Shown here: one piece after another, positions 1 to 64,000 of the stretch | Layout of the letters: each line of letters begins with the position of its first letter | Numbering within the stretch: the first letter of the stretch is position 1 | Assembly (NCBI GenBank): GCA_947034885.2 | Contig: OX344750.2 | Coordinates: forward strand, 1-64,000 | Direction: 5' to 3' | Origin: Thuidium tamariscinum | Taxonomy: Eukaryota; Streptophyta; Bryopsida; Hypnales; Thuidiaceae | DNA length: 64,000 nucleotides | Notes under the pieces: generated by a model | Databases searched by the model: none | What the model was told of the DNA's origin: nothing | Seen by the model: the letters and a program-made list of their open reading frames with translations, nothing else | Made by a program: the position numbers and the translations under genes

Positions 1-42
1 ACTAAACCCTAAACCCTAAACCCTAAACCCTAAACCCTAAAC
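1..42 (+). repeat. Plant-type telomere tract at left edge
   Basis: Six perfect or near-perfect CCCTAAA repeats begin at base 1, on the C-rich strand as expected for a left chromosome end. The tract is only about 42 bp, shorter than several identical tracts heading the later units. It could therefore be the truncated start of a real telomere, or simply another interstitial tract where the assembly stops. Confidence 0.95.
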
Positions 43-383
43 TTGAGGGTAAGGGGTGTTAGTTATTTTTGGGGGGTATTTGCTTTTCATTGTTGGGTAT
101 TTTGGGTGTTTGGGTTAATTGTTTTGGAAGGCATATGATGGCCAATTTAAGAATTTTATGGGTCTATATTTAGGGTTCTTGATTAAGGGTTTACATTTCC
201 AAGGTTTAGGAGTTTGGGGATGCGTTTTTGGGTTTAGAATTATTTCATTTTGCCTTGCTGATTTTAGGGTGTTGTGGGGTGTTGGGTGGATTTTTGGTCA
301 TTTTTCTCCGATTTAGGGGTTTAGGGAGTGCTTTTTCAGTGATTTTTCGAGGAGATTTCGATCGTATATAGTATTTAGGCGCT

Positions 384-1819
384 ATGGAGATGACAGATAT
401 CATCGACCTTAGTAGTTCGGATGATGAGGCGTTTATTAGTGGATTGGAGTCATCCGTACGTGGTCCAGTTATACCACGTACTGTTATGGATGTTGTACGC
501 AGTCGACGTTCCGGTCTTGTCATCCAGCCAGTGCCTTCTGTAGAGGAGGATGTTCCTGTTTCTCCAGTCCAGTTACCAGTACGTGGTCCAGTTATACCAC
601 GTACTGTTATGGATGTTGTACGTAGTCGACGTTCTGGTCTTGTCATCCAGCTAGTGCCTTCTATGGTTTCGGATGTACTAGTTTCTGTAGTCCAGTTACC
701 GGTTTCTCCAGTCCAGCCACTAGTTTCTCTAGTCCAGTCACCTGTTTCTCCAGTCCAGTCACCAATCCTTTCTGCCCCTATTTTGTCACCGTTAGCTGCT
801 CCAGTGCATCGCCGAGTAGTTCGAAGGGCTAGGATGTTGATTATCGGTGATAGTAGTGATGACGAGGATGTGCCACCTGCTCGAGCTGTACGACCTCGTC
901 GAGCTCAGGCACCAGCTCCTCAGAGTCTGCCAGGCTCTACTGTACGTCGTTTATATCCTCGTATAGCGCTAGCTAGGGATAGATCTACAGGATGCACTCG
1001 TTTCCCTCCACTTTCTGGACCGTCCACGGAGGATCTAGGGGTGAACGACCCACATAGTCTAGATTTAGACGCAGCTTGCTTCACGATGTTGACATTGGAT
1101 TTGCCAGCGTTGTTTGGCATCATGGCTCGTCCAGCGAGTCGGAAGATTCCTGTTAGGGATCTTCCAGAGTTTGTGGATTGGCTCCATGTCATTTCCGATC
1201 CGATAGTGGTCAAGGTTTATGCAGGGAACCTTGACGAGGATAGAGAGGCCTTTAAGGCCTCTTTGGTGGATATCCTCCGTGTTCACTTTGCCATGACATT
1301 GACTTGTGCTCCTGACAGTTTGACACTGGCTAGGAGCCAAGTCAATGTCCCCGTCTCGGCCATGTCCGAGGCTCTCCACTCTTTGGGAGCCAGATTGTGC
1401 CGAGTTTCCTTCTTTGGCATGAAGTGGTCCTATTCCGACCGTTGAGCCCATGATAGATCGCTTCATACAGCGATATCGTGAGCAGATGGGCTCATACGTT
1501 CCGATCGGGCGGAACGTCTTCGATTACGGGGTTCGGATTCCTACAGATGGACTACTGTTCTTTAGATTCAGCGATGAGCAGTATCGTGCGTCTAGATTCA
1601 GAGAGGGCTTAGTACACGAGATGTGCGTCCAGCAGGGCTTTGGATCAGTAGAGTGCAGACCACTCCATGACCTTCGTTTAGCGAAGGTCAAGGTCTATCA
1701 GGAGCTCTGTCACGATATCTTAGCCACGATACCCCGTCGGTTCCTTGATGACATACCCTACCACGACGTTCACCATCCGCACTCGAGTGCGACAGTTACA
1801 AGATCTGTTACAGCGTTGA
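384..1819 (+). pseudogene. Unit 1 copy of the 477-aa gene, two frameshifts
   Basis: Same gene as at 3722-5155, where the protein is described. Here one extra C near 1429-1430 and a second near 1757 shift the frame, so the reading frame is cut into 384-1445, 1450 to about 1760, and a short end before the shared TGA at 1817-1819. Apart from these two indels the sequence matches the intact copies. Because both are single-base C insertions next to existing C, and this unit lies at the sequence end, consensus error is as likely as true decay. Confidence 0.85.
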
Positions 1820-1825
1820 GCAGAT

Positions 1826-2479
1826 ATGACGGATGAGGTGCGCCTTAGTCATCTGTCAGGCATTCGGATCCAGCTCACAGTGCAGACAGAGATGGTGATC
1901 GACGGACGGCGACTCTGCAGCGAGCACGACTTGTTCAGCATTGCAGGCCTCGAGAGAGCGCTAGGTGGATCCTTCGACACGAAGGTGGCTACTGCTGAGT
2001 TCATTTTGCAGGGTTGTCAGGGCTTTATGGCAGCACTGGCAGAGATGGTCCATGGCAGGAACGAGCGTGATCCATCGTTGGAGATTCAGAGTACTTTGAC
2101 GTTTGCTCGTCAGGCTTTTGGGTGGAGTGGCAGATACATGAGACGTCAGCTACAGCAGGCACGTGATTGGGCTGTAGCGGCAGCTGCTGCAGATGCATCT
2201 AGACTTGAGGTTACTATGGACTTAGGGTTTTCATACGAGGGCGTAGAATTGGATAGTCCTGAGCTCCGACCTCTGATCCATGATTTCCTCCATCATGCGG
2301 ATTGGGCCCTTCAGGGTAGAGTTCGAGATCGTACTGTTTCAGGGCTCCTGCTAAGGAGTACCACGGGTGGTCATTACCTCCCGAAGAGGGGCATCTACAC
2401 TGATCGTGTAGGCGCAGCTCGTCACTATCTAGGCTTGTATGGGGCAGAGTGGAGAGTACACATTCGATCTATTGCATAG
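1826..2479 (+). CDS. Unit 1 copy of the 217-aa protein
   Basis: Intact copy of the second gene of the unit, starting six bases after the TGA of the first gene. It carries Gln at residue 16, shared only with unit 2; units 3-8 have Lys. The function is unknown; the protein is described at 5162-5815. Confidence 0.8.
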   Translation: MTDEVRLSHLSGIRIQLTVQTEMVIDGRRLCSEHDLFSIAGLERALGGSFDTKVATAEFILQGCQGFMAALAEMVHGRNERDPSLEIQSTLTFARQAFGWSGRYMRRQLQQARDWAVAAAAADASRLEVTMDLGFSYEGVELDSPELRPLIHDFLHHADWALQGRVRDRTVSGLLLRSTTGGHYLPKRGIYTDRVGAARHYLGLYGAEWRVHIRSIA

Positions 2480-3315
2480 ATCGATACATACCACTCTCTA
2501 TATTTTTTTGATTACATATTCGGATATTTTTTTCTATTATATATATACATTTTTCTATACTTTTCTAGTTTCCAACAAGTCCTCTTAATTTGCCACACCT
2601 AAAAAAACATTCATAATTTATACTCTAAATACCTTATTCTAAATATACTCAAGGGCTCTCTAAAATGATAAAAAACTCTTCAATTGGACATTGTATGAAG
2701 AACTTATGGACGGATGAAGTTTCCAAATAACAACCTACCTTCATCCATCCATAACTCATGCATACAAGGTCCAATCACCAAGTGGGATACAAATTCTAAA
2801 CACCCACTCCTAAACTTACAACATTGCTTTAGGTCAAACTTTCGAAATCATCCATCTTCAAAAAGTCAACTTTGAGGTCAAATAGGCCATATCTCCCAAA
2901 CTAAGCCCACTCTAATGGATTTTCTTTACTCCATTGTGTTCACAACCCTTGAAAATGGGGGGGGTAGGTACCTTGAAACCCTAAAAATACCTAAACCCTA
3001 AAAAGATACCAACCCTATTTGCTACTTTTGAAACTCTTATAACTTTCAACCCTAAACTCTTTTGGGGAAACCAACACCACCATTGGATTCACAATACCCA
3101 CAAATAGGGGGGTAGGTCTTCTCAAAACTTCAAAATACATTACCCTAAAGAAAGTCAACTCACCCTCTAAAAGTCCAAGTTGCTATATCTCCCAATCCGT
3201 GATAGTGTAATGGTGGTTTTTTGCACCATTGGATAGGCCCTACCCCTAAATGGGGGGGGTAGCCAAAATCCTAGCTCAAAAAAAACATGTCAAAAATTCG
3301 GGGATGCCCTTGTAA
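2480..3315. repeat. Non-coding tail of the unit, three G-run sub-repeats
   Basis: AT-rich, no ORF. After a pyrimidine-rich and TATATA-rich stretch downstream of the ORF2 stop, it holds three diverged copies of a module of about 148 bp. Each has words like CCATTGGATT and ends in a run of 6-8 G followed by TAGG or TAGC. CCCTAAA-like words are scattered through it. The same tail closes every unit, and it is the only part kept in the decayed copies at 26.6-28.7 kb, so it appears to be the old satellite core onto which the gene-bearing part was added. Confidence 0.85.
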
Positions 3316-3380
3316 CCCTAAAACCCTAAACCCTAAACCCTAAACCCTAAACCCTAAACCCTAAACCCTAAACCCTAAAC
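3316..3380 (+). repeat. Interstitial telomere tract between units 1 and 2
   Basis: Nine or so CCCTAAA repeats (the first with an extra A), in the same orientation as the terminal tract. Unlike the junction tracts before units 3-8, it lacks the single shortened CCCTAA repeat. Confidence 0.95.
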
Positions 3381-3721
3381 TTGAGGTAAGGGGGTGTTAG
3401 TTATTTTTGGGGGGTATTTGCTTTTCATTGTTGGGTATTTTGGGTGTTTGGGTTAATTGTTTTGGAAGGCATATGATGGCCAATTTAAGAATTTTATGGG
3501 TCTATATTTAGGGTTCTTGATTAAGGTTTACATTTCCAAGGTTTAGGAGTTTGGGGATGCGTTTTTGGGTTTAGAATTATTTCATTTTGCCTTGCTGATT
3601 TTAGGGTGTTGTGGGGTGTTGGGTGGATTTTTGGTCATTTTTCTTCCGATTTAGGGGTTTAGGGAGTGCTTTTTCAGTGATTTTTCGAGGAGATTTCGAT
3701 CGTATATAGTATTTAGGCGCT

Positions 3722-5155
3722 ATGGAGATGACAGATATCATCGACCTTAGTAGTTCGGATGATGAGGCGTTTATTAGTGGATTGGAGTCATCCGTACGTG
3801 GTCCAGTTATACCACGTACTGTTATGGATGTTGTACGCAGTCGACGTTCCGGTCTTGTCATCCAGCCAGTGCCTTCTGTAGAGGAGGATGTTCCTGTTTC
3901 TCCAGTCCAGTTACCAGTACGTGGTCCAGTTATACCACGTACTGTTATGGATGTTGTACGTAGTCGACGTTCTGGTCTTGTCATCCAGCTAGTGCCTTCT
4001 ATGGTTTCGGATGTACTAGTTTCTGTAGTCCAGTTACCGGTTTCTCCAGTCCAGCCACTAGTTTCTCTAGTCCAGTCACCTGTTTCTCCAGTCCAGTCAC
4101 CAATCCTTTCTGCCCCTATTTTGTCACCGTTAGCTGCTCCAGTGCATCGCCGAGTAGTTCGAAGGGCTAGGATGTTGATTATCGGTGATAGTAGTGATGA
4201 CGAGGATGTGCCACCTGCTCGAGCTGTACGACCTCGTCGAGCTCAGGCACCAGCTCCTCAGAGTCTGCCAGGCTCTACTGTACGTCGTTTATATCCTCGT
4301 ATAGCGCTAGCTAGGGATAGATCTACAGGATGCACTCGTTTCCCTCCACTTTCTGGACCGTCCACGGAGGATCTAGGGGTGAACGACCCACATAGTCTAG
4401 ATTTAGACGCAGCTTGCTTCACGATGTTGACATTGGATTTGCCAGCGTTGTTTGGCATCATGGCTCGTCCAGCGAGTCGGAAGATTCCTGTTAGGGATCT
4501 TCCAGAGTTTGTGGATTGGCTCCATGTCATTTCCGATCCGATAGTGGTCAAGGTTTATGCAGGGAACCTTGACGAGGATAGAGAGGCCTTTAAGGCCTCT
4601 TTGGTGGATATCCTCCGTGTTCACTTTGCCATGACATTGACTTGTGCTCCTGACAGTTTGACACTGGCTAGGAGCCAAGTCAATGTCCCCGTCTCGGCCA
4701 TGTCCGAGGCTCTCCACTCTTTGGGAGCCAGATTGTGCCGAGTTTCCTTCTTTGGCATGAAGTGGTCTATTCCGACCGTTGAGCCCATGATAGATCGCTT
4801 CATACAGCGATATCGTGAGCAGATGGGCTCATACGTTCCGATCGGGCGGAACGTCTTCGATTACGGGGTTCGGATTCCTACAGATGGACTACTGTTCTTT
4901 AGATTCAGCGATGAGCAGTATCGTGCGTCTAGATTCAGAGAGGGCTTAGTACACGAGATGTGCGTCCAGCAGGGCTTTGGATCAGTAGAGTGCAGACCAC
5001 TCCATGACCTTCGTTTAGCGAAGGTCAAGGTCTATCAGGAGCTCTGTCACGATATCTTAGCCACGATACCCCGTCGGTTCCTTGATGACATACCTACCAC
5101 GACGTTCACCATCCGCACTCGAGTGCGACAGTTACAAGATCTGTTACAGCGTTGA
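3722..5155 (+). CDS. 477-aa unknown protein of the telomere-flanked unit (reference copy)
   Basis: I do not recognise a family. The N-terminal half (1 to about 215) looks disordered. Residues 6-15 (IIDLSSSDDE) and 152-162 (LIIGDSSDDED) are hydrophobic cores followed by Ser/Asp/Glu runs, the classic form of a phospho-regulated SUMO-interacting motif. Residues 25-52 and 66-93 are an almost perfect 28-residue duplication (123 bp apart, in frame). VSPVQ-type repeats fill 94-130. A basic stretch (RRVVRRAR, about 143-150) could be a nuclear signal. From about 220 to the end the sequence looks globular, with aromatic and charged residues mixed. The ATG is the first after a stretch free of ORFs and opens directly onto the first motif. 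The next gene follows in the same frame after one TGA. Codon use is richer in GC than the AT-rich tail. That it is translated is inferred from the long open frame and from its maintenance in six of eight units. Confidence 0.8.
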   Translation: MEMTDIIDLSSSDDEAFISGLESSVRGPVIPRTVMDVVRSRRSGLVIQPVPSVEEDVPVSPVQLPVRGPVIPRTVMDVVRSRRSGLVIQLVPSMVSDVLVSVVQLPVSPVQPLVSLVQSPVSPVQSPILSAPILSPLAAPVHRRVVRRARMLIIGDSSDDEDVPPARAVRPRRAQAPAPQSLPGSTVRRLYPRIALARDRSTGCTRFPPLSGPSTEDLGVNDPHSLDLDAACFTMLTLDLPALFGIMARPASRKIPVRDLPEFVDWLHVISDPIVVKVYAGNLDEDREAFKASLVDILRVHFAMTLTCAPDSLTLARSQVNVPVSAMSEALHSLGARLCRVSFFGMKWSIPTVEPMIDRFIQRYREQMGSYVPIGRNVFDYGVRIPTDGLLFFRFSDEQYRASRFREGLVHEMCVQQGFGSVECRPLHDLRLAKVKVYQELCHDILATIPRRFLDDIPTTTFTIRTRVRQLQDLLQR

Positions 5156-5161
5156 GCAGAT

Positions 5162-5815
5162 ATGACGGATGAGGTGCGCCTTAGTCATCTGTCAGGCATT
5201 CGGATCCAGCTCACAGTGCAGACAGAGATGGTGATCGACGGACGGCGACTCTGCAGCGAGCACGACTTGTTCAGCATTGCAGGCCTCGAGAGAGCGCTAG
5301 GTGGATCCTTCGACACGAAGGTGGCTACTGCTGAGTTCATTTTGCAGGGTTGTCAGGGCTTTATGGCAGCACTGGCAGAGATGGTCCATGGCAGGAACGA
5401 GCGTGATCCATCGTTGGAGATTCAGAGTACTTTGACGTTTGCTCGTCAGGCTTTTGGGTGGAGTGGCAGATACATGAGACGTCAGCTACAGCAGGCACGT
5501 GATTGGGCTGTAGCGGCAGCTGCTGCAGATGCATCTAGACTTGAGGTTACTATGGACTTAGGGTTTTCATACGAGGGCGTAGAATTGGATAGTCCTGAGC
5601 TCCGACCTCTGATCCATGATTTCCTCCATCATGCGGATTGGGCCCTTCAGGGTAGAGTTCGAGATCGTACTGTTTCAGGGCTCCTGCTAAGGAGTACCAC
5701 GGGTGGTCATTACCTCCCGAAGAGGGGCATCTACACTGATCGTGTAGGCGCAGCTCGTCACTATCTAGGCTTGTATGGGGCAGAGTGGAGAGTACACATT
5801 CGATCTATTGCATAG
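5162..5815 (+). CDS. 217-aa unknown protein of the telomere-flanked unit (reference copy)
   Basis: Unrecognised. Sequence features: likely beta strands near the N-terminus (about 5-28), a helix-rich middle with an Ala run (A118-A122) and basic residues just before it (about 103-113), and an Arg/His-rich C-terminal part. Only two Cys, no signal peptide, no membrane span. It starts six bases after the stop of the 477-aa gene and in the same frame, so the two could be one 697-residue product by stop readthrough, a termination-reinitiation pair, or two proteins. Unit copies differ only at residue 16 (Gln in units 1-2, Lys in 3-8). Confidence 0.75.
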   Translation: MTDEVRLSHLSGIRIQLTVQTEMVIDGRRLCSEHDLFSIAGLERALGGSFDTKVATAEFILQGCQGFMAALAEMVHGRNERDPSLEIQSTLTFARQAFGWSGRYMRRQLQQARDWAVAAAAADASRLEVTMDLGFSYEGVELDSPELRPLIHDFLHHADWALQGRVRDRTVSGLLLRSTTGGHYLPKRGIYTDRVGAARHYLGLYGAEWRVHIRSIA

Positions 5816-7056
5816 ATCGATACATACCACTCTCTATATTTTTTTGATTACATATTCGGATATTTTTTTCTATTATATATATACATTTTTCTATACTTTT
5901 CTAGTTTCCAACAAGTCCTCTTAATTTGCCACACCTAAAAAAACATTCATAATTTATACTCTAAATACCTTATTCTAAATATACTCAAGGGCTCTCTAAA
6001 ATGATAAAAAACTCTTCAATTGGACATTGTATGAAGAACTTATGGACGGATGAAGTTTCCAAATAACAACCTACCTTCATCCATCCATAACTCATGCATA
6101 CAAGGTCCAATCACCAAGTGGGATACAAATTCTAAACACCCACTCCTAAACTTACAACATTGCTTTAGGTCAAACTTTCGAAATCATCCATCTTCAAAAA
6201 GTCAACTTTGAGGTCAAATAGGCCATATCTCCCAAACTAAGCCCACTCTAATGGATTTTCTTTACTCCATTGTGTTCACAACCCTTGAAAATGGGGGGGT
6301 AGGTACCTTGAAACCCTAAAAATACCTAAACCCTAAAAAGATACCAACCCTATTTGCTACTTTTGAAACTCTTATAACTTTCAACCCTAAACTCTTTTGG
6401 GGAAACCAACACCACCATTGGATTCACAATACCCACAAATAGGGGGGTAGGTCTTCTCAAAACTTCAAAATACATTACCCTAAAGAAAGTCAACTCACCC
6501 TCTAAAAGTCCAAGTTGCTATATCTCCCAATCCGTGATAGTGTAATGGTGGTTTTTTGCACCATTGGATAGGCCCTACCCCTAAATGGGGGGGTAGCCAA
6601 AATCCTAGCTCAAAAAAAACATGTCAAAAATTCGGGGGATGCCCTTGTAACCCTAAAACCCTAAACCCTAAACCCTAAACCCTAACCCTAAACCCTAAAC
6701 CCTAAACCCTAAACTTGAGGTAAGGGGTGTTAGTTATTTTTGGGGGGTATTTGCTTTTCATTGTTGGGTATTTTGGGTGTTTGGGTTAATTGTTTTGGAA
6801 GGCATATGATGGCCAATTTAAGAATTTTATGGGTCTATATTTAGGGTTCTTGATTAAGGTTTACATTTCCAAGGTTTAGGAGTTTGGGGATGCGTTTTTG
6901 GGTTTAGAATTATTTCATTTTGCCTTGCTGATTTTAGGGTGTTGTGGGGGTGTTGGGTGGATTTTTGGTCATTTTTCTTCCGATTTAGGGGTTTAGGGAG
7001 TGCTTTTTCAGTGATTTTTTCGAGGAGATTTCGATCGTATATAGTATTTAGGCGCT

Positions 7057-8491
7057 ATGGAGATGACAGATATCATCGACCTTAGTAGTTCGGATGATGA
7101 GGCGTTTATTAGTGGATTGGAGTCATCCGTACGTGGTCCAGTTATACCACGTACTGTTATGGATGTTGTACGCAGTCGACGTTCCGGTCTTGTCATCCAG
7201 CCAGTGCCTTCTGTAGAGGAGGATGTTCCTGTTTCTCCAGTCCAGTTACCAGTACGTGGTCCAGTTATACCACGTACTGTTATGGATGTTGTACGTAGTC
7301 GACGTTCTGGTCTTGTCATCCAGCTAGTGCCTTCTATGGTTTCGGATGTACTAGTTTCTGTAGTCCAGTTACCGGTTTCTCCAGTCCAGCCACTAGTTTC
7401 TCTAGTCCAGTCACCTGTTTCTCCAGTCCAGTCACCAATCCTTTCTGCCCCTATTTTGTCACCGTTAGCTGCTCCAGTGCATCGCCGAGTAGTTCGAAGG
7501 GCTAGGATGTTGATTATCGGTGATAGTAGTGATGACGAGGATGTGCCACCTGCTCGAGCTGTACGACCTCGTCGAGCTCAGGCACCAGCTCCTCAGAGTC
7601 TGCCAGGCTCTACTGTACGTCGTTTATATCCTCGTATAGCGCTAGCTAGGGATAGATCTACAGGATGCACTCGTTTCCCTCCACTTTCTGGACCGTCCAC
7701 GGAGGATCTAGGGTGTGAACGACCCACATAGTCTAGATTTAGACGCAGCTTGCTTCACGATGTTGACATTGGATTTGCCAGCGTTGTTTGGCATCATGGC
7801 TCGTCCAGCGAGTCGGAAGATTCCTGTTAGGGATCTTCCAGAGTTTGTGGATTGGCTCCATGTCATTTCCGATCCGATAGTGGTCAAGGTTTATGCAGGG
7901 AACCTTGACGAGGATAGAGAGGCCTTTAAGGCCTCTTTGGTGGATATCCTCCGTGTTCACTTTGCCATGACATTGACTTGTGCTCCTGACAGTTTGACAC
8001 TGGCTAGGAGCCAAGTCAATGTCCCCGTCTCGGCCATGTCCGAGGCTCTCCACTCTTTGGGAGCCAGATTGTGCCGAGTTTCCTTCTTTGGCATGAAGTG
8101 GTCTATTCCGACCGTTGAGCCCATGATAGATCGCTTCATACAGCGATATCGTGAGCAGATGGGCTCATACGTTCCGATCGGGCGGAACGTCTTCGATTAC
8201 GGGGTTCGGATTCCTACAGATGGACTACTGTTCTTTAGATTCAGCGATGAGCAGTATCGTGCGTCTAGATTCAGAGAGGGCTTAGTACACGAGATGTGCG
8301 TCCAGCAGGGCTTTGGATCAGTAGAGTGCAGACCACTCCATGACCTTCGTTTAGCGAAGGTCAAGGTCTATCAGGAGCTCTGTCACGATATCTTAGCCAC
8401 GATACCCCGTCGGTTCCTTGATGACATACCTACCACGACGTTCACCATCCGCACTCGAGTGCGACAGTTACAAGATCTGTTACAGCGTTGA
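7057..8491 (+). pseudogene. Unit 3 copy of the 477-aa gene, one frameshift
   Basis: At about 7710-7715 this copy reads AGGGTGTGAAC where the intact copies read AGGGGTGAAC, a net insertion of one base. Reading stops at 7731 after 224 residues; the rest is open in another frame (7715-8491). Everything else matches the intact copies. The residue affected is at about 219, near the border between the disordered half and the globular half. Real mutation or sequencing error cannot be told apart here. Confidence 0.85.
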
Positions 8492-8497
8492 GCAGAT

Positions 8498-9151
8498 ATG
8501 ACGGATGAGGTGCGCCTTAGTCATCTGTCAGGCATTCGGATCAAGCTCACAGTGCAGACAGAGATGGTGATCGACGGACGGCGACTCTGCAGCGAGCACG
8601 ACTTGTTCAGCATTGCAGGCCTCGAGAGAGCGCTAGGTGGATCCTTCGACACGAAGGTGGCTACTGCTGAGTTCATTTTGCAGGGTTGTCAGGGCTTTAT
8701 GGCAGCACTGGCAGAGATGGTCCATGGCAGGAACGAGCGTGATCCATCGTTGGAGATTCAGAGTACTTTGACGTTTGCTCGTCAGGCTTTTGGGTGGAGT
8801 GGCAGATACATGAGACGTCAGCTACAGCAGGCACGTGATTGGGCTGTAGCGGCAGCTGCTGCAGATGCATCTAGACTTGAGGTTACTATGGACTTAGGGT
8901 TTTCATACGAGGGCGTAGAATTGGATAGTCCTGAGCTCCGACCTCTGATCCATGATTTCCTCCATCATGCGGATTGGGCCCTTCAGGGTAGAGTTCGAGA
9001 TCGTACTGTTTCAGGGCTCCTGCTAAGGAGTACCACGGGTGGTCATTACCTCCCGAAGAGGGGCATCTACACTGATCGTGTAGGCGCAGCTCGTCACTAT
9101 CTAGGCTTGTATGGGGCAGAGTGGAGAGTACACATTCGATCTATTGCATAG
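8498..9151 (+). CDS. Unit 3 copy of the 217-aa protein
   Basis: Intact, Lys at residue 16. It would lie downstream of a frameshifted first gene, which in this copy would block any readthrough product but not independent initiation. Confidence 0.75.
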   Translation: MTDEVRLSHLSGIRIKLTVQTEMVIDGRRLCSEHDLFSIAGLERALGGSFDTKVATAEFILQGCQGFMAALAEMVHGRNERDPSLEIQSTLTFARQAFGWSGRYMRRQLQQARDWAVAAAAADASRLEVTMDLGFSYEGVELDSPELRPLIHDFLHHADWALQGRVRDRTVSGLLLRSTTGGHYLPKRGIYTDRVGAARHYLGLYGAEWRVHIRSIA

Positions 9152-10375
9152 ATCGATACATACCACTCTCTATATTTTTTTGATTACATATTCGGATATT
9201 TTTTTTCTATTATATATATACATTTTTCTATACTTTTCTAGTTTCCAACAAGTCCTCTTAATTTGCCACACCTAAAAAAACATTCATAATTTATACTCTA
9301 AATACCTTATTCTAAATATACTCAAGGGCTCTCTAAAATGATAAAAAACTCTTCAATTGGACATTGTATGAAGAACTTATGGACGGATGAAGTTTCCAAA
9401 TAACAACCTACCTTCATCCATCCATAACTCATGCATACAAGGTCCAATCACCAAGTGGGATACAAATTCTAAACACCCACTCCTAAACTTACAACATTGC
9501 TTTAGGTCAAACTTTCGAAATCATCCATCTTCAAAAAGTCAACTTTGAGGTCAAATAGGCCATATCTCCCAAACTAAGCCCACTCTAATGGATTTTCTTT
9601 ACTCCATTGTGTTCACAACCCTTGAAAATGGGGGGGTAGGTACCTTGAAACCCTAAAAATACCTAAACCCTAAAAAGATACCAACCCTATTTGCTACTTT
9701 TGAAACTCTTATAACTTTCAACCCTAAACTCTTTTGGGGAAACCAACACCACCATTGGATTCACAATACCCACAAATAGGGGGGTAGGTCTTCTCAAAAC
9801 TTCAAAATACATTACCCTAAAGAAAGTCAACTCACCCTCTAAAAGTCCAAGTTGCTATATCTCCCAATCCGTGATAGTGTAATGGTGGTTTTTTGCACCA
9901 TTGGATAGGCCCTACCCCTAAATGGGGGGGTAGCCAAAATCCTAGCTCAAAAAAAACATGTCAAAAATTCGGGGATGCCCTTGTAACCCTAAACCCTAAA
10001 CCCTAACCCTAAACCCTAAACCCTAAACCCTAAACTTGAGGTAAGGGGTGTTAGTTATTTTTGGGGGGTATTTGCTTTTCATTGTTGGGTATTTTGGGTG
10101 TTTGGGTTAATTGTTTTGGAAGGCATATGATGGCCAATTTAAGAATTTTATGGGTCTATATTTAGGGTTCTTGATTAAGGTTTACATTTCCAAGGTTTAG
10201 GAGTTTGGGGATGCGTTTTTGGGTTTAGAATTATTTCATTTTGCCTTGCTGATTTTAGGGTGTTGTGGGGTGTTGGGTGGATTTTTGGTCATTTTTCTTC
10301 CGATTTAGGGGTTTAGGGAGTGCTTTTTCAGTGATTTTTCGAGGAGATTTCGATCGTATATAGTATTTAGGCGCT

Positions 10376-11809
10376 ATGGAGATGACAGATATCATCGACC
10401 TTAGTAGTTCGGATGATGAGGCGTTTATTAGTGGATTGGAGTCATCCGTACGTGGTCCAGTTATACCACGTACTGTTATGGATGTTGTACGCAGTCGACG
10501 TTCCGGTCTTGTCATCCAGCCAGTGCCTTCTGTAGAGGAGGATGTTCCTGTTTCTCCAGTCCAGTTACCAGTACGTGGTCCAGTTATACCACGTACTGTT
10601 ATGGATGTTGTACGTAGTCGACGTTCTGGTCTTGTCATCCAGCTAGTGCCTTCTATGGTTTCGGATGTACTAGTTTCTGTAGTCCAGTTACCGGTTTCTC
10701 CAGTCCAGCCACTAGTTTCTCTAGTCCAGTCACCTGTTTCTCCAGTCCAGTCACCAATCCTTTCTGCCCCTATTTTGTCACCGTTAGCTGCTCCAGTGCA
10801 TCGCCGAGTAGTTCGAAGGGCTAGGATGTTGATTATCGGTGATAGTAGTGATGACGAGGATGTGCCACCTGCTCGAGCTGTACGACCTCGTCGAGCTCAG
10901 GCACCAGCTCCTCAGAGTCTGCCAGGCTCTACTGTACGTCGTTTATATCCTCGTATAGCGCTAGCTAGGGATAGATCTACAGGATGCACTCGTTTCCCTC
11001 CACTTTCTGGACCGTCCACGGAGGATCTAGGGGTGAACGACCCACATAGTCTAGATTTAGACGCAGCTTGCTTCACGATGTTGACATTGGATTTGCCAGC
11101 GTTGTTTGGCATCATGGCTCGTCCAGCGAGTCGGAAGATTCCTGTTAGGGATCTTCCAGAGTTTGTGGATTGGCTCCATGTCATTTCCGATCCGATAGTG
11201 GTCAAGGTTTATGCAGGGAACCTTGACGAGGATAGAGAGGCCTTTAAGGCCTCTTTGGTGGATATCCTCCGTGTTCACTTTGCCATGACATTGACTTGTG
11301 CTCCTGACAGTTTGACACTGGCTAGGAGCCAAGTCAATGTCCCCGTCTCGGCCATGTCCGAGGCTCTCCACTCTTTGGGAGCCAGATTGTGCCGAGTTTC
11401 CTTCTTTGGCATGAAGTGGTCTATTCCGACCGTTGAGCCCATGATAGATCGCTTCATACAGCGATATCGTGAGCAGATGGGCTCATACGTTCCGATCGGG
11501 CGGAACGTCTTCGATTACGGGGTTCGGATTCCTACAGATGGACTACTGTTCTTTAGATTCAGCGATGAGCAGTATCGTGCGTCTAGATTCAGAGAGGGCT
11601 TAGTACACGAGATGTGCGTCCAGCAGGGCTTTGGATCAGTAGAGTGCAGACCACTCCATGACCTTCGTTTAGCGAAGGTCAAGGTCTATCAGGAGCTCTG
11701 TCACGATATCTTAGCCACGATACCCCGTCGGTTCCTTGATGACATACCTACCACGACGTTCACCATCCGCACTCGAGTGCGACAGTTACAAGATCTGTTA
11801 CAGCGTTGA
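10376..11809 (+). CDS. Unit 4 copy of the 477-aa protein
   Basis: Open copy; its translation is identical to that of the reference at 3722-5155, including both candidate SUMO-interacting motifs and the 28-residue duplication. No copy-specific change was seen. Confidence 0.8.
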   Translation: MEMTDIIDLSSSDDEAFISGLESSVRGPVIPRTVMDVVRSRRSGLVIQPVPSVEEDVPVSPVQLPVRGPVIPRTVMDVVRSRRSGLVIQLVPSMVSDVLVSVVQLPVSPVQPLVSLVQSPVSPVQSPILSAPILSPLAAPVHRRVVRRARMLIIGDSSDDEDVPPARAVRPRRAQAPAPQSLPGSTVRRLYPRIALARDRSTGCTRFPPLSGPSTEDLGVNDPHSLDLDAACFTMLTLDLPALFGIMARPASRKIPVRDLPEFVDWLHVISDPIVVKVYAGNLDEDREAFKASLVDILRVHFAMTLTCAPDSLTLARSQVNVPVSAMSEALHSLGARLCRVSFFGMKWSIPTVEPMIDRFIQRYREQMGSYVPIGRNVFDYGVRIPTDGLLFFRFSDEQYRASRFREGLVHEMCVQQGFGSVECRPLHDLRLAKVKVYQELCHDILATIPRRFLDDIPTTTFTIRTRVRQLQDLLQR

Positions 11810-11815
11810 GCAGAT

Positions 11816-12469
11816 ATGACGGATGAGGTGCGCCTTAGTCATCTGTCAGGCATTCGGATCAAGCTCACAGTGCAGACAGAGATGGTGATCGACGGACGGC
11901 GACTCTGCAGCGAGCACGACTTGTTCAGCATTGCAGGCCTCGAGAGAGCGCTAGGTGGATCCTTCGACACGAAGGTGGCTACTGCTGAGTTCATTTTGCA
12001 GGGTTGTCAGGGCTTTATGGCAGCACTGGCAGAGATGGTCCATGGCAGGAACGAGCGTGATCCATCGTTGGAGATTCAGAGTACTTTGACGTTTGCTCGT
12101 CAGGCTTTTGGGTGGAGTGGCAGATACATGAGACGTCAGCTACAGCAGGCACGTGATTGGGCTGTAGCGGCAGCTGCTGCAGATGCATCTAGACTTGAGG
12201 TTACTATGGACTTAGGGTTTTCATACGAGGGCGTAGAATTGGATAGTCCTGAGCTCCGACCTCTGATCCATGATTTCCTCCATCATGCGGATTGGGCCCT
12301 TCAGGGTAGAGTTCGAGATCGTACTGTTTCAGGGCTCCTGCTAAGGAGTACCACGGGTGGTCATTACCTCCCGAAGAGGGGCATCTACACTGATCGTGTA
12401 GGCGCAGCTCGTCACTATCTAGGCTTGTATGGGGCAGAGTGGAGAGTACACATTCGATCTATTGCATAG
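11816..12469 (+). CDS. Unit 4 copy of the 217-aa protein
   Basis: Intact Lys16 copy, six bases after the TGA of the preceding gene and in the same frame. Confidence 0.75.
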   Translation: MTDEVRLSHLSGIRIKLTVQTEMVIDGRRLCSEHDLFSIAGLERALGGSFDTKVATAEFILQGCQGFMAALAEMVHGRNERDPSLEIQSTLTFARQAFGWSGRYMRRQLQQARDWAVAAAAADASRLEVTMDLGFSYEGVELDSPELRPLIHDFLHHADWALQGRVRDRTVSGLLLRSTTGGHYLPKRGIYTDRVGAARHYLGLYGAEWRVHIRSIA

Positions 12470-13707
12470 ATCGATACATACCACTCTCTATATTTTTTTG
12501 ATTACATATTCGGATATTTTTTTCTATTATATATATACATTTTTCTATACTTTTCTAGTTTCCAACAAGTCCTCTTAATTTGCCACACCTAAAAAAACAT
12601 TCATAATTTATACTCTAAATACCTTATTCTAAATATACTCAAGGGCTCTCTAAAATGATAAAAAACTCTTCAATTGGACATTGTATGAAGAACTTATGGA
12701 CGGATGAAGTTTCCAAATAACAACCTACCTTCATCCATCCATAACTCATGCATACAAGGTCCAATCACCAAGTGGGATACAAATTCTAAACACCCACTCC
12801 TAAACTTACAACATTGCTTTAGGTCAAACTTTCGAAATCATCCATCTTCAAAAAGTCAACTTTGAGGTCAAATAGGCCATATCTCCCAAACTAAGCCCAC
12901 TCTAATGGATTTTCTTTACTCCATTGTGTTCACAACCCTTGAAAATGGGGGGGTAGGTACCTTGAAACCCTAAAAATACCTAAACCCTAAAAAGATACCA
13001 ACCCTATTTGCTACTTTTGAAACTCTTATAACTTTCAACCCTAAACTCTTTTGGGGAAACCAACACCACCATTGGATTCACAATACCCACAAATAGGGGG
13101 GTAGGTCTTCTCAAAACTTCAAAATACATTACCCTAAAGAAAGTCAACTCACCCTCTAAAAGTCCAAGTTGCTATATCTCCCAATCCGTGATAGTGTAAT
13201 GGTGGTTTTTTGCACCATTGGATAGGCCCTACCCCTAAATGGGGGGGTAGCCAAAATCCTAGCTCAAAAAAAACATGTCAAAAATTCGGGGATGCCCTTG
13301 TAACCCTAAAACCCTAAACCCTAAACCCTAAACCCTAACCCTAAACCCTAAACCCTAAACCCTAAACTTGAGGTAAGGGGTGTTAGTTATTTTTGGGGGG
13401 TATTTGCTTTTCATTGTTGGGTATTTTGGGTGTTTGGGTTAATTGTTTTGGAAGGCATATGATGGCCAATTTAAGAATTTTATGGGTCTATATTTAGGGT
13501 TCTTGATTAAGGTTTACATTTCCAAGGTTTAGGAGTTTGGGGATGCGTTTTTGGGTTTAGAATTATTTCATTTTGCCTTGCTGATTTTAGGGTGTTGTGG
13601 GGTGTTGGGTGGATTTTTGGTCATTTTTCTTCCGATTTAGGGGTTTAGGGAGTGCTTTTTCAGTGATTTTTCGAGGAGATTTCGATCGTATATAGTATTT
13701 AGGCGCT

Positions 13708-15141
13708 ATGGAGATGACAGATATCATCGACCTTAGTAGTTCGGATGATGAGGCGTTTATTAGTGGATTGGAGTCATCCGTACGTGGTCCAGTTATACCA
13801 CGTACTGTTATGGATGTTGTACGCAGTCGACGTTCCGGTCTTGTCATCCAGCCAGTGCCTTCTGTAGAGGAGGATGTTCCTGTTTCTCCAGTCCAGTTAC
13901 CAGTACGTGGTCCAGTTATACCACGTACTGTTATGGATGTTGTACGTAGTCGACGTTCTGGTCTTGTCATCCAGCTAGTGCCTTCTATGGTTTCGGATGT
14001 ACTAGTTTCTGTAGTCCAGTTACCGGTTTCTCCAGTCCAGCCACTAGTTTCTCTAGTCCAGTCACCTGTTTCTCCAGTCCAGTCACCAATCCTTTCTGCC
14101 CCTATTTTGTCACCGTTAGCTGCTCCAGTGCATCGCCGAGTAGTTCGAAGGGCTAGGATGTTGATTATCGGTGATAGTAGTGATGACGAGGATGTGCCAC
14201 CTGCTCGAGCTGTACGACCTCGTCGAGCTCAGGCACCAGCTCCTCAGAGTCTGCCAGGCTCTACTGTACGTCGTTTATATCCTCGTATAGCGCTAGCTAG
14301 GGATAGATCTACAGGATGCACTCGTTTCCCTCCACTTTCTGGACCGTCCACGGAGGATCTAGGGGTGAACGACCCACATAGTCTAGATTTAGACGCAGCT
14401 TGCTTCACGATGTTGACATTGGATTTGCCAGCGTTGTTTGGCATCATGGCTCGTCCAGCGAGTCGGAAGATTCCTGTTAGGGATCTTCCAGAGTTTGTGG
14501 ATTGGCTCCATGTCATTTCCGATCCGATAGTGGTCAAGGTTTATGCAGGGAACCTTGACGAGGATAGAGAGGCCTTTAAGGCCTCTTTGGTGGATATCCT
14601 CCGTGTTCACTTTGCCATGACATTGACTTGTGCTCCTGACAGTTTGACACTGGCTAGGAGCCAAGTCAATGTCCCCGTCTCGGCCATGTCCGAGGCTCTC
14701 CACTCTTTGGGAGCCAGATTGTGCCGAGTTTCCTTCTTTGGCATGAAGTGGTCTATTCCGACCGTTGAGCCCATGATAGATCGCTTCATACAGCGATATC
14801 GTGAGCAGATGGGCTCATACGTTCCGATCGGGCGGAACGTCTTCGATTACGGGGTTCGGATTCCTACAGATGGACTACTGTTCTTTAGATTCAGCGATGA
14901 GCAGTATCGTGCGTCTAGATTCAGAGAGGGCTTAGTACACGAGATGTGCGTCCAGCAGGGCTTTGGATCAGTAGAGTGCAGACCACTCCATGACCTTCGT
15001 TTAGCGAAGGTCAAGGTCTATCAGGAGCTCTGTCACGATATCTTAGCCACGATACCCCGTCGGTTCCTTGATGACATACCTACCACGACGTTCACCATCC
15101 GCACTCGAGTGCGACAGTTACAAGATCTGTTACAGCGTTGA
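13708..15141 (+). CDS. Unit 5 copy of the 477-aa protein
   Basis: Open copy, translation identical to the reference at 3722-5155. Confidence 0.8.
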   Translation: MEMTDIIDLSSSDDEAFISGLESSVRGPVIPRTVMDVVRSRRSGLVIQPVPSVEEDVPVSPVQLPVRGPVIPRTVMDVVRSRRSGLVIQLVPSMVSDVLVSVVQLPVSPVQPLVSLVQSPVSPVQSPILSAPILSPLAAPVHRRVVRRARMLIIGDSSDDEDVPPARAVRPRRAQAPAPQSLPGSTVRRLYPRIALARDRSTGCTRFPPLSGPSTEDLGVNDPHSLDLDAACFTMLTLDLPALFGIMARPASRKIPVRDLPEFVDWLHVISDPIVVKVYAGNLDEDREAFKASLVDILRVHFAMTLTCAPDSLTLARSQVNVPVSAMSEALHSLGARLCRVSFFGMKWSIPTVEPMIDRFIQRYREQMGSYVPIGRNVFDYGVRIPTDGLLFFRFSDEQYRASRFREGLVHEMCVQQGFGSVECRPLHDLRLAKVKVYQELCHDILATIPRRFLDDIPTTTFTIRTRVRQLQDLLQR

Positions 15142-15147
15142 GCAGAT

Positions 15148-15801
15148 ATGACGGATGAGGTGCGCCTTAGTCATCTGTCAGGCATTCGGATCAAGCTCAC
15201 AGTGCAGACAGAGATGGTGATCGACGGACGGCGACTCTGCAGCGAGCACGACTTGTTCAGCATTGCAGGCCTCGAGAGAGCGCTAGGTGGATCCTTCGAC
15301 ACGAAGGTGGCTACTGCTGAGTTCATTTTGCAGGGTTGTCAGGGCTTTATGGCAGCACTGGCAGAGATGGTCCATGGCAGGAACGAGCGTGATCCATCGT
15401 TGGAGATTCAGAGTACTTTGACGTTTGCTCGTCAGGCTTTTGGGTGGAGTGGCAGATACATGAGACGTCAGCTACAGCAGGCACGTGATTGGGCTGTAGC
15501 GGCAGCTGCTGCAGATGCATCTAGACTTGAGGTTACTATGGACTTAGGGTTTTCATACGAGGGCGTAGAATTGGATAGTCCTGAGCTCCGACCTCTGATC
15601 CATGATTTCCTCCATCATGCGGATTGGGCCCTTCAGGGTAGAGTTCGAGATCGTACTGTTTCAGGGCTCCTGCTAAGGAGTACCACGGGTGGTCATTACC
15701 TCCCGAAGAGGGGCATCTACACTGATCGTGTAGGCGCAGCTCGTCACTATCTAGGCTTGTATGGGGCAGAGTGGAGAGTACACATTCGATCTATTGCATA
15801 G
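15148..15801 (+). CDS. Unit 5 copy of the 217-aa protein
   Basis: Intact Lys16 copy, same spacing and frame as in the other units. Confidence 0.75.
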   Translation: MTDEVRLSHLSGIRIKLTVQTEMVIDGRRLCSEHDLFSIAGLERALGGSFDTKVATAEFILQGCQGFMAALAEMVHGRNERDPSLEIQSTLTFARQAFGWSGRYMRRQLQQARDWAVAAAAADASRLEVTMDLGFSYEGVELDSPELRPLIHDFLHHADWALQGRVRDRTVSGLLLRSTTGGHYLPKRGIYTDRVGAARHYLGLYGAEWRVHIRSIA

Positions 15802-17039
15802 ATCGATACATACCACTCTCTATATTTTTTTGATTACATATTCGGATATTTTTTTCTATTATATATATACATTTTTCTATACTTTTCTAGTTTCCAACAA
15901 GTCCTCTTAATTTGCCACACCTAAAAAAACATTCATAATTTATACTCTAAATACCTTATTCTAAATATACTCAAGGGCTCTCTAAAATGATAAAAAACTC
16001 TTCAATTGGACATTGTATGAAGAACTTATGGACGGATGAAGTTTCCAAATAACAACCTACCTTCATCCATCCATAACTCATGCATACAAGGTCCAATCAC
16101 CAAGTGGGATACAAATTCTAAACACCCACTCCTAAACTTACAACATTGCTTTAGGTCAAACTTTCGAAATCATCCATCTTCAAAAAGTCAACTTTGAGGT
16201 CAAATAGGCCATATCTCCCAAACTAAGCCCACTCTAATGGATTTTCTTTACTCCATTGTGTTCACAACCCTTGAAAATGGGGGGGTAGGTACCTTGAAAC
16301 CCTAAAAATACCTAAACCCTAAAAAGATACCAACCCTATTTGCTACTTTTGAAACTCTTATAACTTTCAACCCTAAACTCTTTTGGGGAAACCAACACCA
16401 CCATTGGATTCACAATACCCACAAATAGGGGGGTAGGTCTTCTCAAAACTTCAAAATACATTACCCTAAAGAAAGTCAACTCACCCTCTAAAAGTCCAAG
16501 TTGCTATATCTCCCAATCCGTGATAGTGTAATGGTGGTTTTTTGCACCATTGGATAGGCCCTACCCCTAAATGGGGGGGTAGCCAAAATCCTAGCTCAAA
16601 AAAAACATGTCAAAAATTCGGGGATGCCCTTGTAACCCTAAAACCCTAAACCCTAAACCCTAAACCCTAACCCTAAACCCTAAACCCTAAACCCTAAACT
16701 TGAGGTAAGGGGTGTTAGTTATTTTTGGGGGGTATTTGCTTTTCATTGTTGGGTATTTTGGGTGTTTGGGTTAATTGTTTTGGAAGGCATATGATGGCCA
16801 ATTTAAGAATTTTATGGGTCTATATTTAGGGTTCTTGATTAAGGTTTACATTTCCAAGGTTTAGGAGTTTGGGGATGCGTTTTTGGGTTTAGAATTATTT
16901 CATTTTGCCTTGCTGATTTTAGGGTGTTGTGGGGTGTTGGGTGGATTTTTGGTCATTTTTCTTCCGATTTAGGGGTTTAGGGAGTGCTTTTTCAGTGATT
17001 TTTCGAGGAGATTTCGATCGTATATAGTATTTAGGCGCT

Positions 17040-18473
17040 ATGGAGATGACAGATATCATCGACCTTAGTAGTTCGGATGATGAGGCGTTTATTAGTGGAT
17101 TGGAGTCATCCGTACGTGGTCCAGTTATACCACGTACTGTTATGGATGTTGTACGCAGTCGACGTTCCGGTCTTGTCATCCAGCCAGTGCCTTCTGTAGA
17201 GGAGGATGTTCCTGTTTCTCCAGTCCAGTTACCAGTACGTGGTCCAGTTATACCACGTACTGTTATGGATGTTGTACGTAGTCGACGTTCTGGTCTTGTC
17301 ATCCAGCTAGTGCCTTCTATGGTTTCGGATGTACTAGTTTCTGTAGTCCAGTTACCGGTTTCTCCAGTCCAGCCACTAGTTTCTCTAGTCCAGTCACCTG
17401 TTTCTCCAGTCCAGTCACCAATCCTTTCTGCCCCTATTTTGTCACCGTTAGCTGCTCCAGTGCATCGCCGAGTAGTTCGAAGGGCTAGGATGTTGATTAT
17501 CGGTGATAGTAGTGATGACGAGGATGTGCCACCTGCTCGAGCTGTACGACCTCGTCGAGCTCAGGCACCAGCTCCTCAGAGTCTGCCAGGCTCTACTGTA
17601 CGTCGTTTATATCCTCGTATAGCGCTAGCTAGGGATAGATCTACAGGATGCACTCGTTTCCCTCCACTTTCTGGACCGTCCACGGAGGATCTAGGGGTGA
17701 ACGACCCACATAGTCTAGATTTAGACGCAGCTTGCTTCACGATGTTGACATTGGATTTGCCAGCGTTGTTTGGCATCATGGCTCGTCCAGCGAGTCGGAA
17801 GATTCCTGTTAGGGATCTTCCAGAGTTTGTGGATTGGCTCCATGTCATTTCCGATCCGATAGTGGTCAAGGTTTATGCAGGGAACCTTGACGAGGATAGA
17901 GAGGCCTTTAAGGCCTCTTTGGTGGATATCCTCCGTGTTCACTTTGCCATGACATTGACTTGTGCTCCTGACAGTTTGACACTGGCTAGGAGCCAAGTCA
18001 ATGTCCCCGTCTCGGCCATGTCCGAGGCTCTCCACTCTTTGGGAGCCAGATTGTGCCGAGTTTCCTTCTTTGGCATGAAGTGGTCTATTCCGACCGTTGA
18101 GCCCATGATAGATCGCTTCATACAGCGATATCGTGAGCAGATGGGCTCATACGTTCCGATCGGGCGGAACGTCTTCGATTACGGGGTTCGGATTCCTACA
18201 GATGGACTACTGTTCTTTAGATTCAGCGATGAGCAGTATCGTGCGTCTAGATTCAGAGAGGGCTTAGTACACGAGATGTGCGTCCAGCAGGGCTTTGGAT
18301 CAGTAGAGTGCAGACCACTCCATGACCTTCGTTTAGCGAAGGTCAAGGTCTATCAGGAGCTCTGTCACGATATCTTAGCCACGATACCCCGTCGGTTCCT
18401 TGATGACATACCTACCACGACGTTCACCATCCGCACTCGAGTGCGACAGTTACAAGATCTGTTACAGCGTTGA
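17040..18473 (+). CDS. Unit 6 copy of the 477-aa protein
   Basis: Open copy, translation identical to the reference at 3722-5155. Confidence 0.8.
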   Translation: MEMTDIIDLSSSDDEAFISGLESSVRGPVIPRTVMDVVRSRRSGLVIQPVPSVEEDVPVSPVQLPVRGPVIPRTVMDVVRSRRSGLVIQLVPSMVSDVLVSVVQLPVSPVQPLVSLVQSPVSPVQSPILSAPILSPLAAPVHRRVVRRARMLIIGDSSDDEDVPPARAVRPRRAQAPAPQSLPGSTVRRLYPRIALARDRSTGCTRFPPLSGPSTEDLGVNDPHSLDLDAACFTMLTLDLPALFGIMARPASRKIPVRDLPEFVDWLHVISDPIVVKVYAGNLDEDREAFKASLVDILRVHFAMTLTCAPDSLTLARSQVNVPVSAMSEALHSLGARLCRVSFFGMKWSIPTVEPMIDRFIQRYREQMGSYVPIGRNVFDYGVRIPTDGLLFFRFSDEQYRASRFREGLVHEMCVQQGFGSVECRPLHDLRLAKVKVYQELCHDILATIPRRFLDDIPTTTFTIRTRVRQLQDLLQR

Positions 18474-18479
18474 GCAGAT

Positions 18480-19133
18480 ATGACGGATGAGGTGCGCCTT
18501 AGTCATCTGTCAGGCATTCGGATCAAGCTCACAGTGCAGACAGAGATGGTGATCGACGGACGGCGACTCTGCAGCGAGCACGACTTGTTCAGCATTGCAG
18601 GCCTCGAGAGAGCGCTAGGTGGATCCTTCGACACGAAGGTGGCTACTGCTGAGTTCATTTTGCAGGGTTGTCAGGGCTTTATGGCAGCACTGGCAGAGAT
18701 GGTCCATGGCAGGAACGAGCGTGATCCATCGTTGGAGATTCAGAGTACTTTGACGTTTGCTCGTCAGGCTTTTGGGTGGAGTGGCAGATACATGAGACGT
18801 CAGCTACAGCAGGCACGTGATTGGGCTGTAGCGGCAGCTGCTGCAGATGCATCTAGACTTGAGGTTACTATGGACTTAGGGTTTTCATACGAGGGCGTAG
18901 AATTGGATAGTCCTGAGCTCCGACCTCTGATCCATGATTTCCTCCATCATGCGGATTGGGCCCTTCAGGGTAGAGTTCGAGATCGTACTGTTTCAGGGCT
19001 CCTGCTAAGGAGTACCACGGGTGGTCATTACCTCCCGAAGAGGGGCATCTACACTGATCGTGTAGGCGCAGCTCGTCACTATCTAGGCTTGTATGGGGCA
19101 GAGTGGAGAGTACACATTCGATCTATTGCATAG
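18480..19133 (+). CDS. Unit 6 copy of the 217-aa protein
   Basis: Intact Lys16 copy, same spacing and frame as in the other units. Confidence 0.75.
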   Translation: MTDEVRLSHLSGIRIKLTVQTEMVIDGRRLCSEHDLFSIAGLERALGGSFDTKVATAEFILQGCQGFMAALAEMVHGRNERDPSLEIQSTLTFARQAFGWSGRYMRRQLQQARDWAVAAAAADASRLEVTMDLGFSYEGVELDSPELRPLIHDFLHHADWALQGRVRDRTVSGLLLRSTTGGHYLPKRGIYTDRVGAARHYLGLYGAEWRVHIRSIA

Positions 19134-20371
19134 ATCGATACATACCACTCTCTATATTTTTTTGATTACATATTCGGATATTTTTTTCTATTATATATAT
19201 ACATTTTTCTATACTTTTCTAGTTTCCAACAAGTCCTCTTAATTTGCCACACCTAAAAAAACATTCATAATTTATACTCTAAATACCTTATTCTAAATAT
19301 ACTCAAGGGCTCTCTAAAATGATAAAAAACTCTTCAATTGGACATTGTATGAAGAACTTATGGACGGATGAAGTTTCCAAATAACAACCTACCTTCATCC
19401 ATCCATAACTCATGCATACAAGGTCCAATCACCAAGTGGGATACAAATTCTAAACACCCACTCCTAAACTTACAACATTGCTTTAGGTCAAACTTTCGAA
19501 ATCATCCATCTTCAAAAAGTCAACTTTGAGGTCAAATAGGCCATATCTCCCAAACTAAGCCCACTCTAATGGATTTTCTTTACTCCATTGTGTTCACAAC
19601 CCTTGAAAATGGGGGGGTAGGTACCTTGAAACCCTAAAAATACCTAAACCCTAAAAAGATACCAACCCTATTTGCTACTTTTGAAACTCTTATAACTTTC
19701 AACCCTAAACTCTTTTGGGGAAACCAACACCACCATTGGATTCACAATACCCACAAATAGGGGGGTAGGTCTTCTCAAAACTTCAAAATACATTACCCTA
19801 AAGAAAGTCAACTCACCCTCTAAAAGTCCAAGTTGCTATATCTCCCAATCCGTGATAGTGTAATGGTGGTTTTTTGCACCATTGGATAGGCCCTACCCCT
19901 AAATGGGGGGGTAGCCAAAATCCTAGCTCAAAAAAAACATGTCAAAAATTCGGGGATGCCCTTGTAACCCTAAAACCCTAAACCCTAAACCCTAAACCCT
20001 AACCCTAAACCCTAAACCCTAAACCCTAAACTTGAGGTAAGGGGTGTTAGTTATTTTTGGGGGGTATTTGCTTTTCATTGTTGGGTATTTTGGGTGTTTG
20101 GGTTAATTGTTTTGGAAGGCATATGATGGCCAATTTAAGAATTTTATGGGTCTATATTTAGGGTTCTTGATTAAGGTTTACATTTCCAAGGTTTAGGAGT
20201 TTGGGGATGCGTTTTTGGGTTTAGAATTATTTCATTTTGCCTTGCTGATTTTAGGGTGTTGTGGGGTGTTGGGTGGATTTTTGGTCATTTTTCTTCCGAT
20301 TTAGGGGTTTAGGGAGTGCTTTTTCAGTGATTTTTCGAGGAGATTTCGATCGTATATAGTATTTAGGCGCT

Positions 20372-21805
20372 ATGGAGATGACAGATATCATCGACCTTAG
20401 TAGTTCGGATGATGAGGCGTTTATTAGTGGATTGGAGTCATCCGTACGTGGTCCAGTTATACCACGTACTGTTATGGATGTTGTACGCAGTCGACGTTCC
20501 GGTCTTGTCATCCAGCCAGTGCCTTCTGTAGAGGAGGATGTTCCTGTTTCTCCAGTCCAGTTACCAGTACGTGGTCCAGTTATACCACGTACTGTTATGG
20601 ATGTTGTACGTAGTCGACGTTCTGGTCTTGTCATCCAGCTAGTGCCTTCTATGGTTTCGGATGTACTAGTTTCTGTAGTCCAGTTACCGGTTTCTCCAGT
20701 CCAGCCACTAGTTTCTCTAGTCCAGTCACCTGTTTCTCCAGTCCAGTCACCAATCCTTTCTGCCCCTATTTTGTCACCGTTAGCTGCTCCAGTGCATCGC
20801 CGAGTAGTTCGAAGGGCTAGGATGTTGATTATCGGTGATAGTAGTGATGACGAGGATGTGCCACCTGCTCGAGCTGTACGACCTCGTCGAGCTCAGGCAC
20901 CAGCTCCTCAGAGTCTGCCAGGCTCTACTGTACGTCGTTTATATCCTCGTATAGCGCTAGCTAGGGATAGATCTACAGGATGCACTCGTTTCCCTCCACT
21001 TTCTGGACCGTCCACGGAGGATCTAGGGGTGAACGACCCACATAGTCTAGATTTAGACGCAGCTTGCTTCACGATGTTGACATTGGATTTGCCAGCGTTG
21101 TTTGGCATCATGGCTCGTCCAGCGAGTCGGAAGATTCCTGTTAGGGATCTTCCAGAGTTTGTGGATTGGCTCCATGTCATTTCCGATCCGATAGTGGTCA
21201 AGGTTTATGCAGGGAACCTTGACGAGGATAGAGAGGCCTTTAAGGCCTCTTTGGTGGATATCCTCCGTGTTCACTTTGCCATGACATTGACTTGTGCTCC
21301 TGACAGTTTGACACTGGCTAGGAGCCAAGTCAATGTCCCCGTCTCGGCCATGTCCGAGGCTCTCCACTCTTTGGGAGCCAGATTGTGCCGAGTTTCCTTC
21401 TTTGGCATGAAGTGGTCTATTCCGACCGTTGAGCCCATGATAGATCGCTTCATACAGCGATATCGTGAGCAGATGGGCTCATACGTTCCGATCGGGCGGA
21501 ACGTCTTCGATTACGGGGTTCGGATTCCTACAGATGGACTACTGTTCTTTAGATTCAGCGATGAGCAGTATCGTGCGTCTAGATTCAGAGAGGGCTTAGT
21601 ACACGAGATGTGCGTCCAGCAGGGCTTTGGATCAGTAGAGTGCAGACCACTCCATGACCTTCGTTTAGCGAAGGTCAAGGTCTATCAGGAGCTCTGTCAC
21701 GATATCTTAGCCACGATACCCCGTCGGTTCCTTGATGACATACCTACCACGACGTTCACCATCCGCACTCGAGTGCGACAGTTACAAGATCTGTTACAGC
21801 GTTGA
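20372..21805 (+). CDS. Unit 7 copy of the 477-aa protein
   Basis: Open copy, translation identical to the reference at 3722-5155. Confidence 0.8.
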   Translation: MEMTDIIDLSSSDDEAFISGLESSVRGPVIPRTVMDVVRSRRSGLVIQPVPSVEEDVPVSPVQLPVRGPVIPRTVMDVVRSRRSGLVIQLVPSMVSDVLVSVVQLPVSPVQPLVSLVQSPVSPVQSPILSAPILSPLAAPVHRRVVRRARMLIIGDSSDDEDVPPARAVRPRRAQAPAPQSLPGSTVRRLYPRIALARDRSTGCTRFPPLSGPSTEDLGVNDPHSLDLDAACFTMLTLDLPALFGIMARPASRKIPVRDLPEFVDWLHVISDPIVVKVYAGNLDEDREAFKASLVDILRVHFAMTLTCAPDSLTLARSQVNVPVSAMSEALHSLGARLCRVSFFGMKWSIPTVEPMIDRFIQRYREQMGSYVPIGRNVFDYGVRIPTDGLLFFRFSDEQYRASRFREGLVHEMCVQQGFGSVECRPLHDLRLAKVKVYQELCHDILATIPRRFLDDIPTTTFTIRTRVRQLQDLLQR

Positions 21806-21811
21806 GCAGAT

Positions 21812-22465
21812 ATGACGGATGAGGTGCGCCTTAGTCATCTGTCAGGCATTCGGATCAAGCTCACAGTGCAGACAGAGATGGTGATCGACGGACGGCGACT
21901 CTGCAGCGAGCACGACTTGTTCAGCATTGCAGGCCTCGAGAGAGCGCTAGGTGGATCCTTCGACACGAAGGTGGCTACTGCTGAGTTCATTTTGCAGGGT
22001 TGTCAGGGCTTTATGGCAGCACTGGCAGAGATGGTCCATGGCAGGAACGAGCGTGATCCATCGTTGGAGATTCAGAGTACTTTGACGTTTGCTCGTCAGG
22101 CTTTTGGGTGGAGTGGCAGATACATGAGACGTCAGCTACAGCAGGCACGTGATTGGGCTGTAGCGGCAGCTGCTGCAGATGCATCTAGACTTGAGGTTAC
22201 TATGGACTTAGGGTTTTCATACGAGGGCGTAGAATTGGATAGTCCTGAGCTCCGACCTCTGATCCATGATTTCCTCCATCATGCGGATTGGGCCCTTCAG
22301 GGTAGAGTTCGAGATCGTACTGTTTCAGGGCTCCTGCTAAGGAGTACCACGGGTGGTCATTACCTCCCGAAGAGGGGCATCTACACTGATCGTGTAGGCG
22401 CAGCTCGTCACTATCTAGGCTTGTATGGGGCAGAGTGGAGAGTACACATTCGATCTATTGCATAG
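21812..22465 (+). CDS. Unit 7 copy of the 217-aa protein
   Basis: Intact Lys16 copy, same spacing and frame as in the other units. Confidence 0.75.
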   Translation: MTDEVRLSHLSGIRIKLTVQTEMVIDGRRLCSEHDLFSIAGLERALGGSFDTKVATAEFILQGCQGFMAALAEMVHGRNERDPSLEIQSTLTFARQAFGWSGRYMRRQLQQARDWAVAAAAADASRLEVTMDLGFSYEGVELDSPELRPLIHDFLHHADWALQGRVRDRTVSGLLLRSTTGGHYLPKRGIYTDRVGAARHYLGLYGAEWRVHIRSIA

Positions 22466-23688
22466 ATCGATACATACCACTCTCTATATTTTTTTGATTA
22501 CATATTCGGATATTTTTTTCTATTATATATATACATTTTTCTATACTTTTCTAGTTTCCAACAAGTCCTCTTAATTTGCCACACCTAAAAAAACATTCAT
22601 AATTTATACTCTAAATACCTTATTCTAAATATACTCAAGGGCTCTCTAAAATGATAAAAAACTCTTCAATTGGACATTGTATGAAGAACTTATGGACGGA
22701 TGAAGTTTCCAAATAACAACCTACCTTCATCCATCCATAACTCATGCATACAAGGTCCAATCACCAAGTGGGATACAAATTCTAAACACCCACTCCTAAA
22801 CTTACAACATTGCTTTAGGTCAAACTTTCGAAATCATCCATCTTCAAAAAGTCAACTTTGAGGTCAAATAGGCCATATCTCCCAAACTAAGCCCACTCTA
22901 ATGGATTTTCTTTACTCCATTGTGTTCACAACCCTTGAAAATGGGGGGGTAGGTACCTTGAAACCCTAAAAATACCTAAACCCTAAAAAGATACCAACCC
23001 TATTTGCTACTTTTGAAACTCTTATAACTTTCAACCCTAAACTCTTTTGGGGAAACCAACACCACCATTGGATTCACAATACCCACAAATAGGGGGGTAG
23101 GTCTTCTCAAAACTTCAAAATACATTACCCTAAAGAAAGTCAACTCACCCTCTAAAAGTCCAAGTTGCTATATCTCCCAATCCGTGATAGTGTAATGGTG
23201 GTTTTTTGCACCATTGGATAGGCCCTACCCCTAAATGGGGGGGTAGCCAAAATCCTAGCTCAAAAAAAACATGTCAAAAATTCGGGGATGCCCTTGTAAC
23301 CCTAAACCCTAAACCCTAACCCTAAACCCTAAACCCTAAACCCTAAACTTGAGGTAAGGGGTGTTAGTTATTTTTGGGGGGTATTTGCTTTTCATTGTTG
23401 GGTATTTTGGGTGTTTGGGTTAATTGTTTTGGAAGGCATATGATGGCCAATTTAAGAATTTTATGGGTCTATATTTAGGGTTCTTGATTAAGGTTTACAT
23501 TTCCAAGGTTTAGGAGTTTGGGGATGCGTTTTTGGGTTTAGAATTATTTCATTTTGCCTTGCTGATTTTAGGGTGTTGTGGGGTGTTGGGTGGATTTTTG
23601 GTCATTTTTCTTCCGATTTAGGGGTTTAGGGAGTGCTTTTTCAGTGATTTTTCGAGGAGATTTCGATCGTATATAGTATTTAGGCGCT

Positions 23689-25122
23689 ATGGAGATGACA
23701 GATATCATCGACCTTAGTAGTTCGGATGATGAGGCGTTTATTAGTGGATTGGAGTCATCCGTACGTGGTCCAGTTATACCACGTACTGTTATGGATGTTG
23801 TACGCAGTCGACGTTCCGGTCTTGTCATCCAGCCAGTGCCTTCTGTAGAGGAGGATGTTCCTGTTTCTCCAGTCCAGTTACCAGTACGTGGTCCAGTTAT
23901 ACCACGTACTGTTATGGATGTTGTACGTAGTCGACGTTCTGGTCTTGTCATCCAGCTAGTGCCTTCTATGGTTTCGGATGTACTAGTTTCTGTAGTCCAG
24001 TTACCGGTTTCTCCAGTCCAGCCACTAGTTTCTCTAGTCCAGTCACCTGTTTCTCCAGTCCAGTCACCAATCCTTTCTGCCCCTATTTTGTCACCGTTAG
24101 CTGCTCCAGTGCATCGCCGAGTAGTTCGAAGGGCTAGGATGTTGATTATCGGTGATAGTAGTGATGACGAGGATGTGCCACCTGCTCGAGCTGTACGACC
24201 TCGTCGAGCTCAGGCACCAGCTCCTCAGAGTCTGCCAGGCTCTACTGTACGTCGTTTATATCCTCGTATAGCGCTAGCTAGGGATAGATCTACAGGATGC
24301 ACTCGTTTCCCTCCACTTTCTGGACCGTCCACGGAGGATCTAGGGGTGAACGACCCACATAGTCTAGATTTAGACGCAGCTTGCTTCACGATGTTGACAT
24401 TGGATTTGCCAGCGTTGTTTGGCATCATGGCTCGTCCAGCGAGTCGGAAGATTCCTGTTAGGGATCTTCCAGAGTTTGTGGATTGGCTCCATGTCATTTC
24501 CGATCCGATAGTGGTCAAGGTTTATGCAGGGAACCTTGACGAGGATAGAGAGGCCTTTAAGGCCTCTTTGGTGGATATCCTCCGTGTTCACTTTGCCATG
24601 ACATTGACTTGTGCTCCTGACAGTTTGACACTGGCTAGGAGCCAAGTCAATGTCCCCGTCTCGGCCATGTCCGAGGCTCTCCACTCTTTGGGAGCCAGAT
24701 TGTGCCGAGTTTCCTTCTTTGGCATGAAGTGGTCTATTCCGACCGTTGAGCCCATGATAGATCGCTTCATACAGCGATATCGTGAGCAGATGGGCTCATA
24801 CGTTCCGATCGGGCGGAACGTCTTCGATTACGGGGTTCGGATTCCTACAGATGGACTACTGTTCTTTAGATTCAGCGATGAGCAGTATCGTGCGTCTAGA
24901 TTCAGAGAGGGCTTAGTACACGAGATGTGCGTCCAGCAGGGCTTTGGATCAGTAGAGTGCAGACCACTCCATGACCTTCGTTTAGCGAAGGTCAAGGTCT
25001 ATCAGGAGCTCTGTCACGATATCTTAGCCACGATACCCCGTCGGTTCCTTGATGACATACCTACCACGACGTTCACCATCCGCACTCGAGTGCGACAGTT
25101 ACAAGATCTGTTACAGCGTTGA
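23689..25122 (+). CDS. Unit 8 copy of the 477-aa protein
   Basis: Open copy, translation identical to the reference at 3722-5155. The innermost copy, normally expected to be the oldest, shows no decay. Confidence 0.8.
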   Translation: MEMTDIIDLSSSDDEAFISGLESSVRGPVIPRTVMDVVRSRRSGLVIQPVPSVEEDVPVSPVQLPVRGPVIPRTVMDVVRSRRSGLVIQLVPSMVSDVLVSVVQLPVSPVQPLVSLVQSPVSPVQSPILSAPILSPLAAPVHRRVVRRARMLIIGDSSDDEDVPPARAVRPRRAQAPAPQSLPGSTVRRLYPRIALARDRSTGCTRFPPLSGPSTEDLGVNDPHSLDLDAACFTMLTLDLPALFGIMARPASRKIPVRDLPEFVDWLHVISDPIVVKVYAGNLDEDREAFKASLVDILRVHFAMTLTCAPDSLTLARSQVNVPVSAMSEALHSLGARLCRVSFFGMKWSIPTVEPMIDRFIQRYREQMGSYVPIGRNVFDYGVRIPTDGLLFFRFSDEQYRASRFREGLVHEMCVQQGFGSVECRPLHDLRLAKVKVYQELCHDILATIPRRFLDDIPTTTFTIRTRVRQLQDLLQR

Positions 25123-25128
25123 GCAGAT

Positions 25129-25782
25129 ATGACGGATGAGGTGCGCCTTAGTCATCTGTCAGGCATTCGGATCAAGCTCACAGTGCAGACAGAGATGGTG
25201 ATCGACGGACGGCGACTCTGCAGCGAGCACGACTTGTTCAGCATTGCAGGCCTCGAGAGAGCGCTAGGTGGATCCTTCGACACGAAGGTGGCTACTGCTG
25301 AGTTCATTTTGCAGGGTTGTCAGGGCTTTATGGCAGCACTGGCAGAGATGGTCCATGGCAGGAACGAGCGTGATCCATCGTTGGAGATTCAGAGTACTTT
25401 GACGTTTGCTCGTCAGGCTTTTGGGTGGAGTGGCAGATACATGAGACGTCAGCTACAGCAGGCACGTGATTGGGCTGTAGCGGCAGCTGCTGCAGATGCA
25501 TCTAGACTTGAGGTTACTATGGACTTAGGGTTTTCATACGAGGGCGTAGAATTGGATAGTCCTGAGCTCCGACCTCTGATCCATGATTTCCTCCATCATG
25601 CGGATTGGGCCCTTCAGGGTAGAGTTCGAGATCGTACTGTTTCAGGGCTCCTGCTAAGGAGTACCACGGGTGGTCATTACCTCCCGAAGAGGGGCATCTA
25701 CACTGATCGTGTAGGCGCAGCTCGTCACTATCTAGGCTTGTATGGGGCAGAGTGGAGAGTACACATTCGATCTATTGCATAG
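25129..25782 (+). CDS. Unit 8 copy of the 217-aa protein
   Basis: Intact Lys16 copy, same spacing and frame as in the other units. Confidence 0.75.
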   Translation: MTDEVRLSHLSGIRIKLTVQTEMVIDGRRLCSEHDLFSIAGLERALGGSFDTKVATAEFILQGCQGFMAALAEMVHGRNERDPSLEIQSTLTFARQAFGWSGRYMRRQLQQARDWAVAAAAADASRLEVTMDLGFSYEGVELDSPELRPLIHDFLHHADWALQGRVRDRTVSGLLLRSTTGGHYLPKRGIYTDRVGAARHYLGLYGAEWRVHIRSIA

Positions 25783-26615
25783 ATCGATACATACCACTCT
25801 CTATATTTTTTTGATTACATATTCGGATATTTTTTTCTATTATATATATACATTTTTCTATACTTTTCTAGTTTCCAACAAGTCCTCTTAATTTGCCACA
25901 CCTAAAAAAACATTCATAATTTATACTCTAAATACCTTATTCTAAATATACTCAAGGGCTCTCTAAAATGATAAAAAACTCTTCAATTGGACATTGTATG
26001 AAGAACTTATGGACGGATGAAGTTTCCAAATAACAACCTACCTTCATCCATCCATAACTCATGCATACAAGGTCCAATCACCAAGTGGGATACAAATTCT
26101 AAACACCCACTCCTAAACTTACAACATTGCTTTAGGTCAAACTTTCGAAATCATCCATCTTCAAAAAGTCAACTTTGAGGTCAAATAGGCCATATCTCCC
26201 AAACTAAGCCCACTCTAATGGATTTTCTTTACTCCATTGTGTTCACAACCCTTGAAAATGGGGGGGTAGGTACCTTGAAACCCTAAAAATACCTAAACCC
26301 TAAAAAGATACCAACCCTATTTGCTACTTTTGAAACTCTTATAACTTTCAACCCTAAACTCTTTTGGGGAAACCAACACCACCATTGGATTCACAATACC
26401 CACAAATAGGGGGGTAGGTCTTCTCAAAACTTCAAAATACATTACCCTAAAGAAAGTCAACTCACCCTCTAAAAGTCCAAGTTGCTATATCTCCCAATCC
26501 GTGATAGTGTAATGGTGGTTTTTTGCACCATTGGATAGGCCCTACCCCTAAATGGGGGGGTAGCCAAAATCCTAGCTCAAAAAAAACATGTCAAAAATTC
26601 GGGGATGCCCTTGTA

Positions 26616-27348
26616 ACCCTAAACCCTAAACCCTAAACCCTAAAAAGATACCAACCCTATTTGCTACTTTTGAAACTCTTATAACTTTCAACCCTAAACT
26701 CTTTTGGGGAAACCAACACCACCATTGGATTCACAACACCCACAAATAGGGGGGTAGGTCTTCTCAAAACTTCAAAATACATTACCCTAAAGAAAGTCAA
26801 CTCACCCTCTAAAAGTCCAAGTTGCTATATCTCCCAATCCGTGATAGTGTAATGGTGGTTTTTTTCACCATTGGATAGGCCATACCCCTAAATGGGGGGG
26901 TAGCCAAAATCCTAGCTCAAAAAAAACATGTCCAAAATTCGGGGATGCCCTTGTAACCCTAAACCCTAAACCCTAAACCCTAAACCCTAAACCCTAAACC
27001 CTAAAAAGATACCAACCCTATTTGCTACTTTTGAAACTCTTATAACTTTCAACCCTAAACTCTTTTGGGGAAACCAACACCACCATTGGATTCACAACAC
27101 CCACAAATAGGGGGGTAGGTCTTCTCAAAACTTCAAAATACATTACCCTAAAGAAAGTCAACTCACCCTCTAAAAGTCCAAGTTGCTATATCTCCCAATC
27201 CGTGATAGTGTAATGGTGGTTTTTTTCACCATTGGATAGGCCATACCCCTAAATGGGGGGGTAGCCAAAATCCTAGCTCAAAAAAAACATGTCCAAAATT
27301 CGGGGATGCCCTTGTAACCCAAACCCTAAACCCTAAACCCTAAACCCT
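26616..27348 (+). repeat. Two tail-only satellite copies with telomere tracts
   Basis: Two nearly identical copies (about 26645-26954 and 27005-27316) of the last 310 bp or so of the unit tail. Each is bounded by CCCTAAA tracts (26616-26644, 26955-27004, 27317-27348). They share changes not found in units 1-8: CACAACACCC, TTTTTTTCACC for TTTTTTGCACC, GGCCATACCCC, and TCCAAAATTCGG. They therefore amplified together as a separate 360-bp family, joined at a telomere-like word inside the tail. Confidence 0.9.
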
Positions 27349-28683
27349 TCATCACATTTCCAAAATCGGCCATCTTCAAAAAGTCAACTTGAGGAGTACC
27401 CAAAGTCAAATCGGCCATAAAGAAGGGCGATTCAAATTCAAACATATATTTAGATAGGGTTTGAAAAGGGCTTTCCAATGACACGTGGCACTTACCAATT
27501 GGACTCATAATGAAGAAGTTATAGGCGGATGAAGTTTGCATTTGCAAGATTTCATCCATCCATAACTTTTGCATACAAGGTCGGATGAACAAGTGCAATA
27601 CATTTTTGGAATCCCCTTTCCAAACTCTACAACTTTATTTTAGATCACATTTCCAAAATCGGTCATCTCCAAAAAGTCAACTTTAGGGGTACCCAAAGTC
27701 AAATCGGCCATAACTTTCTAAAAAGGCCCTATGTTTGGGCTTTTTATTACTCCACTGTGTTCACAACACTTGAAAATGGGGGGGTAGGTACCTTCCAATC
27801 TTCAAAATTGATAAACCCTAAGAAGATAGCAACCACATTTGCAACTTTTGAAACGCTTATAACTCCTAACCCTAAACTCATTTCAACAATCCAACACCAC
27901 CATTGGATTCCTAATACCCTCAAATAGGGGGGTAGGTCAACTCTCCACCCAAAAATAACCTAAAATCAAGCAAAGTCAACTCACCCCTTAAAAGTCAATG
28001 TTGCTATATCTCACAAACGGTGAAACTATTAGGGCTTTTTATTGCACCAATGGAACCGCAATAGTTGAAAATGGGGGGGGGGTAGCCAAAATCCCCGCCC
28101 CAAAAGAACATGCCAAAATTTCGGGGACACCCTTGTAACCCTAAACCCTTAAACCTCAAAACTTCAAAACTTCAAAATCCTAAACCTTCAAAAAGTCAAC
28201 TTTTGAGTCAAACTAGCCATATCTTTTGAAAAAGGCCCTATGTTTGGGCTTTTTTTTACTCCATCGTGTTCACAACCCTTGAAAATGGGGGGGTAGGTAT
28301 CCTAAAATCTTCCATACCCTAAACCCTCGCGAAGATAGCAACCCTATTTGCCACTTTTAAAACGCTCATAACTTCCAACCCTAAACTCATTTGCCAAAAC
28401 TAACACCACCATTGGATTCACAACATCCACAAATAGGGGGGTAGGTCTATTCAAACTTTCAAAATAACTTAAAATAAAGAAAGTCAACTCACCTCTAAAA
28501 AGTCTAAGTTGCTAGATCTCGCAATCCGTGATACTTTTAGGGCGGTTTTTTTCACCATTGGATAGGCCATACCCAAAAATGGGGGGGTAGGCAAAATTTG
28601 AGCCCCAAAAAAGTATGTCAAAAAAGTGGGAAGACCCTTGTAACCCAAACCCTAAACACTAAACCCTAAACCCTAAACCCAAA
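27349..28683 (+). repeat. Degenerate subtelomeric satellite
   Basis: Diverged copies of the same G-run modules (G runs near 27776, 27928, 28072, 28287, 28434 and 28580) with the same flanking words, such as CACCATTGGATT and GTCAACT. It ends in an imperfect telomere tract (about 28643-28681), after which unrelated sequence begins. No gene is present; the two-ORF block is absent from all of these older copies. Confidence 0.85.
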
Positions 28684-29180
28684 TCTAAGTGTTTCTTTAC
28701 TTCTTAAGATTTGCACTAAGGGGTTTGAAGGATTAGTTAGGGTTCATTTAATCCACCATCTCTGTTTCTTTGTCAATTGTTTGTAGTGATGTAACCGTAG
28801 GATTTTATTCCAGATGTTTCACAGATATGTAGGTCTTCATCCATTCAGATTGCCTTGTTTCTTTGTCTTGATGGCTAGGGTTCGGTTTATGAAGGGCTAC
28901 AAGTATGAGCATTGTTGTTGGAGCCCCCCAGATTAGATGGTTGTTGGTAATTTATGTGAGTTAATTGAAACCGTCTTGTCTGTAAAACTACCTATTATGG
29001 TAGAAACCATAAAGAAACTACTTGAATGTGCCCTAGGCAATGGTAGCTCAAGACGTATTCCGTGCTCTCACTGTGAAGTTCTATTGTGTAACATGAAGTT
29101 GCATCAATGCGATTAGAGGTTCAATAAGTGTGAGAATTTTAGATCACCTTCCTAACTCCTGCAACTTTATAATGTCACAA
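28684..29180. other. No gene seen
   Basis: Unique AT-rich sequence just inside the satellite border. No long frame and no repeat that I can recognise. Confidence 0.6.
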
Positions 29181-29239
29181 TCAAATACTAAGGAATGTGT
29201 AGTTACAAAGTGTGTCATTAGAGTGGTTGAGTTTACTCA

Positions 29240-29500
29240 ACCCTTGTGGTTTAGGGTTTAAGGTTCTGGACTCCTCTAAATTAGCATGGTTTTCATCGCA
29301 ACGCTTCCACTGAAACACACCTTGCACCAATCGTCCAACACCATAATTCCGAATTGCAGCCTCCGGGATCTCTCTAGACAACATGACATTGCTGTTGTCT
29401 GTGAGTTCATGAATACTGACCTCTCCAGGAAAGACATCCATGGCAGCGTGGCTCACACAATCTTGTGCATGAGCTAATCTCATGCCCGCGAAATCACGCA
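29240..29500 (-). pseudogene. Second, shorter copy of the methyltransferase relic
   Basis: Aligns by eye with about 29745-29935 (shared words: CTTCCACT, CACCTTGCACCAA, CCGGGATCTC, CATGACATTG, TGTGAGTTCA, ACCTCTCCA). On the minus strand it reads through the same region as the downstream part of the relic at 29720-30420, so it is a tandem duplicate of its 3' part. Several small indels separate the two. Confidence 0.55.
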
Positions 29501-29719
29501 CATCTTTTCCTACAAATGGCTGTTGTTGGAAACACAATCTAGCATGATTTGCAACCGAGCTGGAAACTCCTTTTCAATTTCCGCCAAGCGCACACATCGG
29601 TAAACTCCTTACAAACAGGGCCATCGATGAAGATGATTCAAGATTTAGTGATTAGGGTTGAAGATGTTTTAAGGTTTTAAGCTTTAGGGTTCAGGTTTTA
29701 AGGGTTTAAGGGATTAGAA

Positions 29720-30420
29720 CTCTTCCCAATACGGATGAGATACATTCCACCGCTTCCACTCCAATACACCTTGCACCAACAGATTCGGTACCTTGGAGCT
29801 CTAAATTGCAACTTCCGGGATCTCACAAGACAACAACATGACATTGTTTCCGTTTGTGAGTTCACGAATACTAACCTCTCCAAGAAAGACCACCTCCATG
29901 GCTCGCACAATCAAGTGCATGAGCTCATCCCACTGCCTCGAAACCTCACTCTGATCTTCTTGCAAATGGATGCTGTTGGGGATGCAATTTACCATGATTC
30001 GCCCCCCGGGTCGCAACCTCTGCTTCAATGCACGCCATGTGCTCACTTGACCGAGCTCTTTGCAAATCATGTTGTTGATGAAAATGTCCACTATGATCCC
30101 TGCAAAGCCTCCTTTCATTGTCGCCTCAACAAACTAGTGGGTGAATCTCCAACGTGCACCACCAAACGCCCTTTGCTCTTCTTCCCTACTCTTGCCTTCT
30201 TCTTCTTTGTTTTAGGGTTAGGATTAGGACTTGCCTTCTGAGGTGGAGGGGATTCCAAGTTTGTGAGAGTGAAGTATTGGCGAGTGACTCGGATGACTTT
30301 AGAATCGAGCTCCCAGCGTTCCAAGTGCAAAGACGACCAGATGTGAAGAAGGTTATCCCCGCACCAAGCCCTAAAATGGCCACAAGGCCGCCTTCGAGCA
30401 ACAAAGGAGGTAACCAAGCA
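29720..30420 (-). pseudogene. Relic of a spermidine-synthase-like methyltransferase
   Basis: Minus-strand translation shows pieces of the plant S-adenosylmethionine-dependent methyltransferase family related to spermidine synthase. In order these are a Gly-rich SAM loop (LGLGAG, near 30360-30375), WELDSKVI (acidic residue after strand 2, near 30300-30320), GRLVVHVGDS (near 30145-30170), then GGFAGIIVDIF with LRPGGRIMVNC (near 30000-30110). The pieces lie in different frames: a shift occurs right after the Gly loop at a G run, and another between the VGDS and GGFAG segments. No intact product is possible, so this is a decayed gene. Family assignment rests on motif order and wording, not on a search. 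Confidence 0.7.
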
Positions 30421-30429
30421 AACACGTCA

Positions 30430-31243
30430 TAGCACCTCCCAGACCATACTTGGCCATTGTACCAGTAAACACTGTGCGCAAGATCGGTGCTGTCCAGCTT
30501 CAAGACTTACGCGCTGGCCAATTCGTGATCAACTGCATCGTCTAGCTCCAATACCGAGGTTAGGTTGAGCGGCGTGGCCATCTCGTCGACTAACCACGCA
30601 TCTCCTTCCTCTTCTTCCAAATCGAATGCCCCAACGCTCAAATTTTCGGTCCTACCAACTTATAACCGGAAATTAGAGCTGTAGCGCCATGAGAGTCTGC
30701 CAAGTCAAGGTCCTGACCTTTTGGGGAGTCTAAGGTTTGGAGCTTGGACTTGATCAGATGGAGGAGAATTGCGGATCCAGCTGTGGTCCATCTAGACCGT
30801 CGCGAGCATCATCTAAGCATATACCGCCCTCGTCACTATGTGGCCTTGAGCCATCCCATGAGCTAGGAAGATCTCAACCGTCGGATGAGGATCTATGATC
30901 CAGGCCGCACGATCCTAAAAACCAAAAACCAAAAACCAAGAACCCTGAACCCTGAATCCTAATCCCGTTCTTCAACCCTTCCCCGCGCGTTCCCTTCCAT
31001 GCGTTCCCAATATGATCGTACGACTCAGATGAAGATCCTGGATCGTGCGGCTGAGATCGCTTGAGCCCATGAGATTGCTCGAGGCCACGGTCTTGCTGGG
31101 ATATACCGCCGTACCTAGAACCTTCCTTCTCTGTCTCGTCCAGTTTGAGAGCTTTGTCTAGGGTTTCAGAGCTTTACTTCAAGAAAATCAAGGGAATGAA
31201 ATATATGGCTATAATTTTGAAATGCTTAGGCTCCTTCCGTACC
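30430..31243. other. No gene; imperfect inverted repeat
   Basis: No convincing gene. The segment at about 30843-30885 (GTGGCCTTGAGCCATCCCATGAG and onward) reappears inverted at about 31055-31100, with the common word GCCGCACGATCC near both arms. The spacer holds a tract of ACCAAAA and ACCCTGA-like repeats (30915-30960). It could be the terminal repeats of a small non-autonomous element. Confidence 0.4.
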
Positions 31244-31410
31244 TCTTAATTTGTATAATGGGTTGGGTTGTGGTGATCTGAGTTGTGCCTTGCTGGGGTT
31301 TTGGCTTTCATTTACAATTCAATCATTTTTGTTTGAGGCTGTGTTTATGTCCATTTAGGGTTACTAGTTGATTTATTCGAAAGGTTTGCCTTCTTCTCGT
31401 ACTTCGTAAA
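31244..31410 (+). repeat. Copy of an intron segment of the 37-kb kinase gene
   Basis: About 165 bp nearly identical (only a handful of mismatches) and in the same orientation as 37876-38043, which lies in the first intron of the kinase-like gene. It directly abuts a 25-bp word (TAAATTCTGAATTCATAAAG and onward) that also occurs at about 33487-33525. Confidence 0.85.
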
Positions 31411-34400
31411 TTCTGAATTCATAAAGAAGAGGTTCAGGTTTTCTGCACTTACTCTATCACAAATGGCATACTTGGATTGCAAGAGGTTACATGCAGCTCG
31501 CCTTGCCAAGTTGTACGCATCAAATTTTTCAAACACCCAATGATGTCAAGCAGTGCATTCAGCCCTGAATTTCCATTTCCCTGCATCAGACGCCCATCTT
31601 TTACAGGCAGCATTCCATCCCTCCCGAGGTCTCTTTACACCTGAAACATGTCCTCAGGAGGATTTGTCACTGAACATAGGCCAGTCAACATGTATAGGAA
31701 CTTCATATGCATCATCTGTAGCACACACACCCTGTAACTTCCTAACGCAAGATATGTCATTTCTTCAGCCCGCCTTCGAATTCTTCTATTCCGCCAATAT
31801 CGAGGCCTTTCCTCCTCTTCAATGCTTTCATCTTCGCCTATATATACCCCTTTCCAAAACTTGTAGCAGATCATCATTCTCGATGGCGAATTGAGTATTG
31901 TCCAGTGCAGAGTCTGAGTCATCAAAAGCATCAACATCACTCCCAGCTTAAAGGGTTGCTTCATCGTCGCTGAGCTCGTAGGGGAGAGGAGAAGTGGCAA
32001 CAATGCGTGGCAGTTTCCCACTCTGAAAAGACGGTACTGACGCTAGACGCAAAAATGCATCCCTCGGAATGTAGAGAAGAGATTCCTCTTCAATGATCTA
32101 AACTTGAACAAATAGCTGCAGAGGACGAAAAATCAACAGATTAGGAAGCTTAAAATGATGAGCTTCAGCAATCCATAATACGACAGTAGAAAAAACATGA
32201 TAAAATAGAGGATATGAAAGCTAAAAGAGCCCTAGTCTCATATCCTATGCTAGAACCTTCATACCATGAACAGCTCATTAATTCATACGCTTGGTTATAG
32301 ACTTATTACCAAAAGGTGTAAGCATGCCCTGCCTAATGTCTGTAATCATATATAGTTCTCTGAAAGAAATGGGGTTATCTCCTATTGATTACAGTCATTT
32401 ACAAACTCCTACTTTATGACTGTATAAAAAATTCATGCATAGAGACAGAAATCGGATCTCAGCTCTTGAACATAAAGTGATGCCTCTACAACTCTAGACA
32501 GCTCTAGACAGATCTCCCAAAAATCTGCCCTATATAAGCTAAAAAACTAACATAAAGCAAATAGTGACCACCATCACCCACACTAGAGTCTCCATGTACA
32601 CAAACATCCACAAAAAATTTCAGTTCACTCTTGAGCAAAAAAATCAACAGCAAGCGAATTCCAAACTTACCACTCCATTGGCTTCTGTCTACGCCTAGCA
32701 AATGCAAAAGCACTACCGACCTTTGGTCACGACGTTCACAAATCCATCCGTGAGGTGCTGCAGCTGGCGGATTTGGAATTAGAATCAGCTTCGATTTTGG
32801 TGGATTCCAGTCGATGAGGCTTGGATGAATTGCTAGGTTGGAGAAAGCGCATTTGTGTGATTTTCTAGGGTTTTCTCAGGCTTCGATTCCCTTCTTCACA
32901 ACCGAACTTTGGGGCGTAGGAATTATATTTTTTCTAGTTGAAGTCAACATTTGGAAGTTGTTGCAAATTAGGATACATACCAAGAATGGCAAAAGCAGCA
33001 CCACCCTATTAACAATTGACCTATTTGTTAGGAGCAATACTTTAGTGTTAGGTGCCGAACACGATCACAACAACTGAAAGTGAAATAGTTTAAGCAACGC
33101 CTAAACTTTGGCGTCGACAAACCACTAGTGATGCATTCAAGGATTAGGGTTTAAAAAATAGGAATAAATGATTATTGGAGATCAAAAGCAAGGCGAGAAT
33201 TGACCATGAAATTGCAGCCGTGTAAGCCTCATACTGTTACACTCGATCTCCATCACAACAATGACCACATCATGCTGCCCTTATACACTTGTTTTCTCTA
33301 CTATGAATACTCACAACATTGAGCTCAAGTGCCCTTGTAGCACTTCCTCCAATTCCTCGCTGCTTGATTCCATAAACCCTCGGTGTCGCAAGCTTCGATA
33401 CGCATTGCCACAACCAATGGACTGTCTTTGAGGAAGCTCAAACCTCCACCATGCTCCAGCATTTCAAACTGCAAATACTCTCCTAATTTATAAAGCTATA
33501 AATTCTGAATTCATAAAGAAGAGAAACAAAGAGCTTGTGGAAAAATGCTTTGAACGGAAAATGAGAGAGAATTTGGGCACTCCATAGACTGGAACAAGTC
33601 GATAAAAGAAGGCGATGGTCGATTCTCTTTGCAATATAGAAGTTGTGACCTAAAATGAAGGAAATGTCCAATTTGACAAAAATTGCAAGTGAAGAAGCCT
33701 GTTCATCAATTTGGACAAATCTTTGTCAATTTTCTATCATATAGGACATCATTTCCTTGTAGTGAGTCATTTTGGAGTCATCTTGTAGTCATTGTGGACA
33801 CTCATTTTTTTGTAGTGATGGCATTACTTTTTGGGTGAGGCAATGATATCAAATCTTAAATCTAAGTAATCTATAGATAGAATCTCATTTAAGTCAACCA
33901 AATAATATTCCATCTCTAGTCTACCTACATTTAGGTTTTGAAATAACCACATATTGATGCCATTAGATATATGTTTGATTTTGGATGCTCCTAGCTACTA
34001 TAAACTCCAAAATTTCTAAATATTCAAGTTCATTAAATATCCAAGTTCATTATGCTTGTTGTATGTAGTTTGAATTATAGAAGAAAGAAGCTCAAAGCCA
34101 AAGTTGTAGATGTTGAAAACTAGAGAATGGAAGCAATACCAAAGTGTATTGTACCCCTAGTTGGTAAGCTTTGATATTGAGCCAATTGCATTGTATGCTA
34201 GGCACCCTTTGATGTTGACTTTAAATTCTAATTTGATTTTACTAGATTTGATTCCCAATTGTATTAGCTAAATTTTGGAAGCTTCCATGTTGAGCTGCAG
34301 AACTGCCTCCCAGTTGTGTGAATTTGGAATTTTGGAAGCATTGATCTAAACTATTCTCCTAGTTATAAAATAAATTTTTTTCAAAATTGTATTGGTCTAA

Positions 34401-36700
34401 CAACAATTAATCATGAAGGTTTATTAGTTTATAGAGGGTTAGTTTTAGTCATAAGAATATTGCACTGTAATATTGTGGACCATTGATAAAAAAAAGATCA
34501 GTAGTCTACAATGTTTACAATGTTGCTTTTTAGTGAATGATCAATAATACTCTAACTTTTGTGATGTGACTTAGTCTAGGATTAGTTTGACAACATTGAT
34601 TTATCACAAGGTTTATTTGTTTATAGAGGGCCAAGTTAAAAAGTGTTTTTTTTGGTATAAACTTTAAATTTTTTGGAATTAGCTTCCAATTGAATAGACC
34701 TTAAAACTTAGAACCTTTGGTTTGGAAATTGAATTCCAAAATCTAAAATTTGGAAGTCTAAAACATCCAAGACAATTCAATGAAAATCCAAACCTAAGTA
34801 GACAAAACTAACCTTAGCAATCTAATTTTCAAAATTTGGACAAAACAAATCTTGGTCTTCTAAGTTTGAAGTTTTGGCCAATGCATGGCCATGTCATGGA
34901 CATAGAAGGATCTCAAGAAGCTTTTATTTTAGAAGAAACTTCTCAAATAACCTCCAAACTCGTAGAAAAAGTCTTGGTTGTATAAGTCTATATATAAGAG
35001 TTGAGTATGAAAAGAAGTATTAATTGCTTTAGTATATATAGAAGTCGAGATTGAGAGGTTCTTCAGTCTTGACAAACTATTAGGAATGGTCACAAAATAA
35101 GGACAAGAATATCTTGTCTATGCATCTATACAAGAGACTCCATTTTATATCAATTATAGATATTATCCCAAGATTGATATATTACCGGCTTGGAGAGGAA
35201 AGAGTCCTGCAACAAGAAATTTTGCAACTTGTTTGAAAGAATTGCATTCAACAATGAAAAAACATCTTGAAGAAGCTCAAGTTTGTTACAACAAAGTTGT
35301 TGATGTAGGAAAAAATGAGCAACTGAATATATTGTACTAATTTTACAATTAGTCAATGTCCACAATGAAACATCTTACATCATTTTTAGCAGTCATAGTT
35401 CTTTAAGTGGAGCTGTAGTTAAATGTTACTCAAAAGTTAACTCAAACATTTAGGTTGGGTTGTATTTATGTAATCTTCACTGCATCCATTGACCTATGTC
35501 AAATACTTGTCTCAACTGACTACATTGTATGACATTGTCTCCTCATAAAACCTATTCTCAATAGCATGATTTACAATTTTTGTAGACTAACTTGTAAGCA
35601 TTAGAATTGCATTTCTTGCAAAACATTTAAAATACTAAATCCTCCACTAATATCTAGAAATCTCCAGGTCCACTTCCTTAATACACGCATCAAGAGGTTT
35701 TTCCCTTTGTAACTTTTGAACTTTCAATAGTCCAAAAGTAGTTAAATATGGCATAGTAGAACATGAAGATCATATTGAGACAAAAGGAAATAACATTGTT
35801 TTTTTGGTTCTCAATATTGGAATTAGAAAATTGTAACAATTAGAGATAAATAACATTTATTGAAGTGACATTTAGAGAGGGTAGACCCTTGCCACTAATT
35901 GAAATCTAGGTTTGCTTTTGCAAGCGCATTTTGGAATTCCAATAAAATATAAAATTTTAACACCTAAGGATTGATGTAAATTCATCTGATTCAAGGTCCT
36001 TGTTTCTATTTTTGAAATCCAAATTTTCCAAAAAAATTCATGTAGTAGATAATACGTTTTAATATTTTCAATTTTAGTGAAAATGCTGCCTGGAGGGTAA
36101 ATGCTGCCTAAACGCTACGTAGTAAGGTACTACTAACTACTAAATGATTTATTCTAAAGTTACAAATATTTTTTAAAAACTGATGGTCATGTATTATTTA
36201 CACCCACGGTCATAGGTACTTTATATTTTATAAATGATTTTTTCCCTAAAGTATTATCCTTTACTGTATTTTTTGCGCAATTTCTTTGTAATTTTAATTT
36301 TTGCTTCAATATAAAAGATTAGACTTACACAATATAGGCTTTAGGCTTGTAGGCTTGCTAATTTAAGCTCACATGCTAGCATCATTAGTTCTTTATTATA
36401 TGCAAATCCTAAATCCTAAACATGCAATTATAACCTTGAGAAGTGCAGCTTCTTAAACTTTTGCAAGGATAAAAAATGAATTTTTTTCAGTTCAAATGCT
36501 AGCATTTTGCAATCTACATAGCAAAATTTTGTTTGGATTTTTTTCTACATCTTCTTAAATTAATATACTGCAAGATCTTATTATTACATGCATTCGAAAA
36601 TATTTTTTCCTAAAATTTGACCCTCGCATCGAAAATGGCAATTCTAGAGCATTTTTTGTGAAAACATAGTAAAAAACCTTCAGAGATTAAGGGAAAAAAT
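31411..36700. other. Gene-poor AT-rich stretch
   Basis: I see no gene that can be supported. Short frames occur, but none has a recognisable motif. On the minus strand near 31870-31960 there is a short acidic stretch (DDSDSALDNTQ) broken by stops, possibly an old exon. The rest, especially 33.7-36.7 kb, is AT-rich with no long frame. Confidence 0.55.
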
Positions 36701-37264
36701 TCAATGTGTTCACAAGAGATCCGGGTAACACCGGGTATGGCCTGGACGGGTCTGGGTACCAAAGAGGGTAACGGTACTGCATGGGAAGATCCGGTTCTCA
36801 TACGGTAAGCGGGTACCAACGGGAGGGTGCAAATACAGGGTCTCGGCCACGCAAGTCCGGTGCTAGGGTTTCGTTTCCCTTATTGCTTTTCACCTCTCCG
36901 CACCGCATGCACGAGTTTCTTTTCGATTTTAGGATTTTGTCTTGCTGCGGACTTGGCGTGCTGTGTGCTGCGGGGTCGTGGGTGCTGCGGCATCAAATTC
37001 TAATGAGTTGTAGCGTAGACGCTGTTCCTCTTTTCCCTCATTGTCTCTGCAGTAGTCTACATTTTTCTCTGCTTTACAGAGTTCTGGATATCGTAGGGTT
37101 TCGGTGGTCATTGTTCTGCATATATCTTCGGCTATGAGGTTGTTCAATGAGGACATCTCTTATTTTTAGTTGATCATTGGATTGCAAGCCTAGGACCTTG
37201 GATTTGCAAAGCCTTTGCACTTTGGATTGCAAGCCGTGACGATGGGTGTGACAGCGGAGGTTGC

Positions 37265-40200
37265 ATGTTGCAGGGGTGGTGCAAGGCGATAGATCCCGGC
37301 ATGGAAGACCTGAATCGAAAGATCAGGGAAGTACAGCAAAAAATCGATGATGTGGGGAATCAACTGGCAACCTCACTGTCCGATGTTGACCGTCCAATGC
37401 TGTGGAAAAGGAAGGAGCAACTGCGGGGAGAGAAGGCGCAACTACAGGAAAAAAAGTTGTTGTTGCTCAAGGCTGCAAATGCAAGTGCTTTCACCTGGCC
37501 CCGAGTTTTTTCTTTATTTTTAAGATTTGTAATTTGTAATTCGTGTGATCCCCCTTCTGTGCCGAACCTACTCTACAGGGGGAAAGTTGATGGGTTTGGG
37601 TGTCCGGTAGTTCTTTGTCAGACGTCCAGTCGAATTCGCAGTTGGATTTTTGCCTCGCACTTGGTCTCTTCTGGTTTAGAATTGTTTCCTATCTTCTTGA
37701 GGCTTTCTTTAGAAGAAAGGGGTGTAATCTCCTGTCTAATTTTTTGTGTTGTGACACGGCTCATTGAGACATTTGGAGGGCATGTTTCCACATGAAGGGT
37801 TCGCCAATGGTCTGTAGCGTCTTGATAATTAGGGTTTCACACCTTGATCTTTAAGTCTGAGTTGCCCAATCCACCCCTTAACTTGTGTGATGGGTTGGGT
37901 TGCGGTAATCTGAGTTGTGCCTTGTTGGGGTTTTGGCTTTCATTTACAATTCAATCATTTTTGTTTGAGGCTGTGTTTATGTCCATTTAGGGTTACTAGT
38001 TGATTTATTCGAAAGGTTTGCCTTCCTCTCGTACTTCGTAAAATCGGCTCCCTGTTTCCCGCGCTACTCCAGGAAGGTAACGTGCACCGCTATGTCTAAA
38101 CGGGCATGCTCAAAATGGGGTAATGGTTGGACCGGTTTGATGGTTCAATTACTTCCGGCTTGTGAGAAATTGAGTTACGTTTGTAGTTACCTATCAGTAT
38201 CTCATCCGGTTCATATTCTTGGGCGAGGACTTAGTTCATGGTTCTGAAATTAGGGTTGGTATAGGGTTAGCACCTCCTTGGCTATTGTGCTACATGAGGG
38301 ATGCATTTTGATGCTCTCAGATGATTTTGATGCTCATCCCAGGTTCCTGGGTATGTTTACATCCCTATTTAACCACTTACAGATTTGAGGATTTAACTTG
38401 TTGGGATGGAAGCGTTTGCCAAGACATCTCATAGATATTCAGGTCTTTCATCCGTAAAGGGTCACATATGCTCTTTCGTATATTTCTAGAGCTCCAATGA
38501 TACTTAAGGTGGTTGGTGTTGTTGTGGTTTTTGTTTGTGTTCCACCTCAAGCAGGCGATTCTGTAGACCGTTCTGAAGCTTCGATTAAGAGCATGCTGCT
38601 CCCGGAGCGACCTGAGCTCCCCCAAAATAAGGCCGACCTCACAAAGGTATTTTTCCCTGAGCCGCATCAGAAGCTTCTTGTGTCGAAGCAGATCTACCAG
38701 CAGGTAGCAGCAAGGACGCCCGTCTTGGCGGCGAAGGTTTTAGTCGTGGCAGATGGTTCAGTGCTTCCTTCTGCTATGGGATTCTTACTGACAACTCACA
38801 CCGAGATGGACACATCAATTGTCGTTGGATTTTGGCTAAGAAATATCTTTACACTATTCGAAGAGTTTAACGAGGTTAGTTTGAAGCTCGAGATTTGGTC
38901 CAATTCTAATGAACGGGGGCAGGGGCCAGATACAATTGTCATAGCATCCGGATGCACCTTCCTTGTAGGTGAAGACAAGATTGCTGACCTGTATAAAGCT
39001 GAAAGTAATATTATTTCCAAGATAATGCCGCTTAATCCAATGTTTTATGGGGAGTTGGACTTTATTCTAGGCTATATAGCAGGGTCGTTGCAAGAAACAC
39101 TTACCGGTTTTGGCTCAAAATCAATGAATCCTGTGAGTCCTATGACCTTTTGAAATAAATTTTTTTTAAATTGAAAAAAATATTGATAATTTGAAGAGCA
39201 ATGAGAATATTATGTCTCTTGAAATTCAGACCTAAGAAATTTTTTCTCTAAATGTTATAGACAATGGAAAATACAATGAAAATAGCTCTTTTTTCACTAA
39301 TTTGGTAAAAATAGTAAAAAAAAATTCAAAAAATGAAAATTAAAAATCCATTTTTTCTTCAAGTAAAGGTCTTTCTTTTCCAACAAATTTCATCTTTAGA
39401 AAAAATAAATTCTATTCTCTACACTTGCACAAAGTCAGCCACTTTGATGACATGTGGAAGTTGGACAGTTTAATATTTTCAAAAATCCTTTTTAGGGATT
39501 GTGTAAATATACTATATATCTAAGCATGAAAATTTTCAGCTCAAAATTTTCATTTTTGGGTCAAAAATAGGACTAAAAACCCCCAAAATGGCCAAGGTAG
39601 ACAACCAATCGGGGGCAGTTTAAAAATAGTAAACTAATTTTTAAAAAATTGAAAAAATTACACAACATATAAACTTTTGTGTGCACCTTCATTTCAAATT
39701 TCAAGTTGATAGGAAAAACTATACAAAAGTTATGAGCAAAAAACTACATGTTGGAGGTCAAGGGGACAAAAAATAGGACAAGTGTTTCTTGCAATCACCC
39801 AGCAGCTGGCACCAGCTTTCAGTGGATGTACATCGACAAGAAAGGTTCCAAGGACGTACACCGAGTAGGTGATTGTCTTGACCTGTCAAATACTACTGGT
39901 CGCCGCAATTTTGCACTCAGTTTGGGCAATGCTTTTCAGCTGTTGAAGACAATGGCAGACTCTGTCCCACATGTCCCAGGCCCTCGTGCCATGTTTTCGA
40001 AGGACGAATCAAAAGATGGAATGAGGGTAATTTGGTTTCATTCCAACAGAGTGGAAAAGCACATTAGAAACTTTGATGTCTACTGTGCTAACCAGCGGAC
40101 GAATCTTTCTAAGATAAAGAAAGCTTATGGTGTTGCAAAAGGTCGGTTTCTTCCGCAGGCACTTACAGAGCCCACCGTTAGTGCTCATGGAACCTACAAG

Positions 40201-40578
40201 GTTCAGTGTAGTCCTCTTGGATACTCATGCTTATTGAAGTTGGAACAGGATTGTAGGAGGATGGCTCAGTGTGTGTGCCAAGCCCTTGGTATCCTCCACG
40301 ATGCGGGCCTGGTACACAGGGATATCCGACTCCCGAATATTGTGCGAGTGTCAAAGATTGAGTTCATGCTTATCGACCTTGAATCTGTAGCAACTTCTCC
40401 TTTTAGAGTGAGTGAAGGGTTTAAATACTTCTCACACTGGAATCTGGGGATGTTTGAAGGCAATCTATATACGCCCTTGTCAGACATGTATAGTCTTGGG
40501 AAACTCTTGCATTCAGGACTTCCTTTTGGGATGACAGCACTTGCTGAAGATTTTATCCGGAAGCTCACCAGCAAATAG
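37265..40578 (+). CDS. Atypical protein-kinase gene, CRN-like, coiled-coil N-terminus
   Basis: Model of three exons. Exon 1 runs from 37265 (or the Met at 37301, in MEDLNRKI) to 37484, about 60 residues of charged coiled coil. Exon 2, 38555-39132, joins in frame: donor GTGCTT and acceptor AAGCAG, phase 1 on both sides. Exon 3 ends at 40578 and holds the kinase catalytic half: VHRDIRLPN at about 40312-40338 (HRD Asp and the metal-binding Asn both present) and LIDLE near 40372-40383. The Asp of the DFG position is kept but its Phe and Gly are not, as in the CRN and FunK1 kinase-like groups. No clear Gly-rich loop is seen. Exon 2 ends with a strong donor (GTGAGT at 39133), but the obvious acceptor at 39802 does not keep frame; weaker AGs at 39756 or 39762 would. 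A TAG at 40576 stands where the C-terminal lobe should continue: 17 further in-frame codons include ALQDPWL, the usual last kinase helix. The gene may be decaying. Confidence 0.6.
37876..38043 (+). repeat. Intron segment duplicated at 31244-31410
   Basis: Source or sister copy of the 165-bp direct duplication 6.6 kb upstream. It lies in the first intron (37485-38554) of the kinase-like gene. Confidence 0.85.
39133..39800 (+). repeat. Dispersed repeat, copy A, inside the kinase-like gene
   Basis: AT-rich segment of about 650 bp matching 45220-45890. The best matched blocks are CCAAAATGGCCAAGGTAGAC followed by AACCAATC (near 39590) and ACAAGTGTTTCTTGCAATCA at the 3' end (near 39778). It fills the interval between kinase exons 2 and 3, so this intron, or most of it, seems to be an insertion. 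No ORF of its own; probably a non-autonomous element. Confidence 0.7.
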
Positions 40579-40639
40579 CTGAGCGCATGGGACGCATTGC
40601 AAGATCCTTGGCTATCAGACCTCATGCTATAGGTGATTC

Positions 40640-41880
40640 CTGATCCATCTCTCACCTTGTGACCTTGATGTTTTCTGGTGCTCGTGCAAGTTGGCAGAAT
40701 CGTGTCGTTAGTAGGCCCTGTTAGTTGGTACATGCTTGAGGCTGTGCTCTTCAATCTACAATTGCATTCTTTACATTCTCTTGAAGCCCGAGGCATGGGA
40801 AACTTGCCGTTGAGGTCAACATATCATGCAATAAATCTCATTTTAAGCAATATGTACTTCGTTTGGTAGAATTTGACACAGGTGAATGGGAACAGTGCAG
40901 GGGGGAAATTACCATCCAAGAAGCACGCTAGGCAATTCACCTTGTCGATTCCAAGATATTGTACACTCAGAGACATTGACCCTTAACTCTTGAACGACGC
41001 GGCGGCCGTTTTATGGCCGATGAATAACACCAAATCGGTCTGGAGAACGAGAAAAAGAGTCCTTTTTTATCCAATTTCTTTTTTTTGGCGGACCTGAAGC
41101 CGTGCGCCTAGACCCAGTTTAGTTTCATTCATTGCTTTTGTGTCCGTGCAGCATGATTTTCAGCAAAACTCTTTTGCATTTACTGAATCAGTAAAACTCT
41201 TTTGCATTTTCAACCCAACAACTATCAAAAATGGTCGCTTCTGCATGCATCAATATTTTTCAATGAAAATGAGTGTGAAGAATGAAAATTGCAACCATTG
41301 ATCTTAATCTGTCCTATGTACGGAAATTATACAAAAGGTTTCAAACTTAAATTCTTATCATTTGTGAAGTGCATGAGCTCTATATAGAAAGTATTCATTT
41401 TTTTCAATATACGCTTGTCTGTAGGGAATATCAACTTCAAAATTCAATGAAAAATAAAGGACATGGAATTAAATTTTCATCTTATTGTATTTGTACATGT
41501 TTGGTTGAAAACTAACATTACAATATCAAAACTCACTCTTGCTGGTTCTGAAAGTGAAGACAAACTTCGAAGAACTCGCAGCTGACTATGTAATGTAGTA
41601 CATCATATCAACAAAATTGAACTTCTCATAAAACGAACTACTAAACAAAATTTGAAATTTATAAAACACCCTTCTGAATAATGTTACATCATCTTTTGAT
41701 GAAAATCTCTGAAAGTGATAAAATCACCCTGAGCTTGTTGGTCAGGGATGGATGAACAATTTCTGAATAAGAGTAGTTCCGTCCACTTCAATTCACTTTG
41801 ACGAACACACGAAATGTTCCGGTGATACAAACTTGGGCGCCTCTGACTTACGCTACTTACAATTTGGTACATGAAATTGA
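40640..41880. other. No gene seen
   Basis: Downstream of the kinase-like gene. No frame with recognisable content; AT-rich from about 41100. Confidence 0.55.
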
Positions 41881-41898
41881 TGTCCAATGGTTTAAAAA

Positions 41899-42286
41899 AG
41901 CACCGAGGGCACTGGACGAAGAGAATAAGGTGCTATAAGATTATTTGCAGAATCCAGAATATGAAATCAAACGTTATACGATCGATGAGAACGATTTCCA
42001 ATGATTCCATGAAAGACTCCGTGGACACTAGTCGGAGTGACTAAGTTGCTACAAGACTATTGTAGAATCCAGAACACGGACATGAAAAGAAGCAATTTAA
42101 GTTATCTTTAAAGACCCTTCACTGACCATGTCCACTATCTTCACGACAAACTAAATGATTCCAAAAAAAACTCCGTGGTCACTAGATGGAGAGACTAAGT
42201 ACCTACAAGCTTATTGCAAAATTCAGACCCCAGACATCAAAACCGTACCAACTCTGGCAAAACCTCAAAAAAACCTTTTCACAAAC
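41899..42286. repeat. Tandem copies of the transporter exon 3' border
   Basis: Three diverged copies starting near 41900, 42015 and 42170 (CTCCGTGG or like, then GACTAAG, CTACAAG, ATTGCAGAATCCAGA). The copy before the exon contains TGTCCACTATCTTCACGACA (near 42129), a clear relative of the coding-strand complement at the exon border (TGGTCCACTTTCTTCACCAC, near 42288). The array therefore repeats the end of the exon together with adjacent intron sequence. Confidence 0.65.
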
Positions 42287-42897
42287 CTGGTCCACTTTCT
42301 TCACCACAAACTCCTCGCTCACATTTGACACCGCATACAACATGCTTGCAACGACCACAAGCGCATCTTCCAAGAGCACATTACTCCCGTTGCTCTCTCG
42401 AAACCTCGCATGCACATCCGAGAAGATCATCGTGACCAAACCTGACACACACACTACCACCCCCATGAAATGGCTCTTGCCATACCTCGTCTTCAACACC
42501 AACCATGTAAGTACCATCACACAAGGGATGGTCCAGCAGACCAGCAGTTGAGTAGCATTACACTCGTGATGGAGGTGTACCGGTACACCGTCACAGTTGA
42601 GTAACTGCCTTCCACGTCGAAGAAGGCGAGGAGGAGGTACCAATACCAAGGGATTTGAATCTCTTTCCCGCGATAGAGAAGCACACAACCATAGACGATG
42701 GCCAAGAGGATGTAGTTGAGGAGGGATTGGGTGGTGGGGGCGTTGATGTTGTGGCAGACAAGGAGGGAGGAGGCTAACCCTGTGCAGGTGACTAAGAGGC
42801 TGAGAAGCTGGCCGATTGCGATGGATTTGAGGCCGATTCTGTGGAGCTTCCAATACTTCGTGAGCCATAGCCGGGAGCTCTCGAATGTGAAGTCCAT
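42287..42897 (-). pseudogene. SLC35F1/F2-like transporter, first exon, 8-bp frameshift
   Basis: Minus-strand exon from the ATG at 42895-42897 to a plausible donor (CAG|GTTTGT, exon end 42287). It encodes the N-terminal half of a solute carrier 35 F1/F2/F6-type membrane transporter (DUF914 group; about 10 membrane spans and 330-400 residues in the family). Visible marks are hydrophobic spans (IAIGQLLSLLVTCTGLASSL; LLNYILLAIVYGCVLLY), YTSITSVMLLNCW, TIPCVMVLTW, SDVHAR and YAVSNVSEEF. Near 42540 the 8 bases TCTGCTGG are duplicated in tandem, shifting the frame between NCW and TIPC. Without them the exon would be 603 bp, exactly 201 codons. No later exons were found downstream, so this is most likely a broken fragment rather than a working gene. 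Confidence 0.75.
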
Positions 42898-43520
42898 TCT
42901 TGGAAAAGCAAAACTGCCACGAAACAATCCGTTGGTAATGGTTTTGATTGAATCAAAGACCGTTACTATAGCCTTAAACTCATTACTGTGATATCCAGTC
43001 TTCGCAAAGCAAACGTGGCCATGAGCTTACCCTAGCATAGAGGTCTCCCTGGATATTGGTTTTGAGGGTATCAAATATTGCTACCACACTATAGCCGAGA
43101 GCTCTCAAATGTGAAGCCCATGCTTGGCAAACCCTAAATGTGTGTACGACCTCACCCTTGGGGAGATGTCTCCCTTGGTATTCGTTTTGGTGGACTCAAA
43201 TACTGCTACAACAACATAGCCTCAAACCCTCAAATGTGAACCCAATGCTTGGTAGAGCAAAGCAAGTTTGGTCACGATCTCACATCTTCCTTGGTATTGA
43301 TTTTGAGAGTATCAAAAATAGATACTACACCACACTATGATTTTCATTCTTAGCAAACCCTAATGTGCACGACCTCGGTCTTGTGGAGACGGCTCCCTTG
43401 GTATTGATTTGAAGAAATCAATCAAGCACTGCTATCATACCATTGCATCCAATTCTCCACTGCAAATGTCATTCTTGGCAGAACGAAAGTGTCCACGAGC
43501 TCACCCTCGAGTCCCAATTC
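42860..43520. repeat. Tandem array of about 120-bp copies of the transporter 5' end
   Basis: Five or six diverged copies begin near 42865, 42970, 43098, 43218, 43335 and 43440. Each has a word like TAGCC..AGCTCTCAAATGTGAA, then CC(A/C)ATTCTTGG(C/A)A, then an AAA(C/G)..GTG(T/G)ACGA(C/G)CTCACC block, and a TCCCTTGGTATTGATTTTG block. The copy nearest the exon contains the start codon of the SLC35F-like fragment (reverse complement CAT at 42895). The other copies lie upstream of it. Confidence 0.75.
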
Positions 43521-43529
43521 CTCCAATTC

Positions 43530-45219
43530 CAGCGTCCCCTTCACTTGCTCCTTGCAATTCGAAAGTAAAGCTCTCCCTGTTCCTAGAAAAGGCTCATTCC
43601 CGGTACTCAACAACAAACCAGCGTCCAAAATCTCGACCCCCTAATCTAGAACTTGTTTCAAGCATCGCTGCTTATGCGTGACTAAACAATTCTCGTTCGG
43701 TTGCTGTTGCGGACACATCGCCTACCTTCTTCCTCAGAGTGCCAATAACTTAACCGATGTGCAAATTTCCAAAATCTGAAATTGAGGAAATACCGGCACT
43801 TAAAAAAAATCCTGATTTCGCAATGCAATTGCGATGAAGGCCCTATTCCAAAAACCCACCTCGTAGAACACGCTAACATGACGCAAATGAAAAACAACAC
43901 CATCTCGACCTCAAATAATAAGCTGGAAACAGCCCGTAAAAGCTAGAAACAGTCCGGATAAAAGCTCTATGTGAAACCTACAAAAAAGACAACATTTGTC
44001 CCATCGAATTTTTCAAAGAGCATGTGCTTGGTGTATAATTCAAACTAGCTACGAGTGATGAGTCTCGTGCCGAGCTTGGAGCAAGTGGGAGGCACATCGA
44101 GATGCTGCAACTAAAGAGATTCCTTGCTCGCGCAGATTACGCATTGATTATCGCGAAACAAGTTTGGCGGAATCTTAGTTATCATGCGTGTTGTATTACT
44201 GATTTTTCTGGGTGTTTTTCTTCTTTCGTATTGAATTCGAGTGAGTGAGGATTGAATGCAAAAGGAATCAGAAAGGAAGCATGTGACGCTATTTTGGATA
44301 GTCGTGAGGAACACGACGACGGGGGGAGAGGGCAACTGTAGTACTGTACGACACCAGGCCACCAAATTGACGTGCATCTGGCCCTTCCGAAGCAAGTTTT
44401 TTTTTCTATCCATTCATTAACCCTTAAACGTCTTGATCCATTGTGAAATGGTCAAACTTTATGTCTCAGCACAACAAATTGCCTTGTAAACATGCATTAC
44501 ATTCAGTAGCAACACAAAGAACCGCCCTTCCAACAATAATATTCCACGTCATTCCATCCTTGTAGATGAAATGATGTAAGATATTTCACTGTGGATAAGT
44601 AGCTAAGAGGACACTTCTCAATAATGTCAGAATTTCAGCACTAAAATAAGTAGGTCAAAACTGATGAGTGCGCAGTACCCACGTACTAGGCTATGAAATA
44701 AAGTGCTAGTATGCAAGTGGCGAGTGAAGTAACAAATCAGAAGCAAGAATTGATGAACTGAAATAGCTTGCAAAACAAGGCTGAATAGTAATTAAATATT
44801 TTTTTAAATAATCCCCCGCATACTGAGGTTTATATTCCACCAAATCATACTTTTAGAACTAAATTTGAAAAAACAATTTCCTTCAGTGACAGTGAGTGAG
44901 AAAATAGTAGTGGGATGAAGTTTTCTCTTTTTCTCTTTTAATTTTAATTTTAGAAAATTAATTTAATAAATGAAAATGGGAAGAAAGTTGATCTCTGGCT
45001 GGGTGAAGCTCACATGCACCATTAATCCATTATGTACATTAGAGGTAGTTTTACCAAAGTTTTATGTATTGGACATAATGTGTCAATCCCAAATCTCAAA
45101 TCTTGATATTTTGGGAAAGAATTTGAAAATTCTGTAGAAGTGAAAAGGATTGGAAATAATGGTCAAGTGGTTAATAGCAAGAAACAATTAACAACTTTGT
45201 CTCAAAACGACCTTTTCTA
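43530..45219. other. No gene seen
   Basis: Moderately AT-rich sequence with only short frames of no recognisable content. Confidence 0.5.
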
Positions 45220-45890
45220 ATGAGTATTGTGACTTCTGATATAATTTTTTTTTTAAATGAAAACAATATGGATAATTTGTAAAGCATCAAAAAACTCACA
45301 CCTTCAAAAATCCAAACCAACAAAATTTATCTACAAAAGTTATTAATAAACAAAGCACATTAGAATATACCAAGAAAATAGACAATTTCTTGTTTGATTT
45401 TTAAGAAATAGTAAAAATGTTCAAAAAATTCCGAAAAAAGCCTCTTTCTTACTTGAAGATTCTTTTTTTTAAGAATTTCATCTTTAAAAATCAAAATTTG
45501 TGTTCCGTACAGTTGCGCAAAGGTAGTGCACTTTGAGCACATGCGGAAGGTTGAGAATTTAATATTTTTCGAAAATCTCAATGTAGGCTTGTGTAAATTA
45601 GTAAAAGTCCTTGTATACCACTTTTGAGCTTAAAATTTGCATTTTCGAATTCAAAATAGTACTAAAAACCTCCAAAATGGCCAAGGTAGACAACCAATCA
45701 GGGGCTCTTTAAAAATAGTAAAATAATTTTAAAAAATACAAAAAAAACTATTGAATGTGTAGAATTTTTGTATGTACCTTCCATCGAAGTTCCATGCCAA
45801 ACAGACATACGACGCAAAAGTATCAAGCAAAAAAACAACTTTCCAATGTCAAGGAGACACAAAACAGGACAAGTGTTTCTTGCAATCACC
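45220..45890 (+). repeat. Dispersed repeat, copy B
   Basis: Second copy of the element found in the kinase-like gene at 39133-39800, same orientation, with many indels. It ends with the same word (ACAAGTGTTTCTTGCAATCA, then CCCA). It is flanked by unrelated sequence at 45891 onward, which helps to place the 3' border. Confidence 0.7.
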
Positions 45891-48800
45891 CAAGTGCTTG
45901 AATAATTTAGTTCCTTCTTATGCACTCTAAAACTTAAAGAGCTTCCAAGGGTTTAGGCATATTTGTCTTGATATTTAACCCTTGAATGCCCAAGACACCC
46001 AAATGGAGTGCCTACCATATTTAAAAGTTGAATAAAATCCAACCAAATTTCTATTTTTAGTAGTTTGAAGTTTAGGATGATTCTTCTTGAAGTCTAGCTT
46101 TAGGGTCAAAAGTCCAACCTTTAAAATGCTTTATAGTGATTGTGTATATAAAAAATTGTGCAAGAATATTCTTTGAAATCTTGTCTTTTTGTATCGTTGA
46201 GAGTTTTTGGAAATGAGCCATAAATACACTAGTTTTTGGAGGAAAATTTTCATTTAAAAAAAAGTTTTAATTTAAAAGTAGATTTTGAGAAGTTGTAAAT
46301 TGATCAAGGTTGTGCATGCTAGGCCCTACAACCTCATATTTTTTGGTGACCAACTTTTTAGAGTTGACATGTGAAAAAAGGGTTGGAAAGATTTTTATAA
46401 TTCTAACATCTTTTTTATCGAACATTAAAATCTTTCAATCTGTAAGTGATAGTATCATGTTTTCCCTTAATATGCCATTTCTAGCATGTCTAGTTTAAAT
46501 TTGTACCATTACAATTTTTTATAAATGATACAATTCTTTTTAAATGGTACAATGTATATAATTGTTGGTTTTTTGTTTAGTTTAGAGCAAATTCTGAGAA
46601 GCTGAAAACAATCCTTGGGCATTTAAAGGTTAACTCTTAGAAGACCAAACCTTTTTTCTAAGCAAATAATATTAAGAACTTCCATTTCTATAATAAGGAC
46701 TAAAGAAAATTTGAAAATTGTCATTCTTGCAAATCTAACTATAAGATCGTATATCTATCTAGTATGGAAATGTGTGGATAAAATTTTAAAATTATAAAGT
46801 AATTTAATCACATCAAATACCAAAAACATGCATTTAAAATAAATATACCAACTTTTTAGCACATTGAAGTATTAGATTATTTTACTTTGAACCTTTTTTA
46901 ACTTAATTTCATTGCACTATATGGTTTAGAGGTTAGTATCCTTTTGGTGGAGAATTGAGTTCAGAGAGGCGCACCCCCTTTTTGAATGTGTGGAAAATAG
47001 GTGGTTAACCAACAAAAATTCATTCATTCTATAGTAGAAAAATCGCAATGTCGACCTGGCAAACAATGATACAAACATAAAGAAGTCTCTACAAGATCTC
47101 CATGTCAATATTCAGTCTGTAAAACATTTTCATGACCACTACATATCAAATTTGGAATTTGAATAACTAATTCTACAAACATTTAAGAAATATGAAACAA
47201 CATTTTACTTTCTTAATATGAAACTCATCCCAGATTGTTTTTCTATTTTTTAATAATAGTTTGATTCAAAATTTTGAAGTGACTCATCTTGCTGTGATAG
47301 GTAATTAGGTCAATACCAAAAAAAAAAAAAATACTACGTTGCAAACTCAAAAATTGCCTACTTTACTTACTAGCCACGAAGAACAAAAGAATTAAAAGGC
47401 GTAACATAACCTACACTCTAATTGCCTCAATTTACTGCTTGACTCCCTCTCCCACGCCCACATCAATTAAGTTATTACCATAGTTGAAGGCAGGGTTGGC
47501 AAAAATTAATTAATTTCAAAAATATCAAAAAATAAATAAAATTAAAAACAAAATTTGTCAAAATCAAGAAAAATGAAGAGGCCAAATTGTTGAAAAAAAA
47601 TAGGATTACTCCAAAAATAGGTGAAAAAGTGTAGAATGCAAATGTCCAAGGTAAAGTGAGAAAATTACTCAGGTCTTTAACCCCTAAAGGTTTTTGACTA
47701 TGTTTTCACCAAAAACGCTCCAAAACTGCCACTTCTATAGCAAGTATCAAATTTCAAAAAATAAAAGTCCTTGAACATTTGTAACCATAGGATCTTGTAG
47801 TACACTACTCAAATAACATGTGGAAAAAATTTCAGAAATTTCCACTAAGTAGATTGCAAGATATTAGTGTTTGAATTGTCAAAGAACCATTTTTGGCCCC
47901 AATGAAAATCCGGGCAGCTGCACTTTAGTAGCTCTTATTTACATGATAAAATGTCCAAAACGCTTGAAACTCTTTGGATTCACTTTCCAAAGGAAGTTAG
48001 CTACGTGCTTGAAAATTTTCAGATCATTTAGGAATGTACAACTTATCGGAAAAAATTAGAAGGTAGGAAGAAGTAGATAACGATAAAAAAAACTAAATTG
48101 TTTAGAATTTAATAATTGAATTGAAATTCGCCAATCTCGACGGTTTTAATGTTATAATAAGAAATATGCACCCAATGTTTTTGTTTTGTTCAAAAATGTT
48201 AAAAATTGAGTAAAATAAATGACCTCAAAGTTTATTTTAGAACATACATTCCATAACTACCCGTAAACTAACCACAAACTAAAACTCCTATAACTTTCAT
48301 CTCATTAATCAAGATGGAATGATGCAAAGCTTTCCAAGTAGATTAATATCTAAAGAACCAATTTCAAATTCAAAAATCCAAAAAAAGCAATTTTTGAAGA
48401 AGTTCTCTTGGCTGCCTGGGCTGCCCCTAAGCACCCTAAAGTACATATCATACAATGAATTTTGAACCATGTAGTCAAAATTTATGAAAATTGTTGGGCC
48501 TTAAAGCTACACCCGAGGAAAATGTTGTGTAAAAATTTCAAAGAAAAAAAATAAAAACTCCACTCGTAGTGAGCTACTCGAAATTGCTATGTTGCCAAAA
48601 AATGCAGTTTGGTTCTTTAGGGGTTAAGTAGCATACAATTTTATTAGGTTGACTCACCACTCCATGCATTCATGAATGCTCATTGCACAATTTGGAAGGC
48701 ACTTCTCATTATAAGTAGCTAACTTTTTATTATTTAGCAAACAAAAATAAAATTCATCCAAATGATGATTGAATTTTTAATAAATGTTTTTGAAGTTGCT

Positions 48801-51104
48801 GAATCTACTTTGGAAACTCTGATTAATTATTTGGCACTAATGTGCCGACACCTACGGGACCTCCTATGTAGTATGATTGGATTTTGGATGAAGATGAAAG
48901 GGCAACCTTAATTTCTTCTTACTACTAAATGTAATGAGTCGTTTCTACCAAACGTGTAGATTGTGGCCAATATTTTTTCTTTCCCCTATCAAACACCAGC
49001 TTCTTTCATAAAGCACACAGAGGTTCACTTTGCAAATTTGGAGCTGCTCCTTTCTCTGGAATCAAATCCTCTCTTTCTTGCCAATGCCAACCCTTGAAAG
49101 GAAAGTTTGGGACGCAATATGGATACGGTTCCAAATACAACATGGTGCGGTATATCTACGAATACAATATAGATTCAAACACATACTCTGTAAGCCTATT
49201 TTGTGCAAATATATATATGTAAATGTACAAGTACACAAGATGAGTCCCACATTGAATGCTTCAACATCCGATACTCCAAAATTTTGAAGCCTTTTATTTA
49301 ATTCAAATATTAATATTTTTGGGATAAATCATAAGTTGGTAGTGTTTATTAATTACAACTTACAACCTTATGATAGGCATCTTTGAATTCTATAAAAATA
49401 TTGTCAATGATTTAGTGTTTAGAATCATTTTCTACTTCTCACTACCTACTTTTTTCCCCTACATGTTATACAATTCCTAATGATTTCATGTTTTGGAAGA
49501 ACATAGCCAATTGCCTTGAAAAATAAATCTAAAGAAGCACCACTATTTTGGACATTTTTTGAAACAAACGTGACTTTGTGAAGTGTAGCTACTCAATTTT
49601 TTCCAAGGCCAAAAAAAAGATAGATGTTAATCTAAATACTAATATCTTCCAATTTACATGGTAAAAATATTTTAAAAAAATTCATGTTTTTTCAAATCAA
49701 TGTACTATAAGATCCTACAATTAAATATGTCCAAATACTTTTTTTCCTAAAATTTGATGATTGTACTACAAAATGGCAATTTTCGAGTGTATTGGTGGAA
49801 ACGCAGTCATTTAAACCAATACTTTGATACAAGTTGTTTGTTTTGTTTTGTTTTCTTTGTCGGTTTGTCACGTAGAGATTTTATAGACCAAGTGTTCCAT
49901 GGCCACATTCTTGGTACCATAGGAAAGCTCTTGAAAAAGTAAGGGTACATGGATTCTGTTTGGTGGTGTTTGCACATGCGGTATAGAAGTTATTGGGTTT
50001 CAAAGTTTTTATCAAATTAAAATATTATGAAAAATACTTCTACTTGTCTTTTGGACCAACGGGGTGATTGGTATTTAATTTTTGATGGATATTTGTGTTT
50101 TAATTTTACTTTAAACGATGGTATTGGATTCCTGATGGGTTTTTTGTGAATTGATGATTAAAGAGGATTTGAAGGATTTTTTATTTTAAAAAATGCATCT
50201 ACTTTTTTCAAAAATAATTATCATTTTTGGAATAAATTGTTTTTTAGGAATTTACTTGAAAGTGGAGTCAAACTCCATTTGATTTGCATGGTAGCATCTT
50301 TCTATCCAAACAATTAGTGATTGGTCCAAGTATAGTGGTCTCACTCAATAAATTTATAGTGATGTACAAAATATACTTGTTAAGGCAATGAAAAATACTT
50401 TAGAGAAAGAATCGTCTTGTCTACAAAAAATGAAGTGGTTGAAAATCAACAAAGAAGTCTTTGAAATATCAATGATTCTCAGTCTATTTCTTTAAAATGT
50501 AGATGTAGATTTGAAAACACCAATGTTATCTCATGGTCATCTGTATGTTGCACTTTCCAAAATAACAATAGTAAATTTCTTAAATGTGTCTTTTCTTCAA
50601 CATGTGCTCAAAATAATTAATAGTGTTGGTTCAAAATTTTCATATATAAGACCTTTTACTATAAATCTTATTGAATTTTATAAGTTGAGTTAGGGATGAA
50701 TTATTTTTTTTTTCATCTTGACTTTGGCAATGGTACATGACACATGTTTCTTTTGGTTATTTTTATGAATTAAACAAATTTGAAAACTACTTTTATACTC
50801 ATTTTGATTTTGGCATCGCTATAGGGCCTCTCCATTTCAGAAGTTTAGTTAAGAACTTGATAGTTTATTTTTTAGCAGAGAATCTATAACCAGTGGCCAA
50901 ATACTCCTCCTCTAGTTTTCACTTTGTTAATCAAAATAGAAGAATTCAAAGCTTTCTACGCATATGTAGAGGTTATGACTTGGAACGTGTCACCAAATCA
51001 TCCATGAAGCAATTATTCAACCACCTTTGTGAAGGTTGTTAAATTTCTTCATTTCCATGTTGGGAGAGTGTTAGTGAACAACTTTTATCCTCATTTGTCT
51101 CTCA
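45891..51104. other. Gene-poor AT-rich stretch
   Basis: No supported gene. Contains an A run at about 47319-47332, scattered poly-A/poly-T and short frames without motifs. Confidence 0.55.
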
Positions 51105-51446
51105 ATGTTGAAGATTGATAACGGACCAACATTTGTAACTCTCTTGTCATCCACGCAATGCCTTGGTAATACCAAGTGCTTTCCCAATACAAATGTTGGG
51201 TTTTGGTATTGGCATTGGAAGCCAGATCGAAAAATTTTGCATTCATGCAACATCCATGGTTGTGGCATGAAGCAAAAGGCTTGGCAAATGAATTATGACG
51301 AATACTTCTTATTTCCCAAACCCTCTTGGCAGCAATTTCAAAGGACAACATCTAAGGAACCTAGTACTTGTATTTTCCTAAAAGACAAAGGTGGGTTGAG
51401 GGGCCTTGGGAGGATACTGTGTAGTTACACTTGGGCTACAAAGTAG
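51105..51446 (+). CDS. Possible small exon or ORF, Trp-rich
   Basis: ATG-initiated frame of 113 residues with a dense middle part (GFWYWHWKP, NIHGCGMK). No recognised family. It lies about 700 bp upstream of the multi-exon gene at 52.1 kb and on the same strand, so it may be one of its exons. The opposite strand is also open over part of it, so coding is doubtful. Confidence 0.25.
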   Translation: MLKIDNGPTFVTLLSSTQCLGNTKCFPNTNVGFWYWHWKPDRKILHSCNIHGCGMKQKAWQMNYDEYFLFPKPSWQQFQRTTSKEPSTCIFLKDKGGLRGLGRILCSYTWATK

Positions 51447-52119
51447 AGAGTTTTTGCATAGTTGGATGTAGAAGATGTTCAAAAAAAATTTATGAACCTC
51501 AGCAATTACTATCATATGCAACTCTACATGTCATTTCATGCTCATGAACATTTTTGAAGACTTGTGTGTACTTCTAATTTGTACATTCAATTATGCCTTC
51601 CTTTCTCGAAAAAATACAACTTGTGACAGGCTAATGATGTTGGGGAGGTGATGTTTAGAGCTTGTACTCATGAAATGACACGCTCCATGTTCATGGAGCT
51701 CACATGTGTTAGGACTCCATGTCAAGGGCATTTGAAATATCCCCCCTCATGTTCATTGCCCCCCAAGCAATGAAACTTAAAAAAGACTTGAGTAGCCTTC
51801 ATCAAAACAAGGCACACTCAATGATTCAAATTCTTCTTTTTCTTTTACAATGGGTTTTTAAGTCAAAATATATAAAAATCCACTATAATCTAATTTGCAA
51901 ATTAATTGCGAAATGGCTCTAAAGTCAAGCCCCTTCCAACTAAGCTTCTCTAACCTTTTTTAGCTTTTAGCTAACCTCTAGAATCCCTCCAAAGTCAAAC
52001 TATTCTTTATTGTCTTTTCTATTTCATCTTCTAATTGGTACTAAAATACAAACGCAAAAGTCAAATCTCCAATGGTTAGCCTAACCTTCAACCTAGACTT
52101 CTTTGCTTTCAAAGTTTAA

Positions 52120-54239
52120 ACTAGCACCAACCATGACAATATACTCAAGCTGGAGTATGGCACAAAGGAGTGGTTCAAAACTGTGTGTGGACTAAATGAC
52201 ACAGGTTTAGTACCAGGTCAAACTCTCACTGAGAAACATATCTCCAAGCAAGATTGTGTATATGCTTTTGGTGACCAAAAAGCAAACAATGGTTACAAAG
52301 TTGGTAAGAACTCACAATTTTGTGACCGTGTTCTTTGGCTATGGAAGCGAATTCATCAAGCTGATGGGCCACCAAACAATGACATTGGCCTTAGATTTTG
52401 CCAAGGACTTCTTTATGAGGAACGTCATGGCCAATGCACAGTGGATTGGGCACAATTTGCTGTGAATACAGTGAATTGGTTTCATAATTCCAAGGGACTC
52501 AGCAAACCACACAATGATTGGACATATGCGTATCCTTATATTGCCATTGATAAAGGAAGTGGTAAAAGTGTGTGTATATTACATCCAACTGAACCAAACC
52601 AAGGGTGTCAAAGACCTTTCAACTTCCTTACAACATCCTCAAAAGTGAGTTCAATAACATTGTTTCTTTATGCATTATGTTTATTTTTCAAAAATTGATT
52701 ACAAATCTGTAATTTCTTCATATTTTCTTATTCAAAATTCTAAAGTGAACATTATATGTGCAGAGTAATACAAAGAAAGTGAAATTGGAGAACATCCCAA
52801 TGGATGATTCAACTCCTACAAGAATTCATATTCCACATCCAACTCCAAGGTAATTTAAATTTCTCCTCATCTCAAATACATTGAAAAGTATTATTTGGTT
52901 GAAGGATTGGCTATAAGGCTCCTGTTATTATTTTTTATTACTAATTTCACTATGATTATTATGTGGTTGTTTTTTGAATTTTAGGGCCTCAAATATCATT
53001 GAAGGACTACCAAATGTTGAATGCATTTCAAGCCAACATATCCCAACTGCAAAGTAATTTACATCTCATTCCAAGTGCACATAGTTAGGAAATTCTTTTA
53101 TTTTTTCAAGCATTAGTCTTGGTTGCTCATTAATCCTTCAATATTAACTTCCTCCTAATTTTTTTCATTGTTATGTTATTTGTTTTTTAGGGCCTCGGTT
53201 GGTTTTGAGCACGTGAAACCCGGATGCACTCCCCCTCCAGACATCCCAAACCAACAAATCCCAATTCCAAGGTAATTTACATCTCATCTTTGCTTCACAT
53301 AATTAGGGAATTTTTTTTTCAAGCATTAGTCTTGGTTGCTCATTAACCCTTCACTATTAACTTCCCCCTAATTTCTTTCATTGTTATGTTTTTTTAGGGC
53401 CTCTATTGGTTTTGAGCAAGTGAACCCAGGATGCACTCCCCCTTCGGACATTCCAAGCCAACAAATCCCAACTCCAAAGTAATTTACATCTCATCTTTGC
53501 TTCACTGAATTAGAGAATTTTTTTATTTTTTCAAGCATTAGTCTTCGTTGCTCATTAATCCTTCAATATTAACTTCCTTATATTTGATTTCATTGTTATG
53601 TTTTGCTTTTTTAGGGCCTCCGTTGGTTTTGAGCAAGTGAACCCGGGATGCACTCCCCCTCCAGACATTCCAAATCCACATCCCAATTCTGAAGTAATTT
53701 ACATCTCATCCCAAGTGCACATAATTAGGGATTTTTTGGTATCAACAGTACTTGGTTGCTCATTATTCCTTCAATATTAAAATCCTAACTTCAGTATTAT
53801 TATCTTTTCAAATTGTAGGACATCAATGGATTTTCAAGAAATGCCTTTTGGATGTACCTAGGCTACATTTCTAAATGCACTACAACTTTTTCAAGTTGAC
53901 ATTGAACGAGCTATACATGTGAGTGTGAAGGATCTGGAAGAAAAAAAAGCCGGACTAAAAACTGTTTTGGACTACAACCGTCATGATGTAGAAGTGGCCA
54001 CTACAACAGTCAAAATGTTGATGGAAGACCTCCAAGGAGCAAAAAATATCTTATCAAGCGCTGATACAGATTATAATCGTGGAGAAGTAAGGTGCATTGA
54101 ATTTGCTATAAAATCTGCAGAAAACAAATTAGACTTCAAGAAGGCCAAGTATGAAGAGGTGCTACAAGACTGGAGTCTTCAAGTGAAGTTACTTACAGAA
54201 AAACATCAAGCACAAAAAGTATTGGAGACCTTCTTTTGA
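52120..54239 (+). CDS. Unrecognised gene with tandemly duplicated exons and coiled-coil end
   Basis: Exon chain with consistent phases: an open stretch from 52120 (5' end unknown, no in-frame ATG near) to 52644 (donor AAA|GTGAGT, phase 0); 52764-52849 (phase 0 to 2); 52985-53053; 53191-53271; 53398-53478; 53615-53693; last exon ending at 54239. The four middle exons are copies of one another: each begins as G|GCC TC after TTTTAG or TTTTTAG and ends before GTAATTTACA. They encode ASVGFEQVNPGCTPPPDIPN-type peptides of 23-27 residues and, except the last, keep phase 2. The fourth is 79 bp, two bases short. A fifth relative follows at 53819 (TSMDFQEMPFGCT) but then meets TAG at 53859. If that TAG is instead an acceptor, the last exon starts at 53862 in exactly the frame the 79-bp exon needs. 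The last exon is charged and likely helical (VKDLEEKKAG...). The N-terminal exon is Trp/Cys-containing and unknown to me. Confidence 0.6.
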
Positions 54240-54622
54240 TTGAAGGATGAGGAAGACCAACCCTTCAGCTTGTGATGAAGCTCAACCCTAAGGTACATTC
54301 ATTCTACTTTGTTTGTGATAATCAGCCCATACAATGTTATTTGAATGAATTCTGTAAGTCCATATTACAAATTGAATTGAAGCAATGAGATTCTAAGATT
54401 ATTTTTCAATTTTTTGCGCTTAGCTAGGCTTCTATAGTTACAAATGACAACTAAGTTCACTTGCAAAGTAAGATTTGTGTACATGTCAATAAAGCTTGTG
54501 AGAGCATAATTCAATTGAAAAATTGCAAATATTGTTTTTTAATGCTACCATACTCTCTGAGCACAGCTCTCTATCCTTTCCACTATCCGACAATGCCAGT
54601 CTCAATATTTTGACCTAAGTTT

Positions 54623-54829
54623 ATGATTCTTCAACATTTTCTCTACCTTTTCAATGAGTTTGAAGAGTCCATACTAACTAATTGTGGCTTGAAAATCAGA
54701 AATGCACATTGTGATTTCCAACAATCACTCGTCAAAAATGCCAGAAGCAAATTTTCCTATAAAAAGGCAGCTTGTAAAGAGGCAGTAGTGGGAAATGTGA
54801 ATTCCCTACCCTCCAAAATGTACATATGA
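54623..54829 (+). pseudogene. Diverged duplicate of the preceding last exon
   Basis: Encodes KNARSKFSYKKAACKEAV, which aligns with KSAENKLDFKKAKYEEVL in the last exon of the gene at 52.1-54.2 kb (same spacing of K, A, KKA and E). It lies about 380 bp downstream on the same strand. Probably an old copy of that exon; no splice signals were checked in detail. Confidence 0.4.
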
Positions 54830-56660
54830 CTCTTAGTACAATGCTAATACCCTTCAAGATTACTAGTAAGCTGGTAAACAGTATTTTGCAATGTAAATGT
54901 AAATGACACAAAAAAGGAAATACAACCAGTATTATATGATCCTTGATGTAATCCTCAATGTAATCTTTAGTATAATCTACAATAACTGAATATTTAAAAT
55001 CATCTTTGCCAATCTCACAATGTCACTATTTCTAAAACTAAATTTTACAATTGACTAGATATAATAAATGAATTCTATCATACTTCAAGAGTATGTTTTG
55101 ACAATTTTTTCTGCAAAATCCCCAAGCACAAGTATGAGAATAGAATTAGCTCAATAAGCATGCAATAGTATTCATTCAAATAGCTACTATTTGCCTACAT
55201 GACCAATCAACCACTAATTTTTTTGGACCCAAACAATAGAGGAGGCTTTAACAATTACTACTTCCTACACTCAATGTGGAAGACTTCTACATTAACTTTG
55301 GATGTGAACAACATGAAGTCCAACCAAATTTAAAGCCAATCTGTCACAAATGCTTTTGAACAATAATACAAACAACAACAAAGACAAGAAATTACCTACA
55401 AGCAAGGTGGTAGCATCTTGGTTTTTGAATAAACCCAAACTATATACCCCTTTTTCTCTGTTCACTAATGGAGTGGACTCTCCAATTACTAAGATGCTAC
55501 ATCTTTTGGGGATCCATCTGCAAACAACGAAATTTATGTTAAACCTCCAAGAACCGAGATTGAGATTTTTGTAACATTTGACCATGTTAGATGAAGTAAA
55601 TCAAGTAATAGTTCATTCATAAGCCAAATCCATCAACCAATTCAGTTAAGAAGATGTGTGAACAAATCACTACCCTAAATCCTAGATTCACAAAAAAATA
55701 CAGAATTTTCTACCAAAATAAGCTGTCAAACTACCAAATACGCAAACTATTCACATTGACGATAACTTAATCCCATGTCAGAAAAACACCTAGTCAAGGT
55801 TATCTCATACTCTACCACAATATTCTGTACTGGCCAATATTTTATAAATTAGCTCTAGCTGAAAAATTAGATAACTAACATTGACATTGATTAATTCAAT
55901 TTGAAATACTACAATGGAAAACATGATGAGATAGGAAAAAAAATGACTTGGTGTGGTTTGTTATAAACAAAATTTGAAGGGAGTACACATCTTACATCTT
56001 CAGCAACTGAATCTGTACAACCAAGCAACCAACCACAAGACAGAGATCATGGTTTACAAGCAAATCAAAATATCCATTAGTCCATCAATAGACAACTCAT
56101 ACATCATCCTAGAATATACAATGGAATTAATAAAATTGGATATCCCTAAATTGAATTTGATATCATAGAATGCAAACCTTGTTTTACTTACCAAGATTGA
56201 GGTGAAGACAACAAATACAAAGCCAAATCCCACCATGATGGATTGCAACAGTGTCTTGAGCACAATTTTTTAGAATCTTTATTCAAGAATGGAAATGTTT
56301 CAAAATCTTCAGCAGAGCTAATCTTCCAATACAATTTTACAGAAGATTGCAAAGCAATAAACTGTTAATTGAACCACACTTAATGGAGGTCTTCAATAAA
56401 ATACAACTTAACAACTTGCAATGCATTAATTAACCTTGTATTCCAAAATAGAGTCACAATTCATACATAAAATAAAAATACATACTACCAAACAAATCCA
56501 AATACATGTAATAGCAAGGACTATATATATAACTTAGGTAAGACAAGAACAATCCATGTCAAATTGTCGATAGAGCTCTTGTGATCTCTGGAATAAAGGT
56601 TACAAGTCTTTCCTTGCATCTGTGCACTAACACCCCAACTTTTTGCTGGCTTCTTCGTAG
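54830..56660. other. No gene seen
   Basis: AT-rich; short frames on both strands without recognisable content. It may include 3' flanking sequence of the minus-strand gene that ends at 56668. Confidence 0.5.
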
Positions 56661-56667
56661 TTGGAAC

Positions 56668-59600
56668 TCATTTGTTGCTAACTTTTTTCCCTTTGACATC
56701 TGTTAGATCTTGAAGTGCAGTTATTTTCCTAGGGTCATCTACATCATCTGGTCCATTTCCACTGCTCAATTTCAGTTTTTTAACTGATGGTTCCAATGCA
56801 GTGATAGTATTGGTCCTCTTATTTTGTGGTGGACTTGACTTCTCCAAAGACTGTCCTTGGCAGTCTTTGTCTCCAACACAAAGATCAAAACGTTGCGACT
56901 CTGCAATCAAGAACCATAATCTTTTCTGTAAAAGTAGTTGAAAACAAAACTTCTTGTAGAAATTTCTAAAACTTTAAAAATTGCTTTGGTTGAACTAAAG
57001 TGAAATGAGATTGAAGAGAAATTGAAACCAATAAAAGACAAATGTAGAAGAGCTTTGCTACCAGAATCTGTTAAAGCTGCTTGTACTCCATCAATCTCCT
57101 TGTCGGTCTTCCCTTCCAAATTAATCTCTGCACCTGAGGATAATGAACCATATAAATACTCATATATACATGAGCAACAAAATATGACAGTCTTGTAAAA
57201 AGAAAAATACTCTCCACTCCTTAGACCTTGAAAATTGAAGTTCAAAGTCTTCCAAACCTACCCAAAAAACATAAAACTCACAAGCATTCACTAGTCAATT
57301 TCTAGCAGCTTGTCAAACCCTAACAAAAGCAAATTCCAACATTTACATGATAGCATAGAAACTAACTTCACCCTAAGCTGACTATCCCATTAATGCCATC
57401 AAATACAACACTGACCTTGAATTTTTGGCACTTAGAGCAAAAAATTCTTCAGAAAAAGGACAAGGACTTCATAACCATCATCTAATAGTTGAATCAACCA
57501 AATGAGCAATCAAACAAAGGTATCGCATCTCTAGAAACTGTAACAAAATAAGCACATCAAAGATAGCAAACAATGCAATAAACTATAAGGGCTACTAAAA
57601 GTACCTAATGAATCAGTGTGGGCGCTTTATTCCCACCCTTGGAATAAAGTGGACACAACCAGGTTCTACTATTTGGTGAACAATTCTTAGTGGGTGCCTA
57701 ACCTACGTGCAATCCAATTACGCCTTCCAAGCAATGGATCTTTCTAATTCCTACTCCTAATTAGTCTATTTGCAATCGCTGTGTTGATTGATCTTATACT
57801 TTAAGAGTTAGCCACTTGGCTTCCACACTTCCGACTGATAAAGATCTATTTATCGGAACCGAATGAGTGATTTTGATTACTTCCTATTCTTTTAGCGCCT
57901 AAGCCTTTTGCTAAGCTTCTCCTTTCTTTGGGTTTTTTTCGTTCTAAGGTATCTTTTGGATAATTCTATTCCTACCTTGTTTAATGTTCGTTTCGGCTAA
58001 TCTTGACTATCTTGGCTAAATACCGGAATAAGTGAATTGGGTTTAGTCCAAAAGGAATAATTTTACCTTTCCAAAAGTAAAACCTCAACTTTTGACCTTA
58101 TAATAAATGTGAATTTTCTATGGTAAATGTTGACCGTTAACCAGTTCATCAAAATTTACCTAGTTGAATCCTTTTTGTTACCTAAGTGTCAATCTTTGGT
58201 CTGAGTTACTTTTACCTTCCTTGGTTTTGACTTCAACTCAATATTCACTCTTTAAATCCTTTGGTAAAACGAATTATAAGTAGATTTGGACCGTTATCCG
58301 GTTTTCCCAAATCTACCTATTGCTTGGTTTACCCTCGGAAGTACTTGTGGGCTTTAACTTTCTACTTCTACTTCTAATCAAATGTCTAAATTCCTAAGCT
58401 TGATTTGCTTGTCAATTTTATTTTGATCTAATTTGGGAATATCGTGGATTTTAATCGTCCTTTAGATGCTTGGGCAAATGCTATCTTTGTTTTTATCAGG
58501 AACTTCCTATACTAATTGGCTATCTAAATCGGAATTAATAGCTAAAATCTAATTCACTGAAATTGTGAGAAAAAATATAATTGAAAAGGTAAATTCAGAG
58601 ACTAACCTCTCCCATGACAAACTCGAGATCTTCGGTTGCTTCCATGAATTCTTCACGAGGCGCCAGTTCCACCTCCATCTCCAATGTCCTTGTTCCGGTT
58701 GATGTCTTTGGAATGTGTAATTTGCCTTGGATGTTGGTTTATTCTTCAAATCTTCATTCTTCTTTTCTTTCTTTTTGGGGTGTTTTCTTTATCCTTTGAC
58801 CGATTTCTTTATCCTTCTACTAAGCCTTAAAAGTCAAACATAAAATATCCGGAAATAATCTAATCTAAAAATTAGTTGGTAAATGGTTCCTAAAGTCAAA
58901 CTCCACTACAACTAAGCTTTCTAGTTTTTCTCTAATTTAGCAACCTCTAAAACTCCTATAAAGTCAAACTATTCTTTTCTTTGTTTTTTCCTACTTGTAT
59001 TCCCTTAAATTAAAATATGGTTAAAAAGTCAAACATTCCAAATGGTTGGTTCCTTTTTGCTAACTCCTTCTTCTACAATTCCAACTACAATCTTATGGAT
59101 TCAAATGGCATTTGCACTATGCCTTGCTCAAGTTTAGTTTTGGAGATTGTGTGTGTAGCCTCACAGATGAAGAGCTTAGTTTCTTCTTCAGTCCAGCAGC
59201 CAGAGCTTGAAGGTGGGGAGGTGTCCAGCACAAGGGAGCTCGAGTCCAGCAAGTGGTGTGATCAGCCCCCTTCTGGGGAGCTTCAGTATTAGTAGGTGGT
59301 GCAATCAGCCCCCTCTCAAGGCAACTGGGGTTGACCAGCCCTTCTGGCTCACCCAACATGTGCGATCTGATTTCTTTGAGCTGACCCTTGCTGGGTTCCA
59401 GCCTCTCAATTTCTCACACTCAGTTCACTCTCAGTATTGGCAATTCTGATTTTTGGTGCAAAGGCTTCCTCTTGGAAAATTCAGCCCTTGGTCTCTCACT
59501 CTCAACTGGCTCGTAGTATGTGCAAATCTGAATTTTAGTAGACTGGCTTTCCCTTTGGAAAATTCAGCCTCTCAGTCACTTTCTATGTCTCTCAAGATTT

Positions 59601-62129
59601 GGAATTCAAGCCTCACCTCTGGGTTTTCTCAATCTATAAAAATCCAAACTATTCTATGATCTTTCACAACGAAAAAATTAAACAAAAATCAAAGTTGGGG
59701 CCCTGTGGGCATCATCCTAGAGTTTGATTTTGGTTAATCAGATGTATGATCAACCGAGTGATGGATACCAACACTGTGTCCAATACAGTATCGGCCTTGA
59801 TTAATGACCGCCAGTACAGTCGGACTGGCTGCCTTGCCCTCTCTGACTACCGGCCCTTGGCTGGCTGCTGGCCTTCCTCGGCTGGTTGCTGGCCTTCTCT
59901 TCGGAGCTCTGGATTGACTAACTGAACTGGATTTAAAGTAAATCCAGCCCCTTATTGGCTGTTGCTCGCCAATTTTGGGTCTCCTTATGGGGACCCCTTA
60001 ACCAAAACTAAACACGGAAAGTAAGAGCGAAGCTTCGCTGTTTGGGAGGTTTAGTCCCAAATTTAAAAAGGATTTGACAAACTTTTGGCTAAGGCAAAAA
60101 ACTATTTTAGAATTTTGGCGATAGCTTCGCCGTACTAAAGGGTTGTCCCTCAAATTCTAGGATAATTTTGCCAGAGGTTGGCCTACTCAAGGAATAAAGA
60201 GGAATTTGGATCCTACCCAAACTCCTAGAACATAACCAGGACCTCAATTAATCGTTTAAGCTTAGGGGGATCCTCAATAAGCTAATCCAAGCTGTGAATC
60301 CCTTATCAAAAGACTTAAATCGACTAACGGTGGTATCAACACTTCAAAATGAGAGTACTAGCAAATGATTAAGCACTCCAAAGGTACCTCAAAGTCCTTG
60401 GAATGGCTTACAACAAAAGACTTAAGAATGTGGTGGAATTCAAGTGTATCAAAGGGGACAAGAATTTGGAGAATTCCAAAAACTTGCAAGGTAGTCACTC
60501 GTGATGTATAATGGGGTGTAGATGGAATAGAGAATTGATGGAAAAATAGTGTAATTGAAATAAGAGGTGTGATAATGATAGTAGAGGTTTTGAAAAATGA
60601 AAATAGAGGTGTGAAATGAGGGGAGGAGGAGGCCTTTTATACATTCCCAAGGCCTCCTCCCCCCTCAAGTTATGAACAAAACTAACTAAGAAAAAACCAA
60701 ATTAACGATCTAAAAATCTACCCTATTGCTGTAGCTATCCTAACTTTTGGAAAAATGGTCCGATCGCCAAACGGACAGCGCCATTAGCTTCAGAAGACCC
60801 AAATTAGTCTAAGGAAACCTCTACCCTTTACTCTCAGAGCCCAAATGCGCTCCAAAGCTAACATTCACAAACTGGTAAAAGGGGTGGAAAATCTATCTTT
60901 TGGAATTGATTTTTCCCAAAGGTTTTGACAAGCCAGGGTTGTCAGGAAGGTCCAAGAAACTTGGAAAAGAGTCTAAGTTGACCCGAATCGGACTCCGTAT
61001 GCTCCCCGTGCGCCGGTCAACTTGCAAGAGTTTTGGTAAAACCATCAAAACTTGTTTACGCTGCCGGTTCTGGTACTTGTTGATGTCAGAATGTCTTGAA
61101 ATTTGGCGGGACGCTTATTTAGGCTAAAACATACTATCCTAATTTTTAGTGGGATTTTACCATCACCGTGGAATTTTCTATGAATTTCCAATTGCCGGTA
61201 AGAGCGGTTGCCTTCCCATGGAGTCATTTCCGTAATCCAGGAAATTACGAAACTTTTAGGGGATCTTCTAGGAAGCCCCCCAATGACAAGCGCAAAGTTT
61301 CGCTAAAACCCTACACTGTCTAATCAAAGTAGAAATTGCAATGTGGCGGAATTAATTCCTCCGGGGAGGAATCATTCCCGTACAAGGGAATCTTCACCAG
61401 TTGGCTTTGCCGTGACACCCATAGGAGACTGTCGGACTCCCGTGGTGCTAATGCAATCTCCTGTGAATCGCGTAAAATCATGTCTAATCTCCTGATAAGT
61501 TGTAGAAATTGGCTCTAAGGAGTCTTTCAAGGTACTCCAAAATGATTAGACCCAATTCTCCATCATTGGCAGGAATTGCATCAATCCTATTGTGAGCACT
61601 CTTTTTAGTTGATTTTTAACCATAATTACCCTAAATACGAGCAATAAGCGAAAAAAAGAAAAATCCGAGGCCTGAGTGACAATGACGGGGCTCACAATTA
61701 GCTTTGATATTTTCGCATGAAACTCTCTTGTAGCCATCATCTGAGCAAGATGGTATCTTTGAAGTTAAGTTGAAAGGTTGTCGGATCTTAAAAACGCCCA
61801 TTTCTTCATTTTCAACATCAATATTGGATTTTGAAAGTTTTAGAAGAACTTTAGCATTACAGAACTCTTGCATAGAGAGTCCACTTCACAATTGTCACTT
61901 CCTATTTGGATAAGTTCTCTTCTTGGTGAATGACATGGTGCATTGTGTCTACTCTGATTTGGTGATATGTGGAAGAGAAACTCATCCTTCTTGTTGATGC
62001 AATAGGTAGATGGGTTGATGAAATCTTTGTTGGCTACAACTCCAAGACTGTGCCTTTCGGGTATTGATTTGAATGCGCTTGTAGATCCCAGTTCAGTTTG
62101 CAACTCTGTTGACTCAATGGAAATCTCAT
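56668..62129 (-). CDS. Unrecognised minus-strand gene, nuclear-type C-terminus
   Basis: Three exons read on the minus strand. Upstream exon(s): from 62129 (acceptor TTCTTGCAG) to about 61870 and onward to about 61680, but with a change of frame near 61865 (SLCKSSVMLK in one frame, NAKVLLKLSKSN in the next). Middle exon: 57133-57062, acceptor ATCCTCAG, donor CTG|GTAGCA, 72 bp. Last exon: 56900-56668, acceptor TTGATTGCAG, 233 bp. The middle and last exons join in phase 1 and read ...ALTDSE|SQRFDL.... The last exon has KRTNTITALEPSVKKLKL, which could be a bipartite nuclear signal, and a C-terminus rich in Lys and Asp. The protein is Ser-, Asn- and charge-rich and looks disordered. The 5' end was not found. 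I cannot name a family. Confidence 0.45.
57140..57600 (-). other. Intron sequence of the minus-strand gene
   Basis: AT-rich, no coding content seen; lies between the 72-bp exon and the region of different composition that starts near 57610. Confidence 0.4.
57610..61630. mobile_element. Possible transposon remnant in the intron
   Basis: Sequence of visibly different texture from its AT-rich surroundings: more GC, many internal short duplications (for example the two blocks at 59460-59590 that share TGGAAAATTCAGCC, and those at 60020-60180 that share AGCTTCGC and TCCC(A/T)CAAAT-type words), and hairpins near 58120 and 58280. No reverse transcriptase, integrase or transposase frame is open, and I could not find matching long terminal repeats. 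It resembles the non-coding body of a large non-autonomous retroelement, but this is inference. Confidence 0.35.
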
Positions 62130-62271
62130 CTGCAAGAACAATTATGCATGACAATTGTTAAAGAAAGCAACATTACATCAAGGAAGCAAAGGATTTTTTT
62201 AAGAGCTTATTCGTCACTGCAAAATACACAATGCCTACTGGAAATAGTTGACTGACACAAAATAAACATGA

Positions 62272-62570
62272 GTCTTTTTATAAACAACAAAACCATTTTG
62301 GATAGCACAGTAGTCTTTTTAAAAGCACTGTAGTCATTGGTGAAGGACTGAGGTCCTTTACAGTACTCTAAACCATCCTTTGAAAAGGAGTATAGTCCTT
62401 TGATGTTGAAGGAAGCGTCCTTTGAAAAAAACTAGAGTCGTTTAACCTAAGGGAACTGTCCTTTGAAAAGGAGTTTAGTCATTCAAAAGAGAACAAACTC
62501 TCCTTTGAAAAGAAGTAGAGTCCTTATAAAAGAAACTGTCCTTTGAAAAGCAATGTAATGGTTTTGAAGT
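62272..62570. repeat. 42-bp minisatellite with 21-bp half repeats
   Basis: The word CCTTTGAAAA starts at 62377, 62419, 62460, 62502 and 62540 (spacing 42, 41, 42, 38). Weaker copies (CTTTTTATAA, CTTTTTAAAA, CCTTTACAGT) precede it near 62275, 62315 and 62355. Between them lies a second AGTC(C/A)TT or AGTCATT, suggesting that a 21-bp ancestor doubled first. It lies just upstream of the first visible exon of the minus-strand gene. Confidence 0.75.
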
Positions 62571-64000
62571 AGCATATGTCGTAGCACAGGAAAGTCAAGT
62601 TGCTTCTCTAAGACCGGAAATGGCCCTAAAGTGACTCGTTTATCATTCCCACAGAGATTTGGTTGCTAGATGACTAATATCCGGAAATCAGAACAAGGAT
62701 TACCACGAAAACCCCAAGCACACTTATCTAAACTTACCTTATCATACTCTAAAATTCTACAGACTCCCCTATTTACAAACTTACAGAATCCAAACCAGAA
62801 CAGAGAGTGGGTAGTAAGTCCAGTTCTTCTACATCCTAAGATACTTTCCGGTTTTTCCCAGTAACTAGTGTCCGGAATCGAGTTTAACCTCTGAACAAAG
62901 AGGGATCTGCGTATTGTGATTAAGGAAGGAAGCTTACAACCTACCCCCTACGTTTTAGAGTGTCGAGAGTGCCACTTAAAATAAAGAAACAACAAAACAA
63001 CATCAATCCTATTTAACCTAGTTTCCCTCACAACTAAACCGGATAGCTATCTGGCCTAGCAGGTTACACAAGGAACTTCAGTCAAAATCTAACTTAAACT
63101 ACAATGATGACCTACTGGGTTAGTCTAAACTCTGGGCAGAATCCGGGACGAGCGGAGTGAGAAGTCGTCACCTTCCCTATGCATTTCCGATTACCAAAGA
63201 ACCTGTCTACCGCTTGAATTGGAGTTGTCTGGAATTATCCAAGACTATAGCTCCAAGTGACTGGGACTATCTTCAGATACCGGAAAACCGAAACCGATCG
63301 CACTGAGGGATCAGGAATCCACCATCACACACAGATTACACTTACACTCCCAAGAATCCGGATAAACCCAATATCCGGGCACACTCCTTCCCTACCTATT
63401 TCTGCAATTCTACAAAACATACACCAACAAGTTTACCCAGTGGAATACACGTCGCCACCTCAATGTGAACTAGAAAAGCTGATTTGAATTGCACAATGCT
63501 AGGAAAACAAGGTATGAAAATGCACACCAACAAACTAAAAACAAACACCTAAATACTTTACAACCCAAGGGAAACTACAGCCCAAGGAAATCAAGGCTAA
63601 CCACAAGGGAATGACACCTGTCATTCGCCTTATCCAACTCTGAGTTGACTTCCACTGAAAGCCAAAACTGTCCGTAAAAAGTGGATCTCAGATCCGAAAA
63701 ATCCGGATTCAGTGGAGTCCAAATTACCTACTCACCTAAAAGCAACTTAAAAAATGCTTTCTACCCAAAACTTAGGTTTTCAGCCGCCTACCTACTGCTG
63801 TACCTAATCCTAAACCTATTTCCTTGGCCGCTTCTCTAGAGTCTCTCCTGACTTGGCAAAGCCATACACTTCCCACTAGACTCCAACCGTCCATTTGTCT
63901 GGAAGCACCCTCAAGGTCTTCTTCCACTCGTTCGACTGGGGATGCAGCAACTCCCGCACCATCACGTCATCCTTAAAGCTCCATGGCCGATCAATTAAGC
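62571..64000. other. No gene seen
   Basis: Higher GC than the middle of the window, with frequent CCGGA/TCCGG words, but no long frame with recognisable content. The texture is like that of the 57.6-61.6 kb region. Confidence 0.45.

Follow-up and report, generated by a model that had tools for sequence, protein, structure and literature searches.

What kind of element forms the gene-bearing repeats joined by telomere tracts at the left end of contig C2, and how did it multiply there? The stretch analysed (the window) is the first 64,000 nt of this 47.9-Mb contig, from a 363-Mb assembly with 11 chromosome-size contigs. The tandem array in the window is real. The motif CCCTAAACCCTAAA occurs 51 times in it, on the + strand only (0 in shuffled controls), and every CCCTAAA tract of the array is on the + strand, as are all the features located below. 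The contig begins within the array, with a tract at 2-42. Eight units of 3267-3272 bp each lie between the tracts, in agreement with a first-pass annotation that had described eight CCCTAAA-headed units of about 3.3 kb in one orientation: unit 1 (43-3314, 3272 bp), unit 2 (3381-6649), unit 3 (6715-9985), unit 4 (10036-13302), unit 5 (13368-16634, 3267 bp, the reference unit), unit 6 (16700-19966), unit 7 (20032-23298) and unit 8 (23349-26615). The tracts between them are at 3314-3380, 6649-6714 (with a CCCTAACCC variant inside), 9985-10035 (short form), 13302-13367, 16634-16699, 19966-20031 and 23298-23348 (short form). Units 4 to 8 are identical base for base. Compared with them, one-base indels number seven in unit 1, two in unit 2 and four (all insertions) in unit 3; one substitution is common to units 1 and 2, and the reading frame is additionally broken in units 1 and 3. 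The array had been bounded at 26615, yet it continues to 28642. It runs on through a tract (26615-26644) with a first short unit that consists of just the element's 3'-terminal ~0.3 kb (26615-26955), a second tract and short unit (26955-27316; ~0.34-0.36 kb each), and two diverged 3' tails with the element's 3' end, at 27496-28137 (75% identity) and 28164-28642 (81%, then CCCTAAA repeats). The presence of short units behind the long ones suggested an LTR retrotransposon array, but this was ruled out, the short units being the element's own 3' end and starting at an internal telomere-like stretch.

Each unit carries one gene and not the two long genes first annotated. The 477-aa and 217-aa ORFs (3722-5155 and 5162-5815 in unit 2) lie in one frame with a single TGA between them (5153-5155). 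Copies at the right ends of C5 and C7 have TGG at this position and a single intact ORF of 697 aa. The two ORFs are therefore parts of a single gene interrupted by a nonsense codon, and two separate genes are ruled out. The array copies have neither the promoter (TATA region) nor an intact frame, while the C5 copy, the longest, appears to retain a TATA box and a splice-like GTAAG. A Pfam search found no family at E ≤ 10 for the 477-aa ORF, the 217-aa ORF or the intact 697-aa protein. The earlier statement that reverse transcriptase and transposase are absent thus held, and helicase gave no match in the same search. No homologues were found in phages, IMG/VR or prokaryote genomes (the IMG/VR and prokaryote scans detect close relatives only). 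The 217-aa part matched PDB at E 0.0056 and the 697-aa protein at E 0.31; both matches were disbelieved as weak, as was a PHROGs match (E 0.11) of a 383-aa paralog; a DUF630 match of the same paralog (Pfam, E 0.03) was under the family cut-off and was also disbelieved.

The expectation that the unit maps to chromosome ends was met by relatives of the element, or its 3' end, at no fewer than 16 of 22 contig ends. They are on the + strand at left ends and the - strand at right ends, with the 5' end facing the telomere, and the constant 3' end GCCCTTGTAACCC (16626-16638 in unit 5) is joined to telomere repeat on the centromere side. A 20-mer of this 3' end has 194 matches in the assembly at ≤2 mismatches (144 +, 50 -; reversed control 0). 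Among the 100 matches listed (exact, C1-C6 only), 97 are no more than 27 kb from a contig end, and the other 3 are interior. The refuting condition set in the first-pass annotation, units mainly at internal loci, did not come about for the young copies. Full-length arrays are present at two ends only, C2 left (the window) and C3 right. Both contigs stop inside the array, so assembly could have influenced how long the arrays appear and how far they are shared. A single near-full-length copy is present at each of C5 right and C7 right. Truncated copies are found at ends finishing in 0.7-1.3 kb of telomere repeat (C3, C4, C6 and C9 left; C5 right). Contig ends with canonical telomeres are present, and one coding sequence for a TERT RNA-binding domain was found, on C10.

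The 5' starts of the copies vary. In 91 copies (15 ends plus one interior locus) the 3' end is common and there are 28 distinct usable 5' starts; of 33 initial starts, five were left out: 2582 as diverged, and 1077, 2935, 3040 and 3229 because they fell at a contig end or in masked sequence. In the seed test, from which 2209 and 2930 were also excluded, telomere-repeat overlap of ≥1 nt was found at 21 of 26 junctions. The overlap averaged 2.38, whereas the null gave 0.63-0.81 (P ≤ 1e-5); with six doubtful junctions removed the mean was 1.85 (P 0.0038, stricter null). A constant 3' end with varied 5' starts, mostly at telomere-like seeds, points to terminal truncation. The starts are strongly skewed: the 3'-terminal 36% of the element contains 24 of the 28 (KS p 4e-7; 1e-5 with neighbours merged). 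Single random breaks do not predict this skew; repeated erosion could. Particular junctions are found on more than one chromosome: start 2172 on C4 and C6, start 2209 on C6, C8 and C10, and start 2684 on C5 and C8; the form in the window is shared by C2 and C3. The array at C3 right has the tract order 61-61-61-46, which is that of the inner part of C2 left, but a different proximal flank. Multi-copy blocks recur on C1 left, C3 left and C8 right. Some shared starts, such as 2594 on C1 and C3, may be recurrent at seeds. Identical junctions across chromosomes together with the repeated blocks argue for spread and amplification by recombination at telomere tracts.

We consider it fairly probable that this is a telomere-anchored, one-gene repeated element which underwent terminal truncation and then spread and was amplified by telomere-tract recombination. 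The anatomy shows the starting point, with copies at chromosome ends, 5' outward, and the constant 3' end on telomere repeats at the centromere side. The outermost copy would then be shortened from its telomere side to a varying extent; the junctions are visible, and the shortening itself is the presumed part. The shortened copy would receive a new CCCTAAA cap, mostly where one to several telomere-like bases can serve as a seed. The shared junctions suggest that eroded or broken ends could next invade interstitial tracts at other chromosome ends. Break-induced replication would copy all that lies distal to the tract, and particular truncated forms would thereby move between chromosomes. Reiterated D-loop or rolling-circle copying of one or several copies might finally produce head-to-tail arrays with identical tracts. 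The array in the window would be one such run, from a promoterless, frame-broken copy. Spread by recombination had also been proposed in the first-pass annotation; the identical junctions and the C2/C3 tract order speak for it, but its argument from the absence of reverse transcriptase was too quick given a constant 3' end that is shared with an interior sister family.

This sister family consists of diverged interior tails that stop at the element's 3' end motif, where they abut non-telomeric DNA and telomere repeat is scarce or missing; two of them have no telomere tract (C3 14.457 Mb, C7 10.222 Mb). Their common 3' end makes an RNA-mediated, HeT-A/MoTeR2-like origin possible, and we regard it as a tentative alternative. 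The element would be a telomere-attaching retroelement without its own polymerase, using a reverse transcriptase in trans (of another element or telomerase). A transcript ending in C-rich telomere repeats would pair with the G-rich overhang and be copied, which would fix the 3' end and often leave the 5' end truncated. Later recombination would reshuffle the copies. This scheme fits the strong 3' bias of truncation and the sense-oriented (CCCTAAA)n that comes after the constant 3' end, as well as the greater likeness between families of the terminal 20 columns (0.78) than of the next 100 (0.39-0.68), a difference inflatable by ascertainment, the families having been found by that motif. A hairpin predicted in the 3' UTR (16005-16097 in unit 5; -36.1 kcal/mol, z -7.5) also fits and is largely preserved in three diverged copies. 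With only four sequences, covariation is limited to two-sided change in 2 of 29 pairs, and several pairs are broken in one sequence. Two miRNA-like Rfam matches in the unit (E 0.14 and 0.21) lie on this hairpin, far under gathering scores. Against a retroelement, the unit has no reverse transcriptase, and none of 150 scored RVT_1 candidates (of 696) lies closer than 250 kb to a contig end. On our reading, the putative TATA box of the C5 copy would sit upstream of its own transcript, and its splice-like GTAAG would have been retained. No target-site duplication is demonstrable. The Rfam scan of the window gave no RNA at gathering level, hammerhead included, and a hammerhead search of the unit found none at E ≤ 1. 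Slightly more doubtful is the fuller version, a plant family of such retroelements with a protein of its own (no Pfam match) and no polymerase, a counterpart of HeT-A/MoTeR2 alongside a telomerase gene, whose CCCTAAA-ended transcript primes on the telomere overhang and whose interior copies are 3'-end attachments at broken chromosomes.

It is unlikely that the unit is a passive passenger of ordinary subtelomeric duplication, that is, a host gene caught in end-to-end exchange with no mobility of its own. The amplified copies do lack the TATA region and carry the nonsense codon, and besides the stop, 2 synonymous and 6 nonsynonymous changes separate the C5 copy from the array copies. Compared with two interior paralogs, pS is 0.80-0.88 and pN 0.31-0.35, values that indicate an old gene family under constraint. 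However, most of the interior paralogs found lack part of the gene or contain stops, and the 3' boundary is identical in diverged families at unrelated places. An assembly artefact, with the array collapsed or invented at a contig end, is very improbable: the C2 and C3 contigs end inside the array and the differences are concentrated in the three outermost units, but truncated copies also occur at ends that finish in telomere repeat and the tract variants occur in order.

HeT-A has its 5' end outward, a fixed 3' end and 5' truncation, all of which are seen in the element analysed here. HeT-A/TART replaced telomerase and has a gag with zinc knuckles, whereas here there are canonical telomeres, a TERT match and a protein without Pfam match. 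Plant subtelomeric satellites are usually short and non-coding. The element resembles them in being subtelomeric and tandem; Silene Retand, an LTR element, is also subtelomeric (PMC12477314, in part). The element differs from both in having a telomere tract at every unit, which the available part of that review describes for neither. By anatomical analogy the element works like Y' arrays and, more closely, like fungal MoTeR/FoTeR arrays, as far as the excerpted sources describe them. In Saccharomyces cerevisiae, Y' elements are subtelomeric tandem units with an ORF and interstitial tracts, amplified by recombination including break-induced replication (PMC13177704, excerpt). The proposed analogy to Y' stands for the tandem subtelomeric ORF units with telomere tracts. 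It fails in that no Y'-Help helicase is matched (Pfam, E ≤ 10), the constant 3' end is shared with a sister tail family that also sits in the interior, and truncation from the telomere side is pervasive, whereas a 2026 survey counted truncation with telomere addition in 0 of 15 short Y' elements (PMC13177704, excerpt). MoTeR1 and MoTeR2 of Magnaporthe oryzae form head-to-tail arrays with telomere tracts of variable length between copies; their 5' truncations have telomere seeds of 1-7 nt (17 of 23), and multi-copy blocks with identical truncations and tracts were attributed to D-loop or rolling-circle copying (PMC7367193, excerpt). The same source reports that MoTeR2 has no reverse transcriptase and that MoTeR relics retain telomere repeat at the 3' end. 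Head-to-tail arrays with tracts, the constant 3' end before telomere repeats, seeded 5' truncation and repeated blocks are common to both systems. Unlike MoTeR, no partner with a reverse transcriptase was found here (among the 150 scored RVT_1 candidates and the fetched-end ORFs scanned in part); the 697-aa gene is different, the longest copy has a putative TATA box and splice-like site, and the host is a plant. In FoTeR of Fusarium oxysporum the 3' end is followed by C-rich telomere repeats and truncated copies outnumber full ones, both as here, but FoTeR encodes a reverse transcriptase (PMC12857005, excerpt) and our unit has no match to one. Athena/terminons of bdelloid rotifers have C-rich 3' repeats (PMC12477314, in part), which the element shares; these are Penelope-like elements whose reverse transcriptase and hammerhead accompany such repeats, and the element here has neither a reverse transcriptase match nor a hammerhead at E ≤ 1.

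No counterpart of the element in a land plant appeared among the listed matches of an open-licence literature search. A 2025 review, in its available part, calls telomere-associated elements rare in plants, naming Penelope-like elements of Selaginella and the subtelomeric Retand of Silene, and states that telomeric retrotransposons of the Drosophila type have not been found in plants (PMC12477314). A layout resembling that of fungal and yeast telomere elements would be unusual for a land plant. The copies and remnants at 16 or more of the 22 ends form a legible history of how ends eroded, were healed by telomere repeats and were copied from one to another in a plant that has a telomerase gene, and with it Y'-like versus retroelement-like building of chromosome ends becomes testable in plants.

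The assembly (363.2 Mb) consists of 19 contigs, 11 of which (C1 to C11) are 17.5 to 54.2 Mb each; as a working assumption, the ends of these 11 were defined as chromosome ends. Judged from their translations, the genes in the opening 10 kb of contig C18 (103 kb) are mitochondrial, and those over the same interval of C19 are of plastid type, among them rpoB, rps7 and ndhB, so the source is a plant. The telomere repeat is CCCTAAA. At the left end of C2 (47.85 Mb) the window array contains eight units of 3267 to 3272 bp each, flanked by CCCTAAA tracts. Units 4 to 8 show no base differences among them; units 1, 2 and 3 carry seven, two and four one-base indels, respectively, and units 1 and 2 also show one substitution. 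Proximal of unit 8 lie two short units and then two older tails (75 and 81%), reaching position 28642. An unrelated tandem repeat of about 207 bp (3.6 copies) is found at 53024-53780. The first-pass annotation gave each unit two long genes, which has to be corrected: both ORFs (217 aa and 477 aa) lie in one frame with a single TGA between them and form one split gene. In the right-end copies of C5 and C7 the codon at this point reads TGG, resulting in a single 697-aa ORF, and it is also TGG in an interior relic on C3.

A six-frame protein search of the genome found the 217-aa part at 88 places and the 477-aa part at 40. Matches with at least 89% identity are all located at contig ends, the sole exception being a relic that lies 435 kb into C3. 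With at most 2 mismatches allowed, the 20-mer 3' end has 194 occurrences in the genome (144 on the plus and 50 on the minus strand; reversed control, 0). Placement was read for 100 of the 194, the exact matches listed on C1 to C6: 90 are on the plus strand, no more than 27 kb from a left end, seven on the minus strand, no more than 16 kb from a right end, and three in the interior. Combining the match listing with the fetched stretches (the right ends of C2, C9 and C11 fall outside the stretches read), the 3' end is present at no fewer than 16 of 22 ends, i.e., left C1-C4 and C6-C9 and right C1, C3-C8 and C10. Some ends carry a mere stub (e.g., C8 left). Among the exact 3'-end matches listed, none falls at C2 right or C5 left, and at C5 left the outermost 10 kb lack the 3' end; over the same distance C10 left and C11 left gave no blastn match above 100 bp (2.5 kb of each was masked). 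In every end copy read, the 5' end faces the telomere. It was concluded that the array is real and that the young copies seen are end-specific, in agreement with the proposed location of the units at chromosome ends.

The copies have a constant 3' end and variable 5' starts. Among 91 aligned copies with an exact 3' end (15 ends and one interior locus) we found 33 starts, 28 of them usable after five were dropped (contig ends, masks or a diverged copy). Twenty-four of the 28 fall in the last 36% of the element (binomial p 5e-8; KS p 4e-7); the skew is still seen after neighbours are merged to 24 starts (KS p 1e-5). Such a bias can arise either when reverse transcription stops early or when ends are eroded repeatedly. 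Start 2209 adjoins the 3' end of another copy with no tract between. Junctions overlap the telomere phase by at least one base in 21 of 26 cases and by at least three in 12 of 26. The mean seed, i.e., the bases common to element and telomere repeat, is 2.38, versus null values of 0.63 (whole element) and 0.81 (3' third) (P <= 1e-5); in a conservative set of 20 junctions the excess gives P 0.00025 and 0.0038 against the two nulls. This is the pattern described for truncated MoTeRs, the telomeric retrotransposons of Magnaporthe oryzae, with telomere seeds at 17 of 23 junctions (PMC7367193).

Several junctions are common to different chromosomes: start 2172 to C4 and C6, 2209 to C6, C8 and C10, and 2684 to C5 and C8. 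The window form is found on C2 and C3. The tract lengths at C3 right (61, 61, 61, 46) recur in the inner part of the C2 left series (62, 61, 46, 61, 61, 61, 46); the two arrays diverge within the proximal tract and their flanks differ. The common junctions and the matching tract order support the suggested spread by recombination at telomere tracts. Start 2594, found on C1 and C3, may be recurrent rather than transferred, because identity to the window unit is 95% for one copy and 99% for the other, and the junction has a 5-nt seed. Starts alternate at C1 left (2594/2557) and C8 right (2684/2209), and a five-copy block is present twice at C3 left. Where tracts within an array are identical, the tract was presumably copied along with its unit, an argument also made for MoTeR arrays (PMC7367193).

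Other relatives were observed in chromosome interiors. C3:46925700-46929600, 435 kb from the right end, contains three head-to-tail relict copies of unequal divergence, the least diverged closest to the centromere; this locus may once have been a chromosome end, or it may be part of an end that has moved. Near-identical paralog copies are present at C7 28.32 Mb, where the gene is followed by repeated blocks, and at C3 46.935 Mb, both about 430-440 kb from a right end, which suggests that large end segments may have been exchanged between the two. At C2:47005000-47008000 a gene paralog forms a palindrome of two inverted copies joined near the middle; comparable plus/minus fragment pairs occur at C1 3.488 Mb, C1 45.6255 Mb and C6 15.9585 Mb. 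Midway along C1, the largest contig, tail copies accompanied by telomere-like repeats (C1:33317900-33319900) possibly mark a fusion point.

Interior paralogs of the gene on several chromosomes show 27-63% identity and are mostly incomplete or stop-bearing. Compared with two of them, pN is 0.31-0.35 while synonymous sites are saturated (pS 0.80-0.88); thus the family is under long-term purifying selection. No sign of such selection was found among young copies, with zero synonymous and three nonsynonymous changes between the C5 and C7 copies, and two and six, plus the stop, between C5 and an array copy. A 383-aa paralog gave a sub-threshold DUF630 match (E 0.03). No relatives were found among phages, IMG/VR or prokaryote genomes, the last two scans being sensitive to close relatives only. 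The C5 copy reaches 82 bp beyond the limit of the window units and includes a TATA box. The TATA box and a GTAAG, in our reading a putative splice site, are kept in a diverged copy of the 5' region at 44.55 Mb of C2 (C2:44549250-44550049), which runs straight into what appears to be a 3' tail of this superfamily in inverted orientation. A 141-bp query spanning the TATA region found no further copy carrying it. Since this region is missing from the window units, the amplified copies look promoterless, and their frame is broken.

A sister tail family (589 bp on C4 left, terminus GGATAGCCCTGTAACCC; 19 matches) bears on the origin of the element. At C3 14.457 Mb and C7 10.222 Mb the sister tails have the same end point directly against non-telomeric DNA; at C4 2.327 Mb and C8 12.56 Mb they end in short degenerate repeats, and at C1 right they are in tandem with a tract. 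Over 200 compared columns the families are most alike in the last 20 (0.78, a value biased because the terminal motif was itself the search key) and in a block 120-160 columns inside (0.75-0.82). A 93-nt 3' UTR hairpin is predicted (z -7.5) and largely kept in three diverged copies. The element may be of RNA-mediated (retroelement) origin, because elements that insert from the 3' end leave just such a trace, one fixed 3' end at places with nothing else in common. However, the unit carries no reverse transcriptase, as the first-pass annotation had stated, and Pfam matched neither the intact 697-aa protein nor the ORFs of the window units. RVT_1 had no match within 250 kb of a contig end among 150 scored matches of 696 candidates, no hammerhead was found in the unit at E<=1, no target-site duplication could be demonstrated, and the TATA box lies inside the longest copy. 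Separately, ORFs with a CCHC zinc knuckle-like motif (by eye) on the minus strand of a C4 subtelomeric stretch (L013, 4110-5198) probably belong to an unrelated retroelement.

Such units in a land plant are not described in the available portions of the top-ranked open-licence literature (PMC7367193, PMC12857005, PMC4700185, PMC10856949, PMC12477314, PMC10088271, PMC13177704). According to PMC12477314, plants are not known to have telomeric retrotransposons of this kind, and the rare elements located at telomeres or close to them are Penelope-like elements in Selaginella and Retand in Silene. Among green algae, Chlorella has a telomeric LINE, Zepp (PMC10088271). The proposed analogy to the Y' elements of Saccharomyces cerevisiae stands for organisation, the window array being arranged like Y' and especially MoTeR arrays; by the features tested, the element belongs to neither. 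Whatever first gave rise to the constant 3' end, the arrays as they now stand are explained by recombination at telomere tracts.
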